Origin: Runella sp. SP2
Lineage (GTDB): Bacteria; Bacteroidota; Bacteroidia; Cytophagales; Spirosomataceae
Direction of reading: 5' to 3'
DNA length: 64,000 nt
Assembly: GCF_003711225.1 (NCBI RefSeq)
Contig: NZ_CP031030.1
Location: 2,418,001 to 2,482,000, forward strand
A model generated the notes under the pieces. That model was not told where the DNA came from, did not search any database, and was given only the letters and a program-made list of their open reading frames with translations. The position numbers and the translations under genes were made by a program. Below, one piece after another: positions 1 to 64,000 of the stretch (position 1 is its first letter; each line of letters begins with the position of its first letter).

Positions 1-492
1 CCACAAGCCACCAACACGACCCTTGAGAGCTTGTACCGTCTGAATGCTAATGTTAAGCTTCAAAAGTTTATTAAAGCGGGCTCCAAAGACATCCGAGCCA
101 TTGTAATAGGCGATAAAGTAAGCGTAGCAATGGAACGAGCAGGCAAAAAGGATTTTCGAGCCAACATTTCGCAGGGAGGCAGCGGGCGAAAAGTCGAATT
201 GTCAGATGCAGACATTGAAATTTGTATCAAAGCGGCCAAAGCTGTGAACCTCGAATTTGCGGGGGTGGATATACTCAAAGATGAAGAGGGTAAAACCTAT
301 GTAATAGAGGTCAATGGGAATCCTGGTACTAAGATTATCGACATCACTGGACACAACTATTTTAATGACTTGATTGGGTTCATCGAAGACAAAGTTAATA
401 AAGACGAAAAGCCCGATGATAACAACAATCAAGCTCAAAAAGAAGCTTCAGCAGGTATGAAAAGTTGGATGAAAGCACCTTGGAATCGCTAA
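1..492 (+). CDS. RimK-like ATP-grasp ligase, C-terminal part (5' cut by window edge)
   Basis: The frame is open from base 1, so the gene begins outside the window and only its last 163 codons are here. The visible part matches the ATP-binding C-terminal lobe of RimK-type ATP-grasp enzymes: a segment FIKAGSKDIRAIVIGDKV, then FRANISQGGSG, and the metal-binding tail GVDILKDE followed by VIEVNGNPG, where the Glu and Asn are the usual Mg ligands. Family members add amino acids, often glutamate, to the C-terminus of ribosomal protein S6 or to small molecules by ATP-driven ligation in the cytoplasm. The last 40 residues are polar and lysine/asparagine-rich, probably disordered. The substrate cannot be told from this fragment. 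The family call is firm; the specific role is open. Confidence 0.85.
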   Translation, partial: PQATNTTLESLYRLNANVKLQKFIKAGSKDIRAIVIGDKVSVAMERAGKKDFRANISQGGSGRKVELSDADIEICIKAAKAVNLEFAGVDILKDEEGKTYVIEVNGNPGTKIIDITGHNYFNDLIGFIEDKVNKDEKPDDNNNQAQKEASAGMKSWMKAPWNR

Positions 493-513
493 CCCCTATT
501 AAATTTCACAAAG

Positions 514-813
514 ATGGCACGACCTAAAAAAAAGCCCACGACTCAAGAAAAAAAAGTATTAAAGGATGCTTTAGATAGGCTACTTGAAAGAGCAGAATTA
601 AGGGAAAGTGTGGATATTTCAGTACTTCCACCCTTGAAGGAGCTTGAGAATACAATGGTTCAATTGATTGTTAAATACGTCAAAGCCTACAATCACGCGG
701 CTGACAGTTGTAACATACCTGAATTAGATATTTGCTACGGGGAGATGTTGGATGACAGCGCAAGAAAAATGCTTAAATCAATGCTTTCCCACTTATCTAT
801 GATTTATCCGTAG
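514..813 (+). CDS. Small hypothetical protein, charged helical
   Basis: A 99-residue protein starting 21 bp after the ATP-grasp stop and probably co-transcribed with it. It has a very basic start (MARPKKKPTTQEKK) followed by what looks like amphipathic helices, with no signal peptide or membrane segment. I do not recognise a family. The AT-hook-like PRPKKK-type start and small size would fit a nucleic-acid-associated or regulatory protein, but that is only inference. The reading frame is clean and the start is well placed; a convergent terminator follows about 85 bp later. Confidence 0.55.
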   Translation: MARPKKKPTTQEKKVLKDALDRLLERAELRESVDISVLPPLKELENTMVQLIVKYVKAYNHAADSCNIPELDICYGEMLDDSARKMLKSMLSHLSMIYP

Positions 814-896
814 AGTCTGATTGTGAAGATAAGAGAGGGTTAAACAATAAATCTTTGAAAGCAATCTTTCAATTAAAAGACAGCAAAAGAGAAAGC

Positions 897-934
897 AAAA
901 AGCCCCCAAAACAATCAAGTTTTGAGGGCTTTTT
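897..934. terminator. Bidirectional intrinsic terminator
   Basis: An inverted repeat (aaaaagccc.caaaac / gttttg.gggcttttt) with a short AATCAA loop and A/T tracts on both sides. It sits between the plus-strand small gene and the minus-strand tRNA-Asp genes, so it can end both transcripts. Confidence 0.8.
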
Positions 935-938
935 CTAG

Positions 939-1012
939 CGGTCTGGACGGGACTCGAACCCGCGACCCCATGCGTGACAGGCATGTATTCTAACCAACTG
1001 AACTACCAGACC
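939..1012 (-). tRNA. tRNA-Asp (GTC), copy 1
   Basis: Read on the minus strand, the 74-nt sequence folds as a cloverleaf. The acceptor arms are GGTCTGG and CCAGACC with a G discriminator, the D-arm has AGTTGGTTA, the anticodon stem is CATGC/GCATG around loop CTGTCAC (anticodon GTC, aspartate), and the T-loop is TTCGAGT. No CCA is encoded. It is the downstream copy of a tandem pair and is followed by an intrinsic terminator. It differs from copy 2 by one paired change in the acceptor stem. Confidence 0.96.
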
Positions 1013-1047
1013 AATATTTTACTTAAAGAACACTTACTTTGTGTTGG

Positions 1048-1121
1048 CGGTCCGGACGGGACTCGAACCCGCGACCCCATGCGTGACAGGCATGTATTCT
1101 AACCAACTGAACTACCGGACC
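1048..1121 (-). tRNA. tRNA-Asp (GTC), copy 2
   Basis: Minus-strand cloverleaf with the same body as the copy 35 bp away: anticodon loop CTGTCAC (GTC, Asp) and T-loop TTCGAGT. The acceptor stem reads GGTCCGG/CCGGACC, so a U-A pair of copy 1 is a C-G pair here. This is the promoter-proximal copy; the two genes are probably transcribed together from the promoter at 1171-1200 and separated by processing. Confidence 0.96.
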
Positions 1122-1170
1122 AAATTGTATTTTTTTACTTTTTTGCGTTTTGGTGTCGCTGAAAGTGGTG

Positions 1171-1200
1171 CAAAAGTACTATTTTTAACTTTCAATGCAA
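1171..1200 (-). promoter_or_regulatory. Promoter for the tRNA-Asp pair
   Basis: On the minus strand a TTG (1200-1198) is followed after exactly 19 nt by TACTTTTG (1178-1171), a full match to the Bacteroidota -33/-7 consensus TTG-N19-TAnnTTTG. The predicted transcription start lies about 40 nt before the first tRNA. Confidence 0.7.
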
Positions 1201-1208
1201 TACTTTTG
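1201..1208 (+). promoter_or_regulatory. Probable -7 element for the nif3-like operon
   Basis: TACTTTTG on the plus strand matches TAnnTTTG, 87 bp before the nif3-like start. No good TTG is seen at the expected upstream distance. It forms a GCAAAAGTA...TACTTTTGC inverted repeat with the divergent tRNA promoter at 1170-1178. Confidence 0.45.
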
Positions 1209-1294
1209 CCAACAAAAAAGCTGACTTTTTTTTGAATTATTTTCAATTTTTAAGGCATAATTCTGATTTTTAAATAGTTACACGCTCAAAAAAA

Positions 1295-2395
1295 ATGACA
1301 AAAATTAAAGACATTACGCACTTTTTAGAAACCATAGCACCATTATCCTACCAAGAATCATACGACAACGCAGGTCTCATTGTTGGTGAACCAACCGCCT
1401 CCGTTACCAATGTACTCGTTTCGCTTGACTGCACAGAGGCCGTCGTCGATGAAGCCATTGCCAAAAATTGCAATTTGATTGTTGCCCACCACCCCATTGT
1501 ATTTAGAGGGTTGAAAAAATTTAATGGGCGAAACTACGTCGAACGTACGGTAATCAAAGCCATTAAAAACGACGTTGCCATTTATGCCACGCATACCAAC
1601 CTCGACCACGTGGTCGGTGGCGTCAATTTTATGATTGCAGATCGCTTGGGCTTGCAAAACGTTCGCGTGTTAGCCCCAAAAAAGGATTTATTAATGAAAC
1701 TTGTCTTTTTTGCTCCCGTCGAAAACGCGCAATCGGTCGTCGATGCGTTGCATAACGTCGGTGTTGGCCAAATCGGGAATTATGACCATTGTAGCTTTAG
1801 CGTGAATGGAACTGGTACTTTTCGCCCCAATGAAGCAGCTACGCCCTTTATCGGAAATGCAAATGAAATCGAGCATGTAAATGAAAGCCGAGTTGAGATC
1901 ATTTTTCCCGCTTATTTGGAAGCAACGGTGATGCGAACACTAAACGAGACCCATCCGTATGAAGAAGTGGCGCACTATCTTACGCTTTTGCAAAATACCA
2001 ATCAAGAAGTAGGTGCAGGGGCAATTGGTCTTTTGTCAGAAGGCATTGCAGCTGCCGATTTTTTGACCTATTTGAAACAAAAGATGCAATTAAATGTCAT
2101 TCGACATACCGCCATTTGTTCCCCAACCATTCAGAAAGTAGCCGTTTGTGGGGGTGCAGGAGGATTTTTGCTGAACGACGCGGTTCGCCAACAAGCCGAT
2201 GTTTTCATCACTGCCGATTATAAATACCATGAGTTTTTTGATGCCGATGACCGCATCCTTATTTGTGATATTGGGCACTATGAAAGTGAAGTTTTTACAA
2301 AAGAATTATTGCAACGATATTTGTCGAAAAAATTCATTAATTTTGCGACAATTTTGTCGGAAACTATTACCAATCCAGTAAATTACTACGTGTAA
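1295..2395 (+). CDS. Nif3-like dinuclear metal centre protein (YqfO/YbgI family)
   Basis: A 366-residue cytoplasmic protein of the NIF3 family, whose members form hexameric rings with a two-metal site; GTP cyclohydrolase-like or hydrolase roles have been proposed but the physiological function is unsettled. Metal ligands are visible in AHHPIVFRG (about residues 67-75), ATHTNLDHVVGGVN (about 97-110) and near the C-terminus in DIGHYESE. It is about 120 residues longer than the minimal E. coli form because of an insert around residues 130-235, as in YqfO-type proteins where the insert is a PII/CutA-like domain. It lies 68 bp before a zinc-ribbon coiled-coil gene, a pairing I recall as frequent in Bacteroidota, so the two are probably one operon. 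Confidence 0.92.
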   Translation: MTKIKDITHFLETIAPLSYQESYDNAGLIVGEPTASVTNVLVSLDCTEAVVDEAIAKNCNLIVAHHPIVFRGLKKFNGRNYVERTVIKAIKNDVAIYATHTNLDHVVGGVNFMIADRLGLQNVRVLAPKKDLLMKLVFFAPVENAQSVVDALHNVGVGQIGNYDHCSFSVNGTGTFRPNEAATPFIGNANEIEHVNESRVEIIFPAYLEATVMRTLNETHPYEEVAHYLTLLQNTNQEVGAGAIGLLSEGIAAADFLTYLKQKMQLNVIRHTAICSPTIQKVAVCGGAGGFLLNDAVRQQADVFITADYKYHEFFDADDRILICDIGHYESEVFTKELLQRYLSKKFINFATILSETITNPVNYYV

Positions 2396-2463
2396 GGTGT
2401 CGGTTATCGGACGTAAGAAATGAAATTCTAAACGGAATTAACCACACTTCAAACCCAACAAAT

Positions 2464-3195
2464 ATGGAACTGACCGTCGCGCAGAAATTAGACTTATTGC
2501 TCAAATTGCAGCAAATTGACTCACAGTTAGATGACATCAAGAAAATCCGCGGCGACTTGCCCGAAGAAGTTCGTGATTTAGAAGATGACATTGCGGGGTT
2601 TGAAACCCGTATCGGAAAGTTCAACAACGAAATCAGTGTTCTTGACGAAGAAATTAGCCGCCACAAAGCGACAAAAAAAGACGCTGAGAAGTTGATTGCT
2701 CGTTACAAAGAACAACAGATGAACGTTCGTAACAACCGTGAATACGACGCCATCACGAAAGAAATGGAGCTTCAGACGCTTGAAATCGAACTCGCAGAAA
2801 AGAAAATGCGGGAGGCAGAATACAAAATCAAAGCTAAGAAGGAAGAAATCGCAGGAACCGATGGTCTGTTGAAAGAGCGTCGCGAGGATTTGAAAGCAAA
2901 AAAACAAGAGCTTGATACCATCACTTCTGAAAGCCACGAAGACGAGAAACGCTTGTTGGAGCAGCGCGAAGCCCAAGCCCAAAAAGTAGAAGACCGTTTG
3001 TACAAATCGTACACGAAAATTCGTAACAATTCCGAAAACGGATTGGGTGTAGTGAAAGTAAAACGTGGTGCTTGTGGAGGCTGTTTTAACGTAGTTCCCC
3101 CTCAGCGTCAGGCAGATATTCGTGAAAAGAAAAAAATTATTGTTTGTGAACACTGTGGACGTATCTTCGCAGATGTTGATACTGAATACAAATAG
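2464..3195 (+). CDS. Coiled-coil protein with C4 zinc ribbon (DUF164/CdsZ type)
   Basis: A 243-residue cytoplasmic protein. Residues 1-180 are a long, highly charged alpha-helical coiled coil (many E/K heptads). Residues 200-238 hold a zinc ribbon with two CxxC pairs, GACGGC and VCEHCG. This layout is that of the zf-RING_7 / DUF164 family, whose characterised relatives (chlamydial CdsZ, Helicobacter HP0958/FlgZ) act as chaperones or RNA-binding factors in secretion and flagellar assembly. No such apparatus is visible here, so the function in this organism is unknown. The gene follows the nif3-like gene in the same orientation and is followed directly by a strong terminator. Confidence 0.88.
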   Translation: MELTVAQKLDLLLKLQQIDSQLDDIKKIRGDLPEEVRDLEDDIAGFETRIGKFNNEISVLDEEISRHKATKKDAEKLIARYKEQQMNVRNNREYDAITKEMELQTLEIELAEKKMREAEYKIKAKKEEIAGTDGLLKERREDLKAKKQELDTITSESHEDEKRLLEQREAQAQKVEDRLYKSYTKIRNNSENGLGVVKVKRGACGGCFNVVPPQRQADIREKKKIIVCEHCGRIFADVDTEYK

Positions 3196-3212
3196 TCTAT
3201 TGTACTTTTCTA

Positions 3213-3255
3213 ACACAAAAACGCTTTGGATTTCGACCCAAAGCGTTTTTGTGTT
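3213..3255 (+). terminator. Intrinsic terminator after the zinc-ribbon gene
   Basis: A perfect long stem (ACACAAAAACGCTTTGG pairing with its complement CCAAAGCGTTTTTGTGT) around a GATTTCGAC-type loop, 18 bp after the stop codon. Confidence 0.88.
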
Positions 3256-3343
3256 TATTAACGGTTATTTTCAAAAATCATATTAAGATTACAGCTTCTT
3301 CATAGTTAGTTCACACCTGAGACGTTACTTTGTAAAAAAGACC

Positions 3344-3508
3344 ATGGCAACATCTCAAAAATCACCTTTTATCTCCGTTCCACATTGGCGTCTCAAATGG
3401 GGATGGCGAAAAAAAAACATTACTACATTAAACTCCAATCGCTTTGATGAGGCAAAAGACGCTAAAGCTTCATTACACTCACCTGGCACCGAACCAATAT
3501 TTTTCTGA
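3344..3508 (+). CDS. Possible 54-residue hypothetical protein
   Basis: The spacer 3256-3573 holds no recognisable gene. The only candidate is an ATG frame of 54 codons with a tryptophan/lysine-rich stretch (HWRLKWGWRKKN). It is preceded by an A-rich stretch and a near-match to a -7 element (TTACTTTG). There is no homology I can name and the frame may be chance. The rest of the spacer shows nothing distinct apart from A/T-rich promoter-like sequence. Confidence 0.25.
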   Translation: MATSQKSPFISVPHWRLKWGWRKKNITTLNSNRFDEAKDAKASLHSPGTEPIFF

Positions 3509-3573
3509 CTTATTGGTATAGTCAGAATGAGCTGAATATTGGTAATATGGTTGGCGCTACACTAAATTTTATT

Positions 3574-5412
3574 ATGAAAACTTCGATTTTTAGTCTTTCT
3601 TTATTGATGGCAGGATTTGTTCATACCAACCTTCGTGCACAAATCAATTACACCAATGCCAACATCCACTCCCACAATGATTATCAGCAAGTAAGCCCAT
3701 TTTGGGGTGCGCATACGCTTCAGTGTGGCTCTATCGAAGCTGACCTTTATTTGCATAATGGAGAGCTCGTCGTGGCACATTTGCCCTCGGAAGTAAAACC
3801 CGACCAAACACTCACAAAGATGTATTTACAGCCTTTGGAGCAACAGCAAAAGGCAGGCAAGAATTATCCTTTTCAGTTTCTGATTGACCTTAAAACACCT
3901 GCCTCTCCTACCCTCGATTCGCTGGTAAGTCAGCTGAGTCGCTACCCCGAACTTTTTGGCGAAGGGAAAAACGCGCGTGTGGTCATTAGTGGCAGTATGC
4001 CAACTCCCGCACAATTTGCCAATTATCCTTCTTGGATTTCATTTGATGGACGTTTTGAGCAAACCTACGATGCCGCCGCCCTCAAACGTGTTGCACTCAT
4101 TAGTGCGCCGTTTACACTCGTATCTCGTTGGGATGGCAAAGGGCTTTTCCCCAAAGAAGACCGCGAAAAAACAGTTGAGTACGTCACGCGGGCGCACCAA
4201 CAAGGAAAAAAAGTTCGTTTTTGGGGTGCTCCCGACAACGAGGCCATTTGGAAAGAACTCACGGCCCTTGGTGTTGACTGGATTGGAACCGACCGCCCAC
4301 AGGTATTAGCCGACTATTTTAAAAATAACAAACCAGCTGATAATCAATACACATATCCATCATCTCCTTATACCGTTTACCAACCTACATACCGTAGCGA
4401 TGGTGCTCTCAAAACACCTAAAAATATTATCTTTTTAATCGGGGACGGTATGGGACTTGCCCACATGCAAACGGGGTTAGTCGCTAATCATGGTCAACTT
4501 CACTTGGCTTTGTTCAAACGCCTGGGCTTGATGCAAACCCAACCTGCGGAAGGCTATATCACCGATTCGGCGGCAGCTGGGACGGCTTTGGCTACGGGTC
4601 ATAAAACCAAAAACGGCACCATAGGAATGGACGCAACCTTGGTAGCGCGGCCTTCGTTGGCAGTTGTTGCACGGCGCAATGGCAAAAAAACGGCGGTAAT
4701 TTCTTCAGGCCCCATAACGGATGCCACCCCTGCCGTTTTTTACGCCCATCAACCCAAGCGAAGTATGCAAGAAGAAATTGCGGCAGATTTTCTAAAAGAG
4801 CCTACTGATGTATTGGCAGGTGGGGGCAGCAAATACTTCTTTGAGCGCAAAGACAAAGCCAATTTGGGGGATTCGTTAGTGGCGCGTAATTACTCCGTTA
4901 TTCGTCGGTATGCCGATATTACTTCTGAAACCAAAAAAGACAAGTTTGTCGTTCTTGACGACCAAGCGGGCCTTTCGATGGAAAAAGGGCGGGGCAATTT
5001 TCTACCTTTAACAGTGGGAGAAACGGTCAAACATTTTAAGAAAAATGCCCCAAAAGGCTTCTTTATGATGGCCGAAGGTGCGCAAATTGACTACGCTGGA
5101 CACGCCAACAATGTTTCTTATGTGATGAATGAAGTTCTTGATTTTGACCAAGCTGTGGCAGAAGCACTCCGTTTTGCCGACCAAGATGGCCAAACGCTTG
5201 TTATCGTAACGGCAGACCACGAAACTGGTGCCATGGCCCTGACGGGTGGTAGCGACAAAGATGGAATGTTAAAAGCTAATTTTGGTTCAAAAGGCCACTC
5301 TGGCATCATGGTTCCTGTGTATGCCTATGGCCCTCAATCGCAATTATTCGGAGGAATTTATCAGAATACTGAGCTTTCAGATAAAATAAAGTCATTGTTG
5401 GAGAAGCGTTAA
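3574..5412 (+). CDS. Secreted phosphodiesterase-like / alkaline phosphatase fusion
   Basis: From the ATG at 3574 (chosen because it gives the signal peptide MKTSIFSLSLLMAGFVHTNLRAQ; an ATG 27 bp upstream is less likely) the protein has 612 residues. The first 250 residues resemble the PI-PLC/glycerophosphodiester phosphodiesterase barrel: NIHSHNDYQQ, SIEADLYLHNGELVVAH, FLIDLK and GVDWIGTDRP. The rest is a PhoA-type alkaline phosphatase with FLIGDGMG, the serine nucleophile in YITDSAAAGTALATGH, and the zinc ligands in AEGAQIDYAGHANN, TADHETGA and GSKGHSG. Both halves should act in the periplasm, possibly releasing inorganic phosphate from phosphodiesters in two steps; that coupling is inference. 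The 3' end overlaps the convergent glycerate kinase gene by 21 bp. Confidence 0.88.
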   Translation: MKTSIFSLSLLMAGFVHTNLRAQINYTNANIHSHNDYQQVSPFWGAHTLQCGSIEADLYLHNGELVVAHLPSEVKPDQTLTKMYLQPLEQQQKAGKNYPFQFLIDLKTPASPTLDSLVSQLSRYPELFGEGKNARVVISGSMPTPAQFANYPSWISFDGRFEQTYDAAALKRVALISAPFTLVSRWDGKGLFPKEDREKTVEYVTRAHQQGKKVRFWGAPDNEAIWKELTALGVDWIGTDRPQVLADYFKNNKPADNQYTYPSSPYTVYQPTYRSDGALKTPKNIIFLIGDGMGLAHMQTGLVANHGQLHLALFKRLGLMQTQPAEGYITDSAAAGTALATGHKTKNGTIGMDATLVARPSLAVVARRNGKKTAVISSGPITDATPAVFYAHQPKRSMQEEIAADFLKEPTDVLAGGGSKYFFERKDKANLGDSLVARNYSVIRRYADITSETKKDKFVVLDDQAGLSMEKGRGNFLPLTVGETVKHFKKNAPKGFFMMAEGAQIDYAGHANNVSYVMNEVLDFDQAVAEALRFADQDGQTLVIVTADHETGAMALTGGSDKDGMLKANFGSKGHSGIMVPVYAYGPQSQLFGGIYQNTELSDKIKSLLEKR

Positions 5413-6522
5413 TAACGACACCAACGAATGTGAGGTTTCCTTCACTCCCTGATAGGCGTAATCAATCGCCTCAGGGAGTGTCATTGGACGGGGCAAAATT
5501 GACCTTGCATACGAAAGCCCCAACGAATGTATGTCGTGGGTAGTCAACAGGAGTGTTCCACACAAGGCTATCACAGGAATATTTCTTGCCTTGGCTGCTT
5601 TGGCAATCCCTGCAATCAACTTCCCTTGCAGGGTTTGTTCATCCATTTTTCCCTCGCCGGTAAAAACTAAATCGACACCTGCTAATTGTTCTTCAAAATG
5701 CGTTTGTTCCATCACAATTTTGACGCCTTCTTTGAGGTTGGCCTTGAGAAAAAATAAAAGTCCAAACCCTAGCCCACCTGCTGCACCAGTTCCAGGTTGG
5801 TGTGCCAAGTCTATCCCAAAATCGCGGTGAATAACCGCTGCTACGTGTTGTAATCCAGCATCTAAGGTTTTTACCGCTGCCTCATCCGCTCCTTTTTGTG
5901 GGGCATAAACGTAAGCTGCCCCTGAAGGCCCAAAAAGCGGTGCAGTTACATCACAAGCTACGTCAATGGTAACGTCAATTAATGGACTTTCAGGCGGGAT
6001 AATTTGTTCAATTTGAAGTAAATTTTCGCCGACGGGCGCTAGTTCATGGCCTGTTTTATCGCAAAAGCGCCACCCAAGTGCGGCAGCCATTCCAATGCCT
6101 GCATCGGTAGTGGCACTGCCCCCAATCCCCAAAATAATGTGTTTGGCTCCCGCTTCAAACGCCTTTACTATTAGCTCTCCAGTTCCGTAAGTGCTTGTTT
6201 TTAAAGGATTTCGCTCTTCTGAACTGAGTAATTTGAGACCCGAAGCGCTGGCCATTTCGAGAAAAGCCGTTTGGCGATTGGGAGTCATCCCAAAATTGGC
6301 CCTAATAGGACGCCACAGCGGATCCATCACCTCCGTTTCTACAAAAAAGCCATCCGCATCTTGGGTTAAAATTTCTGCCGTGCCCTCTCCCCCATCTGCC
6401 ATTGGAATCGCAATCACTTCCGCCGTTGGGTTGGCGGCCAAAATACCATCACGCATGGCGTTACAGACGTCGAGCGCGGTCAACGAACCTCTAAATTTAT
6501 CAGGGGCTAAGAGGATTTTCAT
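5392..6522 (-). CDS. Glycerate 2-kinase
   Basis: A 376-residue cytoplasmic enzyme of the GarK/GlxK (type 2 glycerate kinase) family, which phosphorylates D-glycerate to 2-phosphoglycerate using ATP. Diagnostic segments are the N-terminal LLAPDKFRGSLTALDVC, ADGGEGTAE (about residues 42-50), GIGGSATTDAGIGMAAALG (about 132-150) and FTGEGKMDEQTLQGK (about 285-300). Length is typical. The gene is convergent with the phosphatase gene and overlaps its last 21 bp. It starts 6 bp after the PBP1A stop in the same direction, so it may be read from the PBP1A transcript, although the two functions have no evident link. Confidence 0.93.
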   Translation of the reverse strand: MKILLAPDKFRGSLTALDVCNAMRDGILAANPTAEVIAIPMADGGEGTAEILTQDADGFFVETEVMDPLWRPIRANFGMTPNRQTAFLEMASASGLKLLSSEERNPLKTSTYGTGELIVKAFEAGAKHIILGIGGSATTDAGIGMAAALGWRFCDKTGHELAPVGENLLQIEQIIPPESPLIDVTIDVACDVTAPLFGPSGAAYVYAPQKGADEAAVKTLDAGLQHVAAVIHRDFGIDLAHQPGTGAAGGLGFGLLFFLKANLKEGVKIVMEQTHFEEQLAGVDLVFTGEGKMDEQTLQGKLIAGIAKAAKARNIPVIALCGTLLLTTHDIHSLGLSYARSILPRPMTLPEAIDYAYQGVKETSHSLVSLLTLLQQ

Positions 6523-6528
6523 CAGGAC

Positions 6529-8853
6529 TTAAAACAGAATACTTTCATCGTCGGTTACCCTTGGCCGCATGTAGGTATTGAGGGTGTCCAATTTAGGGCC
6601 ACCGCAACCCAAATTCGTTTCCATACCGTCGGGTTTATAAAAACGCTCGCGTCGATACGGCGAACGCTCGTTGCCTGCCAAATCAGGGTCTGCATATATT
6701 TTTTGCATATAAAGTCCCCAGGCAGGCATCGCAATCCGCGCCCCTTGTCCCAGCGCCATCGTCGTGAAGTGCACGTGATTATCTTCACCACCTACCCAAA
6801 CACCCGTTACCAAATTAGGAGTCATCCCCATAAACCAACCATCGGTATAGTCTGAGGTCGTACCAGTTTTGGCCGCAATGTCATTATTTTCAGAAAGTCC
6901 ATATTGAGTACGAAGGCGCTGTGCTGTTCCCCACGGATCTTCAACAGCACCACGCATGATAAACAACATTTGATACGCCATGCTTGGGCTAATCACCTCT
7001 TTTTCATCGACAGGAAACTCTGCCAACACTTGTCCTTCTTTATTTTCGATACGGGTTACAAAACGTGGTTGAACGTGTTTTCCTCCGTTGGCAAAAGTTG
7101 AATAAGCATTGACCATTTCAAAAACCGATACGTTGGGTGTTCCCAAACAAATGGTTACTTCGGCAGGAATCGGGCTTTTTATCCCTAGTTTATGCGCGTA
7201 TTCGACCACTTTTTTAGGCCCTACCATGCTCATCAACCGCGCACTAATGGAGTTGACCGATTTGGCCAGCGCTTGACGAAGCGTCAGCTCTTGCCCTGAA
7301 AATGAGCCTGTTGAGTTTTTGGGACACCAGTCGCCAATACAAACCTGTGCATCGCGAATGGTCGTACAGGGTGTGACAAAGCTTTCATTGATGGCCGAGC
7401 AATACACAAACGGCTTGAAGGTAGAACCTGGTTGACGCTTCCCTTGATATACTTGGTCGTACTTGAAGTGTTTAAAGTTAATTCCTCCTACCCACGCTTT
7501 TACGTCACCGTTTCGCGGATCCATTGACACCATCCCGATGCGCAAAAACTTATTGTAATACTTAATCGAGTCCAACGGACTCATAATCGTGTCACGGTCG
7601 CCTTGCCACGAGAAAACCTTCATTTTAATAGGTTTGCGCAATTCTTGCCAAATCTTCACCTCATCCTCCCCATATACTTTCTTTAATTCGCGGTAACGCC
7701 AACTTCTGCGTACAGCCCGTTTTTCAAAGTAAGGATCGGGCGCATAACCACCATTCGTTCCTTTCACAACCCAAGGGTTCATTTTGAGCTCTTTGAAGTG
7801 ATTAAAAAACTTGGTTTGTTGGTCGCGCATGTGTTGGTCGGCTGCCTGTTCGGCATAATTCTGCATTCTTGAATCAATCGTCGTATAAATACGAAGTCCG
7901 TCACGGTACAAGTCATAATCAGTGCCGTTTTCTTGGTTATATTGTGTCAACCAAGATTTCATCCAGTCACGAAGTACTTCACGGAAATAAGGCGCAGGCC
8001 CAGTATTGTGGTTTTCAATGTAAAAATTAAGAGCAAGCGGCTTTAACTTATTTTGGGCATATTCTTCAACTGTTAAGAAGCCATATTTCATCATTTGCCC
8101 CAACACCACATTACGGCGTTCTAAAGCCCGCTCTTTAAACAAACGAGGGTTAAAACGAGAAGGATTTTGTAACATTCCCACGAGCAAAGCGGCTTCGGGA
8201 AGGTCGAGGTTCCAAGGTTCTTTTTTGAAGTATGTCTTTGCGGCGGTTTTAATCCCATCGGCATTGTTACCAAACGACACGGTGTTTAGGTACATCGTCA
8301 TGATTTCTTGTTTGGTATAATTCCGCTCCAACCGCACCGACAAAATCCATTCTTTGGTTTTGGCAATAACGGTTTTTATAATCGGTAAATCGCCCAACGA
8401 ACCTTTATATTTATCGCTGCGGGTTTGAAACAAGTTTTTGGCCAACTGTTGGGTGATTGTACTACCACCACCAGTTGTCGCTTGCTCACTTGACACAAGC
8501 CCTTTGAATACCCGAAACATGGAACGGGGGTCAATACCTGAGTGTTTCACAAAACGCGCATCTTCAGTAGCGATAAGCGCCTTCACAAGATTTGGGGAAA
8601 GTTGATCAAACTCAACAGGCGTCCGATTTTCAATAAAATATTTTGAGAGCGTTTGCCCATCCGCCGAAATGATTTCCGAAGCTACTTGACTTTCAGGATT
8701 TTCGATGGCTTTTAATTCAGGCATTCCACCAAAAAGCCAAAAGAAATTAAAATAGACTGCTACCAAGTACAAAACAGCGCTTCCAATAATAACGGCAGCC
8801 AATTGCCAAAATCGAATGATAGGTTTACGGTACTTTCCGTTCAAAAATGCCAT
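6529..8853 (-). CDS. Class A penicillin-binding protein 1A (transglycosylase/transpeptidase)
   Basis: A 774-residue bifunctional peptidoglycan synthase. It has a short cytoplasmic tail (GKYRKP), one membrane helix at about residues 14-42, a GT51 transglycosylase domain with ATEDARFVKHSGID and GGGSTITQQLAKNLF, and then a transpeptidase domain with the SxxK serine in RQPGSTFKPF, the SxN motif in KSVNSIS and the KTG triad in AAKTGTTSDYTDGWF. It polymerises glycan strands and cross-links peptides at the outer face of the inner membrane. Length and motif order are normal, and all catalytic residues I checked are present. A good -7 element lies about 105 bp upstream at 8958-8965. Confidence 0.96.
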   Translation of the reverse strand: MAFLNGKYRKPIIRFWQLAAVIIGSAVLYLVAVYFNFFWLFGGMPELKAIENPESQVASEIISADGQTLSKYFIENRTPVEFDQLSPNLVKALIATEDARFVKHSGIDPRSMFRVFKGLVSSEQATTGGGSTITQQLAKNLFQTRSDKYKGSLGDLPIIKTVIAKTKEWILSVRLERNYTKQEIMTMYLNTVSFGNNADGIKTAAKTYFKKEPWNLDLPEAALLVGMLQNPSRFNPRLFKERALERRNVVLGQMMKYGFLTVEEYAQNKLKPLALNFYIENHNTGPAPYFREVLRDWMKSWLTQYNQENGTDYDLYRDGLRIYTTIDSRMQNYAEQAADQHMRDQQTKFFNHFKELKMNPWVVKGTNGGYAPDPYFEKRAVRRSWRYRELKKVYGEDEVKIWQELRKPIKMKVFSWQGDRDTIMSPLDSIKYYNKFLRIGMVSMDPRNGDVKAWVGGINFKHFKYDQVYQGKRQPGSTFKPFVYCSAINESFVTPCTTIRDAQVCIGDWCPKNSTGSFSGQELTLRQALAKSVNSISARLMSMVGPKKVVEYAHKLGIKSPIPAEVTICLGTPNVSVFEMVNAYSTFANGGKHVQPRFVTRIENKEGQVLAEFPVDEKEVISPSMAYQMLFIMRGAVEDPWGTAQRLRTQYGLSENNDIAAKTGTTSDYTDGWFMGMTPNLVTGVWVGGEDNHVHFTTMALGQGARIAMPAWGLYMQKIYADPDLAGNERSPYRRERFYKPDGMETNLGCGGPKLDTLNTYMRPRVTDDESILF

Positions 8854-8957
8854 AGTAGATGCTTAAATAATACGCCTCAGAACGCAATTATACGGTTTTT
8901 AACTGTATTTTTTTTATAATCATGCAAAAAACGTGCAAAACTCGGCATGTTGTTTTG

Positions 8958-8965
8958 CAAAACTA
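8958..8965 (-). promoter_or_regulatory. Probable -7 element for the PBP1A gene
   Basis: On the minus strand TAGTTTTG matches TAnnTTTG exactly; a TTTGG about 15-17 nt further upstream could be the -33 element. It overlaps a TTTTGCAAAA palindrome (8953-8962). Confidence 0.5.
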
Positions 8966-9037
8966 AATACCCGCTTTTACCAAACCTTTTTAGGACACAG
9001 TTCGTTGTTTATTGTGTATTTAGATTGACTACATATC

Positions 9038-9673
9038 ATGGAAAAAGCCGAAAAAATCCGTAAGTCGTATATTGATTATGTCCTTGAAAACGGGCAAACC
9101 CCTGCTTCATTTTATGCTTTTGCCAAAAAATTAAAAATGGCAGAGGCTGAACTCTACGAATTTTACACCTCGTTTGAGTCTATTGAAATGGATGTATGGA
9201 AGTCTTTTTTTGACCAAGCCATTAAAACTGCCGAAACTGACCCTACCTATCAAGGGTATAGCGTTCGCGAAAAGCTTTTGGCATTTTATTATACATGGGT
9301 AGAAGTGCTCAAAGCCAATCGGAGCTTTGTTTCATATAATTACCGCAAACTTCCTCAGCCCGTCGCGGCCAAAAATCCCCAAGAGCTTCGTCTTTTCAAA
9401 GAAGCCTTTTTGACGTTTGCGCACGATTTGATGTACGAAGGGCGCGAAAGTAAAGAAGTGATTGCTCGTCCTTACATTGCCAATAAATATCCCGAAGCTG
9501 TTTGGCTCAACACGCTTTATATTTTAGACTTTTGGATAAAAGATACCAGTCGAAACTTTGAATTAACGGATACCGCCATCGAAAAAACGGTGAATACTGG
9601 TTTCGATTTAATGGGTCGTTCGATTGTCGATACCGTGGTTGACTTAGCAAAATTTATGTATCAGAACCGATGA
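9038..9673 (+). CDS. TetR-fold protein paired with an ABC1 kinase
   Basis: A 211-residue all-helical protein. The N-terminal 55 residues have the TetR shape (IRKSYIDYVLENG, then a helix-turn-helix-like stretch ASFYAFAKKLKMAEAELYEFY), and the remaining residues look like a TetR C-terminal ligand domain, rich in aromatic residues. It overlaps the ABC1-family kinase gene by 4 bp (ATGA), which implies coupled translation. This resembles the link between COQ9 (a TetR-fold lipid-binding protein) and COQ8 (an ABC1 kinase) in quinone synthesis, so it may bind lipid rather than regulate transcription. A conventional TetR repressor remains possible. The family assignment is from overall pattern; the function is inference. 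Confidence 0.7.
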   Translation: MEKAEKIRKSYIDYVLENGQTPASFYAFAKKLKMAEAELYEFYTSFESIEMDVWKSFFDQAIKTAETDPTYQGYSVREKLLAFYYTWVEVLKANRSFVSYNYRKLPQPVAAKNPQELRLFKEAFLTFAHDLMYEGRESKEVIARPYIANKYPEAVWLNTLYILDFWIKDTSRNFELTDTAIEKTVNTGFDLMGRSIVDTVVDLAKFMYQNR

Positions 9674-11001
9674 AAACACAAGATAGCATCCCCACCTCCA
9701 AAGTGGCACGGGCCACTCAGTTCTTAAAAACAGGGGCAAAAATTGGCGGGAATTACCTGAAATACAACGTCAAAAAAATCATTGACCCCACCACGACTCG
9801 GGAAGAGTTGCACCAAGACAATGCCACTGACGTTTATGAATCGTTGAGTGAATTGAAAGGTTCTGCCTTAAAAGTAGCCCAAATGCTCAGCATGGATCGC
9901 AGTGTTTTGCCCCGCGCCTATGTCGATAAGTTTCAAATGTCGCAATACTCAGCACCGCCGTTGTCGGGACCACTTGTCGTGAAGACATTTCGGAATTTCT
10001 TTGGCAAAGCTCCGCACGAACTCTTCGACCAGTTTGACATCAATGCCGCCAATGCAGCCTCTATTGGACAAGTGCATCAAGCGTTTAAAAATGGGAAAAA
10101 ATTGGCCGTCAAGGTACAATACCCTGGCGTGGCCGATAGCATTAGCTCGGATTTGAAAATGGTCAAGCCCATGGCAGTGACTTTGTTTGGTCTCAATGAA
10201 AAAGACGTAGAACGATATACCGAAGAGGTAGAAACCAAACTTTTGGAAGAAACCGACTATGACCTTGAATTGCGTCGTTCGGTGGAAATATCGGAAGCGT
10301 GTAAACACATTGATGGGCTTATTTTCCCAAAATACTACCCCAACCTTTCGGCCAAACGAGTTTTGACAATGGACTGGCTGGACGGGTTTCACCTCAAAGA
10401 TTTTCTTCAAACAAATCCGTCTCAGGAGGTTCGCAATCGGATTGGGCAGTTGCTTTGGGATTTTTATGACCACCAAGTACATACGCTTCGCCAAGTTCAT
10501 GCCGACCCGCACCCTGGCAATTTCTTGATGCGCGCCGATGGCACCATGGGCGTCATTGATTTTGGTTGCGTAAAAGTTATTCCAGACTACTTTTACGACA
10601 ATTATTTTACGCTTATCAATCCCGACACGCTGGACAATGATCCGTTGATTGAAAAAATCTTCTATAACCTCGAATTTTTGGTCAAAGAAGACAAACCCAG
10701 TGAAAAAGCTTTGTTCAAAGATTTGTTTAAACAAATGATTGTGATGTTGGGCAAACCTTTCGCCGTCGATGAATTTGACTTCGGTGACCATACGTATTTT
10801 GATTCAGTCTATGCCTTTGCCGACGAACTAGCCAAAGTGGAAGAAATCAGAAATTCAAAAGTGGCGCGTGGTTCTAAGGATGGCTTATACATCAACCGCA
10901 CCTATTTTGGTCTTTATTCGATGCTCAACGAACTGGGCGCAAAAATCAAAACTACCCGCCCCGATTGGCTACGGAGTAAGAAAGAAATAGCTTTTGCTTA
11001 A
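9670..11001 (+). CDS. ABC1/UbiB/COQ8-family atypical kinase
   Basis: A 443-residue protein of the AarF/ABC1 family. The visible hallmarks are the family KxGQ region (here SALKVAQMLSMD, with Ala in place of the usual Gly), the alanine/glycine loop NAASIGQVHQA, the invariant lysine in KLAVKVQYPG, the catalytic-loop HADPHPGNFL and the metal-binding VIDFGCVK. Known members (UbiB, COQ8) are ATPases or kinases that support quinone lipid synthesis at membranes. Bacteroidota generally make menaquinone rather than ubiquinone, so the partner pathway here is uncertain. No membrane helix is obvious. The start overlaps the stop of the TetR-fold gene (ATGA), and a strong terminator follows. Confidence 0.9.
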   Translation: MKTQDSIPTSKVARATQFLKTGAKIGGNYLKYNVKKIIDPTTTREELHQDNATDVYESLSELKGSALKVAQMLSMDRSVLPRAYVDKFQMSQYSAPPLSGPLVVKTFRNFFGKAPHELFDQFDINAANAASIGQVHQAFKNGKKLAVKVQYPGVADSISSDLKMVKPMAVTLFGLNEKDVERYTEEVETKLLEETDYDLELRRSVEISEACKHIDGLIFPKYYPNLSAKRVLTMDWLDGFHLKDFLQTNPSQEVRNRIGQLLWDFYDHQVHTLRQVHADPHPGNFLMRADGTMGVIDFGCVKVIPDYFYDNYFTLINPDTLDNDPLIEKIFYNLEFLVKEDKPSEKALFKDLFKQMIVMLGKPFAVDEFDFGDHTYFDSVYAFADELAKVEEIRNSKVARGSKDGLYINRTYFGLYSMLNELGAKIKTTRPDWLRSKKEIAFA

Positions 11002-11020
11002 TAACCGTAATCTTTGTTGG

Positions 11021-11059
11021 TAGCTCGTCGGAAAGTTAGTCCGACGAGCTATTTTTTTT
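11021..11059. terminator. Intrinsic terminator after the ABC1 kinase
   Basis: Perfect 12-bp stem TAGCTCGTCGGA / TCCGACGAGCTA with an AAGTTAG loop and eight Ts. Its right arm and T-tract overlap the last codons of the convergent minus-strand gene ending at 11036. Confidence 0.88.
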
Positions 11060-12562
11060 AGGAAACGCCCCAAATGCAGGGTACGGTTTTCCCTCCAAAG
11101 ACAGAATCCCCAGTTCGCCTACCGTACGTAAAAGCGTTACAGAAGCCACCCTGCTTACCGATAGACTCTGCAAAACTTCTGATACCCAATCCTTTGCAAA
11201 ATCTGTTGATTGGCGTGGATCTATTTGCTTTGAAAGGGGAATTTGAACATCGGCAGGGGAAGAAGCGTACGGATTGGCGCGGGCTCGCAAAGAAATAAAG
11301 TTGATGTGAACGGGTTTGTTATACAAATGTTCGGCACTTTCTGTTTGGTATTGCAGCGTTTCGGCATTTTCTAGAATCGTAAGATTGTCGAAAGCATGTA
11401 CCTGCGGATGGTAGGAAAACGTGACAAAATCGGCTTCTTTGGCCTCAAAACGGTTGCGGTTTAGTTCCGTAAAATTGTAATTGGTACCTACCCCAAATTT
11501 GACGTTCGGAAGTTGATTTTTTAAAGTTGGAATTAAGTCAATGATTCGTTGCGGCGTAGTTACCTCATTTGTCGAAAACAACAAAACACTACTGATATTC
11601 AAGCGATTTTGTTGACAGATAAACACAAATTCTTCCAAGTTTTTTTCTTCCTCCTCTCCTATCGTAAGGGCTACTTCCAAAGGCAAACCAAGGTCAAAGG
11701 CATTTTCACAATGATTGGAAAATTCAGTAATCCACGTAGCAGAAGGCAGTTCGAGGTCGATGCGATAATGCGTTAACTGTAGCTTTTTCAACTGGTCGAT
11801 GGCTTCCTTAGTCAATGCTGCCGATTCAACCGACGCCCCAATTCCCAGTTGAAAGGCAGTCGCTTTCGAGGCTAAAACGGCTTCTTCTGGCTTAATTTCC
11901 AAAAATGGATTTTCAATGGGCGGCTGAAGCGTAATTCGTTGAAAAACAGTGTTTCCTTTTTTATGCAAAACAGGAAATGGCTTGGATAAGGGTGTACAAA
12001 ACGTTTTAAAAGAAGCATCTCCCCAATTGCGCTGGTCTTCGGTCTCAAACGTATCTCCCTCAAAATCCATTTGATACGTCGCTCCTTCCGTCACTTGCCA
12101 TTTCATTGAACGAATCATCAAAAAAGGGTCTTCTGGCAAAATATATTTGGGAAAACGTGATGTTGAAAAAGAACCATCTTCGTGTTCTATCAAAACGGGC
12201 TGATTCGCGATTCCTTTGATAGGATGTAACACGCAAAACCCAGCTCTATTGCTCCACACGTCCATCAATGCTTTTCCCGAAATCTCAAAATTTATCTTTC
12301 CATTTTCGGCTCCACTGATAGCTACCTCCCACTCAAAAATCGGCGTTGAAGCTTCATTTACGTGGGTACATTTGTAAGAAATCCGAAAGCTAGTTCCTTC
12401 ATTTTGAACAACTTCGTCAAAAATTACTTTATCAAACGTGCCCCAATTATGGTCACGTAAGGCAAAATAAATCATCCGAACTACTTCTTTTCCCTCATGT
12501 TTTAACTGACGAATGCTCCCTAGTTCGTATAAAAACGCATATTTTCCTGCCTGTAAAATCAT
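11036..12562 (-). CDS. D-apionate lactonase-like protein
   Basis: A 508-residue protein without a signal peptide. The first 220 residues look like a beta-sandwich and contain the stretch FETEDQRNWGDASFKTFCTP; the middle part alternates beta and alpha elements like a TIM barrel (PLEVALTIGEEEE, VTFSYHPQVHAFDN); a short C-terminal beta region closes it. I associate the EDQRNW.DASFKT.C motif and this three-part layout with ApnL, the D-apionate lactonase family of apiose catabolism, and with related uncharacterised glycosidase-like proteins. No other apiose genes are next to it, so the substrate is uncertain. It is convergent with the ABC1 kinase gene and its 3' end lies in that gene's terminator. 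Confidence 0.5.
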   Translation of the reverse strand: MILQAGKYAFLYELGSIRQLKHEGKEVVRMIYFALRDHNWGTFDKVIFDEVVQNEGTSFRISYKCTHVNEASTPIFEWEVAISGAENGKINFEISGKALMDVWSNRAGFCVLHPIKGIANQPVLIEHEDGSFSTSRFPKYILPEDPFLMIRSMKWQVTEGATYQMDFEGDTFETEDQRNWGDASFKTFCTPLSKPFPVLHKKGNTVFQRITLQPPIENPFLEIKPEEAVLASKATAFQLGIGASVESAALTKEAIDQLKKLQLTHYRIDLELPSATWITEFSNHCENAFDLGLPLEVALTIGEEEEKNLEEFVFICQQNRLNISSVLLFSTNEVTTPQRIIDLIPTLKNQLPNVKFGVGTNYNFTELNRNRFEAKEADFVTFSYHPQVHAFDNLTILENAETLQYQTESAEHLYNKPVHINFISLRARANPYASSPADVQIPLSKQIDPRQSTDFAKDWVSEVLQSLSVSRVASVTLLRTVGELGILSLEGKPYPAFGAFPKKNSSSD

Positions 12563-12721
12563 TTACAATTTGTTTTGAATTAACATTTAAAACCCAAAAA
12601 AGGCCACTTTTTATATCAAAATAGCCTATCATTTTATCAAGAACTTACTGCACTCATAGAGCAACTTTGGGTGGTTTCTGGGATTTGCCTACCACCAAAT
12701 TGTACTATTCCAATTCGTCAT

Positions 12722-12752
12722 TTGGGGTTTGTTTGTATTATTCCGACCTTTG
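12722..12752 (+). promoter_or_regulatory. Promoter of the small gene at 12779
   Basis: TTG (12722-12724), 20 nt, then GACCTTTG (12745-12752), seven of eight positions of the Bacteroidota pattern TTG-N19-21-TAnnTTTG. The predicted leader is about 20 nt. Confidence 0.45.
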
Positions 12753-12778
12753 TGGTACATTCATCAAACAGCAATACC

Positions 12779-12937
12779 ATGATCGCAATTAATTTTGAAC
12801 ACATTAAAGCCTATTTTGAGCTTGCTCAATCTAAGAACTTGTTCAAACGCTTTTTAACTTGGTTTCTACGTCATCAATCGGCCTTTGAAACCATCGCCCG
12901 TACTGGACAACCTTTTGGAGGAAACGTCTTTAAATAA
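12779..12937 (+). CDS. Small hypothetical protein (52 residues)
   Basis: I take the ATG at 12779, not an upstream in-frame codon near 12671, because a good promoter lies at 12722-12752 and would exclude the longer form. The product is a 52-residue basic, aromatic-rich peptide (FELAQSKNLFKRFLTWFLRH). It has no signal peptide and no family I recognise; an amphipathic helix around residues 12-35 is likely. It stands alone between divergent and convergent neighbours and is followed by a hairpin shared with pepT. It is probably a real small gene because promoter, frame and terminator agree. Confidence 0.45.
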   Translation: MIAINFEHIKAYFELAQSKNLFKRFLTWFLRHQSAFETIARTGQPFGGNVFK

Positions 12938-12943
12938 CCCATA

Positions 12944-13019
12944 AAAAGCAAAACACCGCGCCCAAACTAAAAACCAAAACTTCGTTCGCATTTACTCCTT
13001 CGTGCGCGGTGTTGCTTTA
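12944..13019. terminator. Terminator-like inverted repeat between the small gene and pepT
   Basis: Arms AGCA.AAACACCGCGC and GCGCGGTGTTGCTT enclose a loop of about 40 nt, between the stop of the 52-residue gene and the convergent stop of the peptidase T gene. The long loop makes it weaker than the other terminators in the window. Confidence 0.5.
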
Positions 13020-13031
13020 TATCAAGTAGAA

Positions 13032-14270
13032 TTAGTGCTTTTCTTCCCAAATTTGACAAAGGTTCACAATTACCTCGACTGCTTTTTGCATGTCTTGAAC
13101 CGAAACCCATTCCAATTTTGAGTGAAAAGCATGACCACCCGTGAAGATATTCGGACATGGCAAGCCCATGAAGGAAAGTCGGGAGCCATCGGTTCCACCT
13201 CGGATGCTTCTTTTTAACGGAGTCAACCCTGAGCGGTGGATTGCTTCCCATACGTATTCCGAGACATGCGGGTGGTTATCAAGCACTTCTTTCATGTTTC
13301 GGTATTGTTCAATGACCTCAAAATCGGCCGTTGAATGAGGATATTGTTGTAAAACTTGGTCAAGAATCCCTTTGAGGTAGGTTTCTTTTTCGTGAAGGCC
13401 AGCCACCGTAAAATCACGAATGATAAAACCAAGGGTCACTTTTTCTTGGATTCCTTCGATGTTAGTCGGGTGAATAAATCCTTGTTTTTCTTCGGTCGTT
13501 TCGGGAGAAAGGGCGTCTTTTGGCAAAGCGGCTATTACGTCCGCCGCAATTTTAAGGGCATTTTCGAGTTTCCCTTTGGCAAAACCTGGATGCGCACTGA
13601 TGCCACGAATGGTAATTTTTACGGCGTCGGCACTGAAGGTTTCGTCTTCAAACGACCCAAGGCTTTCACCGTCGATGGTATAGCCAAAATCGGCACCTAA
13701 CTTGGCGAGGTCCACTTTATTCGTTCCTCGACCAATTTCTTCGTCGGGGGTAAACAAAATTTTTATCGTACCGTGCTTGATTTCAGGATGTTCTAACAAG
13801 TAGCGTACGGCGTCCATGATTTCGGAAACACCTGCTTTGTTATCTGCCCCCAACAAAGTAGTGCCGCTGGCGGTCACAATGTCATTGCCAATTTGCGCGT
13901 CTAAATCTGGGTGTTCCGAGCGACGAATCACCTGCGTGGGGTCGTCGGGTAATACTATATCCGAACCGTCCCACGCCTTGTGCACAATCGGTTTGACACC
14001 CGCACCTGTGCAGTCGGGAGAGGTGTCCACGTGTGAACAAAAGCAAATGACAGGAACGTTTAATTTGTCTGTATTGGCGTGAAGCGTTACATATACGTAG
14101 CCGTGTTCGTCGAGGTGGGCATCCACAACCCCCATTTCAAACAGTTCATTGACCAAAATTCGACTGAGATTTTTTTGTTTTTCAGTAGAAGGTTGCGAAG
14201 AAGAATTTGGGTCTGATTGGGTATCAATTTGAACGTATCTTAGAAACCGTTCGAGTACTGTTGATGACAT
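13032..14270 (-). CDS. pepT: Peptidase T (tripeptide aminopeptidase)
   Basis: A 412-residue cytoplasmic M20B metallopeptidase that removes the N-terminal residue of tripeptides. The zinc-site signatures are CFCSHVDTSPD (first His and bridging Asp region, about residues 75-85), TTLLGADNKAGVSEIMDA (bridging Asp), FTPDEEIGRG (catalytic Glu pair, about 173-182), YTIDGESLGSFEDETF and RGGTDGSRLSFMGLPCPN near the C-terminus. The motifs and length match PepT of other bacteria closely. It stands alone on the minus strand with a hairpin on each side. Confidence 0.95.
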   Translation of the reverse strand: MSSTVLERFLRYVQIDTQSDPNSSSQPSTEKQKNLSRILVNELFEMGVVDAHLDEHGYVYVTLHANTDKLNVPVICFCSHVDTSPDCTGAGVKPIVHKAWDGSDIVLPDDPTQVIRRSEHPDLDAQIGNDIVTASGTTLLGADNKAGVSEIMDAVRYLLEHPEIKHGTIKILFTPDEEIGRGTNKVDLAKLGADFGYTIDGESLGSFEDETFSADAVKITIRGISAHPGFAKGKLENALKIAADVIAALPKDALSPETTEEKQGFIHPTNIEGIQEKVTLGFIIRDFTVAGLHEKETYLKGILDQVLQQYPHSTADFEVIEQYRNMKEVLDNHPHVSEYVWEAIHRSGLTPLKRSIRGGTDGSRLSFMGLPCPNIFTGGHAFHSKLEWVSVQDMQKAVEVIVNLCQIWEEKH

Positions 14271-14300
14271 AAAAAGTTAAATTGGGTTTAAATTTATTGA

Positions 14301-14345
14301 GACTTTCCAAGTTTCTTGTTCTTGTTAACGCGAACTTGGAAAGTC
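14301..14345. terminator. Intrinsic terminator between the SHOCT-like gene and pepT
   Basis: Stem GACTTTCCAAGTT pairing with AACTTGGAAAGTC across a TTGTTCTTGTTAACGCG-type loop. It lies just after the minus-strand stop at 14350 and upstream of pepT. Confidence 0.7.
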
Positions 14346-14349
14346 TTGG

Positions 14350-14874
14350 TTATTCTACCGCAGGTTTGAGGTCATCGACGGTAATGGTACCTCCTGCGTG
14401 AGTAAATTTCAGTTTTTTTCCAGTTCCATCTTGCGATTGCTGTACCCCCCAAAGGGTTAAGCCTTCAGTAGAGTAACGAGATACAGTGCCATCTTCTTCC
14501 AACTGCAACACATTTTGAGGGGCATAATAGGCATATTTTGTTCCGTTTTGACTACCACTGAACGTCGCAGGAATGGTTTTGATGGGAGCAGCCACTGTGG
14601 CATCTTTCTTTTCTCTTTCCTCAGGTTGCGTAGCCTGATGCTCACGCACAAAAGACGCAAGTTCGGCACACAAAGCGGCTACTTTGGCCTTGAGTCCATC
14701 GTTAAACATGTCGCCAATCATCACCATTCCTGATTGCCACTGCCCCATTCCTCCCAATTCGGCACTGTTAAATTGCACTTGAAAACCACTAGTGGTTTGT
14801 AATCCTTCCAATAACGTCCGTACAGTCGCTTCGGTTATCTGGTATTTGGCGGCGATATCGTGAATTTTTGACAT
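14350..14874 (-). CDS. Conserved hypothetical protein with QFNSAELGGMGQW motif
   Basis: A 174-residue soluble protein. The N-terminal 25 residues look like a small helical domain (IHDIAAKYQITEATVRTLLE). They are followed by the highly regular stretch QFNSAELGGMGQWQSGMVMIGDMFNDGLKA (described in part), which I recall from conserved proteins often labelled SHOCT-containing in proteobacteria and Bacteroidota. Residues 85-110 are a charged linker. The C-terminal 60 residues are beta-rich and polar (FSGSQNGTKYAYYAPQ, TEGLTLWGVQQ). The function is unknown. It stands alone, with a terminator behind it. Confidence 0.6.
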   Translation of the reverse strand: MSKIHDIAAKYQITEATVRTLLEGLQTTSGFQVQFNSAELGGMGQWQSGMVMIGDMFNDGLKAKVAALCAELASFVREHQATQPEEREKKDATVAAPIKTIPATFSGSQNGTKYAYYAPQNVLQLEEDGTVSRYSTEGLTLWGVQQSQDGTGKKLKFTHAGGTITVDDLKPAVE

Positions 14875-14939
14875 GGCAGTAGCTGATTTTTGGTTAATTG
14901 TATAGTATCCATTCTACTAAAAAACCATACCAAACCTAT

Positions 14940-15620
14940 TTATAACTGCTTCAGCAATTCCCAATCTCCTATTGCCTTTAGGTACAGGAAATCAAGTAAA
15001 ATACCATTGACGTTATTGATGAGTCGGTGGCCTTCCAAAAATGGCAAAACACAAGTCACAATCCGCTCATGTTCAGAGGCTTCTCCCATAAATCGCTGGT
15101 CGTACGACATGATTTTTTCTTTGGGAAGCTCAATCTCACAATAGAAATAGTACATCGCTTCATCACTTGTGCCCGTTGAAGGATACGCAGGTGCTTCCAT
15201 GAGCCTAACCAACTGACTTTGTGCCACTTCAATCCCCGTCTCTTCCCATACCTCTTTGGCGGCTACTTTGTAGGCATCCGATTCGCTGTCGAGCATTCCT
15301 GCGGGGTGTTCGTACGTGAGCGACCCGTCACAGATACGCCGCTGACGTACCAAAAGCAAATATTTTTCCTTCGTTAGTTCATCAATCAAACATACCAATA
15401 CGCAAAGCACCTCTCCTTTTAAAAAACAAATAGGGGGAATTTTATCACCCTCAGGCGTAGTGGCATTGAGCATGAGTAGTGAAAACAATGCCTCACCTTT
15501 ATGGTTGTGGCGGGTAAATTTTTCATCAATTTGATGAATATTGAGGCCATTTTTCAACAATCGACCTTTCCAAAGATTAAATTTGTGGGAGTCAAATACG
15601 TTTTCTTTCATCCGAAGCAA
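14940..15620 (-). CDS. NUDIX hydrolase
   Basis: A 226-residue cytoplasmic enzyme with a NUDIX fold. The NUDIX box runs through HPAGMLDSESDAYKVAAK and on into EVWEETGIEV, at about residues 121-148. It keeps the metal-binding EVxEExG core but has Lys where the consensus has Arg, and its first Glu is one position early. The upstream LVRQRRICDGSLTYEHPAG resembles ADP-ribose or sugar-nucleotide pyrophosphatases, so hydrolysis of a nucleoside diphosphate-X compound is likely. The N-terminal 60 residues are extra to the fold. It is divergent from the DUF2721 gene with a 62-bp spacer. Family firm, substrate unknown. Confidence 0.85.
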   Translation of the reverse strand: MLRMKENVFDSHKFNLWKGRLLKNGLNIHQIDEKFTRHNHKGEALFSLLMLNATTPEGDKIPPICFLKGEVLCVLVCLIDELTKEKYLLLVRQRRICDGSLTYEHPAGMLDSESDAYKVAAKEVWEETGIEVAQSQLVRLMEAPAYPSTGTSDEAMYYFYCEIELPKEKIMSYDQRFMGEASEHERIVTCVLPFLEGHRLINNVNGILLDFLYLKAIGDWELLKQL

Positions 15621-15682
15621 AATTTAGCCACAAAGTACGACAATATCACTCATTCTCACATAGTCTCATTTGTTCATTTTAC

Positions 15683-16120
15683 ATGGAACTTTCTATCTCG
15701 ACTCCAGCTATTTTATTTTCAACGGTCTCGTTGATGATGATTGCTTTTACGAATCGTTATTTGGCCATTGCGAGCTTAATTCGTGAACTTCACGATAAAT
15801 TTCGACAAAATCCCGACAAAAATTACGTGGACCAAATCAAGCACCTCCACCGTCGGGTTCATATCATCCGCAATATTCAGTTTATCATTGTTACTAGCCT
15901 GTTGCTAAGTGCGGTTTCGATGTTGGCCATTTATTTACATTACCAGCCCTTTGCCCAAGGTCTCTTTTTTGTCGCCCTTTTATTTCAAATTCTCGCCCTT
16001 ACCCTTTCCATTTGGGAAATTACCATTTCGATACACGCCCTTAAAATTGAATTGAGTGATATGGAAGCCCAACTCGGAAAGCGGTTCGATTTATTTGGTC
16101 GCTCGCGAGCTAAGGAATAA
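15683..16120 (+). CDS. DUF2721 membrane protein
   Basis: A 145-residue inner-membrane protein with three hydrophobic segments, at about residues 7-27, 67-88 and 93-115. Between the first two lies a basic loop (RELHDKFRQNPDKNYVDQIKHLHRRVHIIRN). The layout, with a first segment beginning ISTPAILFSTVSLMMIAFTNRYL, is that of the DUF2721 family, which is widely conserved and of unknown function. The C-terminal tail is charged and cytoplasmic. The start codon lies 62 bp from the divergent NUDIX gene. Confidence 0.8.
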   Translation: MELSISTPAILFSTVSLMMIAFTNRYLAIASLIRELHDKFRQNPDKNYVDQIKHLHRRVHIIRNIQFIIVTSLLLSAVSMLAIYLHYQPFAQGLFFVALLFQILALTLSIWEITISIHALKIELSDMEAQLGKRFDLFGRSRAKE

Positions 16121-16201
16121 TTTTTCAGCTTTCGTGCAACCAAGCTGTGCTTTTTGGCATCTTATAACAAAAGCCATTTTAACACTAAAAAGCACACAAC
16201 C

Positions 16202-16981
16202 ATGAAACGCCTTTCCATTTTTGTTTTCGCCATCTGTGTATCTCTTGTCAGTTTTGCACAAAAAGAAGTTTCCGCCAAAAGCATTTTTGAGGCTATTGAC
16301 AAGAAACAACAAATCCAATACGATGGCGTTGTTGTCGTAGGTACACTGGATTTAACGGAGTTATCCAACAAAAAACGCAAGAACAACAAAGCGTCTTGGG
16401 ACGAATACAAAAGTACGGTCGAAGTACCTGTTGTATTCAGAAATTGTACTTTCAAAGGAGATGTCATTGCGTACAAAAACCTCTCAAAAGACGGTAAGCG
16501 TAAAAGTATCGCAGGTTTCAACATTGAGTTAGGCGAGTCAAGCACAACTTACTCGACTGATTTTACTGAAAATGTGGTATTTGAAAACTGTACTTTTGAA
16601 GGTGATTCGGAATTTAAGTATTCAAAATTTTCGCGCGTAGCCAACTTTTCGGGAACGAAATTTAGTCAGCAGGCCAATTTCAAATACGCACATTTCAAAG
16701 GTGAGGCGTCATTTACTGGCAATCAGTTTAGCGAATATGCCAACTTTAAGTACGCGGATTTTGACGACCAAGTGTATTTCAAAAACGCTCATTTCCGCGA
16801 CTACGCTGACTTCAAATACGCTCATTTCCACGACGGCGTATCCTTCAAAAGCGGCCGTTTCCAGCGTCATGCCGATTTCAAATACACCAGCTTCTCGAAC
16901 GACACCGACTTCCAAAGTACCGATTTTGAAGGCTCTACCGATTTTAAATATTCCAACGGCAAACGCTACGTAAGCCGTTAG
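16202..16981 (+). CDS. Secreted pentapeptide-repeat-like protein
   Basis: A 259-residue protein with signal peptide MKRLSIFVFAICVSLVSFA cut before QKE, which supports the ATG at 16202 over an upstream codon at 16154. The C-terminal half (about residues 130-255) is a beta-helix-type repeat in which AxF/ADF units recur, giving a supra-repeat of about 22 residues built around FKYA.F (ANFKYAHF, ANFKYADF, ADFKYAHF, ADFKYTSF, TDFKYSNG). This is pentapeptide-like but more ordered than usual and exported. It probably folds as a right-handed quadrilateral helix in the periplasm or at the surface. The function is unknown. A terminator follows at once. Confidence 0.75.
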   Translation: MKRLSIFVFAICVSLVSFAQKEVSAKSIFEAIDKKQQIQYDGVVVVGTLDLTELSNKKRKNNKASWDEYKSTVEVPVVFRNCTFKGDVIAYKNLSKDGKRKSIAGFNIELGESSTTYSTDFTENVVFENCTFEGDSEFKYSKFSRVANFSGTKFSQQANFKYAHFKGEASFTGNQFSEYANFKYADFDDQVYFKNAHFRDYADFKYAHFHDGVSFKSGRFQRHADFKYTSFSNDTDFQSTDFEGSTDFKYSNGKRYVSR

Positions 16982-17000
16982 GAGACGAACACAAAGCGAC

Positions 17001-17032
17001 AAAAAAGGGAGGTTCGACGCCTCCTTTTTTGT
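17001..17032 (+). terminator. Intrinsic terminator after the pentapeptide-like gene
   Basis: Stem AAAAAAGGGAGG / CCTCCTTTTTT with loop TTCGACG, starting 20 bp after the stop codon. Confidence 0.88.
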
Positions 17033-17101
17033 TTTGGTAGGTTTTAGACCCAAGGCAGGGCGATTTGATTTAACTTGCGACAAATCAAACAACTAAAACC
17101 C

Positions 17102-19585
17102 ATGAAAAAAGCGCTATTCTTTGTCGGGTGCTTGGTCGGTTTTTCGGCCTTTGCCCAAGACAATGCGGGGTACCAGCTACCGCCCAAAGCCCTTGCCGAT
17201 TTGGTCACGGCTCCTCCTACTCCTTCGGTCAGTGTCGATAGTAAAGGCCAATGGATGTTGGTATCGGAACGAAATACCTCCACAACTACCATCGCCGAAC
17301 TTTCTCAACCCGAACTTCGATTGGCAGGTTTGCGCATCAACCCTGCTACCAGCGGCCCTAGTCGCGCCGTGTTTATCAACAACCTCAAGCTCCGCCGCGT
17401 AGCTGCCAATGCCACCGACGTACAGGTGACAGGTTTACCCACCAACCCACAGTTGTCAAACGTTCAGTGGTCGCCCGACGAAACCAAGGTGGCTTTTACC
17501 AACACGACCGACGCTAAAATTGAGTTATACGTTTTAGACATCAATACTGCTGCTGCGCGCAAAGTAAGCGACGTTGCTCTCAACGCCGTTTTAGGAGTTC
17601 CTTACCAATGGTTGTCCGACAGCCAATCGTTTATCATTCGTGGGATTCCTGCCAGTCGTGGTGCCGCTCCAGAAATCAGCCGCGTACCGACGGGGCCTAC
17701 CGTTCAAGAAAACCTTGGAACCAAAGCCCAAGCGGCAACTTTCCAAGATTTGCTCAAAAACCCATCGGACGAAAAGCAATTTGAGTATTACGCAACTTCA
17801 CAAGCCATGAAGCTGGGACTCGACGGAAGCCTGCAACCAATAGGAAACGTTGGGATAATCGCTACTTCTACTCCTTCACCCGACGGAAAGTATGTTTTGC
17901 TCGAAACTATTCATCGACCGTTTTCTTATTTAGTGACCGTCAATCGCTTTCCATCGAAAGTCGATATTTACGAAGCAAATGGGACGTTTGTAAAAACACA
18001 AATCGACATTCCACTCCTCGAAAACGTTCCTTGGGGCCCTGATGCCGCACCTTCGGGACAGCGTGGACACAATTGGCGCAACGACGCCCCTGCTACCCTC
18101 TACTGGGTAGAAGCACGCGACGGTGGTGACCCTAAAAAGAAGGTGGCCATTCGTGACGTAGTTTTGACATCAGATGCACCATTTACGGGCGAACCTAAAG
18201 AAATTTACGCGGCTGCTTTCCGCTTTGGCGGTGTGACGTGGGGAAATGCCCAAACGGCGCTTTTCTCAGAACGCTGGTATGCCACTCGTAAAACCATTAC
18301 CAAATTGGTCAATCCAAGCAGTCCTGCCAACCCAGTTGTTTTGTTCGACCGTTCGTCAGAAGATCGCTATAACAACCCAGGTACGCCCGAATTGAAGAAA
18401 AACCAATACGGCGAAAGAGTTTTGGACATTACTCCTACCAACGACATTTACCTCACAGGCCAAGGTTCTTCGCCCGAAGGTGACCGTCCTTTTGTGGATG
18501 TATTTAACTTAGCTACCAAGCAAACCAAACGTCTTTGGCGTTCGGAAGCTCCTTATTTTGAGCGCCCTATCAGTATTTTGAACGCCGAAAAAGGGTTGAT
18601 TCTCACTTCACGTGAATCACAAGAGGAACAACCAAACTATTTCATCCGTAACCTAAATCCAGCACCTAAAAAGGGCAAAAAGCCCGCCGAACCCGCGCTT
18701 ACGCAAGTAACGTTTTTCCCGCATCCTTATCCGCAATGGAAAGGTATTCAGAAACAACAACTTCGCTACAAACGCTCCGATGGTGTGGATTTGACCGCTA
18801 CGTTGCTTTTGCCTCCAGGCTATAAAAAAGAAGATGGACCGCTTCCTTCGTTCCTTTGGGCTTATCCTGCCGAGTTTAAAAGCGCCGCTGCTGCGGGTCA
18901 AGTAAGTGGCTCACCGCACCAATTTAACCGCATTAGTTACTGGACTGGCGCAGCTTTTGCGACGATGGGCTATGCCGTTCTCGAAAATGCTTCCATTCCA
19001 ATCGTAGGTGAAGGCGACAAAGAGCCAAACGACACCTACGTAGAACAACTTGTGGCAAGTGCTAAAGCCGCCATCGACGAAGGCGTGCGTCTGGGCGTCG
19101 TTGATGCCAACCGTGTTGGCGTGGGCGGGCACTCCTACGGCGCTTTTATGACAGCCAACCTACTCTCTCACAGCAACTTATTTAAAGCAGGCATTGCGCG
19201 TTCTGGCGCTTACAACCGTACATTAACGCCGTTTGGTTTCCAAAACGAACAGCGTACTTACTGGCAAGCTCCCGATGTGTACAACAAAATGTCACCGTTT
19301 ATGAATGCCGACAAAATGAAAACGCCATTGTTGCTCATTCACGGAGAAGCCGACAACAACACGGGGACATTCCCCATTCAATCGGAACGTTACTACAATG
19401 CGTTGAAAGGAATGGGCGCAACCGCCAAATTGGTCTTTTTACCCTACGAAAGCCACGGTTATACCGCCAAAGAATCCCTTTTGCACATGTTGCATGAAAT
19501 GGGCGGGTGGCTAGATAAATACGTAAAAAATGCTTCTGCCATAAATACAGGTTCAAAAACGGGTAAAATGTCAGGAGAAAAATAG
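17102..19585 (+). CDS. Secreted S9D-type serine peptidase (glutamyl endopeptidase-like)
   Basis: An 827-residue protein from the ATG at 17102, chosen for its signal peptide MKKALFFVGCLVGFSAFA. Residues 40-560 look like a beta-propeller; the last 250 residues are an alpha/beta-hydrolase peptidase domain. The catalytic Ser is in VGGHSYGAFMTANLLSHS (about residue 677), Asp in LLIHGEADNN (about 749) and His in ESHGYTAKES (about 784). The stretch ARSGAYNRTLTPFGFQNE is characteristic of the S9D group that includes the plant chloroplast glutamyl endopeptidase, so cleavage after Glu is the best guess. It should act in the periplasm. A lysine- and serine-rich 20-residue tail follows the domain. A terminator lies 28 bp downstream. 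Confidence 0.9.
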   Translation: MKKALFFVGCLVGFSAFAQDNAGYQLPPKALADLVTAPPTPSVSVDSKGQWMLVSERNTSTTTIAELSQPELRLAGLRINPATSGPSRAVFINNLKLRRVAANATDVQVTGLPTNPQLSNVQWSPDETKVAFTNTTDAKIELYVLDINTAAARKVSDVALNAVLGVPYQWLSDSQSFIIRGIPASRGAAPEISRVPTGPTVQENLGTKAQAATFQDLLKNPSDEKQFEYYATSQAMKLGLDGSLQPIGNVGIIATSTPSPDGKYVLLETIHRPFSYLVTVNRFPSKVDIYEANGTFVKTQIDIPLLENVPWGPDAAPSGQRGHNWRNDAPATLYWVEARDGGDPKKKVAIRDVVLTSDAPFTGEPKEIYAAAFRFGGVTWGNAQTALFSERWYATRKTITKLVNPSSPANPVVLFDRSSEDRYNNPGTPELKKNQYGERVLDITPTNDIYLTGQGSSPEGDRPFVDVFNLATKQTKRLWRSEAPYFERPISILNAEKGLILTSRESQEEQPNYFIRNLNPAPKKGKKPAEPALTQVTFFPHPYPQWKGIQKQQLRYKRSDGVDLTATLLLPPGYKKEDGPLPSFLWAYPAEFKSAAAAGQVSGSPHQFNRISYWTGAAFATMGYAVLENASIPIVGEGDKEPNDTYVEQLVASAKAAIDEGVRLGVVDANRVGVGGHSYGAFMTANLLSHSNLFKAGIARSGAYNRTLTPFGFQNEQRTYWQAPDVYNKMSPFMNADKMKTPLLLIHGEADNNTGTFPIQSERYYNALKGMGATAKLVFLPYESHGYTAKESLLHMLHEMGGWLDKYVKNASAINTGSKTGKMSGEK

Positions 19586-19613
19586 ACCATTATTATCGTT
19601 TTTTTTACAAGTT

Positions 19614-19642
19614 AACCCTAGTTCGCAAGGACTAGGGTTTTT
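19614..19642 (+). terminator. Intrinsic terminator after the S9D peptidase
   Basis: Stem AACCCTAGT / ACTAGGGTT with loop TCGCAAGG and a following T-run. Confidence 0.85.
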
Positions 19643-19685
19643 CTTTGGTACATTTACCACCGAAATCATAAACTCACATACTTTA

Positions 19686-20474
19686 ATGAAAACGTTACTT
19701 ACTTACACGCTTGTTTTGGTTGGTTTACTACTTACCACCACTGAATTTACCCTTGCGCAACGATGGGAACAAGTAGGCAAAAAAGGGGATTGGGAAAATA
19801 CCCTTGATGTCGTTTCGATGAATGGTTATTTGTACAGCATTGAAAAAAATGGTACACTTTTCCGAACCGATAAAAACGGAAATTATGAACAAATCGGGGC
19901 AAAAGGTGAATTTGACAATGCTAATTTCTTGGTTGCCATGGACGGCGAAATTTGGACTGTTGAAGACGGAGACTTATACCGTACCAATCCACGCGCAGGT
20001 ACATGGCAAAGGGTTGGGAAACAAGGTGATTGGAAAGAAACAGCTGGCATGGTTTCTCTCAACGGAAAGCTCTACAGCATTGAAACAAATGGAACGCTTT
20101 ACGAAACCAACAAAGATGGTTCTTGGACACAAATCGGGGCCAATGGCGAGTTTGGCGAAGCAGAAATGTTGGAGTCAATGGACAATCACTTGTGGACCAT
20201 CGAGAAAGGGACACTCTATAAAACCAATATACGATTGCTAAGATGGCAACAAGTAGGTAAAGTCGGAGACTGGGCCAATACCGTTGCGATGGTGGCTGAT
20301 GGAGGTTATTTGTGGAGTGTAGAAAAGGATGGAACACTTTTCAGAACTGATAAAAACGGAGCTTATCAACAAATTGGCGAAAAAGGTTTACTTAGCGAAG
20401 TCAACCTTATTGTTGCCATGGATGGAATGCTGTATGTAGTAGAAAACGGAACCCTGTACCGCACCAAGGGCTAA
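19686..20474 (+). CDS. Secreted six-repeat beta-propeller (tachylectin-like) protein
   Basis: A 262-residue protein with a signal peptide (MKTLLTYTLVLVGLLLTTTEFTLAQ). The whole mature part is six tandem repeats of about 40 residues. Each opens with W/Y-x-Q-V/I-G-x-x-G-(D/E) and continues through a hydrophobic strand, a W/Y-S/T-(I/V)-E element and a GTL(F/Y)xTxxxG turn. This periodicity suits a compact beta-propeller of the tachylectin or Kelch-like class, so ligand (glycan) binding outside the inner membrane is plausible but unproven. No catalytic motif is visible. It is flanked by terminators on both sides and so is transcribed alone; TTTCTTTG at 19641-19648 is a possible -7 element. Confidence 0.75.
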   Translation: MKTLLTYTLVLVGLLLTTTEFTLAQRWEQVGKKGDWENTLDVVSMNGYLYSIEKNGTLFRTDKNGNYEQIGAKGEFDNANFLVAMDGEIWTVEDGDLYRTNPRAGTWQRVGKQGDWKETAGMVSLNGKLYSIETNGTLYETNKDGSWTQIGANGEFGEAEMLESMDNHLWTIEKGTLYKTNIRLLRWQQVGKVGDWANTVAMVADGGYLWSVEKDGTLFRTDKNGAYQQIGEKGLLSEVNLIVAMDGMLYVVENGTLYRTKG

Positions 20475-20478
20475 TTAA

Positions 20479-20517
20479 AACCAAAAGCCTCAGCATAGGT
20501 TGCTGGGGCTTTTGGTT
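20479..20517 (+). terminator. Intrinsic terminator after the propeller gene
   Basis: Stem AACCAAAAGCC.CAGCA / TGCTG.GGCTTTTGGTT with a TAGGT loop. Confidence 0.85.
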
Positions 20518-20566
20518 TGGCAATCGCTATTGTTTTGAATAAATTTGCCTAATATACTTTGTGCTT

Positions 20567-21427
20567 ATGTCCATCATTGCCGAAAAATACATAAATCCTT
20601 TTACAGATTTTGGGTTCAAAAAACTTTTTGGCGAAGAACCCAATAAGGACTTACTTCTCGATTTTCTGAATGAGCTTTTAAAAGAGCAAGAAGGTAAAAT
20701 CAAAAATCTTACCTATCTAAAAAATGAACATCTTGGACTAGGTGAGAGTGATCGTAAAGCTATTTTCGATTTATATTGCGAAAACGAACGTGGCGAAAAA
20801 TTTATAGTTGAGCTTCAAAAGTCCAAACAAAATTTCTTCAAAGACCGAACGCTTTATTACTCTACCTTCCCAATTCGTGAGCAAGCAAAACAATCAGATT
20901 GGAATTATGAATTGAAAGCAGTTTATACTATTGCCATTTTAGACTTTGTATTTGATGAGGACAAAACCGATAAAAACAAATATCGTTATGATGTTAAATT
21001 AACTGATATTCACACCTGTAGAGTATTTTATAACAAGCTTACCTTCATTTACTTAGAAATGCCCAAATTTCAAAAAAGTTTGGAGGAGTTGGATACTAGA
21101 TTTGAGAAATGGCTTTATGTCTTGCGAAACCTTAATCGTCTGGAAAAAATCCCTGAAAAATTACAAGAGAAGATTTTTGAACGCCTTTTTGACGTAGCTG
21201 AAATCGCCAAATTTAGTAAAGAAGAAATTCTGTCCTACGAAGATAGCTTAAAGTACTATCGTGATCTTAAAAACTCTTTGGATTTAGCCAAAGAAGAGGG
21301 AAAATTGGAAAAAGCCAGAGAAATTATTCTCAATGGTCAACAAGAAGGTTTATCCATTTCAATACTTTCAAAAATCGTTGGATTAGCCGAAGAAGAAGTA
21401 ATAAGCATTATTAATGAATCAAAATAG
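20567..21427 (+). CDS. Rpn-type PD-(D/E)XK nuclease family protein
   Basis: A 286-residue protein. I take the ATG at 20567 (MSIIAEKYINPFTDFGFKKLFG), since the family always begins with this YINPFTDFGFKKLFG-type stretch; the GTG two codons upstream is less likely. The nuclease core is visible in DRKAIFDLYCENERGEKFIVELQ, giving the D...ExQ signature of the Rpn/PDDEXK family transposase-like group, followed by FKDRTLYYSTFPI. The C-terminal 70 residues are helical. Relatives in E. coli (RpnA-E) promote recombination and cleave DNA, and recent work places Rpn proteins in phage defence; in Bacteroidota they occur in many copies. It is followed after 7 bp by an NTF2-like gene. Confidence 0.88.
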   Translation: MSIIAEKYINPFTDFGFKKLFGEEPNKDLLLDFLNELLKEQEGKIKNLTYLKNEHLGLGESDRKAIFDLYCENERGEKFIVELQKSKQNFFKDRTLYYSTFPIREQAKQSDWNYELKAVYTIAILDFVFDEDKTDKNKYRYDVKLTDIHTCRVFYNKLTFIYLEMPKFQKSLEELDTRFEKWLYVLRNLNRLEKIPEKLQEKIFERLFDVAEIAKFSKEEILSYEDSLKYYRDLKNSLDLAKEEGKLEKAREIILNGQQEGLSISILSKIVGLAEEEVISIINESK

Positions 21428-21434
21428 CATCTAA

Positions 21435-21833
21435 ATGACTGCACTAGAAATCGTTCAACAGTATTACGCCCACTTTAACCAGAAAAATTGGCAAGGAATG
21501 TTAGACTTGCTCCATCCCGAAGTTCGGCACGAGCCTAACCAAGGAGAAGTCCGCATCGGAAATGAAAAATTCACTGAGTTTATGCAGAAAATGGACGATG
21601 CTTACGACGAAACTTTGTCTGACATGGTCTTCTTTTCATCGTCGGACGACACCCGTATTGCCGCCGAATTTGTCGTAAATGGCACCTACAAACAAGCAGA
21701 AGAAGGTCTCCCACCCGCCCACGGACAAAAATACGTATTACCCGCTGGTGCATTTTTAGAAGTAAAAGAGGGAAAAATCACCCGCGTTACTACCTATTAT
21801 AACTTACCTCTTTGGATTAAATTAGTGTCTTAA
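21435..21833 (+). CDS. SnoaL-like / NTF2-fold protein
   Basis: A 132-residue cytoplasmic protein with the NTF2-like cone fold: an N-terminal helix pair (ALEIVQQYYAHFNQKNWQGM), LLHPEVRHEPNQGE, a central FMQKMDD helix and C-terminal strands ending VTTYYNLPLWI. Members include ketosteroid isomerases and SnoaL polyketide cyclases, but many have no known reaction. No catalytic Asp/His set can be assigned with confidence. It starts 7 bp after the Rpn-type gene, so the two are probably co-transcribed. A block of inverted repeats follows directly after its stop. Confidence 0.8.
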   Translation: MTALEIVQQYYAHFNQKNWQGMLDLLHPEVRHEPNQGEVRIGNEKFTEFMQKMDDAYDETLSDMVFFSSSDDTRIAAEFVVNGTYKQAEEGLPPAHGQKYVLPAGAFLEVKEGKITRVTTYYNLPLWIKLVS

Positions 21834-22015
21834 TACACGGTCTGACTATCGTCTGACCTTTACAATAAAATACACGGTCTGACCTTCGTCTGACCTGGGT
21901 ATTCAATAGGTCAGACGATAGTCAGACCGTAAACTCTAGTCGAAGATTAGAAATCACATTCGGTCTGACTATCGTCTGTCCGAATACACTACCTTCTGAC
22001 CTTTACAATAAAATG
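21834..22015. repeat. Array of GGTCTGAC-type repeats in direct and inverted orientation
   Basis: The spacer between the SnoaL-like and GNAT genes is built almost wholly of repeats. Unit A (GGTCTGACTATCGTCTGACC) occurs at 21839-21858, as a variant at 21876-21895, inverted at 21909-21928, and again with one change at 21962-21981. Unit B (TCTGACCTTTACAATAAAAT) occurs at 21852-21871 and 21995-22014, where its second copy runs into the start codon of the GNAT gene. The inverted copy can pair with either the first or the last A unit. Confidence 0.85.
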
Positions 22016-22606
22016 CAAACAACACTTTCTTTTGAGACCAAACGCGGCGCTGAAATTGCGTCGGTATTTGAGGGGCTTGGCAAATTACGCATCGCCGTTT
22101 TTCGCGATTTTCCTTATCTCTATGAAGGCACGCTCGAACACGAAAAAGAATACCTTCAAACGTACGTAAATTCAGAACGTTCGTTTTTGTTTTCCGTGTA
22201 CGACGGCGCCGAAATGGTAGGTGCTACCACCTGCATTCCTTTGGCCGACGAAACCCCCGAGGTACGACTTCCCTTTGAAGAAGCAGGATTTGACATTCAT
22301 TCCATTTTTTATTTTGGTGAAAGTATTCTCTTACCTGCTTACCGTGGATTGGGCTTAGGACATCGTTTTTTTGACGAACGTGAAGCCCACGCGCGTAGTT
22401 TTGGCACATTTACAACCACTTGTTTTTGCGCCGTAGTTCGTGACAACCACCCCGCCCAACCAGAGAACTATCGTCCAAACGACGCATTTTGGCTAAAACG
22501 AGGCTACGAAAAAGAACCATCGTTGCAAAGTTCCTTTGAATGGCTCGACCTCGGAGACACTGCCCCTACCGTAAAGCCAATGATTTATTGGATACATCGC
22601 TTATAA
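22013..22606 (+). CDS. GNAT-family acetyltransferase
   Basis: A 197-residue cytoplasmic protein of the GNAT fold. Strand beta-4 and the acetyl-CoA loop are visible as FYFGESILLPAYRGLGLGHRFFDERE (described here in part: LPAYRGLGLGHRFF matches the R/Q-x-x-G-x-G/A motif A, about residues 108-122). The N-terminal part has FETKRGAEIASVFEGLGKLRIAVF. The acceptor substrate is unknown. The start codon lies inside the last copy of a repeated sequence, so its leader is the repeat array at 21834-22015. It is followed after 16 bp by a nitrilase-family gene in the same direction; this neighbour pairing suggests a shared pathway of amide or amine modification. Confidence 0.85.
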   Translation: MQTTLSFETKRGAEIASVFEGLGKLRIAVFRDFPYLYEGTLEHEKEYLQTYVNSERSFLFSVYDGAEMVGATTCIPLADETPEVRLPFEEAGFDIHSIFYFGESILLPAYRGLGLGHRFFDEREAHARSFGTFTTTCFCAVVRDNHPAQPENYRPNDAFWLKRGYEKEPSLQSSFEWLDLGDTAPTVKPMIYWIHRL

Positions 22607-22622
22607 AATTGCTTTTTCATCA

Positions 22623-23522
22623 ATGCCCCTCACCCTTGCCACCGCCCAATACCCCATTACCGAACATAAAAATTGGGACGAATGGGTGATTCATACCGAG
22701 AAATGGGTAGCCCAGGCCGCCCAACAAAAAGCCCAATTGCTTCTTTTCCCTGAATACGGTTCGATGGAAATAGTAAGCATTCTTTCGCCCGAAATCCGCC
22801 AGGACATTCGCCAACAAGTAATTGAATTAAGTACCTTGCAGGGGGATTTCTGTCAAGTTTTTGAGAATTTAGCCCGTAAATACCAAGTTTGTATTGTTGC
22901 GCCCAGCCTCCCAGTTGTCGAAGATGGCAAGCCTTACAATCGCGCTTTTGTTTTTTCACCAAAAGGACTGATTGGCTACCAAGACAAGTTTTTTATGACG
23001 CGTTTTGAGGACGAAGAATGGGGCATTCAATCTGCCCCAAAGGTACTTACACTTTTTGAGGGAGATTGGGGAAGTTTTGGCGTTCAAATTTGTTACGATG
23101 TCGAATTTGGCATTGGTTCACAGTTACTTTGTTCTGCGGGTGCATCTCTTATCCTCGCACCAAGTTGTACCGAAACTATCCGTGGCGCTACCCGCGTTCA
23201 TGTAGGCGCACGTGCGAGGGCCTTAGAAAATCAAGCGTATATTGCCGTTTCACAAACCATCGGAAATGCCGAGTGGTCGCCAGCGGTGGACATTAATTTT
23301 GGCTACACAGCCATGTACTGCCCTCCCGATAAAAACCTGCCCGAGGAAGGTATCGTTACTCAAACACCTCCACAACAAGCTGGCTGGTTAGTAGAAACGC
23401 TCGATTTTTCGCTCATCGAAGCCGTCCGCACAGATGGACAAGTCTTTAATCACAAAGACCACCAACGCCTTCATACTCAGCTTATCAGCGATGAAATAAA
23501 GCTCATTAAGCGGTTGATTTAA
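22623..23522 (+). CDS. Carbon-nitrogen hydrolase (nitrilase superfamily)
   Basis: A 299-residue cytoplasmic enzyme with the catalytic Glu-Lys-Cys triad of the nitrilase superfamily: Glu in LLLFPEYGSME (about residue 41), Lys in GYQDKFFMTRFEDE (about 121) and Cys in GVQICYDVEFG (about 157). A second conserved Glu of the family is seen in YDVEFG. The sequence lacks N-terminal extensions, and the length is typical for amidases of the omega-amidase or N-carbamoyl type. It is the second gene after the GNAT acetyltransferase, separated by 16 bp, so the pair may act on the same amide or amine. Exact substrate not assignable. Confidence 0.92.
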   Translation: MPLTLATAQYPITEHKNWDEWVIHTEKWVAQAAQQKAQLLLFPEYGSMEIVSILSPEIRQDIRQQVIELSTLQGDFCQVFENLARKYQVCIVAPSLPVVEDGKPYNRAFVFSPKGLIGYQDKFFMTRFEDEEWGIQSAPKVLTLFEGDWGSFGVQICYDVEFGIGSQLLCSAGASLILAPSCTETIRGATRVHVGARARALENQAYIAVSQTIGNAEWSPAVDINFGYTAMYCPPDKNLPEEGIVTQTPPQQAGWLVETLDFSLIEAVRTDGQVFNHKDHQRLHTQLISDEIKLIKRLI

Positions 23523-23566
23523 GTTTTTTCTTGCAAAAAATAGGGTTAACACCTAACAACTAAGCC

Positions 23567-24616
23567 ATGATAAACATTGCCCATCAACGATTAATCAATC
23601 AAAAAATCATTGACAAGGGTTTCCAACAACCCCAAGATGCGGTAGAATTTTTGGGCGCCATTCAAGCCCAAGACTATCCCATGTCCAAATGGGCAGTGGG
23701 GATTCGTACCAAAAACGCTACTGACAAAACAATAGAGCAAGCACTTGACAAAGGTTTAATTTTACGAACCCATATTCTTCGCCCCACTTGGCACCTTGTT
23801 TCGCCCAAAGATATTCGCTGGATGCTCGCCCTGACTGCCCCGCATATCCATCAAATTTCGGCGCATTATAACCGAAAAATGGAATTGAGCAGTGATTTAT
23901 TGAATCTCACAGATGAGTTATTAGCCAAAGCCGTTGAAGGTGATAAGCACCTTACCAAAGCCGAATTAATGGTACATTTAGAATTAGCTGGAATAAATAC
24001 TTCAGCGGGACGTAGTTCGCTCATTTTGATTCACGCCGAACTTAATGGAGTTCTTTGCAGCGGTAAACAAAACGGTAAGAACAACACCTATGCCTTGCTC
24101 GAAGAACGAGTAGCCCCTGCACCTAGCTATACCCGAGAAGAATCTTTAGGGCTTTTGGCTCGTCGTTATTTCCGTAGTCACGGCCCCGCCACTCTCCAAG
24201 ATTTTGGATGGTGGTCGGGCTTAAAAATCAGCGATGCTAAGTTGGGTCTGGAGTCCGTCAAAAGTGAGTTCGTATCCGAAACCATTGAAGGGCAAACGTA
24301 TTGGTTTTTACCTAACAGCCAAACAGCATTACAACCCTCCACTTTTTTGCTTCCTGCTTTCGACGAATTTATGGTAAGCTACAAAAACCGAGCCGCCTCC
24401 CTCGATTCATCAAACGTTTCGACGGCCATTACCGCCAATGGTATCTTCAAACCCATTATTGTCGTCAATGGACAAGTCAAAGGGCTTTGGAGTAGAACTT
24501 TCCAAAAAGAAAAAGTAAACATTCAAACTCACTTTTTTTCTGATACAATAACCGACCCTCCGCTGGCCAAAGCCGTCAAGGAATTTGCGTCCTTTTTAGG
24601 AAAAGAATTGACGTAA
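23567..24616 (+). CDS. AlkZ-like winged-helix DNA glycosylase (HTH_42)
   Basis: A 349-residue protein of the HTH_42 family, built of tandem winged helices. The motif FLGAIQAQDYPMSKWAVGIR (about residues 26-45) contains the QxQ pair that is catalytic in AlkZ of Streptomyces, a glycosylase that unhooks azinomycin interstrand crosslinks; YcaQ-type relatives have QxD instead. Other family marks are LRPTWHLVSPKDIRWML, the RRYFRSHGPATLQDFGWWSG stretch and FLLPAFDEFMVSYKNR. A DNA repair role on bulky or crosslinked alkyl lesions is therefore likely. It begins 44 bp after the nitrilase-like gene and is followed by a palindromic intergenic repeat. Confidence 0.85.
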   Translation: MINIAHQRLINQKIIDKGFQQPQDAVEFLGAIQAQDYPMSKWAVGIRTKNATDKTIEQALDKGLILRTHILRPTWHLVSPKDIRWMLALTAPHIHQISAHYNRKMELSSDLLNLTDELLAKAVEGDKHLTKAELMVHLELAGINTSAGRSSLILIHAELNGVLCSGKQNGKNNTYALLEERVAPAPSYTREESLGLLARRYFRSHGPATLQDFGWWSGLKISDAKLGLESVKSEFVSETIEGQTYWFLPNSQTALQPSTFLLPAFDEFMVSYKNRAASLDSSNVSTAITANGIFKPIIVVNGQVKGLWSRTFQKEKVNIQTHFFSDTITDPPLAKAVKEFASFLGKELT

Positions 24617-24648
24617 GTACGTTGTTTATTAAGTTTCTTTATAATTTA

Positions 24649-24767
24649 CCCGCAGATTTACGCTGATTCTAAAACCGCAGATAACCGCAGATTTTGGGTG
24701 ATTAATTCGGCTAATGAGCTTATCTGCGCCAATCCGCGTTGAATTTTAATCTGCGTTTATCTGCGGG
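24649..24767. repeat. Palindromic intergenic repeat (TCTGCG family)
   Basis: The spacer contains CCCGCAGATTTACGCTGATT at its left end and a near-complement AATCTGCGTTTATCTGCGGG at its right end. CGCAGAT/ATCTGCG units recur inside it several times (for example ACCGCAGATAACCGCAGATT). The whole can fold into one imperfect cruciform about 119 bp long. It looks like a REP-type element inserted between the AlkZ-like and MFS genes. Confidence 0.8.
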
Positions 24768-24843
24768 ATAAAAAATATCGTACTACTTTTCAAACAAGGT
24801 AGTAAGCCTATTTATCCTTTTAATTTCCTCTCATTCATCACAC

Positions 24844-26070
24844 ATGCAAGCACCCCAAACAACAACTTTTACATCTTACCAAAAAATTGTTATTACCCTC
24901 CTAGCACTCACTCAATTTACGGTAGTTTTAGATTTCATGGTCATGTCTCCCTTGGGAGATTCATTGATGAAATCTATGAAAATCTCTCCAACCCAATTCG
25001 GTTTTGTCGTTTCGAGTTATGCCTTTAGTGCGGGAATTTCTGGCTTATTGACGGCAGGTTTTGCTGACAAATTTGACCGTAAAAAGCTACTTTTATTTTT
25101 CTATACGGGTTTTATCATCGGGACACTTTTTTGTGGGTTGGCACCCACTTACGAAACCATCGTCGCCGCTCGCATCATTACGGGTTTATTCGGTGGCGTT
25201 ATTGGCTCAATTAGCATGGCTATTATCACCGATTTATTCTCGCTCCAACAACGCGGGCGCGTCATGGGTTTTGTCCAAATGGGATTCGGGACAAGTCAGG
25301 TTTTGGGTATCCCCATCAGTTTATATTTGGCCAATGGCTGGGGCTGGCAAGCGCCATTTATTATGATAGTCGGTCTGAGCATTATATTGGCCGTTGTCAT
25401 TTTGAAAATACTACAACCTATCACCGCTCACTTGGCCATTCAATCGGAGCGAAATGCCCTGTCTCACTTGTGGCATACCATCGCAAAACGTGATTATCGA
25501 ATTGGTTTTTTGGCCACCTCATTATTGGCCATTGGCGGTTATATGATGATGCCTTTTGGTAGTGTTTATGCTGTCAATAACTTAAAAGTAAGCCAACAGC
25601 AATTGCCCATTATTTTTATGGTAGCAGGCATTAGTACCTTGATTACGATGCCCATGATTGGGCGCTTGAGCGACCGAATAAACAAGTTTAATTTATTCAC
25701 AATTGCCTCCGTTTGGATGGTTATTATGGTGCTTATTTATACGCGCTTACCCGTTATACCGCTCTGGGCTATTATTATTTTTAACGTTTCAATGATGGCT
25801 GGGATTATGAGTAGAATGGTACCCGCTACGACCATGACATCGGCGATTCCCAATCCGCAAGACCGAGGAGCATTTATGAGTGTGAATTCATCTTTACAAC
25901 AAATAGCGGGTGGAATAGCCTCTTTTATTGCGGGTTTAATTGTGGTTCAGCCAACAAATTTTAGTCCACTTGAACACTATGATACCCTCGGAATTGTCAC
26001 TTCAACCATTACACTACTTTGTATCGGAATGATGTATCGGGTCAAATTAATGCTGGATACAAATAAATAA
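24844..26070 (+). CDS. MFS efflux transporter
   Basis: A 408-residue integral membrane protein with twelve predicted helices. The major facilitator signatures are visible as DFMVMSPLGDSLM in helix 1, the loop 2-3 motif GFADKFDRKKLLLF (about residues 78-90) and the second-half counterpart GRLSDRINKFNLF. The helix 5 stretch GFGTSQVLGIPISLYLANGWGW resembles the drug:H+ antiporter-1 branch (AraJ/Bcr-like), so export of a small molecule is most likely. Substrate unknown. A bidirectional terminator follows immediately; the gene is not obviously part of an operon, lying 227 bp after the AlkZ-like gene across a REP-type repeat. Confidence 0.9.
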   Translation: MQAPQTTTFTSYQKIVITLLALTQFTVVLDFMVMSPLGDSLMKSMKISPTQFGFVVSSYAFSAGISGLLTAGFADKFDRKKLLLFFYTGFIIGTLFCGLAPTYETIVAARIITGLFGGVIGSISMAIITDLFSLQQRGRVMGFVQMGFGTSQVLGIPISLYLANGWGWQAPFIMIVGLSIILAVVILKILQPITAHLAIQSERNALSHLWHTIAKRDYRIGFLATSLLAIGGYMMMPFGSVYAVNNLKVSQQQLPIIFMVAGISTLITMPMIGRLSDRINKFNLFTIASVWMVIMVLIYTRLPVIPLWAIIIFNVSMMAGIMSRMVPATTMTSAIPNPQDRGAFMSVNSSLQQIAGGIASFIAGLIVVQPTNFSPLEHYDTLGIVTSTITLLCIGMMYRVKLMLDTNK

Positions 26071-26107
26071 AAAGTAAAAGCCACCGATTGGGTGGCTTTT
26101 ACTTTTT
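26070..26107. terminator. Bidirectional intrinsic terminator
   Basis: Stem AAAAAGTAAAAGCCACC / GGTGGCTTTTACTTTTT with loop GATTG, between the MFS gene and the convergent hypothetical gene. Confidence 0.9.
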
Positions 26108-26131
26108 AAACAAAGAAATGAGATAAAGAGA

Positions 26132-26587
26132 TTAATCTTCGTCTCCGTCATCGCCTTTTTTGGTGCGAGGTTTCTCGTCAACAAGCTTTGCAAAAAAGCC
26201 CGTTCCGATTCCGTCCAAATCTATTTTTTTAATTGTGAAATGGAATTCAGTTGTTCTGTAAGCCAATCCCAATTTGATAAAAATACCTTTCAACAACAAT
26301 GAAAAACCGCGGCCGATTTTAACAAGCTCGAAGGCAGTTGGATCACTTTCGTCTGAAGGAATAAGATAAAGGCCTACAAAACCTTTCTTGTTTTGATCTA
26401 CACCTACTTTAAAACGAGCTGTCAAAGTAGATTCAACGCCCAAAAATTCGAGGGTAGGTAAAGGTAAGCTCAATTTACCATTTGAAGTAATATGTGCTTC
26501 AGGAACAAAAACTTCCTCTTTAACTACTCTTGTCTTTTCGACAAAATTATCCTCTTGTGTGAAGAATTTAATTTCTTTCTTTTTCAT
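26132..26587 (-). CDS. Hypothetical protein, beta-rich, with acidic tail
   Basis: A 151-residue cytoplasmic protein without signal peptide. It opens with a charged segment (MKKKEIKFFTQEDNFVEK), continues with alternating hydrophobic strands (AHITSNGKLSLPLPTLEFLG, ARFKVGVDQNKKGFVGLYLI, a basic GRGFSLLLKGIFIKLGLAYR) and ends in a highly charged tail (RTKKGDDGDED). No family is recognised. It has one of the best promoters in the window 38 bp upstream and a terminator just after it, so it is a monocistronic, probably well expressed gene. Codon use looks like that of its neighbours. Function unknown. Confidence 0.65.
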   Translation of the reverse strand: MKKKEIKFFTQEDNFVEKTRVVKEEVFVPEAHITSNGKLSLPLPTLEFLGVESTLTARFKVGVDQNKKGFVGLYLIPSDESDPTAFELVKIGRGFSLLLKGIFIKLGLAYRTTEFHFTIKKIDLDGIGTGFFAKLVDEKPRTKKGDDGDED

Positions 26588-26624
26588 TGTTATTTTTTAA
26601 TATATGTTAAAATTACTTTAACCA

Positions 26625-26655
26625 CAAAGGTAAAAAAATAACATTTCAAAGCAAT
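26625..26655 (-). promoter_or_regulatory. Promoter of the hypothetical gene at 26587
   Basis: On the minus strand TACCTTTG (26632-26625) is an exact TAnnTTTG, with a TTG about 20 nt further upstream in an A/T-rich stretch. The predicted leader is about 30 nt. Confidence 0.7.
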
Positions 26656-26725
26656 TTTTCTTTAAATTAAAATGAAAAGCCATTTTTTTGACTTTCCATT
26701 TTAAGCTATTTGTCAGAAAGCAATG

Positions 26726-27652
26726 TTAATCAAACGAGCCATATAATTGGGCTAAAAATTTCTCTCTCGATGCTTCTAAAACAACTTCCATGTTTGGTTT
26801 TAGCTTGAGAATATTTGTATGATCTACAATGGTTTGTCCACGGGTAAGCCCTTCTCCCAAAACAACTTCAACGTACAGTTTTTTGATGTCAGTTGCGACT
26901 GTTCTGTCAAGCGCAACAGCGACGGTTATTGGGTCTGGTAAATCAAAGCCAATTGCCCCTGTTATTTCCGAAGTAAAACGTGCTTTTGCGCCTTGAATAT
27001 CCACCACAAAATCGGCCAAAGGCTTTTGAATATCCCTTAATTCTTGCGTTGCTTTTTGGTCAAACGCCGCATATTTTATTGAAATATCCCAGCCTACCAT
27101 TGTCATATTCATTCCCGATTGAAACACCATTTGAGCAGCTTCTGGATCCACCCAAATATTGTATTCGGATACAGGCGTGATATTCCCATACCCCAAACCA
27201 ACACCTCCCATAATAACACACGATTTTATTTTAGAGGCAATTTCTGGTGCTTTTGCCAAAGCCAATGCCATGTTTGTCAACGGCCCTAACGTAATGATTT
27301 CAATCTCATTAGGAAACTTATTTACGGTATCAATGATGGCATCTACGGCGTGTCCTTCCAACGGTTTACGTCCTTTTAAATCCAACCCAATGTCGCCCAT
27401 TCCATCGTCTCCGTGAACAAACTGAGCAGTAAATAAAGGCCGAATTAATGGCTTTTCTGCACCCAAATATACCTTCGTTTCATACTGGCATAAATCGACC
27501 ATATAAAGCGCATTTTGTAAGGCTTTATCGGCTGGAACATTTCCCGCCACAATCGTTATTACTTCTACCTTTACATCAGGCGATTTCATCGCCATCAGCA
27601 ACGCAACGGCATCGTCCGAACCTGTGTCTGTATCAATCAACAAATGTCTCAT
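26726..27652 (-). CDS. Inosine-uridine preferring nucleoside hydrolase
   Basis: A 308-residue cytoplasmic enzyme that splits nucleosides into base and ribose. The calcium-binding DTDxGxDDA motif is at the N-terminus (LIDTDTGSDDAVALLMAM, about residues 5-22). Other family marks are GPLTNMALALAKAPEI (about 122-137), CVIMGGVG, SEYNIWVDPEAAQMVF (about 163-178) and the C-terminal DPITVAVALD. Length and motifs match the IunH family; whether it prefers purine or pyrimidine nucleosides cannot be told. It follows the ABC exporter gene in the same direction with a 73-bp gap. Confidence 0.93.
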   Translation of the reverse strand: MRHLLIDTDTGSDDAVALLMAMKSPDVKVEVITIVAGNVPADKALQNALYMVDLCQYETKVYLGAEKPLIRPLFTAQFVHGDDGMGDIGLDLKGRKPLEGHAVDAIIDTVNKFPNEIEIITLGPLTNMALALAKAPEIASKIKSCVIMGGVGLGYGNITPVSEYNIWVDPEAAQMVFQSGMNMTMVGWDISIKYAAFDQKATQELRDIQKPLADFVVDIQGAKARFTSEITGAIGFDLPDPITVAVALDRTVATDIKKLYVEVVLGEGLTRGQTIVDHTNILKLKPNMEVVLEASREKFLAQLYGSFD

Positions 27653-27725
27653 TGGCTATTTCATTAATGTACACTAATCTGATTTTTGTTTGTTTTCATT
27701 TTCAAGTAAACGAATGTCGAAATCG

Positions 27726-29477
27726 TCACCCAATCGTTTCGCTTTCTCCAACTTGCTGGCGCCACATGGCGTAATAGAGTCCTTTTTGAGCCAACAAATC
27801 TTCATGATTTCCCGCTTCTACCATCTTTCCTTTTTCAAGAACAAAAATTCGGTCAGCGTGCATAATTGTACTCAAACGGTGGGCAATAAGAACGGTAATA
27901 TGCTGCTCATTATTCGATAAATCACGAATTGTTTGCGTGATTTCTTCTTCGGTTAATGAATCTAACGCTGACGTAGCTTCATCAAAAATCAACAAATTGG
28001 GGTTTCTTAACAACGCCCTTGCAATAGACAAACGCTGCTTTTCTCCACCCGAAACTTTCATTCCTCCTTCCCCAATCACGGTATCTAGGCCATTATCAGC
28101 ACGATTTAAAAGCGAATAAGCCGCTGCTTTTTTCAAGACATCTAAGCAATCGGCATCGGTAGCAGATGGCTTTACAAACTGAAGATTTTCGCGGATGGTA
28201 CCTGAAAACAACTGGGCATCTTGTGCCACAAAGCCTATTTGCTCACGCAACTCATCTTTGTCAATTTCTCGGCTATCTATTCCGTTGTATTTAATGTGTC
28301 CTTGCTCGGGATCATACAAGCCTACCAACAGTTTTATGAGCGTTGTTTTACCACTTCCCGAAGGCCCCGCAAAAGCAATTGTTTCTCCTTTTTTAACCTC
28401 AAAACTAACATCTTGTAACGCCGTTCTCGAAGCGGTCAAATGTTTAAATGAAACACCCCGAAAATCAATTTTTCCAATTTTTGTCAGCGTGGCGGGCTTG
28501 GCAGGTTTAGCTTCAATGGGGCGGCTCAAAATTTCACGAAAATTATTCAAAGACACCTCTGCTTCTCGGTACAATTGTATCACATTTCCCAGCTCTTGAA
28601 GTGGGCCAAATATAAAAAATGAATACAATAAAAGTGAAAAATATTGCCCAATCGTTAGCACCTCTTTAAAGATAAGCCAAAGCATCAGCGCAACAATACA
28701 ACTTCGCAGAAAATTAATGGTTGTACCTTGAACAAACCCAAGCGTCCGTACAAATTTTACTTTACGGAGTTCTAATGCCAGAATTTTTTCAGTATTTCCA
28801 TTCAAACGCTTTACTTCTTGGTCGGTAAGTCCCAAACTTTTCACCAACTCAATATTTCGTAACGATTCCGTCGTACTTCCCGCCAAAGCGGTTGTTTCGG
28901 CCACAATTTTGGTTTGAATTTTCTTGATTCGTTTACTCAGCACTGAGCTCAACCACGCAATGATGGGGATGGTCAAAAAGTAAACAGGCGCAATAGGCCA
29001 ATACACGCTCAAGGCGTAAAAAATCACAAACGTAATACCAATCACCGATTGAAAAACGACGTTCACAACCGACGTAATCATGCGTTCGGTATCGGTTTTG
29101 ACTTTTTGTAAAACGCCCAACGTTTGCCCACTTCTTTGATCTTCAAACACTTGATAAGGCAAAGCCAACGAGTGTTTAATCCCATCGGTATAAATCTGCG
29201 TACCGACGCGCTGGGTAATTACACTAATAAAATAATCTTGAAAATTTTTGGCAATTCGTGAAACCATTGCGGCTCCAATTGCCATCCCAACATATTTTAA
29301 AACGCCCCATATATAATCGCTTTCGTTGAAATCCTTGATGTGCGACGCATAACGATCAATAACCAAGCGGTAAATGTAGGGATCGAGCAGGGAGAAGATT
29401 TGGTTAATAGCAGCCAATGTCAAGGCCACAAAAATAAGTTTCCAATAAGGTCGGAGGTAGCGGTAAAGTATATCCAT
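27726..29477 (-). CDS. ABC exporter, fused permease and ATPase
   Basis: A 583-residue half-transporter of the type IV (MsbA/LmrA-like) class. Residues 1-310 form six membrane helices with coupling loops. Residues 335-575 form the nucleotide-binding domain with Walker A (AGPSGSGKTTLIK), Q-loop (GFVAQDAQLF), the LSGGQ-equivalent signature (KVSGGEKQRLSIARALL), Walker B (NLLIFDEATSALD) and the H-loop (VLIAHRLSTI). It should act as a homodimer or with a partner in the inner membrane; lipids, peptides or drugs are all possible substrates. All catalytic motifs are intact. It is followed by the nucleoside hydrolase gene; the terminator at 29520-29558 separates it from the upstream cluster. Confidence 0.93.
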   Translation of the reverse strand: MDILYRYLRPYWKLIFVALTLAAINQIFSLLDPYIYRLVIDRYASHIKDFNESDYIWGVLKYVGMAIGAAMVSRIAKNFQDYFISVITQRVGTQIYTDGIKHSLALPYQVFEDQRSGQTLGVLQKVKTDTERMITSVVNVVFQSVIGITFVIFYALSVYWPIAPVYFLTIPIIAWLSSVLSKRIKKIQTKIVAETTALAGSTTESLRNIELVKSLGLTDQEVKRLNGNTEKILALELRKVKFVRTLGFVQGTTINFLRSCIVALMLWLIFKEVLTIGQYFSLLLYSFFIFGPLQELGNVIQLYREAEVSLNNFREILSRPIEAKPAKPATLTKIGKIDFRGVSFKHLTASRTALQDVSFEVKKGETIAFAGPSGSGKTTLIKLLVGLYDPEQGHIKYNGIDSREIDKDELREQIGFVAQDAQLFSGTIRENLQFVKPSATDADCLDVLKKAAAYSLLNRADNGLDTVIGEGGMKVSGGEKQRLSIARALLRNPNLLIFDEATSALDSLTEEEITQTIRDLSNNEQHITVLIAHRLSTIMHADRIFVLEKGKMVEAGNHEDLLAQKGLYYAMWRQQVGESETIG

Positions 29478-29519
29478 GGGAGCAAAACACCAACCTAGCC
29501 GATTATGTTCCTAAAACAA

Positions 29520-29558
29520 AAAGAGCGGCTATTCAAATAAATGAACTAGCCGCTCTTT
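29520..29558 (-). terminator. Intrinsic terminator of the DUF3500-HupE-TonB-Dabb cluster
   Basis: Stem AAAGAGCGGCTA / TAGCCGCTCTTT with a 15-nt A/T-rich loop, just after the Dabb-protein stop on the minus strand. Confidence 0.85.
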
Positions 29559-29573
29559 ATTTAAAAGATGCGT

Positions 29574-29963
29574 TTACTGCTGAAAATACTGCACCGCACT
29601 TACTGCTTCAATGTACTCAGCACCTACTTTCATATGCGCTTGGTGTTCGGGAGAAGCACCGTAGAGCGGCAGGTCGTTCTTATCTCCAAACGTAAAAACA
29701 TAGACATGCTTTACGTGGTCGGGGTCTTTGGCGTCATCTACTACACCCCATTCGTACGACCGAACCATTTTTAATTTAGCTAATCCTTTAAAAGACTTAT
29801 CAACCACGCCGATTTGCGTGTCAGACGTTCCTGATTTGAACGTCACCGTTACTGCATGTTTGTACAGTTTTTCGGATTGCTGGTAAGAGGCAAATCCGTA
29901 CAGGCCGAGCAGCAGTGCTAAGCTTAAAGCAAAAGCAACCACTTGAAAACGAGACGGTTTCAT
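29574..29963 (-). CDS. Dabb-family (stress-responsive alpha/beta barrel) protein, membrane-anchored or exported
   Basis: A 129-residue protein from the ATG at 29963 (a start six codons upstream is possible). Residues 5-27 are a hydrophobic signal or anchor (VVAFALSLALLLGLYGFASY). The rest is a ferredoxin-like Dabb domain: KHAVTVTFKSGTSDTQIGVV, FKGLAKLKMVRSYEWGV and the conserved HVYVFTFGDKNDLPLYGASPEHQAH. Dabb proteins dimerise into barrels and include stress proteins and small cyclases. It is the last gene of the TonB receptor cluster and ends at a terminator, so it probably serves the same transport or stress role outside the cytoplasm. Confidence 0.8.
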   Translation of the reverse strand: MKPSRFQVVAFALSLALLLGLYGFASYQQSEKLYKHAVTVTFKSGTSDTQIGVVDKSFKGLAKLKMVRSYEWGVVDDAKDPDHVKHVYVFTFGDKNDLPLYGASPEHQAHMKVGAEYIEAVSAVQYFQQ

Positions 29964-29999
29964 TAGGGTAGAGTAAAACATGGGTTAGAACAAAAAAAC

Positions 30000-32246
30000 T
30001 CAAAACTGCCAACTAATGCTCAACTTGGCATTAAATGGCGTTCCTGGGGTAAAATGGATTTCTTCCACAGGCTCCGTTTCGTTCTGAAGGCGGCTTTCGG
30101 TCGCAAATTGGGTTTCTTTCCATTGGGTATTGAACATATTTTGCACCGATAAACCTACTGAAAAACGATTTTTGGAATAATTCACCAAGGCATCCGTCAC
30201 AAAGTAGCCCTTGGCCACAATGCTATTGTCCTCATTTGCAGGTCGGTTGCCTATATAACGATAACGTAAACTGCCACTAAAACCTTGTTCTGTTTTTAAA
30301 GTTAATCCACCTACGCTCGTGAAATTAACGGCCAAAGGCAGATAATTCTGTCCTTCGGCTTCACCTACGGCGCGTGGTTTGGCCCAGTTGGCATCCAAAT
30401 CAAAGAACAATTTTTTCGATAATTGATAACGCATCGACACGTCCACACCTTTGCGCACTGACTTGCCCGAAGGCTCCACTACCCCCGCATCACCCACATA
30501 GACAAACTCTTGGTTAAGCCATAAATACCAATACGAGGCGTTAAGGAGCATTCGCGGGAATGGCTTCCAAATTGCCCCTAAATCAGAACCGTAAGCGGCT
30601 GGCAAAACTTCTAAGCCGTTTTGAGCCACCACTGCGCGGGTGTCGTTGGAATGAAAACCTTTGCCGAGGTTGACGTACAACTGCACATTGGGGTTGTAGG
30701 TATAATATACGTTCAATTTGGGCGAAACGATGGCTGCATTGGCTTTAAATTTCGTATTATTTTGGAGTTTGTCGAGGTATTGGTTGTTAAAATAATCAAA
30801 ACGCACCCCCGCCGTTGCCGACAGGCGTGGGCTTAATTGGATGGTTTCGTCCACATACACGCCTACATTGGCTTCGTTGACATCGCCCAATTTGATGGCT
30901 TCCAACAATTGCGTGCGGTCTTTTGTCCGCGACAATTCAGAACCGTTGGTAAGGTCGTGGCGATAGTTAAGCCCCGCATTTAAGGTGGCTTGTCTATCGC
31001 CAATGACGTGGCCTATTGAATAATTGGAGTTATAGCCCCACAAATTTCTGCCTTCCTTTTGGCGAATTTGGTCACCGTTCACAGGGTCAACCAAGAAAAA
31101 AGTAAAGTTTGAATACAGTTCAAAATTATAATTGGAATAAAATAACTGATTCTTCCATACGTGATTGCGCTTCGTCAATGTCACCAATTCCGCGTTGACA
31201 TTGGTGCGGCTAGTTTCTCCTCCTTCGTTAGGGTCAATTGCTCCAAAAAAACCAATCGAGCCATCGGCCACTGAGCGGTCAGGGATTTGACCCGAGGCAT
31301 TCCACTTGCTCCAAAAAGTCGAAGCCGTCAGCGTCAGGTTGGTATTTTGGGTTAAATGCCCGTGGTATTTTCCCAACAAATTGATTCGGTTAAAATTTTG
31401 AGGCGCTTCAAAATACGCATCCGAGTAGCTGTATTCACCCGCAAGATAGGCATTGTGTTGGTTGGTTTTCAGTACATTAACCCCCGACACCAACCGATAG
31501 GTGTTAAACTGCCCTACTTCGGCTTTGGCAAAACTGCGTTCCAAGGTTGTTTTGGTACGAAAATTGGCCCAACCTGCCGTGGCAAAATTTCCTTTGTCAG
31601 CGTCGTATAGCCCCTTTTTGAAATCCACCCCTTCAATCAATTCTGGAATGATAAAGTGCGCATCGGCATACCCTTGGCCGTGTGCGTGCGACACCATGTT
31701 GATGGGTACGCCGTCCACCGTCAGACGAATATCCGTTCCGTGGTCGATGTCAAATCCGCGCAAGAAGATTTGTTCAGCTTTGCCTCCACCTGCGTGTTGA
31801 CCAATGACCAGCCCTGGCACAATGCGCAGCACTTCTTGAGAATTGTTGATGGGACGTGTTTTTATGTCAAGGCTTGATATTACTTGTTGGTGCTGCGGGT
31901 TCGAGGCCGATACTTTCACTTCACTCAACTGGATTTGTGATTCGGTCAGTCCAAACTCCAGGTTTACAGTTTGGTCCTCCTTCACTGTTACTAATTGACT
32001 AAGTGCCGAATACCCTACAAATGAGACTTCAATTCGGTACGCATTGGGTTCTAAATTGTTGATTTGAAAAAAGCCTGTCGCGTCCGTCGTTGCTCCTTTT
32101 TTAGAATCCGCCACCACGATGGTAGCTCCTACAATCGGTTGTTTGGTCGATTTATCAATGACCCTCCCGACGACACTGCCTAGGTGAGCGAATGCAACAT
32201 AAATACTTAAATGAAGAACAAGTAGTGTGGCAATAAATCTTTTCAT
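30000..32246 (-). CDS. TonB-dependent outer membrane receptor
   Basis: A 748-residue protein from the ATG at 32246, which gives a proper signal peptide (MKRFIATLLVLHLSIYVAFA). The mature protein begins with a carboxypeptidase-regulatory-like beta-sandwich (GSVVGRVIDKSTKQPIVGAT, about residues 24-110), followed by the TonB plug (residues 125-230, with IFLRGFDIDHGTDIRLTVDG) and a 22-strand barrel ending in the C-terminal aromatic residue (SISWQF). The plug has several histidines (VSHAHGQGYADAHF), which could suit metal-complex transport. It lies 59 bp after the HupE-like gene, whose products are nickel/cobalt permeases, so uptake of a metal complex is a reasonable but unproven reading. Confidence 0.9.
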   Translation of the reverse strand: MKRFIATLLVLHLSIYVAFAHLGSVVGRVIDKSTKQPIVGATIVVADSKKGATTDATGFFQINNLEPNAYRIEVSFVGYSALSQLVTVKEDQTVNLEFGLTESQIQLSEVKVSASNPQHQQVISSLDIKTRPINNSQEVLRIVPGLVIGQHAGGGKAEQIFLRGFDIDHGTDIRLTVDGVPINMVSHAHGQGYADAHFIIPELIEGVDFKKGLYDADKGNFATAGWANFRTKTTLERSFAKAEVGQFNTYRLVSGVNVLKTNQHNAYLAGEYSYSDAYFEAPQNFNRINLLGKYHGHLTQNTNLTLTASTFWSKWNASGQIPDRSVADGSIGFFGAIDPNEGGETSRTNVNAELVTLTKRNHVWKNQLFYSNYNFELYSNFTFFLVDPVNGDQIRQKEGRNLWGYNSNYSIGHVIGDRQATLNAGLNYRHDLTNGSELSRTKDRTQLLEAIKLGDVNEANVGVYVDETIQLSPRLSATAGVRFDYFNNQYLDKLQNNTKFKANAAIVSPKLNVYYTYNPNVQLYVNLGKGFHSNDTRAVVAQNGLEVLPAAYGSDLGAIWKPFPRMLLNASYWYLWLNQEFVYVGDAGVVEPSGKSVRKGVDVSMRYQLSKKLFFDLDANWAKPRAVGEAEGQNYLPLAVNFTSVGGLTLKTEQGFSGSLRYRYIGNRPANEDNSIVAKGYFVTDALVNYSKNRFSVGLSVQNMFNTQWKETQFATESRLQNETEPVEEIHFTPGTPFNAKLSISWQF

Positions 32247-32305
32247 GAATTTAAAATAATGTTTGAAAATAAGTTCGGCAAAGTTAGTGACCGAAGATGT
32301 TACTT

Positions 32306-33571
32306 TCACCAACTAGCCAACCATTCAGTCACAAAATTGGGACTTTCCTGTACTCGTTCCACCATCCAAGCAAATGCTAAAATCATCATCATCACTGCTC
32401 CTACAGTACGTATAGGGCCGTAAAAGGAGGTTTTTGCCAATAAAAACAACAGGGGAAATGCCACAGCGATGAGCGCCAATTGCATTAGCTCAATACCCAC
32501 ATTAAACCCTAAAATACTCAGTACCATTTGGGTAGTCGATAACTCAAGATTGGTGAGGGTTTCGGCAAAGGCAAGGCCATGAACCAATCCAAACAATCCC
32601 GCAATGAGTACTTCTCGTTTGGGGTAAATGGGTTTCAACGCATGAAATGCCGCCACCAAAATCGTGATAGTGATAAGCACTTCAATGGGCTTCGCAGGAA
32701 AATGCAACCATTGAAGCGCCCCAATGAGTAAAGTCAGTGAATGCCCAACGGTAAACGCCGTGATAATTTTCAGAAGATTCAACAAACTGGCTTTCAGCGC
32801 TAAACGTTTACGCCAACGTCCATCTGAAGCAACCAGCATCGCTGGAAAAAGAAGCGTAAGAACAAACAATAGATGATCAGTACCTTCGGCGATATGGTCG
32901 ATGCCCAAATGCACCATGTTGATAAATCCTTTCCAGCGGCTTCCTTGTTGTAAACTCACCAAAAACGGATTCAATTTATTATTTACAGCATCCCATTCAA
33001 TGACCCCAATCTGTTGGGTCAGGGTATCTTCTCGCACCAATCCCTGCGCCCAGTCTTGCTTGACATGAATCAAGGCTTTGTGGCTTGCCACTTGGTGCAA
33101 GATGACATCATAATCAAAGAAAAAATTGCGCAAGTCGTAGCCAGACGGAGGGGTCATTTCAAACTCAACGGCCAACTCTTTGTACGTACCTACGATGGGG
33201 TTGTTACTCTCTAATAGCTGCATCTCCCCCACCGTAACTTTCCACACTACCCCTTCAAAACTCTTAGGACGTATGTGTTTCATCAGATACTCACGAAGCG
33301 CCCCGCCTAGCCGCTCAACCAATCGCTCAGAATGGTCGTTGACACTCATTCCAACCGCAGATTGAAGCTCACTTAAAGGCAACAAAACCTCACCCGAAAT
33401 ATGCTTTTCGTGGATGTTTAACACTACCATTGAATTGGGCATGGGGTGGGCAGAGAGAGAGCCCCCTGGCCCCCATTGGGGGAACAAAAATACCAATACC
33501 AATATCATTCGTATTCCGTTCCCCAATGAGGAGGAGAAAACGAGGGGAGTGAAGGGCCTAGTTTCCACCAT
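32306..33571 (-). CDS. HupE/UreJ-family membrane protein
   Basis: A 421-residue protein from the ATG at 33571, which overlaps the DUF3500 stop by 14 bp; an internal ATG at 33508 is an alternative. A signal peptide ends at SLSA before HPMPNS. Residues 45-230 form a soluble extracytoplasmic region, and the last 200 residues carry about six membrane helices with the HupE/UreJ signature: HLGIDHIAEGTDHLLFVLTL, AFTVGHSLTLL, FHALKPIY and FGLVHGLAFAETL. Characterised relatives are nickel or cobalt permeases serving hydrogenase or urease. Here the signal peptide contains the G/C-block palindrome (PQWGPGG, encoded at 33461-33484). No urease or hydrogenase gene is in the window. Confidence 0.85.
   Translation of the reverse strand: MVETRPFTPLVFSSSLGNGIRMILVLVFLFPQWGPGGSLSAHPMPNSMVVLNIHEKHISGEVLLPLSELQSAVGMSVNDHSERLVERLGGALREYLMKHIRPKSFEGVVWKVTVGEMQLLESNNPIVGTYKELAVEFEMTPPSGYDLRNFFFDYDVILHQVASHKALIHVKQDWAQGLVREDTLTQQIGVIEWDAVNNKLNPFLVSLQQGSRWKGFINMVHLGIDHIAEGTDHLLFVLTLLFPAMLVASDGRWRKRLALKASLLNLLKIITAFTVGHSLTLLIGALQWLHFPAKPIEVLITITILVAAFHALKPIYPKREVLIAGLFGLVHGLAFAETLTNLELSTTQMVLSILGFNVGIELMQLALIAVAFPLLFLLAKTSFYGPIRTVGAVMMMILAFAWMVERVQESPNFVTEWLASW
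33461..33484. repeat. G/C-block palindrome, copy in the hupE-like signal peptide
   Basis: GCCCCCTGGCCCCCATTGGG plus GGAA. It is translated as PQWGPGG in the h/c-region of the signal peptide. Confidence 0.75.
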
Positions 33572-34958
33572 AATCTGATTTTCTATCTCTCCAGACTGAG
33601 TGAGGGTGAACACCATTTCTGATAATAATTCCGCCTTGCATCGACCATTCAATCCATACACTTGGGCCATCAATCAACAAATAATCACCTTGGGCTGCCA
33701 TGGTTGTACCTCCGTAATAAGAAACGTAGGTTTCGTCTAGCTCGGATTTGTATTTGGCCAATACTGCTGCGGCTGCTTTGTCATCCAAATCATCGACATA
33801 AGTTTTAATCGCGGCCAACAATAAATCTTTCTGAGCCGTCGTCAAGTTTCCAGCTTTTACTCCCGTTTTAGTGGCTGGGAAACTGCCGTCTTTTTGAGGA
33901 CCAACAATCAAATCATTTTGCGCCGCCGAACGCTTTGCCGTAGCTAGTTCGGCGGTACTTAGGCTTTTCATAAAATTAGCCAATGCCGCTGTTTCTTGCA
34001 CCAAAGGTTGTACCGTTTTTCCTGTGTTCGTCGATGTCCAAGTTGGATACGGCTCTGTTGAGCGGAACGACGGTGTGCCACCTGTCATTTTACCCCCATT
34101 GTAGGTATGAATAATAGTTCCGTGGTGACCACCAATTTGCAAACACCACAAACCCGTTGTACTTGGCGTTCCTAGAATCCCAATGTAGTAATTACCTGAG
34201 CCATAGCCGCTGTCACCGCCGTTTGCTCTCAGATAGTCATCCGCATCAATAATCCCTGCATATTCTTCACTTCCTTCGTTAGCTCCTGTTCCCGTAGCTA
34301 CTTTCACTAAGTTATAGAAAGCCGTCCATTGCGCGGTAGAGAACGTACTTGAAGCTAATCCTACACGTCCTTTGTACAATGATTGGGGCAAATTGCTCCA
34401 GAGTTTGGCTTGGGCAACGGTATAAGTATATTGTGCTGAGGTCAACTGAGAGGATGTTAATGTAGTTTTAAACGCCTCGGCAGCTGCCACAATAGCCGCA
34501 ATGTCGGTATCCATTGCCCAAGCCGTGCCTGTGCCCGACGACGAACCTGCGGCTGAGACCGAAAGCGACAACGTGCACGATTGACCACCCAATGAAATAG
34601 CAAATGAAGCTGTTCCACTAGCTGAGGGAGTACCTGTGATGGCATAGGTCACTGAACCTGCTCCCGACGCCAAAGTTCCTGATGCTAACGTGGCGGTCAA
34701 GCCTGTAACCCCCGTGGAGGCAATCCCCGAACCCGCCGAATAAGCCACACCATTGCCTCCCGTGTAGGGCACGGTGGCTGTTCCCGTGAAAGCGGCACTT
34801 GCTTGAGGTATGCCTGAGAAAGTAACTGAAACGCAGCTAAGAGCAGTTACCGTCGCTGTTGAAGTTGTTGGAGTAGGATCGTCTGTTGACTTACTACAAG
34901 CAATCAACAAAACAAAAGTGCTTACACAAACACTGGCGAGAAAATGATTCATTTTCAT
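33558..34958 (-). CDS. DUF3500 lipoprotein with N-terminal beta domain
   Basis: A 466-residue protein. The ATG at 34958 is preferred; an upstream in-frame TTG falls in a hairpin. The lipoprotein signal ends in the lipobox LIAC (about residue 22). Residues 30-145 are a threonine/serine/glycine-rich beta domain of the Bacteroidota surface type (TVTALSCVSVTFSGIPQ). Residues 150-460 match DUF3500: LWSNLPQSLYKGRVGLASS, the active-site-like LQIGGHHGTIIHTYNGG, AALANFMKSLS, and a C-terminal GPSVWIEWSMQGG then HPHSVWRD. Function unknown. It is first in a cluster with HupE- and TonB-receptor genes, and its upstream region shares an element with the neighbouring LytTR system. Confidence 0.82.
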   Translation of the reverse strand: MKMNHFLASVCVSTFVLLIACSKSTDDPTPTTSTATVTALSCVSVTFSGIPQASAAFTGTATVPYTGGNGVAYSAGSGIASTGVTGLTATLASGTLASGAGSVTYAITGTPSASGTASFAISLGGQSCTLSLSVSAAGSSSGTGTAWAMDTDIAAIVAAAEAFKTTLTSSQLTSAQYTYTVAQAKLWSNLPQSLYKGRVGLASSTFSTAQWTAFYNLVKVATGTGANEGSEEYAGIIDADDYLRANGGDSGYGSGNYYIGILGTPSTTGLWCLQIGGHHGTIIHTYNGGKMTGGTPSFRSTEPYPTWTSTNTGKTVQPLVQETAALANFMKSLSTAELATAKRSAAQNDLIVGPQKDGSFPATKTGVKAGNLTTAQKDLLLAAIKTYVDDLDDKAAAAVLAKYKSELDETYVSYYGGTTMAAQGDYLLIDGPSVWIEWSMQGGIIIRNGVHPHSVWRDRKSDYGGN

Positions 34959-34959
34959 A

Positions 34960-34991
34960 CTAATCAATTGAATTTGGTTTCAATTGATTAG
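34960..34991 (-). promoter_or_regulatory. Leader hairpin before the DUF3500 start codon
   Basis: Perfect 13-bp arms CTAATCAATTGAA / TTCAATTGATTAG with a 6-nt loop end directly beside the ATG. In mRNA the hairpin would sit across the ribosome-binding region. Confidence 0.55.
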
Positions 34992-35036
34992 ACGCACCTT
35001 TTTAATTCGGTGTTGAGTTAAAGGAAGTATTTGAAA

Positions 35037-35064
35037 GTGAAAAGGAAAAAACGACAAGTGAATC
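35037..35064 (-). promoter_or_regulatory. Shared upstream element, copy before the DUF3500 gene
   Basis: On the minus strand the element starts GATTCACT and ends TTTTTTCCTTTTCAC, 79 bp before the DUF3500 start. A near-identical element (25 of 28 positions) lies at 36870-36897 before the histidine kinase gene. Both are followed after 7 nt by a TAC-starting -7-like octamer. Confidence 0.6.
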
Positions 35065-35070
35065 GTCGAT

Positions 35071-35826
35071 TTAGGTCGTTTCAAGCCACTTTTTGAAAGG
35101 CGTTACTTTTTCTTTGCTAATAATGATAGGAAACCCTGCTACGGGTTGCACTTTTACGTTGACACGACTGTTGAAATGCGATTCTATTTCTACGACACTT
35201 TCCCGCGAAAGAATATATTGCCGATTGGCACGGATAAATTCGGCGGGGTCGAGTTGGCCTTCTAAGTCTTCCAATTTAAAATCAATCACTAGCTTTCGAC
35301 CATCGCATAACTGCCCATACACCAAGCCATTGTCTATAAAAAAGTAGGCAAATTCTTCGGTTTTGATGGGAAGTAATTTATCTCTAAATTTTACTAAAAA
35401 GCTTTTGCGATACGCTTTAGGCATAAAAACCTGCTGCTGAATCAATTCATTCAAACGTTCTTGTTGCATCAGCTGCTGGTTTTGAAATTTCTCAATCGAA
35501 AAACGCAACGAATCTTCATCGATGGGTTTCAACAAATAATCAACGCTGTTGTGTTTAAATGCCCGAATGGCGTATTCGTCAAAAGCCGTTGTAAAAATGA
35601 TGGGAGTTTTGAGATGCACTTGTTCGTAGATGTCGAATGAAATTCCATCGGCTAGTTGAATATCCGAAAAAATCAAGTCGGGACTGGGATGAGACGTAAA
35701 CCATTTTATACCTTCTTCTACGCTTTCAATGACCGTTTCGACGGGGTCTTCCACGCCTATTTCTCGCAACAAAAATTTCAATTGACTTGCCGCCGCTGGC
35801 TCATCTTCCACAATGACTATCTTCAT
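35071..35826 (-). CDS. LytTR-family response regulator
   Basis: A 251-residue cytoplasmic regulator from the ATG at 35826, the start that overlaps the kinase stop (ATGA). Residues 1-120 are a receiver domain: acidic pocket VIVEDEPAA, phospho-acceptor Asp in LIFSDIQLADG (about residue 55), Thr in IIFTTAFDEYA and Lys in LLKPID. Residues 140-250 are a LytTR DNA-binding domain (FLVKFRDKLLPIKTEEFAYF, FIRANRQYILS, FPIIISKEKVTPFKKWL). It acts with the kinase encoded just upstream. The shared element at 35037 and 36870 is its best candidate binding site, which would make it control both itself and the DUF3500 cluster. Confidence 0.93.
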   Translation of the reverse strand: MKIVIVEDEPAAASQLKFLLREIGVEDPVETVIESVEEGIKWFTSHPSPDLIFSDIQLADGISFDIYEQVHLKTPIIFTTAFDEYAIRAFKHNSVDYLLKPIDEDSLRFSIEKFQNQQLMQQERLNELIQQQVFMPKAYRKSFLVKFRDKLLPIKTEEFAYFFIDNGLVYGQLCDGRKLVIDFKLEDLEGQLDPAEFIRANRQYILSRESVVEIESHFNSRVNVKVQPVAGFPIIISKEKVTPFKKWLETT

Positions 35827-36797
35827 GGTATTAATGGTAAAACAACACAAAATTCCTCCCCTTGTTTGATTTCAATTTCACAGTGAGTCAACAATTTAAA
35901 ACGTTGGTTGAGGTTGGCCAATCCAATTCCCGTCCCCTCCGAATTCGGCCTCAGATTTAAAGAATTTCGAACCAACATTTGTTGACTATCTGTCTGGTAT
36001 TCAACAAAGATACTCAACGGGTTTGCTGAGGAGATGACGTTATGTTTGATGGCATTTTCAATCAACAGTTGAATCGAAAGAGGTGGTATTTTGACGGGAG
36101 CCTGCGCATCTACGTTTTTATAAATTTTGAGGTTATTCCCAAAGCGCATTTGTAAAAGAAAAATATAGCTATCCACCAAATCCATTTCTTCTTTGAGCAT
36201 TACCAGCGACTGTTCTTGCATTGTCAACGAATACCTAAGTACTTGCGATAATTTTTGGAGATACCGCTGACTTTTGGCTTTGTCTTCGTTGATAAGCCAG
36301 CTAAGGGTATTGAGAGAATTAAACAAAAAATGCGGGTTGAGTTGGTTTTTAAGGGAGTTAAGTTGAACCAATACATTTTCATGTTTTAGCTGCTCATTTT
36401 CCAGCAAAACCTCATTTTTCTTCTCCGCTTCGGTCATAAAACGGCTAAAAAAGTAAGCAATAATTGCCATCAATACGCCGCGAACCACGACCGTTCCTCC
36501 CGTTTTGAGGGGCAAACCAATGATAAAATAGTTCGCCAATGTCAAACCAACACTATACGCCGATAGTATAATCCCAGCTCCTACCCACTGCTTAGTTGCC
36601 ACTTCGTTTTTCTTTGTGGCTTCATAAATCCATTGAATAAATCCCATTGCAAAGGCAACACTGAACGCTACTTGCAAAAAAATATCCAATTGAACGATGG
36701 GACGGTTCAATCGAGGGAGGTTGATAAATACGATGGGGAAATTGACAAACGATGCCACAAAGAGGGCGATTCCCCACACAAATCTTTTCTTCGTCAT
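35823..36797 (-). CDS. LytS/YehU-type sensor histidine kinase
   Basis: A 324-residue inner-membrane kinase. Residues 1-130 carry four hydrophobic segments. The His_kinase domain has the phospho-acceptor His in QLNPHFLFNSLNTLSWLI (about residue 158), the N-box in LLIENAIKHNVI and a short ATP-binding tail with GTGIGLANLNQRF. It lacks an obvious periplasmic sensor domain, so it may sense membrane state or a partner protein. It overlaps the LytTR regulator gene by 4 bp (ATGA) and together they form a two-component system. The conserved element at 36870-36897 lies 73 bp before its start. Confidence 0.92.
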   Translation of the reverse strand: MTKKRFVWGIALFVASFVNFPIVFINLPRLNRPIVQLDIFLQVAFSVAFAMGFIQWIYEATKKNEVATKQWVGAGIILSAYSVGLTLANYFIIGLPLKTGGTVVVRGVLMAIIAYFFSRFMTEAEKKNEVLLENEQLKHENVLVQLNSLKNQLNPHFLFNSLNTLSWLINEDKAKSQRYLQKLSQVLRYSLTMQEQSLVMLKEEMDLVDSYIFLLQMRFGNNLKIYKNVDAQAPVKIPPLSIQLLIENAIKHNVISSANPLSIFVEYQTDSQQMLVRNSLNLRPNSEGTGIGLANLNQRFKLLTHCEIEIKQGEEFCVVLPLIP

Positions 36798-36869
36798 TCT
36801 GAAATATCAAGCTTTACGCTAATAACTGAAATCCGTTATTTCTTATTCAAACCACGAAGGTAAATATAC

Positions 36870-36897
36870 GTGAAAAGGAAAAAATGGCCAGTGAATC
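36870..36897 (-). promoter_or_regulatory. Shared upstream element, copy before the histidine kinase gene
   Basis: Minus-strand copy of the element at 35037-35064, with the same start (GATTCACT) and end (TTTTTTCCTTTTCAC). TACCTTCG follows after 7 nt as a likely -7 element. Confidence 0.6.
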
Positions 36898-36906
36898 TAA
36901 ATAGGT

Positions 36907-36949
36907 AAAAAGCGTTCAGTTGAATACATTTCAAACTGAACGCTTTTTG
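36907..36949 (-). terminator. Intrinsic terminator after the GH3 gene
   Basis: Stem AAAAAGCGTTCAGTT / AACTGAACGCTTTTT around an A/T-rich loop, downstream of the minus-strand GH3 stop and upstream of the kinase promoter. Confidence 0.85.
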
Positions 36950-36976
36950 TAAAATCGTTTGCTTTTTTGTATCGGG

Positions 36977-37032
36977 CGGGTTGTGAGCAACCCTTTACAC
37001 ACTTTGGGCGAGTTGTGAGCAACCCTTGGCAC
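36977..37032. repeat. Two GGGTTG-TGAG-CAACCC hairpin repeats, 3' side of the GH3 gene
   Basis: Copies at 36977-37000 and 37009-37032 (the second with GAGTTG), 32 bp apart. Each is a small hairpin followed by a TTxxCAC tail. Three further copies lie on the other side of the GH3 gene. Confidence 0.8.
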
Positions 37033-37038
37033 GAAGGG

Positions 37039-39336
37039 TTATTTTCTAAACTTCGTCACGCGTGCATCTTTAATCACCCCTTTCCAGTTGAGCCCGAATC
37101 CAAAATTATAAACGTTTCCATCGGTGTCTTTGTGGCAGGTCAAATCGTAAGGAACGTCTTCTGCCTGTTTTTCGACGGTTGTCATGTCCAACGGCATTTG
37201 CATTGGCAACAAAGCCGATGGCTCTGATTTACCCGCAATGGTTTCAATGATGGCTTGGTCTTGCACTCCAAAACTCAACAAAATCGCGGACGCCGCAGGC
37301 TCTATTTCCGAAAACACCATCGGATTGGTGGTATTGACCGATACAATCACAGGTTTCCCTTTCATCTTGGCTTTGGTATCTTGTACCAATTTCATATCAG
37401 TGTTGTTGGGCGTTTTTACCATTTTTCCCTTGTACGAACGATTCGTAAAGTTTTCTAGCGCATCGCCCCCCGCAATACTCACTTCGCGGGCGTCGGTGGC
37501 CGTATAGTCATTGTACTGCAAACTGATTGGGATGTAGCCATTGCCTCCTTTGGTTACATCTTCTTTATCATACCCAATGTTTGCTTTAGGGTTTTCGATA
37601 AAAACAAGGGCAAAATCGGCCTCGTCGGCATTGTCAGTAACGTTAAAATATTTTTTGACTATCTCCATATTTACAGGATAATCCTCCGACGCGGGCGTTT
37701 CCATTCCTAAGAAATTGCGGCTCGCGGCCACAAAACGTTTGGGTACGTACGCTGTCTTTTTGGAGGCAATCGGCAATGCTTGTCCGTGATTTTTCAACAA
37801 AACTATCGACTTCAACTGTGCTTCGTAGCCTGCTTTCATAAATTCAGGCTTTCCAACTGTGGCATTTGTTTGTTCAGGATTGAGGTAAGGATTTTCAAAC
37901 ACTCCTACTTGGAAAATATTTCTCAACAAACGAACCGCCGATTGCTCCATCCGTGCCCTGATTTTGGCCTCACCGTATTCTTTTATGCCCAATTGATACG
38001 CGTCCAAAATAGGTTTCATATCATTGACCCCGCCGTATTGATCAACGCCCGCCATCAAAGCTTTGTAGTGTAGTTCGGCCAACGTTAGGTTTTCAACACC
38101 CCACGATTTCCCGTCCATAAACGAGTCCATCGACGTGTGAAGTTTGGTTACGTTCCAGTCGGTACACACCACGCCGTCGTAGCCGTATTTGGTACGAAGC
38201 AAGTCCGTAATGAGGTATTTATTGTAGTTGTTGGCCACGTTTTCGTGGTTTTTCTTATCCTGATTCCACGAAATGGTGTAGTAAGGCATGACCGCCGACG
38301 CCATTTTTGTTTTTCCTTTTAACTTAAACGCGCCCTCGGTAAACGGTATCAAATGAGCGTCGAAATTATTACCAGGATACACCGCAAACTTTCCGTTGGC
38401 GTAGTGGGCATCTCTACCCGCTTCTCCAGAACCTCCTCCTGGCCAGTGCTTTACCATGGCATTGACACTCATCAAGCCCCAATCAGCCGACTGAAAACCT
38501 TCGCAGTATGCTTGTCCCAAAGCAGCAGAAAGTAGCGGACTTTCGCCAAAAGTACCATTGAAACGCGACCAGCGAGGCTCGGTTGCAATGTCAACTTGGG
38601 GCGAAAGTGCCGTGGTAATGCCCAAAGCACGGTATTCAGCCGCTGCGATTTTACCAAATTTTTCTACCAATATCGGATCAAACGTAGCTGCCATTCCTAA
38701 CGAACTTGGCCACATCGAAATCTCTCCTCCCGATGCGGCGTCGTACTCTGCGCGCGAACGTGTACCGTGGCGTGGGTCAGAACTGTTGTTGGCAGGAATC
38801 CCCAGTCCAACACTTTCGCAAAACGCCTGCATTTTGTTGTTCCATTTAGCAGCAATTTCGGGGCTCTGGACGGTCGTAATCAACACGTGTCGGAGGTTAT
38901 CGTCGGCCAAAAATTTCTTTTGCTGATCGGTCAGGTCAGTGGGATCAGTTTCACCCGCTTTAAACGGCTTTCCGTTGTAAGTCCCTGAAAAATAACCACC
39001 AGCACGGGCAGGAATCGACTGATGCGACGAGTAAAGCATCAAACCCGCAATTTGCTCTACGGTCAATTTTGAGGCTAAATCTTTCGCGCGCTCATTGTCT
39101 GACAAACGCCAATCTTCGTACTTATCAAGCTTCCCGTTTTTGTTTAAATCCTTGAAAGCAAAGCCATCAATCGTCAAAAGTTTTACTCCCGACGCAGGCG
39201 CATAGCCCAGTGCTTTACCTCCCTGATTTTGGACAAGAGTAAACCCTGCTTGGGAAGTTTCTGACCATTTTTGTTGGGCCAAAGTGGTGGTAATGATGCC
39301 TAAAAATAAGCAACCTGAAAGGGTAATTTTATTCAT
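37039..39336 (-). CDS. Secreted GH3 beta-glucosidase-like enzyme
   Basis: A 765-residue protein with signal peptide MNKITLSGCLFLGIITTTLA. The N-terminal GH3 barrel includes the substrate-site Asp region KHWPGGGSGEAGRDAHYANG and the nucleophile Asp in GVVCTDWNVT (about residue 395). The second alpha/beta domain follows (SIVLLKNHGQALP, NTTNPMVFSE). The fibronectin III tail common in long GH3 enzymes is missing; the protein ends shortly after the second domain. At about residue 58-72 an EF-hand-like loop (DLNKNGKLDKYEDW) precedes the barrel and may bind calcium. It should act in the periplasm on beta-linked oligosaccharides. Transcribed alone; repeats bracket it on both sides. Confidence 0.92.
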   Translation of the reverse strand: MNKITLSGCLFLGIITTTLAQQKWSETSQAGFTLVQNQGGKALGYAPASGVKLLTIDGFAFKDLNKNGKLDKYEDWRLSDNERAKDLASKLTVEQIAGLMLYSSHQSIPARAGGYFSGTYNGKPFKAGETDPTDLTDQQKKFLADDNLRHVLITTVQSPEIAAKWNNKMQAFCESVGLGIPANNSSDPRHGTRSRAEYDAASGGEISMWPSSLGMAATFDPILVEKFGKIAAAEYRALGITTALSPQVDIATEPRWSRFNGTFGESPLLSAALGQAYCEGFQSADWGLMSVNAMVKHWPGGGSGEAGRDAHYANGKFAVYPGNNFDAHLIPFTEGAFKLKGKTKMASAVMPYYTISWNQDKKNHENVANNYNKYLITDLLRTKYGYDGVVCTDWNVTKLHTSMDSFMDGKSWGVENLTLAELHYKALMAGVDQYGGVNDMKPILDAYQLGIKEYGEAKIRARMEQSAVRLLRNIFQVGVFENPYLNPEQTNATVGKPEFMKAGYEAQLKSIVLLKNHGQALPIASKKTAYVPKRFVAASRNFLGMETPASEDYPVNMEIVKKYFNVTDNADEADFALVFIENPKANIGYDKEDVTKGGNGYIPISLQYNDYTATDAREVSIAGGDALENFTNRSYKGKMVKTPNNTDMKLVQDTKAKMKGKPVIVSVNTTNPMVFSEIEPAASAILLSFGVQDQAIIETIAGKSEPSALLPMQMPLDMTTVEKQAEDVPYDLTCHKDTDGNVYNFGFGLNWKGVIKDARVTKFRK

Positions 39337-39487
39337 TGGTGTTTGGTCAATTTGAATGTATCATTTCGATACAATGATAATTTATATTCTCCAAAAAGCA
39401 CAATTTTGTAATTGGTAAATCCATGATTTGGGTGGAAGAATCGGCAGATGGGGCAATTGGCTCGACTAACCTCTTTCACGTAAAAAT

Positions 39488-39574
39488 CGGGTTTTGAGCA
39501 ACCCTCAGCACAGAGAGTCGGGTTGTGAGCAACCCTTTGCACGGTAAAATCGGGTTTTGAGAAACCCTCAGCAC
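39488..39574. repeat. Three GGGTTG-TGAG-CAACCC hairpin repeats, 5' side of the GH3 gene
   Basis: Copies at 39488-39511, 39519-39542 and 39551-39574, with a period of 31-32 bp. Core GGGTTxTGAGCAACCC; the tails alternate CAGCAC and TTTGCAC. In the 469-bp gap 39337-39805 I see only these repeats, the inverted-repeat element at 39625-39796 and about 150 bp of A/T-rich leader. Confidence 0.82.
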
Positions 39575-39624
39575 AGTCAGCACGGTCACCACAATCTAAA
39601 AAATAGATAAATGTATAACTGTAC

Positions 39625-39796
39625 CGCGAACTTTTCAAGAAATGTGCCTTTAGGCACTACCTCTTTGTAGTTATAGGGGCCTATTTTCTTATTTTAGTGT
39701 GCCGTAGGTACACAAGATTGGGTAACCCCTCATTATTCTACAAATGTTAAGCCTCTATGAGGCACAAAACCAAGTACTTATCTTGAAAAGTTCGCG
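39625..39796. mobile_element. MITE-like element with 16-bp terminal inverted repeats
   Basis: CGCGAACTTTTCAAGA at 39625-39640 and its exact complement TCTTGAAAAGTTCGCG at 39781-39796 enclose 140 bp. Inside are further short palindromes: GTGCCTTTAGGCAC, GTGTGCCGTAGGTACAC and a GCCTCTATGAGGC hairpin. No open reading frame fits inside. The size and structure suit a non-autonomous element or a large structured repeat. No target-site duplication is evident. Confidence 0.6.
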
Positions 39797-39805
39797 TTAA
39801 TTACA

Positions 39806-40801
39806 CTACATCGTCACAACTATTTTGCTCTCCCCTCCTTTGGACGCTGTCTCTAACGCAGTTTGCAGTGCGCCAAATGGAGCAAAACTTGAGATAATTT
39901 TACTTGGAGAAACTACTTTTCGTTGTATCAATTGAATGGTTCGTTTGAAATCAGTTGGGTGATGATAAATAATGGAAGGCACAATGGTTATTCCTTCTCT
40001 TGCAATTTTTAGAGGAACAAACTCCGCAGGCTTTTCAGAAAGTCCTACCAAAACGATTTCCGCTCCTCTCGGTGCCGCTGAAGCAACCAAAGTCGCCGTC
40101 GCGGCCAAACCCGCACATTCAAACACAGCGACAACCTCCTGAGCCGTCCATATTGAAAGCAAAGTTTCGGCATCTCCATTGGCCGCAATTGCCCCTTCTT
40201 GAACAGCTTTTTGCAATTTGTTTTGGTTAATTTCAGTCACCAAAACCTGATACCCTAAACGCAGCGCAAGGTGGTTCAAAAGCAGGCCAATTGCTCCTAA
40301 ACCCACAATTGCAATGGTATCTCCTGGCTTGGCAGAGGACGAAAAGAGGGCGTGAACACCCACTGCCATAGGTTCGATACAAACGGCGTCCTCATCCGAA
40401 ATTTCGTCTGGAACAGACCACGCAAAATCTGATGGGAGGCAGACGTATTCGGCAAAACAACCGTTTTCGAGCAGACCCACTACGCGTTTATTGGAGCAAA
40501 TATACCCGCGTCCACTTTGGCAAAATTTACAACGTTGGCAGGGAATATTGGGCTCAACGGCTACTCTTTCCCCTACTTTTCGACCTATAACCCCTTCTCC
40601 AACTTTATCAACCATACCCAGCCCTTCATGCCCAATGATGGTCGGTTTAGATAGGCTGCGATGACCCAAAAACAAATGTACATCGGAGCCACAAATCCCC
40701 ACTTTGGAAAGCTTAATTCGTACCTCCCCAGCTTTAGGCTCGGGAGTATCAATTGTGCGTTGAACAATTTTTTTGGGTCCTTCTAAAAATGCTGCTTTCA
40801 T
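39806..40801 (-). CDS. Zinc-dependent medium-chain alcohol dehydrogenase
   Basis: A 331-residue cytoplasmic NAD(P)-dependent dehydrogenase. The catalytic zinc site is seen in GICGSDVHLFLGH and IIGHEGLGMVDKVGEG (Cys about residue 37, His-Glu about 58-59). The structural zinc uses the four cysteines of CQRCKFCQSGRGYIC. The Rossmann motif is VGLGAIGLLL (about 165). It resembles the sorbitol/threonine dehydrogenase branch. It starts in the stop codon of the AAHS transporter gene (TAATG), so it is the last gene of the aromatic operon and may oxidise or reduce an aromatic or polyol intermediate. Substrate not assignable. Confidence 0.88.
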   Translation of the reverse strand: MKAAFLEGPKKIVQRTIDTPEPKAGEVRIKLSKVGICGSDVHLFLGHRSLSKPTIIGHEGLGMVDKVGEGVIGRKVGERVAVEPNIPCQRCKFCQSGRGYICSNKRVVGLLENGCFAEYVCLPSDFAWSVPDEISDEDAVCIEPMAVGVHALFSSSAKPGDTIAIVGLGAIGLLLNHLALRLGYQVLVTEINQNKLQKAVQEGAIAANGDAETLLSIWTAQEVVAVFECAGLAATATLVASAAPRGAEIVLVGLSEKPAEFVPLKIAREGITIVPSIIYHHPTDFKRTIQLIQRKVVSPSKIISSFAPFGALQTALETASKGGESKIVVTM

Positions 40802-42096
40802 TATTTTAATTTATCAGACTTTATGGCCCAAATACAAGCTCCCATGACTAACAATGGAATAGAAAACGCCACAAACAAGGCATTAATACCCATGCCCGCG
40901 TCGGAAAAATAGCCAAAAAGAAGTGGCCCTAAAATTGCCCCTACTCGGCCTATTCCAACGGTATATCCAACGCCCGTAGCGCGGAGGTGGGTGTCGTACA
41001 GTCGAGATAGCGTTGGCCAAATTCCATTAAAACCTCCTTGCACAAAAAAGCCAATCAGGAGTACTAAGCCAAAAATTAACCCAGTCGTCAGGGTTGAAAA
41101 CGCATAGACCTGCATCACCCCAAAGGCGATTAACATAAACATCAGAATGGTTTGACGAAGCCCCAAACGGCTACCAATTCCACCCACGGAGGCTGAGCCA
41201 AAAGCAGCCCCAATGTTGAGCATAATCCCCACCCAAGTTGCCAATTCAAACGGCAAACCCGAGTCTTTGGCAATGGTTGGCACCCAGCTCATCAGGGTAT
41301 AAAGTGTTAGGAAACCAAAGAATGCCGCCACCCATACTTTGATGGTACTGTCCTTATAATGAGGCAAGAACAACGCTTTTACTCCCACATTTTCTTGATT
41401 TTTGACTACAACGGGCAGCGCTTCTAAGTTTGGAAGCCCCATTCGTTTCAGCAGTCGATTAACAGAAAGTAACGTATCCGTAGTTGAATTTTGGAGCATG
41501 TAGTCAATCGAATCGGTCATGTAAAAATACACCAATAACCACATCAGCAATGAAATGCCTCCTGCCACCAAAAAGGCTGTATGCCAGCCGTACACTGGAA
41601 TGTATTTTGCACAAAAAAGCCCCGTCAAGATTGCCCCAATCGGCCAGCCTGCCTGCACCAATCCTACGTTAAAATCGCGGTATTTTTTATTGGAAAACTC
41701 AGCAGCCGTAGCCGCCATGGTAGGCAAAATCCCCCCAATGCCAAGTCCTGTTATGAAACGAAACAGGAGCATCAGGCTATATTGATGCCCAAAACCAACC
41801 CCAAACATACCAATCGTAATCATCCCTACTGAAATGAGGAAAATTCGTCGGCGTCCGTGTTTATCAGCCAAGGGAGCAATCAAAAAACAACCTAAAGTCA
41901 TCCCTGCCAAGCCCGCGCTAAAGATATAGCCCATTTCAACCTTGGAAAGTCCCCATTCTTTGATGATTTCAGTACTGGAAAAAGAGACAATGAGTACATC
42001 GATGCCGTCATTGAAGTTTAAAATAAAACAAATCGCCACCATCAGCCACTGAAAACGTGACATGGAGCGAGAAGCAAGTTCCTGATTTGGATTCAT
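40801..42096 (-). CDS. MFS transporter, aromatic acid:H+ symporter-like
   Basis: A 431-residue inner-membrane protein with twelve predicted helices. Helix 1 has the DGxD signature (NFNDGIDVLIVSF) that is important in PcaK-type aromatic acid:H+ symporters. The loop 2-3 motif is PLADKHGRRRIFLIS (about residues 74-88), and helix 4 has RFITGLGIGGILPTM. It overlaps the alcohol dehydrogenase gene by one base. Its place in the CoA-ligase operon supports uptake of an aromatic acid such as a hydroxycinnamate. A 143-bp gap separates it from the upstream hydrolase gene and may hold a separate promoter. Confidence 0.88.
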   Translation of the reverse strand: MNPNQELASRSMSRFQWLMVAICFILNFNDGIDVLIVSFSSTEIIKEWGLSKVEMGYIFSAGLAGMTLGCFLIAPLADKHGRRRIFLISVGMITIGMFGVGFGHQYSLMLLFRFITGLGIGGILPTMAATAAEFSNKKYRDFNVGLVQAGWPIGAILTGLFCAKYIPVYGWHTAFLVAGGISLLMWLLVYFYMTDSIDYMLQNSTTDTLLSVNRLLKRMGLPNLEALPVVVKNQENVGVKALFLPHYKDSTIKVWVAAFFGFLTLYTLMSWVPTIAKDSGLPFELATWVGIMLNIGAAFGSASVGGIGSRLGLRQTILMFMLIAFGVMQVYAFSTLTTGLIFGLVLLIGFFVQGGFNGIWPTLSRLYDTHLRATGVGYTVGIGRVGAILGPLLFGYFSDAGMGINALFVAFSIPLLVMGACIWAIKSDKLK

Positions 42097-42239
42097 ATCA
42101 TTCTTTTATTGAGGCTGGAAGCCTCTTAATAGTCGTCACTCGGCAGAGCCAAGCGACTGCTATTTCGTCATAAGGTAAGCAACTGTCTAGCCTCAACTAC
42201 GAATCACCACGATTAACAATTAACGGATAACAAATAACG

Positions 42240-43379
42240 CTACTCCACGAAGCCAGCCTTCGCTTTTTGCCCTGATTTCACCCAAGCTCTTAACTCGTCA
42301 AATGCTTGTCCCGTTTGCTTGTCGGTAAAATTGCAATGGCCTTGCCCATTGGTATATTTTACGGTAAAATAAGCCTGTTTACCTTGTTTCTGAAGTAAGT
42401 TTTCGTAGCTCACAATGGCCAAATCGGCAGGAATCAACTGGTCGTACATCGTATGCAAAGCCAACGCAGGTTTGTTTATATTGCCCGTACGGTCGTATTT
42501 ATCAAACAAAGTATTCTGACTTACGGTAGCGGCTAATCGTTCGGCTTTTTGATTGACTTCTAACGCATTAGGAAAACGGCCATAGACGGTATTGGTATTG
42601 TCGTACGGATTTCCGCCTGCTTTTTGGGCAATGTCTCGCAGTACGCCCTCACCAAACGCCAAGGCAAAAGCAAGGTCATCGGGCTTCATGTCAAAATGTT
42701 TGGCAAATTCCACTGCAAGTAATGAATCTTTGGCGAAAATGGCTTTTTTCATGGTAGCTGCTTTCCGAAATGCCGCAAACATGGGCATGGGTTCTTTTGG
42801 TTTTGACACGTCAAAAATCTCGTGCAATGAGGTCGCAATGCCAGGAAAAAGTCCATTGAAAGTAGCAAACATGTCAAATTCTTTGCGGGTTTGGAGGTAT
42901 ATTCTTCCCGCCAACGGGCACATGGGGAGTCCCCCTTGGTAGTTTTGGCCAAAATTTTCGAGGGTAGCCAACGTAATTCCGCCTCCCATCGAATGGCCTG
43001 CCATAAAGGTAGAATCGGGCTGACCGTAAGTTTTGACAAAATATTGACGCAAAGCCTCCGTATCGTCCACTCCTTGCACCAAGGCCAACCCCTGAATTTT
43101 GTAATCAGAAGCGGCTACGGCATAGCCACGTTCCAAAAATGGAGTCATTCGCTTGAGCCAAGCAGGGTCTTGACTTTGGCGCGGCTTTGAACCCATAAAT
43201 TCGTAGCCGTGGGCGTACATGACGAGTTTTCCTTTCCAATTTTCAGGAAGAAGAATGCGATACCGCGCCCCGTCGATGGCACCTGAGTCGATTTTAGAAA
43301 TGTTTTGCGCCCCCAAACCCCCACCCCCAATGGGGGCTTGCAGTGCAAAAAGTGCAATGGCAAAAAATAACTTTTTCAT
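42240..43379 (-). CDS. Secreted alpha/beta hydrolase (esterase-like)
   Basis: A 379-residue protein from the ATG at 43379, chosen for the signal peptide MKKLFFAIALFALQAP... ending near GAQ. The fold is alpha/beta hydrolase: oxyanion region LVMYAHGYEFMG, nucleophile Ser in FMAGHSMGGG (about residue 135), acid probably in HTMYDQLIP and His in NGQGHCNF. A periplasmic esterase within an aromatic-acid operon could free hydroxycinnamates from sugar esters; this is inference. The signal peptide contains a run APIGGGGLGA encoded by a G/C-block palindrome at 43309-43337. It is 22 bp after the amidohydrolase gene. Confidence 0.82.
   Translation of the reverse strand: MKKLFFAIALFALQAPIGGGGLGAQNISKIDSGAIDGARYRILLPENWKGKLVMYAHGYEFMGSKPRQSQDPAWLKRMTPFLERGYAVAASDYKIQGLALVQGVDDTEALRQYFVKTYGQPDSTFMAGHSMGGGITLATLENFGQNYQGGLPMCPLAGRIYLQTRKEFDMFATFNGLFPGIATSLHEIFDVSKPKEPMPMFAAFRKAATMKKAIFAKDSLLAVEFAKHFDMKPDDLAFALAFGEGVLRDIAQKAGGNPYDNTNTVYGRFPNALEVNQKAERLAATVSQNTLFDKYDRTGNINKPALALHTMYDQLIPADLAIVSYENLLQKQGKQAYFTVKYTNGQGHCNFTDKQTGQAFDELRAWVKSGQKAKAGFVE
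43309..43337. repeat. G/C-block palindrome, copy in the esterase signal peptide
   Basis: A C-rich block (GCCCCCAAACCCCCACCCCC) followed by AATGGGGGC. It is translated on the minus strand as APIGGGGLGA. Confidence 0.75.
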
Positions 43380-43401
43380 TTGGTAAGTAGTTTTTGGGGA
43401 A

Positions 43402-44265
43402 TTATAACCCCAACATTTTAATCGCATTTTCTTTCAAAATCAACGGCTTTACTTCTTCTTTAAAACCCGCATCTGCAAAGTCTTTCATCCAACGTTCGGG
43501 CGTAATCAACGGAAAATCTGTTCCGAATAACATTCTGTCTTTCAACAAGGTGTTGGCGTATTGAATAAGTTGTTTGGGGAAATATTTGGGTGACCAACCG
43601 CTCAAGTCGATATACACATTGGGCTTGTGCATGGCTACCGACAATGCCTCGTCTTGCCAAGGCCAACTCGGGTGCGCAATGATGATAGGACAATCGGGGA
43701 AGTCGATGGCCACATCGTCGAGGTGCATGGGGTTAGAATACTCCAATCGCAAACCGCCCCCACCTCTTACCCCACTTCCAAACCCCGAATGGCCGCTGTG
43801 AAAAAGCATGGGGAGTTTGTATTCGGCAATTACTTCGTACAAATGATACGCCATTTTGTCTTGCGGATAAAAGCCTTGCACCGTTGGGTGAAATTTGAAG
43901 CCCTTAACCCCGTAATTTTCAATTAAAACGCGGGCTTCGCGAGCCCCCATGCGTCCTTTATGCGGGTCGATGCTCGCAAAGGCAATCATCACGTCATCGT
44001 TTTTGAGCGCCGCTTCTGCTACCTCAACATTGGGAATCCGACGTTTTCCTACATTGTGTTCGGAATCAACCGTAAACATCACAAACGCTAGATTATTATC
44101 CCGATAAAAATCAGCCGTTTCCTGAATGGTGGGACGTTTATCGGACTTAAAGTACTTGGCAAACGCTTCGTCCAATTCTGGTCGATAATCGTCGTGCGGC
44201 TGACAACACGACACTTCCGCGTGCGTGTGTACGTCGATGGCTATTACTTTTTCGATGTCTATCAT
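43402..44265 (-). CDS. Amidohydrolase_2-family metal-dependent hydrolase or decarboxylase
   Basis: A 287-residue cytoplasmic TIM-barrel enzyme. The metal-site motifs are AIDVHTHAEV (about residue 11), KGFKFHPTVQGF, LPMLFHSGHSG (about 153), IIAHPSWPW (about 195) and LFGTDFPLITPERW (Asp about 250). This is the Amidohydrolase_2 group that contains aromatic decarboxylases (ACMSD, gamma-resorcylate and 5-carboxyvanillate decarboxylases) and lactone hydrolases. In the CoA-ligase operon it could remove a carboxyl group or open a lactone in an aromatic pathway. The reaction cannot be fixed from sequence. A repeat pair fills the gap to the MetE-like gene upstream. Confidence 0.85.
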   Translation of the reverse strand: MIDIEKVIAIDVHTHAEVSCCQPHDDYRPELDEAFAKYFKSDKRPTIQETADFYRDNNLAFVMFTVDSEHNVGKRRIPNVEVAEAALKNDDVMIAFASIDPHKGRMGAREARVLIENYGVKGFKFHPTVQGFYPQDKMAYHLYEVIAEYKLPMLFHSGHSGFGSGVRGGGGLRLEYSNPMHLDDVAIDFPDCPIIIAHPSWPWQDEALSVAMHKPNVYIDLSGWSPKYFPKQLIQYANTLLKDRMLFGTDFPLITPERWMKDFADAGFKEEVKPLILKENAIKMLGL

Positions 44266-44287
44266 ATTGCCTCGCAGCGGCGAACCG

Positions 44288-44353
44288 CCCTTTCCCCCAA
44301 TGGGGGTATAAAGTTGAATTTATTTAGAATTCCCCCATCGGGGGTTAGGGGGC
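44288..44353. repeat. G/C-block palindrome pair between the MetE-like and amidohydrolase genes
   Basis: Two blocks: CCTTTCCCCCAATGGGGGT at 44288-44306 and TCCCCCATCGGGGGTTAGGG at 44331-44350 running on to GGC. They fill almost the whole 88-bp junction. Confidence 0.8.
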
Positions 44354-45460
44354 TTACGCCGTACCCCACACTTTGATGGCAGTGTTTACGACCAGTTCCA
44401 TTTTACGCCATTGGTCGTCGTGGGTCATGTCGTTGCCGTGGTGGGTCGATGAAAAACCACATTGCGGACTCACGCACATTTGTTCAAGTGGCATGTATTG
44501 CGCTGCCTCGTCAATACGTTTGGCTAGGTCATCAATGCTTTCCAAGGCTTTAACTTTGGAAGAAATGATACCGAGTACCACCATTTTATCTTTTGGTACA
44601 AATCGCAACGGGGCAAAATCGCCCGAACGCTCGTCGTCGTACTCCAAGAAATAGGCATCCACGTTGATACTATTGAATAAAATATCGGCCACGGGCTCAT
44701 AGCCTCCTTCAGCAAACCACGTACTGCGATAATTTCCACGACAAAGGTGAATCCCAACGGTAAGGTCTTTGGGGCGTCCATCAATCACCGAATTAATCAA
44801 AGAGGCATACGTACGTGGTAGTTCGTTCGGGTCTTCGCCACGTTCGACGGCCGCCGCTCGCATTTTAGGGTCGCAGAGGTAGGCCAAATTGGTATCGTCC
44901 AACTGCAAATACCGCAAACCTGCCTTGTACAAATGGTCTATTTCTTCGCGATAGGCTGCCGATAAATCATGAAAAAATTCGTCCATATCTGGATACGAAT
45001 TGATGTCTATCGATTTGCGTCCACCGCGAAAATGCACCATCGTTGGTGAAGGGATGGATACTTTTGGCGTCTGACTTACGACCGATTTCAAGTAATTAAA
45101 ATCTGCAACTTGAATGTCTTTTACGTGCTTTAACTTGCCCGTTACACTCAATTTTGGCGGGGTAAAGCCATCTTCAGCAGCTTTGGCGTTTGGATTGGCT
45201 TCAATTCCACCCGTCACGGTGACACCGTCCAGTTCTTTCAGAAAATCTAGGTGAAAATAATCACGACGAAACTCGCCGTCGGTGATGGCTTTCATCCCCG
45301 TAGCTTCCAATTTTTTTACGGTTTCAGCAATTCCAGCATCTTCAATAGCCCGAAGTTCTTCAGCCGAGATTTCGCCTTTTTTCCACTTTAAGCGGTTTTC
45401 TTTTACTGCTGGCGTACGCAACAAACTACCGACGTGGTCGGCTCTAAAAGGAGGGTTCAT
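44354..45460 (-). CDS. MetE-like cobalamin-independent methyltransferase (short form)
   Basis: A 368-residue protein from the ATG at 45460 (MNPPFRADHVGSLLR, the normal start of the short MetE C-terminal-domain family). An in-frame upstream ATG at 45517 would run through a repeat. The barrel motifs are AITDGEFRRDYFHLDF, TMVHFRGGR, the zinc-site His in VGIHLCRGNYRS, the FLEYDDERSGDF strand and CVSPQCGFSSTHHG (zinc Cys). Full MetE has two such domains; single-domain forms often act on other methyl donors or acceptors. Within an aromatic-acid operon it could move a methyl group, for example from a methoxy substrate, but this is speculation. Length is normal for the short form. Confidence 0.8.
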   Translation of the reverse strand: MNPPFRADHVGSLLRTPAVKENRLKWKKGEISAEELRAIEDAGIAETVKKLEATGMKAITDGEFRRDYFHLDFLKELDGVTVTGGIEANPNAKAAEDGFTPPKLSVTGKLKHVKDIQVADFNYLKSVVSQTPKVSIPSPTMVHFRGGRKSIDINSYPDMDEFFHDLSAAYREEIDHLYKAGLRYLQLDDTNLAYLCDPKMRAAAVERGEDPNELPRTYASLINSVIDGRPKDLTVGIHLCRGNYRSTWFAEGGYEPVADILFNSINVDAYFLEYDDERSGDFAPLRFVPKDKMVVLGIISSKVKALESIDDLAKRIDEAAQYMPLEQMCVSPQCGFSSTHHGNDMTHDDQWRKMELVVNTAIKVWGTA

Positions 45461-45470
45461 AGGAGTACAG

Positions 45471-45533
45471 TCCCCCCACCCCCAGTGGGGGAGTTTTTTG
45501 TTAAAAATAGCCCCCATTGGGGGGAGGGGGGCT
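45471..45533. repeat. G/C-block palindrome pair between the SDR and MetE-like genes
   Basis: Blocks at 45471-45492 (TCCCCCCACCCCCAGTGGGG...) and 45510-45533 (GCCCCCATTGGGGGGAGGGG...) fill the junction of 75 bp. Confidence 0.8.
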
Positions 45534-45535
45534 TG

Positions 45536-46303
45536 TTATTTCGCAGCCATGCGGATGGCGCCATCAAGACGAATGACTTCTCCGTTAAGCATTTGATTTT
45601 CAATAATATGTTTTACTAAAGCAGCGTATTCGCGCGGCTGTCCCAACCGCGACGGGAACGGTACTTGTTGCCCTAAAGAGGCTTTTACATCGTCGGGCAT
45701 TCCCATCAAAAGCGGCGTTTCAAAAATTCCTGGCGCGATGGTCATCACCCGAATGCCCATTTTGGCAAATTCCCTTGCAATCGGTAAGGTCATCCCAACA
45801 ATACCACCTTTGGAGGCCGAATAAGCTGCCTGACCGATTTGCCCGTCGAAAGCAGCGACAGAAGCCGTGTTGATAATGACCCCACGTTCGCCGCTTTCGC
45901 CAGGTTCGTTTTGCTGCATCGCTGCCGCTGCCAATCGAATGACATTAAATGTCCCGATTAAGTTGATTTGAATAACTTTTGAAAATAAATCAAGTGTATG
46001 TGGTCCGTTTTTTCCTACGACCCGCTGGGCTGGACCAATCCCCGCGCAGTTCGCTACACCATTAATAGTTCCGAACGTTGTGATAGCCAATTCAATGGCC
46101 GCTTGTACGTGTTCTTCGTTGCTGACGTCCGTTTTCACAAAGCGAACACTCGCACCTAGTTGAGCTTCTGCTTTTTGCCCTGCTTCTTCGTTTACATCGA
46201 GTAATACGGCATTTCCACCATTTTCGACAATCATTTTGGCCGTTGCCAGTCCAAGCCCCGAAGCGCCACCTGTTACGAGAAAAGTTTTTTGTTGTATGTT
46301 CAT
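45536..46303 (-). CDS. SDR-family 3-hydroxyacyl-CoA dehydrogenase-like
   Basis: A 255-residue cytoplasmic dehydrogenase of the classical short-chain family. The cofactor motif is [13 protein letters not shown] (about residues 10-22), with an Asp in VLLDVNEEA that favours NAD. The NAG region is [13 protein letters not shown]; the active site is [11 protein letters not shown] then the YxxxK pair in AAYSASKGG (about 161-169). The sequence is closest in look to the 3-hydroxyacyl-CoA dehydrogenase type 2 branch (HSD17B10-like). In this operon it would oxidise a beta-hydroxyacyl-CoA produced by the crotonase. Start and stop lie in repeat-filled junctions. Confidence 0.9.
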
Positions 46304-46306
46304 AGC

Positions 46307-46351
46307 TCCCTGCCCCAGTGGGGGAATTTAAAGTTAAAAGCCCCTAAAGGC
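46307..46351. repeat. Degenerate G/C-block palindrome at the ligase/SDR junction
   Basis: TCCCTGCCCCAGTGGGGGAA (46307-46326) and a shorter GCCCCTAAAGGCC (46339-46351). The second block contains the TAG stop codon and last codons of the CoA ligase gene. Confidence 0.65.
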
Positions 46352-48194
46352 CGTACAATTTTTCCACCAAGTTAGCTCTATATTTCAAAACTGCACGCTG
46401 ATTCAGCGAGCCTTTATCCGTAATTTCTCCCAAATCAATGGAAGGGGGTTCTAATGCAACGATGTATTTTACTACTCGACTAGCACTGCCAGTCGCCTGA
46501 TTTTCAAGCCATACCAACATTTCATCCAAATAATTTGTCACTTTTGGATGTGTAAATACCTCTTCGTGGCTTGTTTCTAATTCTAAACCTGCATGAACTC
46601 GGCAAGCTTCGACGTTTAAGAACAAAATTGCCCCTACGTATTCTCTGTCCAAACCAGTCAACACTACATCCTGAACAATGGGGGAGCCAGCTGTCAATAC
46701 TTTTGCTTTTAAAACGCCCACATTCACCCACGTCCCCGTCGAGAGTTTGAAATCTTCTGCAATACGACCATCAAATACAAGTCCTTTGTCGGGGTCATTT
46801 TCATCCACAAATTTGACGGCATCGCCCGTTTTATAAAACCCTTCTTCGTCAAATGCTTTTGCCGTCACTTCGGGTTCTCGCCAATACCCTGGTGTCACGT
46901 TGGGAGCTTTGTAGCGAGCCTCTAGTTTATCGCCGTCGGGGACTAGTTTCACCTTCATTCCCGCCACAGGCACGCCCAACAAGCCCGAAAAGCTTCCTCC
47001 CCAGCTGGCAAACATCGCCGAAGGCCCCGATTCGGTACAGCCCAAACCCGTAATGATGGGTACTTTTTCCCCCGTAGTTTCTGTAGCCAACTCCTCCCAA
47101 CGGTTCCAAACTGGCTGCGCCAACGAAGCCCCTGCATAAAACAGGATTTGCAACTTCTTAAAAAAAGTTTCGCGAAGCTGAGGTTCACGGTCGAAGTAAG
47201 GAATCAGCATTTCAAACCCCTTAGGCACGTTGAAATAAGCCGTTGGAGAAATTTCACGGAGGTTTTGAACCGTCGTTTCGATGCCTTGGCGGGTTGGCTT
47301 TCCTTCGTCGATATACAGTGTCCCTCCATTATAAAGAGCCAATCCAAAATTATGATTTCCGCCGAAGGTATGATTCCACGGCAACCAATCGATAAACACG
47401 GGTGGCTCGGTTTTCATAAAAGGGAAAACCTGCGTTATCTGCTGCAAGTTAGCACACCACATTCGTTGGGTGTTAATCACCCCTTTGGGCAAGCCCGTTG
47501 AGCCCGACGTAAAGAGAACTTTAGCAACGGTGTCGGCATTGACTTTCTCAAACGCCTGCTGTACCTGCACAGTTGGTTCAAAGGAAAGTATCTGTGCAAA
47601 ATCAACTCCTTCACTCCCATCGACAGTTACAAAAGTAGCATCAGGAAAAAGAGCCTTTGCCAACTCCAAGGCTTTGGCGTACATTCGTCCATTTTGAGCA
47701 AAAATCAACCCTGGGGTCATTAATTCGAGCGTATGGCGGAGTTTTCCAAAATCATCCGACACCAACGAATAAGGGGGAGAAATTGGCGAATAAGGGATTC
47801 CCACGTGTACGGCGGCCAATGCTAAGAGTGCATGTTCAAGACTATTCTCGGACAAAATCACCAAGGTTTTTTCTTCCGACAGTTCTAAATTCAGTAGATA
47901 CTGCGCAATTCGCTCTACTTTTTGGAGGGTTTCGGCATACGTTAACTTTACCCATTCGCCGTTTTCATTTCGCCTTGCAATGAAGACAGCTTCTGGTTTT
48001 TGTATTGCCCAAAAGCGCAATTTCTCCGTTAGTTTTTCAGGATATTCTTCCAAAGGAGCCAAAAGTTCAAACTCCATAATACCGTCTGAGCGACGCTTTT
48101 TTTGAGTTTGGGTAGGGCCAAAATGAACGTTTTTGAAAAGCCCCGCGCGGCGTACCGTCCCAGCCCCCAACGGGGGAGTTATTTTAAAATTCAT
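46344..48194 (-). CDS. Feruloyl-CoA synthase-like acyl-CoA ligase
   Basis: A 616-residue cytoplasmic AMP-forming ligase from the ATG at 48194; an upstream TTG three codons earlier is less likely. The adenylation signature is KVLFTSGSTGLPKGVINTQ (about residues 220-238), followed by FIDWLPWNHTFGGNHNFGL, YFNVPKGFEML and ITGLGCTESGPSAMFA; the hinge is in VFDGRIAEDFKLSTGTWV. The WLPWNHTFGGNHNFG and GRIAEDFKL..GTWV stretches are characteristic of feruloyl-CoA synthases, so a hydroxycinnamate or similar aryl acid is the likely substrate. About 15 N-terminal residues (TPPLGAGTVRRAG) come from a palindromic repeat, before the family-conserved NVHFGP. Confidence 0.88.
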   Translation of the reverse strand: MNFKITPPLGAGTVRRAGLFKNVHFGPTQTQKKRRSDGIMEFELLAPLEEYPEKLTEKLRFWAIQKPEAVFIARRNENGEWVKLTYAETLQKVERIAQYLLNLELSEEKTLVILSENSLEHALLALAAVHVGIPYSPISPPYSLVSDDFGKLRHTLELMTPGLIFAQNGRMYAKALELAKALFPDATFVTVDGSEGVDFAQILSFEPTVQVQQAFEKVNADTVAKVLFTSGSTGLPKGVINTQRMWCANLQQITQVFPFMKTEPPVFIDWLPWNHTFGGNHNFGLALYNGGTLYIDEGKPTRQGIETTVQNLREISPTAYFNVPKGFEMLIPYFDREPQLRETFFKKLQILFYAGASLAQPVWNRWEELATETTGEKVPIITGLGCTESGPSAMFASWGGSFSGLLGVPVAGMKVKLVPDGDKLEARYKAPNVTPGYWREPEVTAKAFDEEGFYKTGDAVKFVDENDPDKGLVFDGRIAEDFKLSTGTWVNVGVLKAKVLTAGSPIVQDVVLTGLDREYVGAILFLNVEACRVHAGLELETSHEEVFTHPKVTNYLDEMLVWLENQATGSASRVVKYIVALEPPSIDLGEITDKGSLNQRAVLKYRANLVEKLYGL

Positions 48195-48248
48195 ATTTTT
48201 CAAAATTAAAATTTAAAAATACCCCATTGGGACGGTACGCCGCGCGGG
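48142..48248. repeat. 21-bp perfect inverted repeat with G/C-block core spanning a start codon
   Basis: The arms at 48142-48162 (CCCGCGCGGCGTACCGTCCC plus A) and 48228-48248 are exact complements. The 65-bp loop holds CAGCCCCCAACGGGGGAG and the ATG (48194) of the CoA ligase gene. The right arm ends exactly at the stop codon of the upstream crotonase gene. Confidence 0.9.
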
Positions 48249-49034
48249 TTAGGGGGCAACTTTTTTAGCTCGTCCTTCCAAAAAATCACGCAATCTTTCT
48301 TTGGCTTCGGGGGCACTTTGGGCAATGGCGGCCATCAATGATTCCATCAACAGCCCCTGTTCTTGCGAAGCATCTACAATTCTTGGCAGCACCTGTACCA
48401 ATGCAAAATTGGTCATTCCAGCGTTGGAGGCTACTTTTTGCGCCAGTTCAAGGGCTTTTTCTTGGCTTTTTCCTGTTTCTACTAAATATTGCGCAAGTCC
48501 AATTCGTTCCCCTTCTTCCGCAGAATACACGCGCCCTGTAAGCATCATGTCGGTCATACGTGCCAATCCAATGAGCTTGGGTACGCGCACCGAAGCCCCA
48601 CCACCGACAAATATCCCTCGCTGTCCCTCAGGCAAGGCATACATGGTTGTAACATCCGCAACTCTAATATGACAGGCACTCGCAAGTTCCAAACCTCCGC
48701 CTACGACCGCCCCGTGCAAGGCCGCAATCACAGGCACTCGCCCAAACTGCACCTTGTCGAGTACCCGATGCCACATGCGGGAATGGTACACCCCTTCGGA
48801 GGCATTTCGTTCCTTGAGTTCGGATAAATCAAGTCCTGCGGAGAAATGTTTCCCTTCGCCATAAATAACCATGCACCGAACGGACGCGGGAATGGCATCC
48901 ATTACTTTTTCTAAGTCTAGAAGCAGCGCATCGTTGAAAGCATTTCGTTTTTCGGGTCGGTTGAGTCCTACCAAGAGCGTGCTTTCTACGGCGCTTATTT
49001 TTAGAAGGTCTGAGGGAAAATGGAAGTCAACCAT
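48249..49034 (-). CDS. Enoyl-CoA hydratase/isomerase (crotonase) family protein
   Basis: A 261-residue cytoplasmic enzyme. The crotonase signature is visible as RPEKRNAFNDALL, the first oxyanion loop EGKHFSAGLDLSELK (about residues 60-74), the second in LHGAVVGGGLELASACHIR (about 107-125) and the catalytic Glu region ALPEGQRGIFVGGGASVRV. In the operon it lies upstream of the CoA ligase and SDR, so it could hydrate feruloyl-CoA-type enoyl thioesters, or act as hydratase/lyase giving an aryl aldehyde and acetyl-CoA. It is the first gene of the minus-strand operon; its TAA stop lies in a CCCCCTAACCC block that abuts the palindrome. Confidence 0.9.
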   Translation of the reverse strand: MVDFHFPSDLLKISAVESTLLVGLNRPEKRNAFNDALLLDLEKVMDAIPASVRCMVIYGEGKHFSAGLDLSELKERNASEGVYHSRMWHRVLDKVQFGRVPVIAALHGAVVGGGLELASACHIRVADVTTMYALPEGQRGIFVGGGASVRVPKLIGLARMTDMMLTGRVYSAEEGERIGLAQYLVETGKSQEKALELAQKVASNAGMTNFALVQVLPRIVDASQEQGLLMESLMAAIAQSAPEAKERLRDFLEGRAKKVAP

Positions 49035-49143
49035 TATTCAACTATGAATTGATTTATTTCAACACAAAATTGAACAATAAAAAGAAGTTAAAATAGGAAA
49101 AATGTGGGCATTAGTACGCAATATCAATCATTTTTTAATTTTA

Positions 49144-49212
49144 CAACCATATAAGACATATAAGGGATTATTAGAAAACAACTTATATGCTCTTATATGT
49201 CTTATATGGTTG
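49144..49212. repeat. Perfect 21-bp inverted repeat between the sugar dehydrogenase and crotonase genes
   Basis: Arms CAACCATATAAGACATATAA(G) at 49144-49164 and the exact complement at 49192-49212, with a 27-nt loop. It lacks a T-tract on one side but could end the minus-strand sugar dehydrogenase transcript or act as a cruciform repeat. Confidence 0.8.
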
Positions 49213-49229
49213 CACAAAAAGGCAAGAAA

Positions 49230-50420
49230 TTATTTCTTAAAAATACGATACAAACGACCTTGGTCAGTCACGGCGTAAATTGCCCCATCTTTGCCTTGAA
49301 TGACGTCGCGGAAACGTTGGTATTCTTGCGAAAGCAGGCGCTCCTCCCCTACCACTTTGTTGTTTTCAATCACCAAACGCGCAATGTGCATCCCGCTCAA
49401 ACAACCTACAAATAGATTATTTTTCCACTCTGGCATCATGTCGCCACTATAAAACGTCATCCCACTTGGCGATACCGATGGATCCCAATAATACACGGGT
49501 TGCTCCATACCTTCTTTTTGCTGAATCACATCCCCAATCTGTTTGCCACTGTATTCGATTCCGTAAGTAATCACAGGCCAACCGTAGTTTTTACCCGACT
49601 GCACACGGTTAATTTCGTCGCCACCTCTTGGGCCAAACTCATTCGACCACAAATCGCCCGAAACAGGGTTAAATGTAAGCCCTTGCACGTTACGGTGTCC
49701 GTACGAATACAATTCTGGCTTCGCCCCTGCTGTGCTCGCAAATGGGCCATTGGCAACAGGTTTACCGTCGGTAGTAATGTGGACAATTTTCCCTAAGCTT
49801 GAGTTCAATTGTTGCGCTTGAGGGCGGGTTACCATGTCGGAGCGCTCGCCTGTACTCACAAACAAATCGCCTTTTTTATCAAACAAAATACGGCCTCCGT
49901 AGTGGAGATTTCCCTTGTGGGCTGGCGTGGCACGATAAATGACCGTCGCACCTTCAATTTTTGTCTCATCGGCAGAAAGTTTCCCTTTCGCTACCGAAGT
50001 AAGCGTTCCACCGTCAAAATTCTCGGCAAACGTCCAATATATCATTCGGTTTTTGTCAAAATTAGGGTCGATGGTAATCCCCAAAAGTCCACCTTGGCCA
50101 CTGGTATTCACAGCAGGAAGTCCCGTAATAGGCTTGCTCAATTCGCCGTTGGTTTTGGCAATGCGAAGATTTCCCGCTTTTTCAGTGATAATTAAGCGCC
50201 CATCAGGCAAGCTTTTTACGCCCCAAGGAAACGTCAAGCCTTCCGAAAGAACCTTAAAATCGTACGGAGTTTGGGTTTTTACTCCACCAATTCGGGTTTG
50301 TCCAGCAAAAGCTGATTTGTAATCTGAGTTAGGTTTTTTAGTTTCAACGGGTTCGGTCTGGCCCCAAGAAGCGTACGCCAACGTGCCCAAAACCATTGAA
50401 AAAAGTGCTGTTTTTTTCAT
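49230..50420 (-). CDS. PQQ-dependent sugar (glucose/sorbosone) dehydrogenase-like protein
   Basis: A 396-residue secreted protein from the ATG at 50420, with signal peptide MKKTALFSMVLGTLAYASWG. The mature part is a six-bladed propeller of the GSDH family: FPWGVKSLPDGRLIITEKAGNLR, GLLGITIDPNFDKNRMIYW, a His/Asn-rich LHYGGRILFDKKGDLFVSTGER, PELYSYGHRNVQGLTF and NEFGPRGGDEINR. These match the Asd/YliI-type aldose dehydrogenases that use PQQ in the periplasm. The C-terminus RFRDVIQGKDGAIYAVTDQG closely resembles that of the truncated gene at 63904-64000. The first mature 30 residues are low-complexity. Substrate unknown. Confidence 0.9.
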   Translation of the reverse strand: MKKTALFSMVLGTLAYASWGQTEPVETKKPNSDYKSAFAGQTRIGGVKTQTPYDFKVLSEGLTFPWGVKSLPDGRLIITEKAGNLRIAKTNGELSKPITGLPAVNTSGQGGLLGITIDPNFDKNRMIYWTFAENFDGGTLTSVAKGKLSADETKIEGATVIYRATPAHKGNLHYGGRILFDKKGDLFVSTGERSDMVTRPQAQQLNSSLGKIVHITTDGKPVANGPFASTAGAKPELYSYGHRNVQGLTFNPVSGDLWSNEFGPRGGDEINRVQSGKNYGWPVITYGIEYSGKQIGDVIQQKEGMEQPVYYWDPSVSPSGMTFYSGDMMPEWKNNLFVGCLSGMHIARLVIENNKVVGEERLLSQEYQRFRDVIQGKDGAIYAVTDQGRLYRIFKK

Positions 50421-50475
50421 TTGTAAGTTGTTTTTCCTTTGTTTATCCATTTAAAATTAGATCACTGATTTAACG

Positions 50476-50522
50476 GATTGAACGGATAACTACTGATAAA
50501 AATCCGTTTTATCCGTTCAATC
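50476..50522 (-). terminator. Terminator-like hairpin between the AKR and sugar dehydrogenase genes
   Basis: Arms GATTGAACGGATAA / TTATCCGTTCAATC with a 19-nt loop, after the minus-strand AKR stop. The adjacent ATCCGTT repeats suggest it may also be a repeat-type palindrome. Confidence 0.55.
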
Positions 50523-50538
50523 TTTGTTCCATTAAATA

Positions 50539-51534
50539 TTAACCCAAAATTTGATTAATCTTCTGCAACTCCTCCGCCGAAAACTCCTTATTATCAAGGC
50601 ATTTTAGCGAATCTGTAAGCTGCTCGGGTTTACTAACGCCCAAAATCACCGAAGTAATGCGCGGGTCTTTCAGTATCCACGACAACGCCATTTGGGCTAA
50701 ATTTTGGCCTCTTTGTTCGGCAATTTCATTCAATTGTAGCACTTGGTTAAGTTTCTCTTCAGTGATTCGGCCACTTTCCAATGCGCCATTTCCTCGCCCC
50801 GAAGCTGCTCTTGAATCAGCAGGAATTCCTTTTAGGTACTTGTCCGACAATAGCCCTTGCGCCAAAGGTGAAAATGCTACGCAACCCGCGCCATTTTGTT
50901 CCAAGACATCGAGCAATCCACCTTCCACCCAACGTTCAAACATCGAGTACTTCGCCTGATGTACCAAGCAAGGTGTGCCCATTTCACGTAACAACTTTAC
51001 AGCCTTTTCGGTTTCGGCGGCGTTGTAATTTGAGATACCCACATAAAGCGCTTTCCCCTGACGAACAATCAAATCCAAAGCGGCCATGGTTTCTTCGAGA
51101 GGCGTTTCGGGATCTGGACGGTGGTGGTAAAAAATATCCACGTAGTCTAAACCCATACGCTTGAGACTTTGGTCGAGACTCGACACTAGGTATTTTTTAG
51201 AACCCCATTCGCCGTATGGCCCTTGCCACATATAATAGCCTGCTTTGGTGGTAATAATCATTTCGTCGCGGTAAGGCAGCAGGTCTTTTTTCAAAACGCG
51301 GCCAAAAGTTTCCTCGGCCGATCCCGCGGGCGGACCATAATTATTAGCCAAGTCAAAATGAGTAATGCCTTTATCAAACGCCAGTGTAATCATGTTTCTG
51401 GCATTTTCAAAATGGTCAATTCCCCCAAAATTGTGCCATAAGCCCAACGAAAGGGCGGGTAGTTTGATGCCACTTTTACCGCATCGACGGTATTCCATGG
51501 AATCGTAACGTTGCGGAGAAGATAAAAAAGCCAT
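50539..51534 (-). CDS. Aldo/keto reductase, YghZ type (L-glyceraldehyde 3-phosphate reductase)
   Basis: A 331-residue cytoplasmic NADPH-dependent reductase. The start is supported by the full YghZ-like N-terminus (SSPQRYDSMEYRRCGKSGIK). The catalytic tetrad is visible: Asp and Tyr in FDLANNYGPPAGSAEETFG, Lys in IITTKAGYYMW and His in DIFYHHRPDPETP. It also has YVGISNYNA and the C-terminal ALSWILKDPRITSVILGVS. YghZ reduces L-glyceraldehyde 3-phosphate and detoxifies methylglyoxal. Sequence and length match well. It is divergent from a Crp-family regulator gene with a 93-bp spacer. Confidence 0.93.
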   Translation of the reverse strand: MAFLSSPQRYDSMEYRRCGKSGIKLPALSLGLWHNFGGIDHFENARNMITLAFDKGITHFDLANNYGPPAGSAEETFGRVLKKDLLPYRDEMIITTKAGYYMWQGPYGEWGSKKYLVSSLDQSLKRMGLDYVDIFYHHRPDPETPLEETMAALDLIVRQGKALYVGISNYNAAETEKAVKLLREMGTPCLVHQAKYSMFERWVEGGLLDVLEQNGAGCVAFSPLAQGLLSDKYLKGIPADSRAASGRGNGALESGRITEEKLNQVLQLNEIAEQRGQNLAQMALSWILKDPRITSVILGVSKPEQLTDSLKCLDNKEFSAEELQKINQILG

Positions 51535-51627
51535 AGTGTGTTATTTTTGCAATGGTTTTAAAAACGATGCGCAAAAGTCGGGGTTCTAAGCCAAATAAAA
51601 ATTGAACTGGAACAAGAAATTTATTCT

Positions 51628-52212
51628 ATGCACTCACAACTTCATCAATATATTTCTCGCTATGTTCTGCTTACCGAAGAAGAGTCCCAAATCGTCGCCG
51701 ACTGTTTGAAATGGAAAACTTTTCCCAAAAAAACGGTTCTTCTCCAAGCGGGGGATGTCTGCCATTTTGAAGCCTACGTCATTAAAGGTTGCATTCGGGA
51801 GTATTTTACTGACAAAGACGGCACTGAACTCACCCTAGAGTTTGCCGTTGAAGATTGGTGGGTGAGCGACATTAGCAGTTTTGAGCACCAAACCCCCAGC
51901 AAGATGACGATTGAGACAATCGAAGATTGTGAATTATTGGTACTTTCTCGGGAGTCAAAAGACGAATTGTTGCGCCGCGTACCCAAGCTCGAACGTATGT
52001 TTCGCCTGATGATTCAACGCCACTTGGCCGTTATTCAAGCCCGCTTACTCCGCACGGTGTCTTATTCGGCCATGAAGCAATTAGAGGAATTTTTGAAACG
52101 CTACCCGACCCTTCCCAACCGCGTGCCACAGCAGTACATTGCGTCGTATTTAGGAATTACGCCCGAGTTTTTGAGCAAGTTGCGAAAGCGACAAATGACG
52201 GGTAAAAATTAG
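51628..52212 (+). CDS. Crp/Fnr-family transcriptional regulator
   Basis: A 194-residue regulator. The first 120 residues are a cyclic-nucleotide-type beta-roll (KTVLLQAGDVCHFEAYVIKGCIREYF). The C-terminal part has the helix-turn-helix (VPQQYIASYLGITPEFLSKLRKR). There is no cysteine cluster of the Fnr type, so it is not an oxygen sensor. It belongs to the group common in Bacteroidota that is often found next to small-molecule or stress genes. It is divergent from the aldo/keto reductase gene, which is the natural candidate target; this is inference. The effector is unknown. The stop lies 2 bp from the convergent ATPase gene's stop. Confidence 0.9.
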   Translation: MHSQLHQYISRYVLLTEEESQIVADCLKWKTFPKKTVLLQAGDVCHFEAYVIKGCIREYFTDKDGTELTLEFAVEDWWVSDISSFEHQTPSKMTIETIEDCELLVLSRESKDELLRRVPKLERMFRLMIQRHLAVIQARLLRTVSYSAMKQLEEFLKRYPTLPNRVPQQYIASYLGITPEFLSKLRKRQMTGKN

Positions 52213-52214
52213 AT

Positions 52215-53348
52215 TTACCCTGTAATAAACGGCAAGTAATTCTCTTGGTTAATCACCGAAAAAGTAGCTTCGGGATAAGTAGTAGCAAAGGCTCTTGGCA
52301 CTTTAGTTTTGGCTTCGTTCCACTTAAATTCATACGCCCGCAATCGACCATTTTCAAGTTCAAGCCAATCAATTTCTTGCTGGTCATAAGTGCGCCAAAA
52401 ATAGGTTTCGGCCAAGTTTCTATTGTATTTCAAAAATTTAAGCCTTTCTGAAATCAAGTAATTCTCCCAAAGCTCACCTTTGTCGGTTCGTAACGTAAGT
52501 GGTCTAAAATCATTAACCAAAGCATTACGTATGCCCAAATCCCAAAAATACCAACGCGAACTTTTGGTAATTTCTTTTCGCAAGTTGCCACTAAATGCCT
52601 CTAACTTCTTTATAATAAACACTTTACTACACAAATCCAGGTATTTTTCAACCGTATTCCTGCTTAGTTGAAGCTGTTTACCAAGTTCATCCATTGACAC
52701 TTCTTTCCCAATTTGAAAGGCAATCAATCGAAGCAAGTCCCTGATTTTAGAGCTATTTCTAATTCCCTCAAAAGCTATAATATCTTTCAACAAATAGGTA
52801 TTCAATAGCTCTTTAAGATATTCCGCTTTTGTCACCGAAAAGGGCAAATTCCAGAGTTCAGGATAACTGCCATAAATCAATCTATCTTCCAGATTTTGAA
52901 GTGTTTGCAGCGCATTTTCCTGCTCCATCAGTTCTTGTTGAGAAATAGGATATAACTCATGGAAATACGCCCTACCAGTAAGTGGCTCCCCCGATAGATT
53001 GGCCAAATCGAATGCTGACGAACCTGTCACAATCACCCTTATGCCTTCAATGTTATCAACGATTAGCTTCAAAATCTTACCGATTTCGGGTATAGCTTGG
53101 GCTTCATCAATAACCAGAAGCTCGATATGGTGTAGGAGTCTTTGGTAATTGGCTACGCTTCGTTGTGCCAAAATCTGCTGTACATCACTGTCTTCGCCTT
53201 GCAACATTAAAGTCTTGAAAGATTGATTTGCAATGAGTTTTTTCAGTAAGAAAGTTTTACCTACCCGTCTTGTTCCAAAAATAAGATTGACTTTATTGGG
53301 GATGAGACGTTCAATCAGCGTTTTTTCAATGGCTCTATTAATGCTCAT
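52215..53348 (-). CDS. AAA ATPase with DUF4143 (AAA_14) domain
   Basis: A 377-residue cytoplasmic protein. The N-terminal ATPase has Walker A in FGTRRVGKTFLLKKL (about residues 24-38), Walker B in ELLVIDEAQAIPE (about 91-103) and a sensor stretch IRVIVTGSSAFDLANL. The C-terminal DUF4143 part contains a winged-helix-like region (VSMDELGKQLQLSRNTVEKYLD) and a PD-(D/E)XK-like end (RLKFLKYNRNLAETYFWRTYDQQEIDWLELENG...YEFKW; described in part). The family is widespread and of unknown function, often thought to be related to mobile or defence elements. Convergent with the Crp-family gene (2-bp gap); two copies of a TTAACGTTAA palindrome lie upstream. Confidence 0.88.
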   Translation of the reverse strand: MSINRAIEKTLIERLIPNKVNLIFGTRRVGKTFLLKKLIANQSFKTLMLQGEDSDVQQILAQRSVANYQRLLHHIELLVIDEAQAIPEIGKILKLIVDNIEGIRVIVTGSSAFDLANLSGEPLTGRAYFHELYPISQQELMEQENALQTLQNLEDRLIYGSYPELWNLPFSVTKAEYLKELLNTYLLKDIIAFEGIRNSSKIRDLLRLIAFQIGKEVSMDELGKQLQLSRNTVEKYLDLCSKVFIIKKLEAFSGNLRKEITKSSRWYFWDLGIRNALVNDFRPLTLRTDKGELWENYLISERLKFLKYNRNLAETYFWRTYDQQEIDWLELENGRLRAYEFKWNEAKTKVPRAFATTYPEATFSVINQENYLPFITG

Positions 53349-53377
53349 GAAGGGATTAAATTTTCAAGTTGAACGGA

Positions 53378-53439
53378 ATTTTAACGTTAATTTCTTCAAC
53401 ACAATGATAAAATTAACGTTAAAATCTTCAATACAATGA
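53378..53439 (-). promoter_or_regulatory. Operator-like tandem repeat upstream of the DUF4143 ATPase gene
   Basis: Two copies of a 27-bp unit, TTAACGTTAA + 2 nt + TCTTCAAxACAATGA, lie at 53381-53407 and 53413-53439 (32-bp period). Each starts with a perfect 10-bp palindrome. The two together also form a 16-bp inverted repeat (53378-53393 / 53410-53425). Confidence 0.6.
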
Positions 53440-53470
53440 AAATATAACAAGAATTTTCAGTTTTACCTCA

Positions 53471-53986
53471 TCACTTCAACGCCTCCCACTCTTCCTTGGA
53501 AGCTTTGGCTTTTTGGTATTCCATCAAACATAGCCACTTGCCATCACGCTTTACCAGTAAGGCTTCCAAATGCGTATATCCCTCCGAAATGAGCTTACCC
53601 GTGCTATCATGGGAAGTGAAATAAAAAATGCCCGTTTCGTGCGCGGTGGTTGCGTCACCTATTCGTTGGGAAAAGCGAAACTGCACATTATCCAGCTGCT
53701 TTCCTTGTTTGGTATTAAGAAAACCCTGTTTCCAACCAGCCAATGCCTTGGTCATGGGATAAGATTGCTTAATTTTACCCGAGGTCGTTACCAAGACGGC
53801 ATTTTCGTGACAAGTGGCTTTGTAGCCTTCAAAATCACCTTCTTTGACCGTTCGAGATATTTCTGTCCAATAGCTCTTGTCTATTTCTGATATGCGAAGC
53901 TGGTCTGCTGCCGATTGCGCAATTGATTTGGTGACTGTTAGAAAAGTAAAAAGTAAGGTTGACAGAAAAAGGAAGTTCTTGTTCAT
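53471..53986 (-). CDS. Exported NTF2-like (SnoaL/DUF4440) protein
   Basis: A 171-residue protein with signal peptide MNKNFLFLSTLLFTFLTVTKSIA. The mature part has the NTF2-like fold: helix RISEIDKSYWTEISRTVKEGD, FEGYKATCHENAVLVTTSGK, YPMTKALAGWKQGFL and C-terminal strands SEGYTHLEALLVKRDGKWLCLMEYQKA. Such exported SnoaL-like proteins are common in Bacteroidota and generally have no assigned function. It stands between the DUF4143 gene and the M20 peptidase gene, all minus strand, with a 54-bp gap to the peptidase gene; co-transcription is possible. Confidence 0.78.
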   Translation of the reverse strand: MNKNFLFLSTLLFTFLTVTKSIAQSAADQLRISEIDKSYWTEISRTVKEGDFEGYKATCHENAVLVTTSGKIKQSYPMTKALAGWKQGFLNTKQGKQLDNVQFRFSQRIGDATTAHETGIFYFTSHDSTGKLISEGYTHLEALLVKRDGKWLCLMEYQKAKASKEEWEALK

Positions 53987-54040
53987 TGTTGGGGTTGGTT
54001 TTTAGATTAAAGATAGCAAAAATATCATGGGAGCATTTTA

Positions 54041-55351
54041 CTATTTCTTACTCACCTCCGCATAATCAAACACCAAATTGCAAAAAGTAATCACGCCTAA
54101 TTTAAAGGCAGTATCATCAATCATAAACTGGGGTGTATGATGAGGCCCCGCCGTTTTGGGGTCTTTGCCTTTGGGCATACCACCTAAGCGAAAGAATAAG
54201 CCAGGCACTTTTTGGGCATAAAACGAAAAATCCTCTGAGCCCGTAACCGATGGAATCAAAAGTACATTTTCTACTCCTGCCGATTTTTGTAAGGAAGCTA
54301 ACATAGATTTTGTCAGTGCTACATCGTTAAAGGTAACAGGATAACGAATCGTATAAGGTAGTTCCACCACTGCCGTTGCACCTGCTGCTTCGGCAGTTTT
54401 CTCGGCTACTTGCCTAACACGGTTAAAAATCAATTCCTCGTCTTCATTGCTTAAAGTTCTAACTGTACCCAACATCTCTACTTGCTCTGGAATAATATTT
54501 CCCCTATTTCCCCCATTGATAGCACCAATTGTGACTACTGCGGCATTGTCGGTAAGTTTTATGTTTCGACTGACAATCTGTTGAAGACTGACCACGATTT
54601 GAGAAGCTACCAAAACGGGGTCAACAGAAAGCCATGGATAAGCTCCATGACTGGGTTTGCCTTTTACCGTAATTTTAAAATCAGAAGCTCCTGCCATAAA
54701 TCCAGCAGGACGATAAGAAAGACTACCGACTTCCAATTGGGAGTTTATATGCAAGCCAAAAATTGCCTCTACTTTTGGGTTTTCCAGCACACCTTCTTTC
54801 ACCATCAAGTAGGCCCCGCCTTCTTCACCGTTTGGTGCACCTTCTTCTGCTGGCTGAAAAATGAATTTGACTGTGCCTTTTAAGTCCTTTTTCATGCTGG
54901 CCAATACTTCGGCAACACCCATCAATATGGCTACGTGGGCATCATGTCCGCAGGCGTGCATCACGCTGGTTTCTTTTCCGTTATACATGGTTTTTACTTT
55001 GGAGGCAAAGGGCAACCCGTTTTTTTCTTCTACGGGTAAGGCATCCATGTCCGCTCTCAATGCAATCACAGGGCCTGGTTTATCGCCTTTTAAAAGACCA
55101 ACCACGCCCGTAACACCCACTTTTGTTTTTACTTCTATGCCCAACGACTGTAAATGCTTGGCAATGAGTTCGGCAGTACGAACCTCTCGATTTCCCAATT
55201 CGGGATTTTGGGGAATGTCGTGTCGCCAAGCAATGACTTTTTGCCCAACTTTGTCGGCACTTTTGGCAATAAGTTCGCTATAATTGCTTGACTGTGCTGA
55301 CGCAAAAAAGGCATTGAACAATGCAGTGATGATGAAGGTTAATTTTTTCAT
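54041..55351 (-). CDS. Secreted M20D amidohydrolase (hippurate hydrolase-like)
   Basis: A 436-residue protein with signal peptide MKKLTFIITALFNAFFASA. It carries the M20D hallmarks: RHDIPQNPELGNRE, ALRADMDALPVEEKNGLPF, the metal-binding HACGHDAHVAILMG (about residues 136-149), QPAEEGAPNGEEGGA (Glu about 171-172) and a C-terminal VTGSEDFSFYAQKVPG. Family members hydrolyse N-acyl amino acids (hippurate, indoleacetyl-amino acids). With a signal peptide it should act in the periplasm; substrate unknown. It is divergent from the MntA/HepT pair. The upstream extension of the MntA reading frame into this gene (55284-55475) is not a real start. Confidence 0.92.
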   Translation of the reverse strand: MKKLTFIITALFNAFFASAQSSNYSELIAKSADKVGQKVIAWRHDIPQNPELGNREVRTAELIAKHLQSLGIEVKTKVGVTGVVGLLKGDKPGPVIALRADMDALPVEEKNGLPFASKVKTMYNGKETSVMHACGHDAHVAILMGVAEVLASMKKDLKGTVKFIFQPAEEGAPNGEEGGAYLMVKEGVLENPKVEAIFGLHINSQLEVGSLSYRPAGFMAGASDFKITVKGKPSHGAYPWLSVDPVLVASQIVVSLQQIVSRNIKLTDNAAVVTIGAINGGNRGNIIPEQVEMLGTVRTLSNEDEELIFNRVRQVAEKTAEAAGATAVVELPYTIRYPVTFNDVALTKSMLASLQKSAGVENVLLIPSVTGSEDFSFYAQKVPGLFFRLGGMPKGKDPKTAGPHHTPQFMIDDTAFKLGVITFCNLVFDYAEVSKK

Positions 55352-55420
55352 TTTAAAAGTTGATAGTTTGGTTGAAAAATTGAAGAAAGAGAGGGAACTC
55401 CCTAGAGAAACGTATAGTTT

Positions 55421-55449
55421 TTGGGTTTGGGATAAATTGAATAGTTTTG
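55421..55449 (+). promoter_or_regulatory. Promoter of the mntA-hepT pair
   Basis: TTG (55421-55423), 18 nt, then TAGTTTTG (55442-55449), an exact TAnnTTTG, ending 26 bp before the ATG at 55476. It decides the short start of the MntA-like protein. Confidence 0.65.
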
Positions 55450-55475
55450 TATTAAATAAAAAAATTAAACCGGGT

Positions 55476-55766
55476 ATGATTGAATCTCAAAAAATAAAAG
55501 AGCTTTTGTTCGCTATCAAGCCTGAGCTATTCAAACGCTACCCAATTAGTCGTTTGGCTATTTTTGGGTCGGTAGCTCGCAACGAAACAACGCCATTAAG
55601 TGATGTTGATATTTTAGTTGAGTTTAACAAACCCATTGGCTTTCAGTTTTTTAATTTGGCAAAAGAACTTGAAAATTATCTCCAAATGCCCGTTGATTTG
55701 GTTTCTCGTAATGGCATAAAACCTTCTTATTTTGCCGAGATTGAACCCGACTTGATGTATGTCTAA
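55476..55766 (+). CDS. MntA-like antitoxin, minimal nucleotidyltransferase
   Basis: A 96-residue protein. I use the ATG at 55476 because the promoter at 55421-55449 would make the longer reading frame untranscribed at its 5' end. The nucleotidyltransferase motif is FGSVARNETTPLSDVDILVEF: the GS pair and the DxD are in place (about residues 30-50). In studied systems MntA transfers AMP groups from ATP to a tyrosine of HepT and so neutralises it. The gene overlaps the HepT-like gene by 8 bp, as usual in HepT/MntA modules. A short conserved C-terminus (GIKPSYFAEIEPDLMYV) closes the protein. Call is firm. Confidence 0.9.
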   Translation: MIESQKIKELLFAIKPELFKRYPISRLAIFGSVARNETTPLSDVDILVEFNKPIGFQFFNLAKELENYLQMPVDLVSRNGIKPSYFAEIEPDLMYV

Positions 55767-56088
55767 GCGTAACCCCAAATTACTGATAGCCGATATGCTT
55801 TTGGCTATCTCTAAAATCAAAACTTACACCAACGGCTTAGATTTTGACAGTTTTATGGCAGATAGCCGTACCATAGATGCCGTTGAACGAAATTTTGAAA
55901 TCATTGGTGAGGCTGCCAATCAATTACCCCAAGCCTTCCAAAATGAACATCCTGCTATTGCTTGGCATGGTGTTATTAGTTTTCGTAATAGACTGATCCA
56001 CGGGTATTTTGGGGTTGATTATGAGATTCTTTGGTATATCATACAAAATGATTTGCAAGAATTAGAAGAACAACTTTCAACCTTTTGA
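55759..56088 (+). CDS. HepT-like toxin (DUF86 RNase)
   Basis: A 109-residue HEPN-family protein of the DUF86/HepT type. The Rx4-6H motif that forms the RNase site is visible as SFRNRLIHGYFGVDY (about residues 74-88), including the RxxxxHxY form in which the tyrosine is the target of AMP transfer by MntA. Its N-terminal helices contain DMLLAISKIKTYTNGLDFD. It is overlapped 8 bp by the MntA-like antitoxin gene upstream. The pair forms a type VII toxin-antitoxin system, with cytoplasmic RNase activity restrained by modification. It is convergent with the DUF418 gene, 3 bp apart. Confidence 0.9.
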   Translation: MSKRNPKLLIADMLLAISKIKTYTNGLDFDSFMADSRTIDAVERNFEIIGEAANQLPQAFQNEHPAIAWHGVISFRNRLIHGYFGVDYEILWYIIQNDLQELEEQLSTF

Positions 56089-56091
56089 TAT

Positions 56092-57414
56092 TCACCGCTT
56101 CAGCGGCTGGACCTTCCAATACGTCAGACTCCGCCACAGCCATTCGAGTGGGCCAAAAAGAAAGTATTTTAGCCAAATTGGACTGATAATCAACTGAAAA
56201 GCCCAAATAGCAAGTACCACGATGTAAATTTGATAAAACGCCAATTCAGCGTAGTAATTCAGGCCGTATCCAAAAAAGAAAAGTGTACAAATCACCGAAT
56301 GCGAAATGTAATTGGTAAATGCCATACGCCCTACCGCCACCAAACGGCTCATCAAGCCTTGTATCACACCCGATTTGTAGAGCAAAATTAGCGCTGCGGC
56401 ATGAGCCATCACCAGCAAAATCCGCTGAAAAGGGTAAATCAAATTAACCCAGTTGATGGGTACTTCTTCCATACGAGCAAGATTGGCTTCAAGCGTAGAG
56501 AAATGATGAAACGCATAATAATTGCTATAAATCACCAAGGGTAACCCAAACCCGTAGCCAATTTTGGCAACTGTCCAATATTCTTTGTTTGACCACGCTC
56601 CCGTCAGAAAACCCCATTTGAAAAGTGCTAAACCCAACAGCATTAATGCCAGCGAATCCCAAATTTCAAAAGGCAAGTACTTGGTCTGAATATCCAGCGC
56701 AATGGGCCGCAAATAACCCGCAACGGTACTGTAATCTGACTTCATCTTTTTGGTGTTGGCTTTCGCATCTTCGCGATTAGGAATCATCGTTTTCTCAATC
56801 TCACGCCATTCGGTCAGCGCTTTTGTTTGAGTAGCGGTCAGGGTTTTGTTCTCACTTTTGGCTTTGGTGGCTTCGGAGTAGGCGATGCGTTTTTCACGAA
56901 TGTCTTGGTACTGAATGGTACCCGCCACAAAACTAGCCACTGCCACAATGGGCACTGCCCACACCAAGTATCGGGGTGGCACGTTGCGAAACAAATACAA
57001 AATCATTCCACAAACGGCGTAGAGGTACAAAATCTCGCCAATCCATAATATGAGGTGTGAATGAATTAGGCCAAAAATCAACAACCAAAACATGCGACGG
57101 TAATACAGCCAATGCACTGACGTACCTTTACCGCTTTTGTTAGCAACAAAAAGCAAGACACCCGCTCCAAAAACCATCCCAAACATGGCGCGCATCTTGC
57201 CTTCAAAGAACACTCCAATGAATTGATAAAGCCAGAAATTGAAACTATCAGGGTCATTTTTGAATGCCTCAAAAGAATAATCCGCCATCGAAAAGCCTGG
57301 AATATTCATCATTAAAATACCCAACAACGCAAAGCCTCGTAACATATCAATGAGGGAAATACGGCTGGTTTCTGGCACAGGTGCAGCAACGCTAGAAGGC
57401 GTGAGTCTTTCCAT
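56092..57414 (-). CDS. DUF418 integral membrane protein
   Basis: A 440-residue inner-membrane protein with about nine hydrophobic segments. It opens with a DUF418-type signature in which the first helix begins RISLIDMLRGFALLGILMMN (about residues 19-38), followed by FEGKMRAMFGMVFGAGVLLF. The C-terminal DUF418 domain has VGRMAFTNYISHSVICTLFFFGYGL (in part) and ends QLIISPIWLKYFLFGPLEWLWRS. The family (YeiB in E. coli) has no established function; related acyltransferase-like folds suggest envelope modification. The region at residues 185-230 is a charged cytoplasmic loop (KAKSENKTLTATQTKALTEW). Transcribed alone on the minus strand. Confidence 0.85.
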   Translation of the reverse strand: MERLTPSSVAAPVPETSRISLIDMLRGFALLGILMMNIPGFSMADYSFEAFKNDPDSFNFWLYQFIGVFFEGKMRAMFGMVFGAGVLLFVANKSGKGTSVHWLYYRRMFWLLIFGLIHSHLILWIGEILYLYAVCGMILYLFRNVPPRYLVWAVPIVAVASFVAGTIQYQDIREKRIAYSEATKAKSENKTLTATQTKALTEWREIEKTMIPNREDAKANTKKMKSDYSTVAGYLRPIALDIQTKYLPFEIWDSLALMLLGLALFKWGFLTGAWSNKEYWTVAKIGYGFGLPLVIYSNYYAFHHFSTLEANLARMEEVPINWVNLIYPFQRILLVMAHAAALILLYKSGVIQGLMSRLVAVGRMAFTNYISHSVICTLFFFGYGLNYYAELAFYQIYIVVLAIWAFQLIISPIWLKYFLFGPLEWLWRSLTYWKVQPLKR

Positions 57415-57565
57415 GGTTTATGAACGTTTGATGAGAAATAGAGTTTAGGTTATGAAAAAGTACGTAATTTTTTGCTCATCAAAAAATTAAAAAAAATCCC
57501 TTGCAAGAGACAAGCTCCTACAAGGGAAATAAATCGGGGTTACGTGAAGGCGTTTGGCTTGTCGG

Positions 57566-58048
57566 TTATTCGTATAATTCAAACATTGCTTCAATTTCTA
57601 CGGGAATGTTGTCGGGTAACGTGCCCATTCCAACCGCGCTCCTTACACCAATGCCGTGTTCGGTACCCCACACTTGGGCAAATAACTCACTGCATCCATT
57701 GATGACGTACGGATGGCGCAAAAAATCGGACGTACAGTTTACCATTCCCAATACTTTCATTACCCGTTTCACACGGTTCAATGAACCCACGTGCGTTTTT
57801 ATGGTCGAAAGCATCGTCAAGCCCACTTGACGGGCAGCTAATTTGGCTTGTTCCATGTCTAACTCCTCACCTACCCGCCCGATTATCAAGCTTTTATCGT
57901 CTTGTACTGGCCCGTGCCCCGAGAGAAACAAGTACTTTCCATCAATCAAATAAGGTTTATATACGCCCAGCGGTGCGGGTGCTGGTGGTAACGATAATTC
58001 GAGGGCTGCAAATGCCTCTTCGGGGCTCAATGTTTCAATCACTGTCAT
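57566..58048 (-). CDS. RidA/YjgF-family protein
   Basis: A 160-residue protein of the RidA (YER057c/UK114) family, whose members form trimers and hydrolyse reactive enamine/imine intermediates in the cytoplasm. The conserved C-terminal region is GVRSAVGMGTLPDNIPVEIEAMFE (in part), containing the family arginine (in GVRSAVG). Other marks are YLFLSGHGPV (about residues 39-48) and KAHxG-type KTHVGSLNRVKRVMKV. It is longer than the canonical form (about 130) by an N-terminal extension. It lies 21 bp after the SusD gene in the same direction, so it may process a nitrogenous substrate imported by the SusC/SusD pair; that is inference. Confidence 0.85.
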   Translation of the reverse strand: MTVIETLSPEEAFAALELSLPPAPAPLGVYKPYLIDGKYLFLSGHGPVQDDKSLIIGRVGEELDMEQAKLAARQVGLTMLSTIKTHVGSLNRVKRVMKVLGMVNCTSDFLRHPYVINGCSELFAQVWGTEHGIGVRSAVGMGTLPDNIPVEIEAMFELYE

Positions 58049-58069
58049 GTTGTTGATTACTTTTTTGAA

Positions 58070-59617
58070 TTATTGCTTATCCCACCAAACGCGCGTCAAC
58101 AAATCGTCCGCTCCTTGGCGTTGAACGGCCTCATTGTACGAAGTTCGGTTGAGGGTTTGTTCTAAAACTGGGTACAAGAAACGGCGGAATATTTTACCAC
58201 CTGTGGCGTTTCCTGGATACACGTTGGGTACCAACGCAGGGTAGCCCGTACGGCGGTAGTTGTTATAAACCTCTTGAGCGTCAGGAAATATACCCGCCCA
58301 AAATTGATAATAAATTTGTTCAGTTTGCTCAGTCACCGTTCCCGATGTTTTAAAGGCATGAGCCGTGATATAGCTATCAATTCTTGCCTTATCAATGACA
58401 TTGGTGACACCACTAATCAAATCCCACTGCTGCATGGCGGCCCGAATACCCGTTTCGTACAAGGCAGAAGCCGTTTCGGTTTTATACCAACCTTTGATGG
58501 CTGCCTCCGCCAACAAGAAGTTGGACTCTGCTACAGTAAACAGCAACAAAGGCGCATCTACTTTCAAGACGGTCGTTTGCTTCGGCTCCGAGTAGGTTAC
58601 GAAATCAGAAGGCTTAGTACCGTTGATGGTAGCAGGTAGTCCTTTTTGAATGCTCTCATCTGAACTTGCAGCTCCATTGACATATACCACCGACAACACC
58701 CCTAAACGCGGGTCTTTATTGGTTTTCAAGGAGTTAATAAACACATCTTGGTATTTTCCGCCTTCGGTATTGTTTGTTCCATCGGCACGGAGGTAGTTGT
58801 CGTTCAGCAATTGCCACGCAATGGGATTTTTGTTGATATTTTGCCCCGAAGCCAAATAACTCACCTTGGCGATGTCAGCATAATCACGAATGACACCACC
58901 CGCGATGGCCTTTGTCACCCAGCTTTGCGAGGCCGCCGCGTCAACTTTCGACAAACGCATTCCCAAACGTAACATAAGCGAATACGCAAATTTTTTCCAC
59001 TTCGTCACATTCCCTTGGTATATCAAATCTGACGTGCCAAAAGTAGTGGTATTTGAAGCATCAAACGAAGTAGCTGCGGCTTCCAATTCCTTGAGCATGT
59101 CGGCATAAATCGCGCTTTGGGAATCGTATTTTGGCTGAAAAATCGACAAGTTATAGCCTTGTCCTGCCTCCGAGTAAGGAATATCGCCGTACAAATCGGT
59201 CAAGCGGCTAAAGCAGAAAACCCGCCACACCCGAGCCGCAGCATACTGGTTTACTTTGGTGGGGTCATCTTTTACGGCCTTGATGACCTCCCCAATTTGG
59301 TTGATTTGAGTAGGGTAAGAATTACTAAAAACACCACCCGTGGCATTTACTTGCGAAGCGGTGTATTTTGAACCGAAGCCCTCTACGTCGTTGTAACTGG
59401 TGGTGTATTGCATCAGTCCAAACAATAGGCTGCCTTTGTTTCCGCTGTTGGCAGCTCCGTCGTAGATAGCTTTGCTAAAAATGTAAGGGGTCGTCGGTAC
59501 CGAAACCGCATTGGGGTTGGTATTGATTTCGACAAAATCTTTATCGCAGGAGGTCAAGCACAAGCCCCCTAGCCCCCAAAGGGGGAGTAAAAACATATTT
59601 TTAAGTGATTTTTTCAT
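58070..59617 (-). CDS. SusD/RagB-family outer membrane lipoprotein
   Basis: A 515-residue surface lipoprotein. The signal peptide ends in lipobox LTSC, with Cys at about residue 24. Family features are the helical TPR-like scaffold (YAAARVWRVFCFSRLTDLYGDIPYSEA), KYDSQSAIYADMLKELEAA, FLLAEAAIKGW and YYQFWAGIFPDAQEVYNNYRRTGYP. It is of the SusD-like_2 branch rather than the starch-type SusD. It works with the upstream SusC-like porin as a lid that captures a glycan, peptide or other nutrient. The signal peptide contains LPLWGLGG, encoded by a G/C-block palindrome at 59563-59588. No glycosidase is next to it. Confidence 0.93.
   Translation of the reverse strand: MKKSLKNMFLLPLWGLGGLCLTSCDKDFVEINTNPNAVSVPTTPYIFSKAIYDGAANSGNKGSLLFGLMQYTTSYNDVEGFGSKYTASQVNATGGVFSNSYPTQINQIGEVIKAVKDDPTKVNQYAAARVWRVFCFSRLTDLYGDIPYSEAGQGYNLSIFQPKYDSQSAIYADMLKELEAAATSFDASNTTTFGTSDLIYQGNVTKWKKFAYSLMLRLGMRLSKVDAAASQSWVTKAIAGGVIRDYADIAKVSYLASGQNINKNPIAWQLLNDNYLRADGTNNTEGGKYQDVFINSLKTNKDPRLGVLSVVYVNGAASSDESIQKGLPATINGTKPSDFVTYSEPKQTTVLKVDAPLLLFTVAESNFLLAEAAIKGWYKTETASALYETGIRAAMQQWDLISGVTNVIDKARIDSYITAHAFKTSGTVTEQTEQIYYQFWAGIFPDAQEVYNNYRRTGYPALVPNVYPGNATGGKIFRRFLYPVLEQTLNRTSYNEAVQRQGADDLLTRVWWDKQ
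59563..59588. repeat. G/C-block palindrome, copy in the SusD signal peptide
   Basis: GCCCCCTAGCCCCCAAAGGG plus GGAGT, translated on the minus strand as LPLWGLGGL just before the lipobox. Confidence 0.78.
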
Positions 59618-59638
59618 TTTAAATATAGTTTTGGGGGG

Positions 59639-62600
59639 TTAAAATTTCAGGTTCAAGTTAATTCCGTAGGAACGTGTGCGTGGCAAACCAATCGACTCAA
59701 TTCCTTGAGCAGAACCGTTGGTCAGTCCTTGTTCTGGGTCAAAGTTGTCAGTCTTCTTAAAGAGAATCAACAAGTTACGCCCCACCAACGACACGCTCGC
59801 CGATTTTACCCCTACTGCTTTCAGTAATCCCGTTGGTAAGTTGTACGAAACGATGATTTGACGGAGCTTAACAAAACTTGCATCGTGGACGAACAACTCC
59901 GTATAACGGTTCAGGTTGTTGTAGTAAGCACTGCGTAAATTAGCCACTGGTACGGTGTGTGAGTAAGCATCGCCTTTGGCTGTTACCCCCGTCAACAACA
60001 AGCCGTTTTCTCGTCCTGGCAAGGTAGATTTCATCAAGCCCAAACGTGTCGCATACACTTCCATCACGGAGAAAATACTACCGCCAAATTTCCCGTCCAC
60101 CAAGGCATCAAACGTGAAGTTTTTGTACTTAAAGGTATTGCTCAAACCCATCGTATAAGGATGTACGCCATTTCCTAAGTACTGGTTGTTGTCGGTCTGC
60201 AACGGAAGGTTAGAGTTAGTATCGTAAATGATGTTTCCTGCGGCATCTTTCTTCATGCGGTATCCATAAATTCCGCCAAAAGGCATTCCTACTTGGTTGT
60301 TGATAAAGGCATTACCGTTGGCTGAGTTTCCAATGGAGAAGGTCGAAATCCCGTCCGCCAGTTTTAAGACTTCGCTTTTGTTGTAGGCAAAATTGAAGCT
60401 TGTATTCCACGAAAAGTTGGTTGATTTGATCGGAGTTCCTTCAATCAATAACTCAATTCCTTTGTTGCTCAACTCACCCGAGTTCAAAATGGCACTCGTA
60501 TAACCAGAAGCCCCCGAAATAGGCACACTTACGATGTCGTTGGTTGATTTTTTGTTGTAAACAGCCGCGTCAATATTGATTCGTCCCCCAAACAAACGCG
60601 TTGTAAAACCAAACTCAGTCGTAGTAGAAGTAAACGGTTTAAGCTCGGCATTGGTAATAGAATTGGAGCTTACGTTTTGCAACGGCACCGAACTAGCACT
60701 TGGCACACTGCTATAGGCAAGGTTGATAGCGTAAGGATCAGGGCCTCCACCACCTACTTGCGCCCACGAAGCGCGCAATTTTAAGAAATCCACAGCATCG
60801 GGCATTTTAACAATATCCGAGAGCATCAAACTTGTCCCAACGCTTGGGTAAAAAATACGGTTGTTTTTGGGGCTTAGGGTTGAAAACCAATCTTGACGGC
60901 CTGATAGGGTCACAAACCAGCTATTTTTCAAATCCAAATCCACCGACCCAAACACCGAATTAGTCTTAATTTTACTGGCAACAGGTGTAGCAATGGACGT
61001 TGCTAAGTTTGAATAACTGTAGAAATACGGTATGGTATAACCTTGGCCAAAGAAATCAAACTGGTTGTTTTCAAATTGGCGCGTATTAGCACCCGCCAAC
61101 GCCGACAAGCCAATCGACTCACCAAAACGGGTATTATACGATGCCGTAACCATGCTGTTGGTCTCGGATACATCCGACTTGATACCATCATACTGCCCTT
61201 GCGGAATGTACTGTCCGCCCGTAGGCATGATGCTCGTAAAATTATAATTGTAAAAATCGCGCGTAGTCGTTGCTTTCAGTGTGAGGTTTTTTAGGATGTC
61301 GTACGACACCGACGCCTGCCCAATAAAGCGGTCTTTGGTATCAGTCTGTTTGAACTTATTGATAAAGAAATACCCGTTGGTCACAATCCCTGCGTCATTC
61401 CAGAAAATTTCGTTTCCGTTGGCATCATGGCCAGGGTCTAGCCAACGCACATCCACCGTGTTGGCCACTTCATAAGCCATCCAGTTGGGGTTTCCGAGGG
61501 CATCTCCCGCAATCGGGCGGTTGTGTCCCTGTTCACGATTATACTGCATCACAGCCTCAGCGCGAAGACGACTACTTAAATTGGCAGAGACGCTCAAATT
61601 GGCCGATTTACGGTTGTACGTGTTGGAGGGCAAAACGCTTTTAGCATCCAAATCAGACACAGATAAACGATACACCACGGCATCGTTTCCACCCGACAGC
61701 GCAATTGAGTTGGTAAGATTAATGCCAGTTTGGTAGAAATTTTTCAAGTTATTTTTTTGGGCAACGTACGGGTGCGTTTTTCCGTCGGCGGCTACATAAT
61801 CGGTAGAACCGTCAATTTTTGACCCAAACGAACGACGAACCGTAGCCTGTGCCTGAGCAAGCGTTGTAGGTTTTACGCCACCATCGCCTTGGCCGTATTC
61901 GTACTGAAAATCAGGGAATACCGATACGTTTTCCATCGTAAAAGTACCGTTGTATTCTACCCCAACTCCCTTTTGGGATTTCCCTTTCTTGGTGGTAATC
62001 AAGATAACCCCATTGGCTCCCCGAGAACCGTAAAGCGCCGCCGCAGCGCCGCCTTTGAGCACCGTCATCGACTCAATATCGTCGGGATTGATGGCGGCAA
62101 TCCCATCCCCACGGTCGGTACCTGCTTTTGTTCCCAAGCCATTGACCAACGAGCTTCCACCTGGTACGCTGTTGTCAATCGGCATCCCATTGATAACGTA
62201 TAAGGGCTGGCTATTGCCTGTCAATGAACCATTTCCACGAATAACAACGCGGCTAGACCCGCCTGGCCCCGTCGATAAACCTGTGGCATTGACCCCCGCA
62301 ATTTTACCCGTCAGGGCGTTGGCAACGTTGTTTTCTCGGGCTTGGGTAAAACCAGTCCCCGCAATCTCGGTAACCGAATACGACACCGCTTTTTTATCCT
62401 TTTTAATACCAAGGGCAGTAACAACTACTTCGGCGAGTTCTTGCGCACTTTCTTTTAGTTGCACTGTAACGGATGTTTGCGAAGGACTAAGGGTTAGTTC
62501 GTAGGGTTCATAACCAATAAAACTCACCACAATAGTTACGTTTGTGGTATTTAGTGCTTCAGGAAGGGTTAATTTAAAGTTACCCTCTGCATCGGTACTT

Positions 62601-62839
62601 GTACCAATCCGTTGGTTTCCTTTCACAATAACCGAGGCACCCACCACGGGCGTTGCGTCTTTTGCAGACACTACAGTACCCTTTAGCTCACCGATTACCG
62701 CAAATTTTGCAGTATTTTGCAAATTCACCCTTCCAGTCCCATGTGCATCGGAAGGGACAAAAGGGCTAAAAGTCAAGCACCCTGCCAGCGAAAGCCACAG
62801 ATAGCGTTGATTTTGCTTCATAAGTCGATTTTTTTTCAT
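59639..62839 (-). CDS. SusC/RagA-family TonB-linked outer membrane transporter
   Basis: A 1066-residue protein; the ATG at 62839 or the one six codons later could be the start. After the signal peptide (YLWLSLAGCLTFSPF) comes a carboxypeptidase-like domain (about residues 50-135), then the SusC plug with the family box TRENNVANALTGKIAGV-type motif (ARENNVANALTGKIAGVNAT), RGNGSLTGNSQPLYVINGMP and VLKGGAAAALYGSRGANGVI, and a barrel of about 800 residues ending in GINLNLKF. It forms the TonB-driven channel that, with SusD, imports nutrients. It is probably first in an operon with SusD and RidA. The divergent DeoR-family gene shares its upstream spacer. Confidence 0.95.
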   Translation of the reverse strand: MKKNRLMKQNQRYLWLSLAGCLTFSPFVPSDAHGTGRVNLQNTAKFAVIGELKGTVVSAKDATPVVGASVIVKGNQRIGTSTDAEGNFKLTLPEALNTTNVTIVVSFIGYEPYELTLSPSQTSVTVQLKESAQELAEVVVTALGIKKDKKAVSYSVTEIAGTGFTQARENNVANALTGKIAGVNATGLSTGPGGSSRVVIRGNGSLTGNSQPLYVINGMPIDNSVPGGSSLVNGLGTKAGTDRGDGIAAINPDDIESMTVLKGGAAAALYGSRGANGVILITTKKGKSQKGVGVEYNGTFTMENVSVFPDFQYEYGQGDGGVKPTTLAQAQATVRRSFGSKIDGSTDYVAADGKTHPYVAQKNNLKNFYQTGINLTNSIALSGGNDAVVYRLSVSDLDAKSVLPSNTYNRKSANLSVSANLSSRLRAEAVMQYNREQGHNRPIAGDALGNPNWMAYEVANTVDVRWLDPGHDANGNEIFWNDAGIVTNGYFFINKFKQTDTKDRFIGQASVSYDILKNLTLKATTTRDFYNYNFTSIMPTGGQYIPQGQYDGIKSDVSETNSMVTASYNTRFGESIGLSALAGANTRQFENNQFDFFGQGYTIPYFYSYSNLATSIATPVASKIKTNSVFGSVDLDLKNSWFVTLSGRQDWFSTLSPKNNRIFYPSVGTSLMLSDIVKMPDAVDFLKLRASWAQVGGGGPDPYAINLAYSSVPSASSVPLQNVSSNSITNAELKPFTSTTTEFGFTTRLFGGRINIDAAVYNKKSTNDIVSVPISGASGYTSAILNSGELSNKGIELLIEGTPIKSTNFSWNTSFNFAYNKSEVLKLADGISTFSIGNSANGNAFINNQVGMPFGGIYGYRMKKDAAGNIIYDTNSNLPLQTDNNQYLGNGVHPYTMGLSNTFKYKNFTFDALVDGKFGGSIFSVMEVYATRLGLMKSTLPGRENGLLLTGVTAKGDAYSHTVPVANLRSAYYNNLNRYTELFVHDASFVKLRQIIVSYNLPTGLLKAVGVKSASVSLVGRNLLILFKKTDNFDPEQGLTNGSAQGIESIGLPRTRSYGINLNLKF

Positions 62840-62893
62840 ATAGAGTTAAAAGATTTGATAAGAACAAGGCAGTAGAAATAGCAATCTTAATTA

Positions 62894-63092
62894 TTTGCAA
62901 TATTTGCACAATGTTAAAAAGATTATTATTTATTTACCGCAAAATTTGCAATTAAATTTTACCAAACCCCGAATAATGCGTATTTTTACTTAATATTTCT
63001 GCTGTTTTTGCAATATTCTAGTTAAAGCTTTAGTAGCCATTTAGAATTTTGCTTATCTTTGTATCGTACAATCGTTTGTTAATTTTTTGCAA
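62894..63092. promoter_or_regulatory. Repeated TTTGCAA motifs in the susC/deoR spacer
   Basis: TTTGCAA occurs at 62894-62900, 62945-62951, 63007-63013 and 63086-63092, with a variant TTTGCAC at 62903-62909. All lie on the plus strand within about 200 bp between the divergent SusC and DeoR-family genes, so they are candidate sites for the DeoR protein or for a global regulator. The remainder of this spacer is A/T-rich. Confidence 0.5.
63054..63061 (+). promoter_or_regulatory. -7 element of the DeoR-family gene
   Basis: TATCTTTG is an exact TAnnTTTG, 35 bp before the ATG at 63097; it supports this start over one at 63049, which would lie upstream of the promoter's start point. Confidence 0.6.
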
Positions 63093-63096
63093 TAAA

Positions 63097-63855
63097 ATGC
63101 CTGTCAATCTGCTTAAAAAAGAGCGGAAGGATCTGATTTTGAAAGAAATCAACGTCCATACGCGTATTTCGTTAAATGAATTAGTGGATAAACTCAATGT
63201 CTCGGAGGATACAGTTAGAAGAGACATCAATGAGCTTTCGGAAGAAGGAGAAATTATTAAGATTCGGGGAGGTGCCATGTCAAAGGCGTACCACCATACC
63301 TCCAATCTCAAAGAGACCTACGCACATTCTCAGAAAGAAATTATTGGCCGCAAAACGCTCAATTTACTGAAGGAAGGAATGCTGGTCATCATCGGTGGTG
63401 GAACCACCATTCGCGAATTTGTAAAGCTTATCCCTGACGATTTTTCGGCAACGTTCATGACGGTTAACCCGCTAACTGCTGTGGAGTTACTGGATAAACC
63501 TAACCTTGAAATTATCCTGATTGGGGGTCAATTGTCGCGCTACAGCCAGATGTCGGTGGGAGGTGAAGTACACCATCGACTATCAGAGATGAAAGCCGAC
63601 CTTTGTATTATTGGTACCAACGCCATTGACGTACAAACAGGTTTAACGGATTCTGACTGGGAAACCGTACAGGTGAAGAAAGCCATGATGAAAGCCTCGG
63701 ATAAGGTGGCGATTTTGGCAATATCAGAGAAACTAAATTCGGTAATGAAGATGAAAATCGCCGATTTGGACGAAATTGACTACCTCATTACCGAACTTCC
63801 CGCCGATGCGGCTATGATGGCGGCGTACCAAAATAGCAAATTGAAGGTGTTATAG
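63097..63855 (+). CDS. DeoR/GlpR-family transcriptional regulator
   Basis: A 252-residue repressor from the ATG at 63097. The N-terminal helix-turn-helix is of the DeoR type (SLNELVDKLNVSEDTVRRDINELSEEGEIIKIRGGA, given here in part: LNVSEDTVRRDINELSEEG, about residues 29-47). The C-terminal sensor domain has the family marks GGGTTIREF (about 107), LIGGQLSRYSQMSVGG and CIIGTNAIDVQTGLTD, where sugar phosphates usually bind. Such proteins repress sugar catabolic or uptake genes. It is divergent from SusC, and TTTGCAA motifs lie in the shared spacer, so SusC-SusD-RidA is the obvious target set. Confidence 0.93.
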   Translation: MPVNLLKKERKDLILKEINVHTRISLNELVDKLNVSEDTVRRDINELSEEGEIIKIRGGAMSKAYHHTSNLKETYAHSQKEIIGRKTLNLLKEGMLVIIGGGTTIREFVKLIPDDFSATFMTVNPLTAVELLDKPNLEIILIGGQLSRYSQMSVGGEVHHRLSEMKADLCIIGTNAIDVQTGLTDSDWETVQVKKAMMKASDKVAILAISEKLNSVMKMKIADLDEIDYLITELPADAAMMAAYQNSKLKVL

Positions 63856-63903
63856 GCGGGGGAGTTTTAGAATATATTTTAGTTAAACAAGAATGATATT
63901 CAA

Positions 63904-64000
63904 TCATTCCTTATCAATTTTATACATTCTCCCCCCGTCAGTAATGGCATAAAGTGCGCCGTCTGCCCCTTGAACAACGTCTCTAAACCGCTGTCTCTCA
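63904..64000 (-). CDS. Second PQQ-type sugar dehydrogenase, C-terminal end only
   Basis: Read on the minus strand, the last 96 bases encode an open frame ending TGA at 63904-63906 with RFRDVVQGADGALYAITDGG then RMYKIDKE. It aligns with the C-terminus of the full-length sugar dehydrogenase at 49230-50420 (RFRDVIQGKDGAIYAVTDQG then RLYRIFKK). The gene continues beyond the right edge, so nothing more can be said about its N-terminus. It is convergent with the DeoR-family gene, 48 bp apart. Confidence 0.85.
   Translation of the reverse strand, partial: ERQRFRDVVQGADGALYAITDGGRMYKIDKE

Follow-up and report, generated by a model that had tools for sequence, protein, structure and literature searches.

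DUF559 nucleases as candidate partners of palindromic G/C blocks lying at the starts and inside of genes in Runella sp. SP2

Palindromic G/C blocks recur at the starts of genes in a 64,000-nucleotide stretch of Runella sp. SP2 (NZ_CP031030.1, positions 2,418,001 to 2,482,000; referred to here as the window), which raised the question of what these blocks are and how they came to lie there. A re-scan of the window confirmed the coordinates given for the blocks in the preliminary description and revealed eight CCCCC-N2..8-GGGGG matches (33470, 43324, 44294, 44332, 45479, 45511, 48164, and 59573), compared with a mean of 0.33 and a maximum of 4 in 100 dinucleotide shuffles. Degenerate copies were found at 46307 and, as a partner, near 48220-48257. 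Throughout the genome, 108 exact CCCCC-N3-GGGGG sites were counted, and the reversed-pattern control gave none. The half-unit consensus, A-GCCCCC-TAA-CCCCC-AAT-GGGGG-AA, rests on 54 of the 65 mapped sites, those in which the tag agreed at 6 or more of 9 places. Each unit was a half-palindrome with an unpaired tag, of which the consensus was GCCCCCTAA; the units faced each other at 18 of 46 loci and stood singly at the other 28, and the sites were clustered along the chromosome.

Positions of the blocks relative to genes

The genome map comprised 46 loci over the 2.86 Mb of the Runella sp. SP2 genome that could be mapped. The results showed that 33 of these loci lay within called genes and that 23 were more than 120 nt from either end of a called gene, in frame, with LeuRS, MetH, ValS, MiaB, SelD, and KdsB among the hosts of the deep blocks. 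With genes called by a simple caller of our own, which leaves positions near starts uncertain, the first 60 nt of genes held 9 of the 33 in-gene loci against 5.6% expected (P 6e-5, about fivefold enrichment), and the last 60 nt held none. All 12 typable intergenic loci were located between co-directional genes, against 60% expected (P 0.002). The preliminary description had placed the blocks within about 120 bp of start codons and never deep inside a gene, which was correct for the window but failed in the genome, where half of the loci were deep; a start-codon element was therefore dropped as the main reading. Its suggestion that insertion is tolerated at gene starts was borne out by the loci in the first 60 nt and by the co-directional intergenic loci. 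A map free of bias toward start codons, which had been set beforehand as evidence against the description, was not what we found, since the starts were enriched. Placement at starts is thus one part of the pattern and concerns a minority of the loci, whereas half lie deep in genes and are translated there.

The copies in the window and their genes are listed in Table 1. The crotonase-to-esterase stretch had been claimed to carry a block at each of its junctions; the amidohydrolase/esterase junction (43380-43401) had none, so that this holds for four of the five, and the block close to that junction was located within the esterase gene. The copies at 33461, 43309, and 59563 were found within codons of N-terminal signal-peptide-like stretches, not upstream of the genes. 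At the amidohydrolase/methionine-synthase-like junction, the outer A-GCCCCC of the pair overlapped the TAA stop codon, and the pair at the SDR junction ended 9 nt ahead of a start codon. The true start of the Meth_synt_2 gene is probably 45460 (MNPPFRADHVGS), which was preferred to the ATG at 45517 lying inside the palindrome. In the element between the ligase and the crotonase, the TAA of the tag served as the crotonase stop codon, the spacer held the ligase start codon, and the arms of the additional inverted repeat occupied 48142-48162 and 48228-48248.

Table 1. Block copies in the window and the genes that contain or adjoin them
Feature	Positions	Strand	RNA fold z
Host gene, HupE/UreJ_2 domain; copy near codons 9-16	32306..33508	-	
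Single half-palindrome, translated in N-terminal hydrophobic stretch of HupE/UreJ-like gene (MILVLVFLFPQWGPGGSLSAHP)	33461..33484	+	
Host gene, alpha/beta hydrolase (S9-like)	42240..43379	-	
Half-palindrome in signal-peptide codons of esterase-like gene (MKKLFFAIALFALQ-APIGGGGLG-AQN)	43309..43338	+	
Amidohydrolase gene of operon	43402..44265	-	
Facing pair, junction amidohydrolase / methionine-synthase-like gene	44288..44353	.	-4.5
Operon gene, Meth_synt_2 domain	44354..45460	-	
Facing pair, junction SDR / methionine-synthase-like gene	45470..45532	.	-4.6
Short-chain dehydrogenase (SDR) gene of operon	45536..46303	-	
Degenerate copy, junction AMP-ligase / SDR	46307..46343	.	
AMP-binding ligase; start codon from element spacer (MNFKITPPLGAGTVRRAGLF-KNVHFGPT)	46344..48194	-	
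Facing pair with extra 21-nt perfect GC-rich inverted repeat	48140..48257	.	-6.8
Enoyl-CoA hydratase (crotonase) gene, upstream of the preceding pair	48249..49034	-	
Host gene, SusD-like	58070..59617	-	
Single half-palindrome, lipoprotein-like signal peptide of SusD-like gene (MKKSLKNMFL-LPLWGLGG-LCLTSC)	59563..59587	+	

Comparison of orthologous junctions in close relatives, as had been proposed, showed that copies were missing at several of them. The copy at 43309 was missing in R. defluvii and R. limosa and degenerate in the Runella MAG L037, the pair at 44288 was missing in R. defluvii and L037, and the site at 48140 was empty in R. defluvii and R. limosa and carried the element in L037. 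The pair at 45470 was shared by four aligned Runella (SP2, L037, R. defluvii, and R. limosa) and missing in L092 and Emticicia aquatica. The degenerate copy at 46307 had the identical form in R. defluvii and was longer in L037 and R. limosa.

DUF559 nucleases between palindromes

The data point to a DUF559 nuclease as the partner of the G/C blocks. Two DUF559 (PF04480) domains were detected in the genome (109.9 and 109.2 bits; curated cut-off 20.6), both outside the window and both in frame within host genes, a CoA-transferase and MnmE. In the CoA-transferase the domain was enclosed by facing G/C blocks at 2492975 and 2493400, and in MnmE it was bracketed by palindrome pairs belonging to a second family; matched inverted palindromes were thus present on both sides at 2 of 2 loci. 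Among solved structures, DUF559 matched 3hrl, an “endonuclease-like protein” (E 1e-16).

In this genome and 58 relatives, 20 of 41 DUF559 matches with E up to 1.7e-23 lay in open frames longer than 300 aa, whereas the control nuclease-like family PF02021 gave 0 of 55 strong matches in such frames, the largest frame being 178 aa. A wider draw on 118 genomes of the phylum, limited at E 1e-15, gave only 19 of 102. Twelve stretches from relatives, selected mainly because of their long open frames, contained 13 domains, with MetH, CoA-transferase, MnmE, UvrA, LeuRS, IleRS, and one methyltransferase-like gene as hosts; the hosts named for the inserts of G041, G071, G101, and G162 are tentative readings and stand outside the evidence. 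Palindromes flanked 12 of the 13 chosen domains on both sides, with the right unit degraded in G054, and the embedded domain of G041 had none. Pfam scans of 10 host proteins or stretches detected no intein/Hint splicing domain.

Comparison of the same site in different genomes, which drew in part on a search limited at E 1e-30, revealed a series of states in MnmE. The DUF559 domain was present in SP2, G005, G007, G009, and G036; a palindrome pair stood alone in G006 and in decayed form in G012; a scar was left in G001, with flanks 99% identical to those of SP2, and in G004; and the site was empty in G018. In LeuRS, the short pair of SP2 preceded STMPGWAGSSWY, and the same place held a nuclease in G054 and G055. 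Relatives carried short or different alleles in LeuRS and KdsB, and in MetH the pair of SP2 was at most a few model positions from the insert of G019. A clean duplication of the target was not observed, and some target bases were replaced at the LeuRS insert and the AMP-ligase start.

The association recurred in Cyanobacteriota, Deinococcota, Alphaproteobacteria, and Betaproteobacteria. In a plasmid collection, matched inverted palindromes were found at 12 of 22 DUF559 loci (0 of 200 shuffles), compared with 1 of 150 control genes (0 of 100 shuffles), which were Runella genes and not from the same taxa as the loci. The other 10 loci, six of them from Azospirillum, had none at that threshold; several Azospirillum rows were near-copies of each other. 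The 22 loci were taken from 26 matches, omitting H2 and H3 (same genus and identity as H1), H6, and H8. Among four distant loci chosen for score and long frames (L274-L277), three had clear palindromes on both sides, and the left one of L276 was degraded.

These data also bear on the idea that the palindromes are moved by another enzyme, with DUF559 genes riding along as passengers trapped between two of them, which we regard as unlikely. Palindrome-rich genomes without the matching nuclease do exist: 7 of the 11 genomes with at least 10 blocks lacked the matching clade, G008 had 31 blocks and no DUF559 match, and G005 had 112 blocks and DUF559 domains only of other kinds. Furthermore, the MnmE nuclease had a complete palindrome pair, not a half, on each side. 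Against the passenger idea, the four nucleases between CCCCC-N3-GGGGG ends fell on one side of a tree branch (94/99) as one clade, the association was repeated in distant phyla, and DUF559 was the sole kind of gene noticed between pairs at the loci that were read.

Proposed element and other origins

On the observed architecture, in-frame placement, presence or absence in relatives, same-site series, and single nuclease clade, we consider the G/C blocks to be, probably, the palindromic ends, and copies lacking the nuclease, of a mobile DUF559 element that enters coding sequences in frame. Weighing against it are the block-rich genomes that lack the matching nuclease clade, the smaller share of long frames in the wider draw, the embedded domain of G041 and the 10 plasmid-collection loci that have no matched palindromes, the complete pairs beside the MnmE nuclease, and the failure to see a clean target duplication. 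The full element would consist of a half-palindrome, an open frame for the DUF559 (Vsr-like, PD-(D/E)XK) nuclease, and a facing half-palindrome, and the short-spacer facing pairs and singles would be its nuclease-less derivatives and relics, much as MITEs are to transposons. Both ends were open in several frames and coded for Pro/Gly-rich linkers (SPLTPNGG ... PPLGAGGL), so that the element can be accommodated in frame within loops, signal peptides, N-termini, and operon junctions. The nuclease would cut a site that lacks the element, and repair of the break with a filled copy as template would install it there, resulting in same-site homing between related genomes; jumps to new sites would be rarer, and later loss of the nuclease would leave a palindrome pair and finally a scar. 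We infer that the DUF559 nuclease is the mover and carries out the cutting step, and the host proteins fused to a nuclease are presumably functional.

The full-length nuclease copies suggest a mover for repeats that invade genes, with essential genes among the hosts. A nuclease family lying between coding palindromes in several phyla makes the mover of RAYT-less palindromes directly testable, DUF559 gains a candidate role, and the embedded copies show how an entire nuclease domain can be accommodated within a bacterial MnmE, MetH, UvrA, or tRNA synthetase. The chances seem to us about even that DUF559 proteins in general, a widespread family, are the mobilising nucleases of a class of palindrome-ended elements, which would enter protein loops in essential genes of many bacterial phyla by homing, without splicing, and whose remnants would be the mover-less coding palindromes that have been catalogued. 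Judged by titles and the beginnings of abstracts in a set with few subscription papers, the papers naming DUF559 offered nothing on mobility or palindromes, and the block sequences as text strings retrieved only papers unrelated by title, again with few subscription papers covered. In the accessible part of a paper on Caulobacter VsrA that names DUF559, mobility is not mentioned (PMC12907096).

Import of clustered copies by recombination from a palindrome-rich donor, with the copies immobile in this lineage, is improbable as the whole explanation. The sites were clustered along the chromosome, and in LeuRS, SP2 and G007 had the same insert site and a common right flank, though G007 is more distant. 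However, the 48140-48257 insert was present in SP2 and L037 and missing in the otherwise similar junctions of R. defluvii and R. limosa, and import would account for how the copies spread between strains but leaves their origin unexplained. Recombination from a donor and the DUF559 element can both hold.

An origin as ordinary REP/REPIN repeats, with a RAYT (Y1 HUH) transposase as the mover, is very improbable. The half-palindromes do occur in REPIN-like facing pairs, and the genome has one Y1_Tnp gene; this sole gene, however, was flanked by a different repeat, GGTTTTGAGAAACC / GGTTGTGAGCAACC, which was also found elsewhere in the window, and the cognate REP-type transposase envisaged in the preliminary description is not supported on this evidence, so RAYT was discarded as the mover. 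Moreover, half of the blocks were deep in genes, whereas REPs are described as mainly extragenic in the part of the source available (PMC3116915).

That the blocks are regulatory and were selected for at gene starts, to control translation or to act as attenuators of the operon genes, is hardly credible, since strong RNA hairpins beside start or stop codons at three junctions, the enrichment in the first 60 nt, and the one element supplying both a stop and a start codon are set against half of the loci lying deep in unrelated genes, some of them housekeeping, the lack of copies at several orthologous junctions in close relatives, and an unremarkable fold (z -0.6) for 59540-59620, the sole signal-peptide single that was folded.

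Relation to known elements

Homing endonuclease elements, such as inteins and group I introns, place a nuclease gene at recurrent sites of conserved genes in various species. The proposed DUF559 element resembles them in its nuclease insert at recurrent sites of conserved genes across species and differs in that the insert remains in frame through palindrome-coded linkers, without a listed splicing domain.

Reports of intragenic palindromes go back to work on Rickettsia from 2000 (cited in PMC10969869). The Rickettsia palindromic elements (RPEs), about 150 bp long, are described in the accessible text as short palindromic elements that interrupt numerous unrelated protein genes without breaking the frame and are translated into peptides (PMC10969869). 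The blocks are similar in being in-frame palindromes in protein genes (33 of 46 loci); by description, that part of the source connects RPEs with no nuclease of their own, whereas full copies here carry DUF559. The GTAG/CGTC-tagged REPs (Di Nocera 2013), as far as described in the available text (PMC3733652), share with the blocks the hairpin with an unpaired tag, the facing dimers, the intragenic copies, there in repair and tRNA-related genes, and the placement between co-directional genes. Their CGTC repeats have no transposase, the mobiliser being speculated to have vanished, and DUF559 occurs 0 times in the main text available; the tag here is neither GTAG nor CGTC. REPINs and REPtrons likewise combine non-autonomous facing palindrome pairs with a full version that carries an enzyme gene. 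Here, the enzyme is a relative of PD-(D/E)XK nucleases instead of a Y1 HUH transposase, and the placement is largely intragenic (33 of 46 loci).

Abundance and placement of the blocks

Eight sites of the form CCCCC-N2..8-GGGGG were found in the window versus 0.33 expected, and the 7.61 Mb genome of Runella sp. SP2 contained 108 CCCCC-N3-GGGGG sites and none of the reversed control pattern. The tag agreed at six or more of nine places in 54 of the 65 mapped sites, which gave the half-unit consensus A-GCCCCC-TAA-CCCCC-AAT-GGGGG-AA. The 46 mapped loci comprised 17 facing pairs, one three-unit locus, and 28 singles. Mapping was carried out on 2.86 Mb from contig 1, or 38% of the genome, with genes called by a simple dicodon script; 33 loci were located in called genes and 13 outside, the coding share of the mapped sequence being 90%. 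All 12 intergenic loci that were typed lay between co-directional genes. The preliminary description had placed the blocks at translation starts. This bias was real, since 9 of the 33 in-gene loci fell within the first 60 nt of a gene (against an expected 5.6%) and none within the final 60 nt, but it was not the main feature, because 23 of the 46 loci lay more than 120 nt from either gene end, with LeuRS, MetH, ValS, MiaB, SelD, and KdsB among the deep hosts.

Orthologous sites in relatives

Comparison with relatives (G numbers, genomes; L numbers, sequence stretches) bore out the suggestion of insertion, not ancestry, as blocks were present or absent at LeuRS and at the operon junctions (Table). 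The LeuRS site measured 60 nt in Runella sp. SP2 versus 18 nt in nine relatives; it was even shorter in G005 and apparently short in G012, and G007 carried a related insert at the same position. Open-frame inserts with no G/C blocks in the part read occurred at another LeuRS position in G012 (L247, L250) and G008 (L246, L249). The KdsB site ranged from 25 to 67 nt in six aligned relatives and was variable in sequence, except that G006 resembled G009; G008 retained a decayed copy. The unrelated palindrome GGAGTGAGAAGTCAG... occupied this site in G003 (L245), so different species carried different inserts at one site.

Table. Repeats and related features of the window
Position	Feature	Remarks
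938-1123	pair of near-identical tRNA-like copies	109 nt apart
19824-20425	~122-nt direct repeat in three copies	240 nt spacing, within a 262-aa gene
21832-22017	array of palindromic GGTCTGACTATCGTCTGACCT units	3-4 copies
33461	single block	HupE/UreJ-like gene
36957-37034, 39468-39576	repeat family GGTTGTGAGCAACC / GGTTTTGAGAAACC	
43309	single block	esterase; no copy in R. defluvii and R. limosa
44283-44300, 48142-48162, 48228-48248	GC-rich stretches, CGGTACGCCGCGCGG, GGCGGTTCGCCG type	nested in or beside palindromes
44288-44353	block pair	absent from R. defluvii and MAG L037
45470-45532	block pair	carried by four Runella; absent from MAG L092 and Emticicia aquatica
48140-48257	block pair	also in MAG L037; site empty in R. 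defluvii and R. limosa
49139-49217	inverted repeat upstream of crotonase gene	36-nt arms, 83% complementary
59563	single block	SusD-like gene

DUF559 nucleases between palindromes

The genome of Runella sp. SP2 encoded two DUF559 domains. One lay in frame in a CoA-transferase gene, 10 kb beyond the window, between the two units of a facing pair spaced 425 nt from each other. The other, in MnmE, was flanked by pairs from a different palindrome family, based on CCCTCTCC/GGAGAGGG. Across this genome and 58 relatives, 20 of 41 DUF559 matches (E up to 1.7e-23) were in open frames longer than 300 aa, compared with none of 55 strong matches to the nuclease-like control family PF02021. In a sample of 118 genomes from the phylum, the corresponding figure was 19 of 102; embedding was thus commoner near Runella. 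The hosts of 13 domains read were MetH (G019 twice, G018), CoA-transferase (G007, at the site used in Runella sp. SP2), MnmE (G005, G007, G009), UvrA (G001, G004), LeuRS (G054, G055), IleRS (G036), and a methyltransferase-like gene (G041); in those stretches that were scanned, models backed the MnmE, MetH, UvrA, LeuRS, and IleRS identities. Palindromes lay on both sides of every domain except that of the methyltransferase-like gene (12 of 13).

Single sites were found in several states. After NKADLTS of MnmE, the nuclease was present in Runella sp. SP2, G005, G007, G009, and G036; G006 had a nuclease-free pair, G012 a decayed one, and G001 and G004 scars, and G018 was read as empty. The series leaves out G003, G008, G010, G011, G054, and G055 (frames of 446-458 aa), and the MnmE search gave no match in G002 and G019 at the threshold used. 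At the CoA-transferase site, G007 carried the nuclease as Runella sp. SP2 did; G008 had a short block pair, and another palindrome stood in G001 and G004. As judged by the right flank, the LeuRS nuclease of G054 and G055 occupied the position of the short pair of Runella sp. SP2, and a MetH insert of G019 and the Runella sp. SP2 pair were at most a few model positions apart.

In a tree of 16 DUF559 domains, which did not include the MnmE nuclease of G036, the four domains flanked by CCCCC-N3-GGGGG, from two hosts and three genera, were set apart from the others by a single branch (94/99, short of the tool's star). Another branch (99/97) did so for four MnmE nucleases, and the two LeuRS nucleases failed to group. 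Some DUF559 was present in 10 of 11 genomes with at least ten blocks versus 19 of the 48 genomes below that number (Fisher P 0.0025, rough because the genomes are related); the matching clade was present in 4 of the 11 and absent from palindrome-rich G005 and G008.

In a plasmid collection, the left and right flanks of 12 of 22 DUF559 loci matched as inverted palindromes (0 of 200 shuffles), compared with 1 of 150 comparably sized Runella genes (0 of 100 shuffles). The 12 were spread over Cyanobacteriota, Deinococcota, and Alpha- and Betaproteobacteria, and the Pseudanabaena repeat GCCCCCTAAATCCCCC..GGGGGACTT closely resembled the Runella block; at this threshold, matched palindromes were not found at the two Gammaproteobacteria, the Sinorhizobium, one Synechocystis, and six Azospirillum loci. 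Several loci were in gene clusters: between paaD and paaZ (Deinococcus psychrotolerans), among hpa genes, and between transhydrogenase genes (Sphingomonas). One lay within a 4.9 kb gene of Pseudanabaena galeata.

A putative element and other repeats

These sequences are most simply accounted for by a single, putatively mobile element that is bounded by palindromes and carries a putatively cutting DUF559 nuclease, which most copies would have lost. In several reading frames its ends code for short, flexible peptides, which would explain how genes tolerate the element. By our count, both halves were read in the frames of the nuclease-bearing copy at 5 of 11 in-gene multi-unit loci, giving the peptides SP(L/P)(T/A)PNGG and PP(L/S)G..GL. 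The copies in the aromatic operon are nuclease-less pairs at co-directional junctions; in the pair between crotonase and AMP-ligase, the tag TAA was the crotonase stop codon and the spacer gave the AMP-ligase start codon. The three singles of the window were in frame in N-terminal, signal-peptide-like stretches. Effects on expression at the junctions are possible, since the three junction pairs formed strong RNA folds (z -4.5 to -6.8) whereas the SusD single did not (z -0.6), yet secondary.

The nested GC-rich stretches, also seen in L271-L273, looked as if a second small repeat had entered the first palindrome. The GGTTGTGAGCAACC / GGTTTTGAGAAACC repeat also occurred in L016, flanking the genome's one match to a Y1 (RAYT-like) transposase, of which it is probably the cognate REP.
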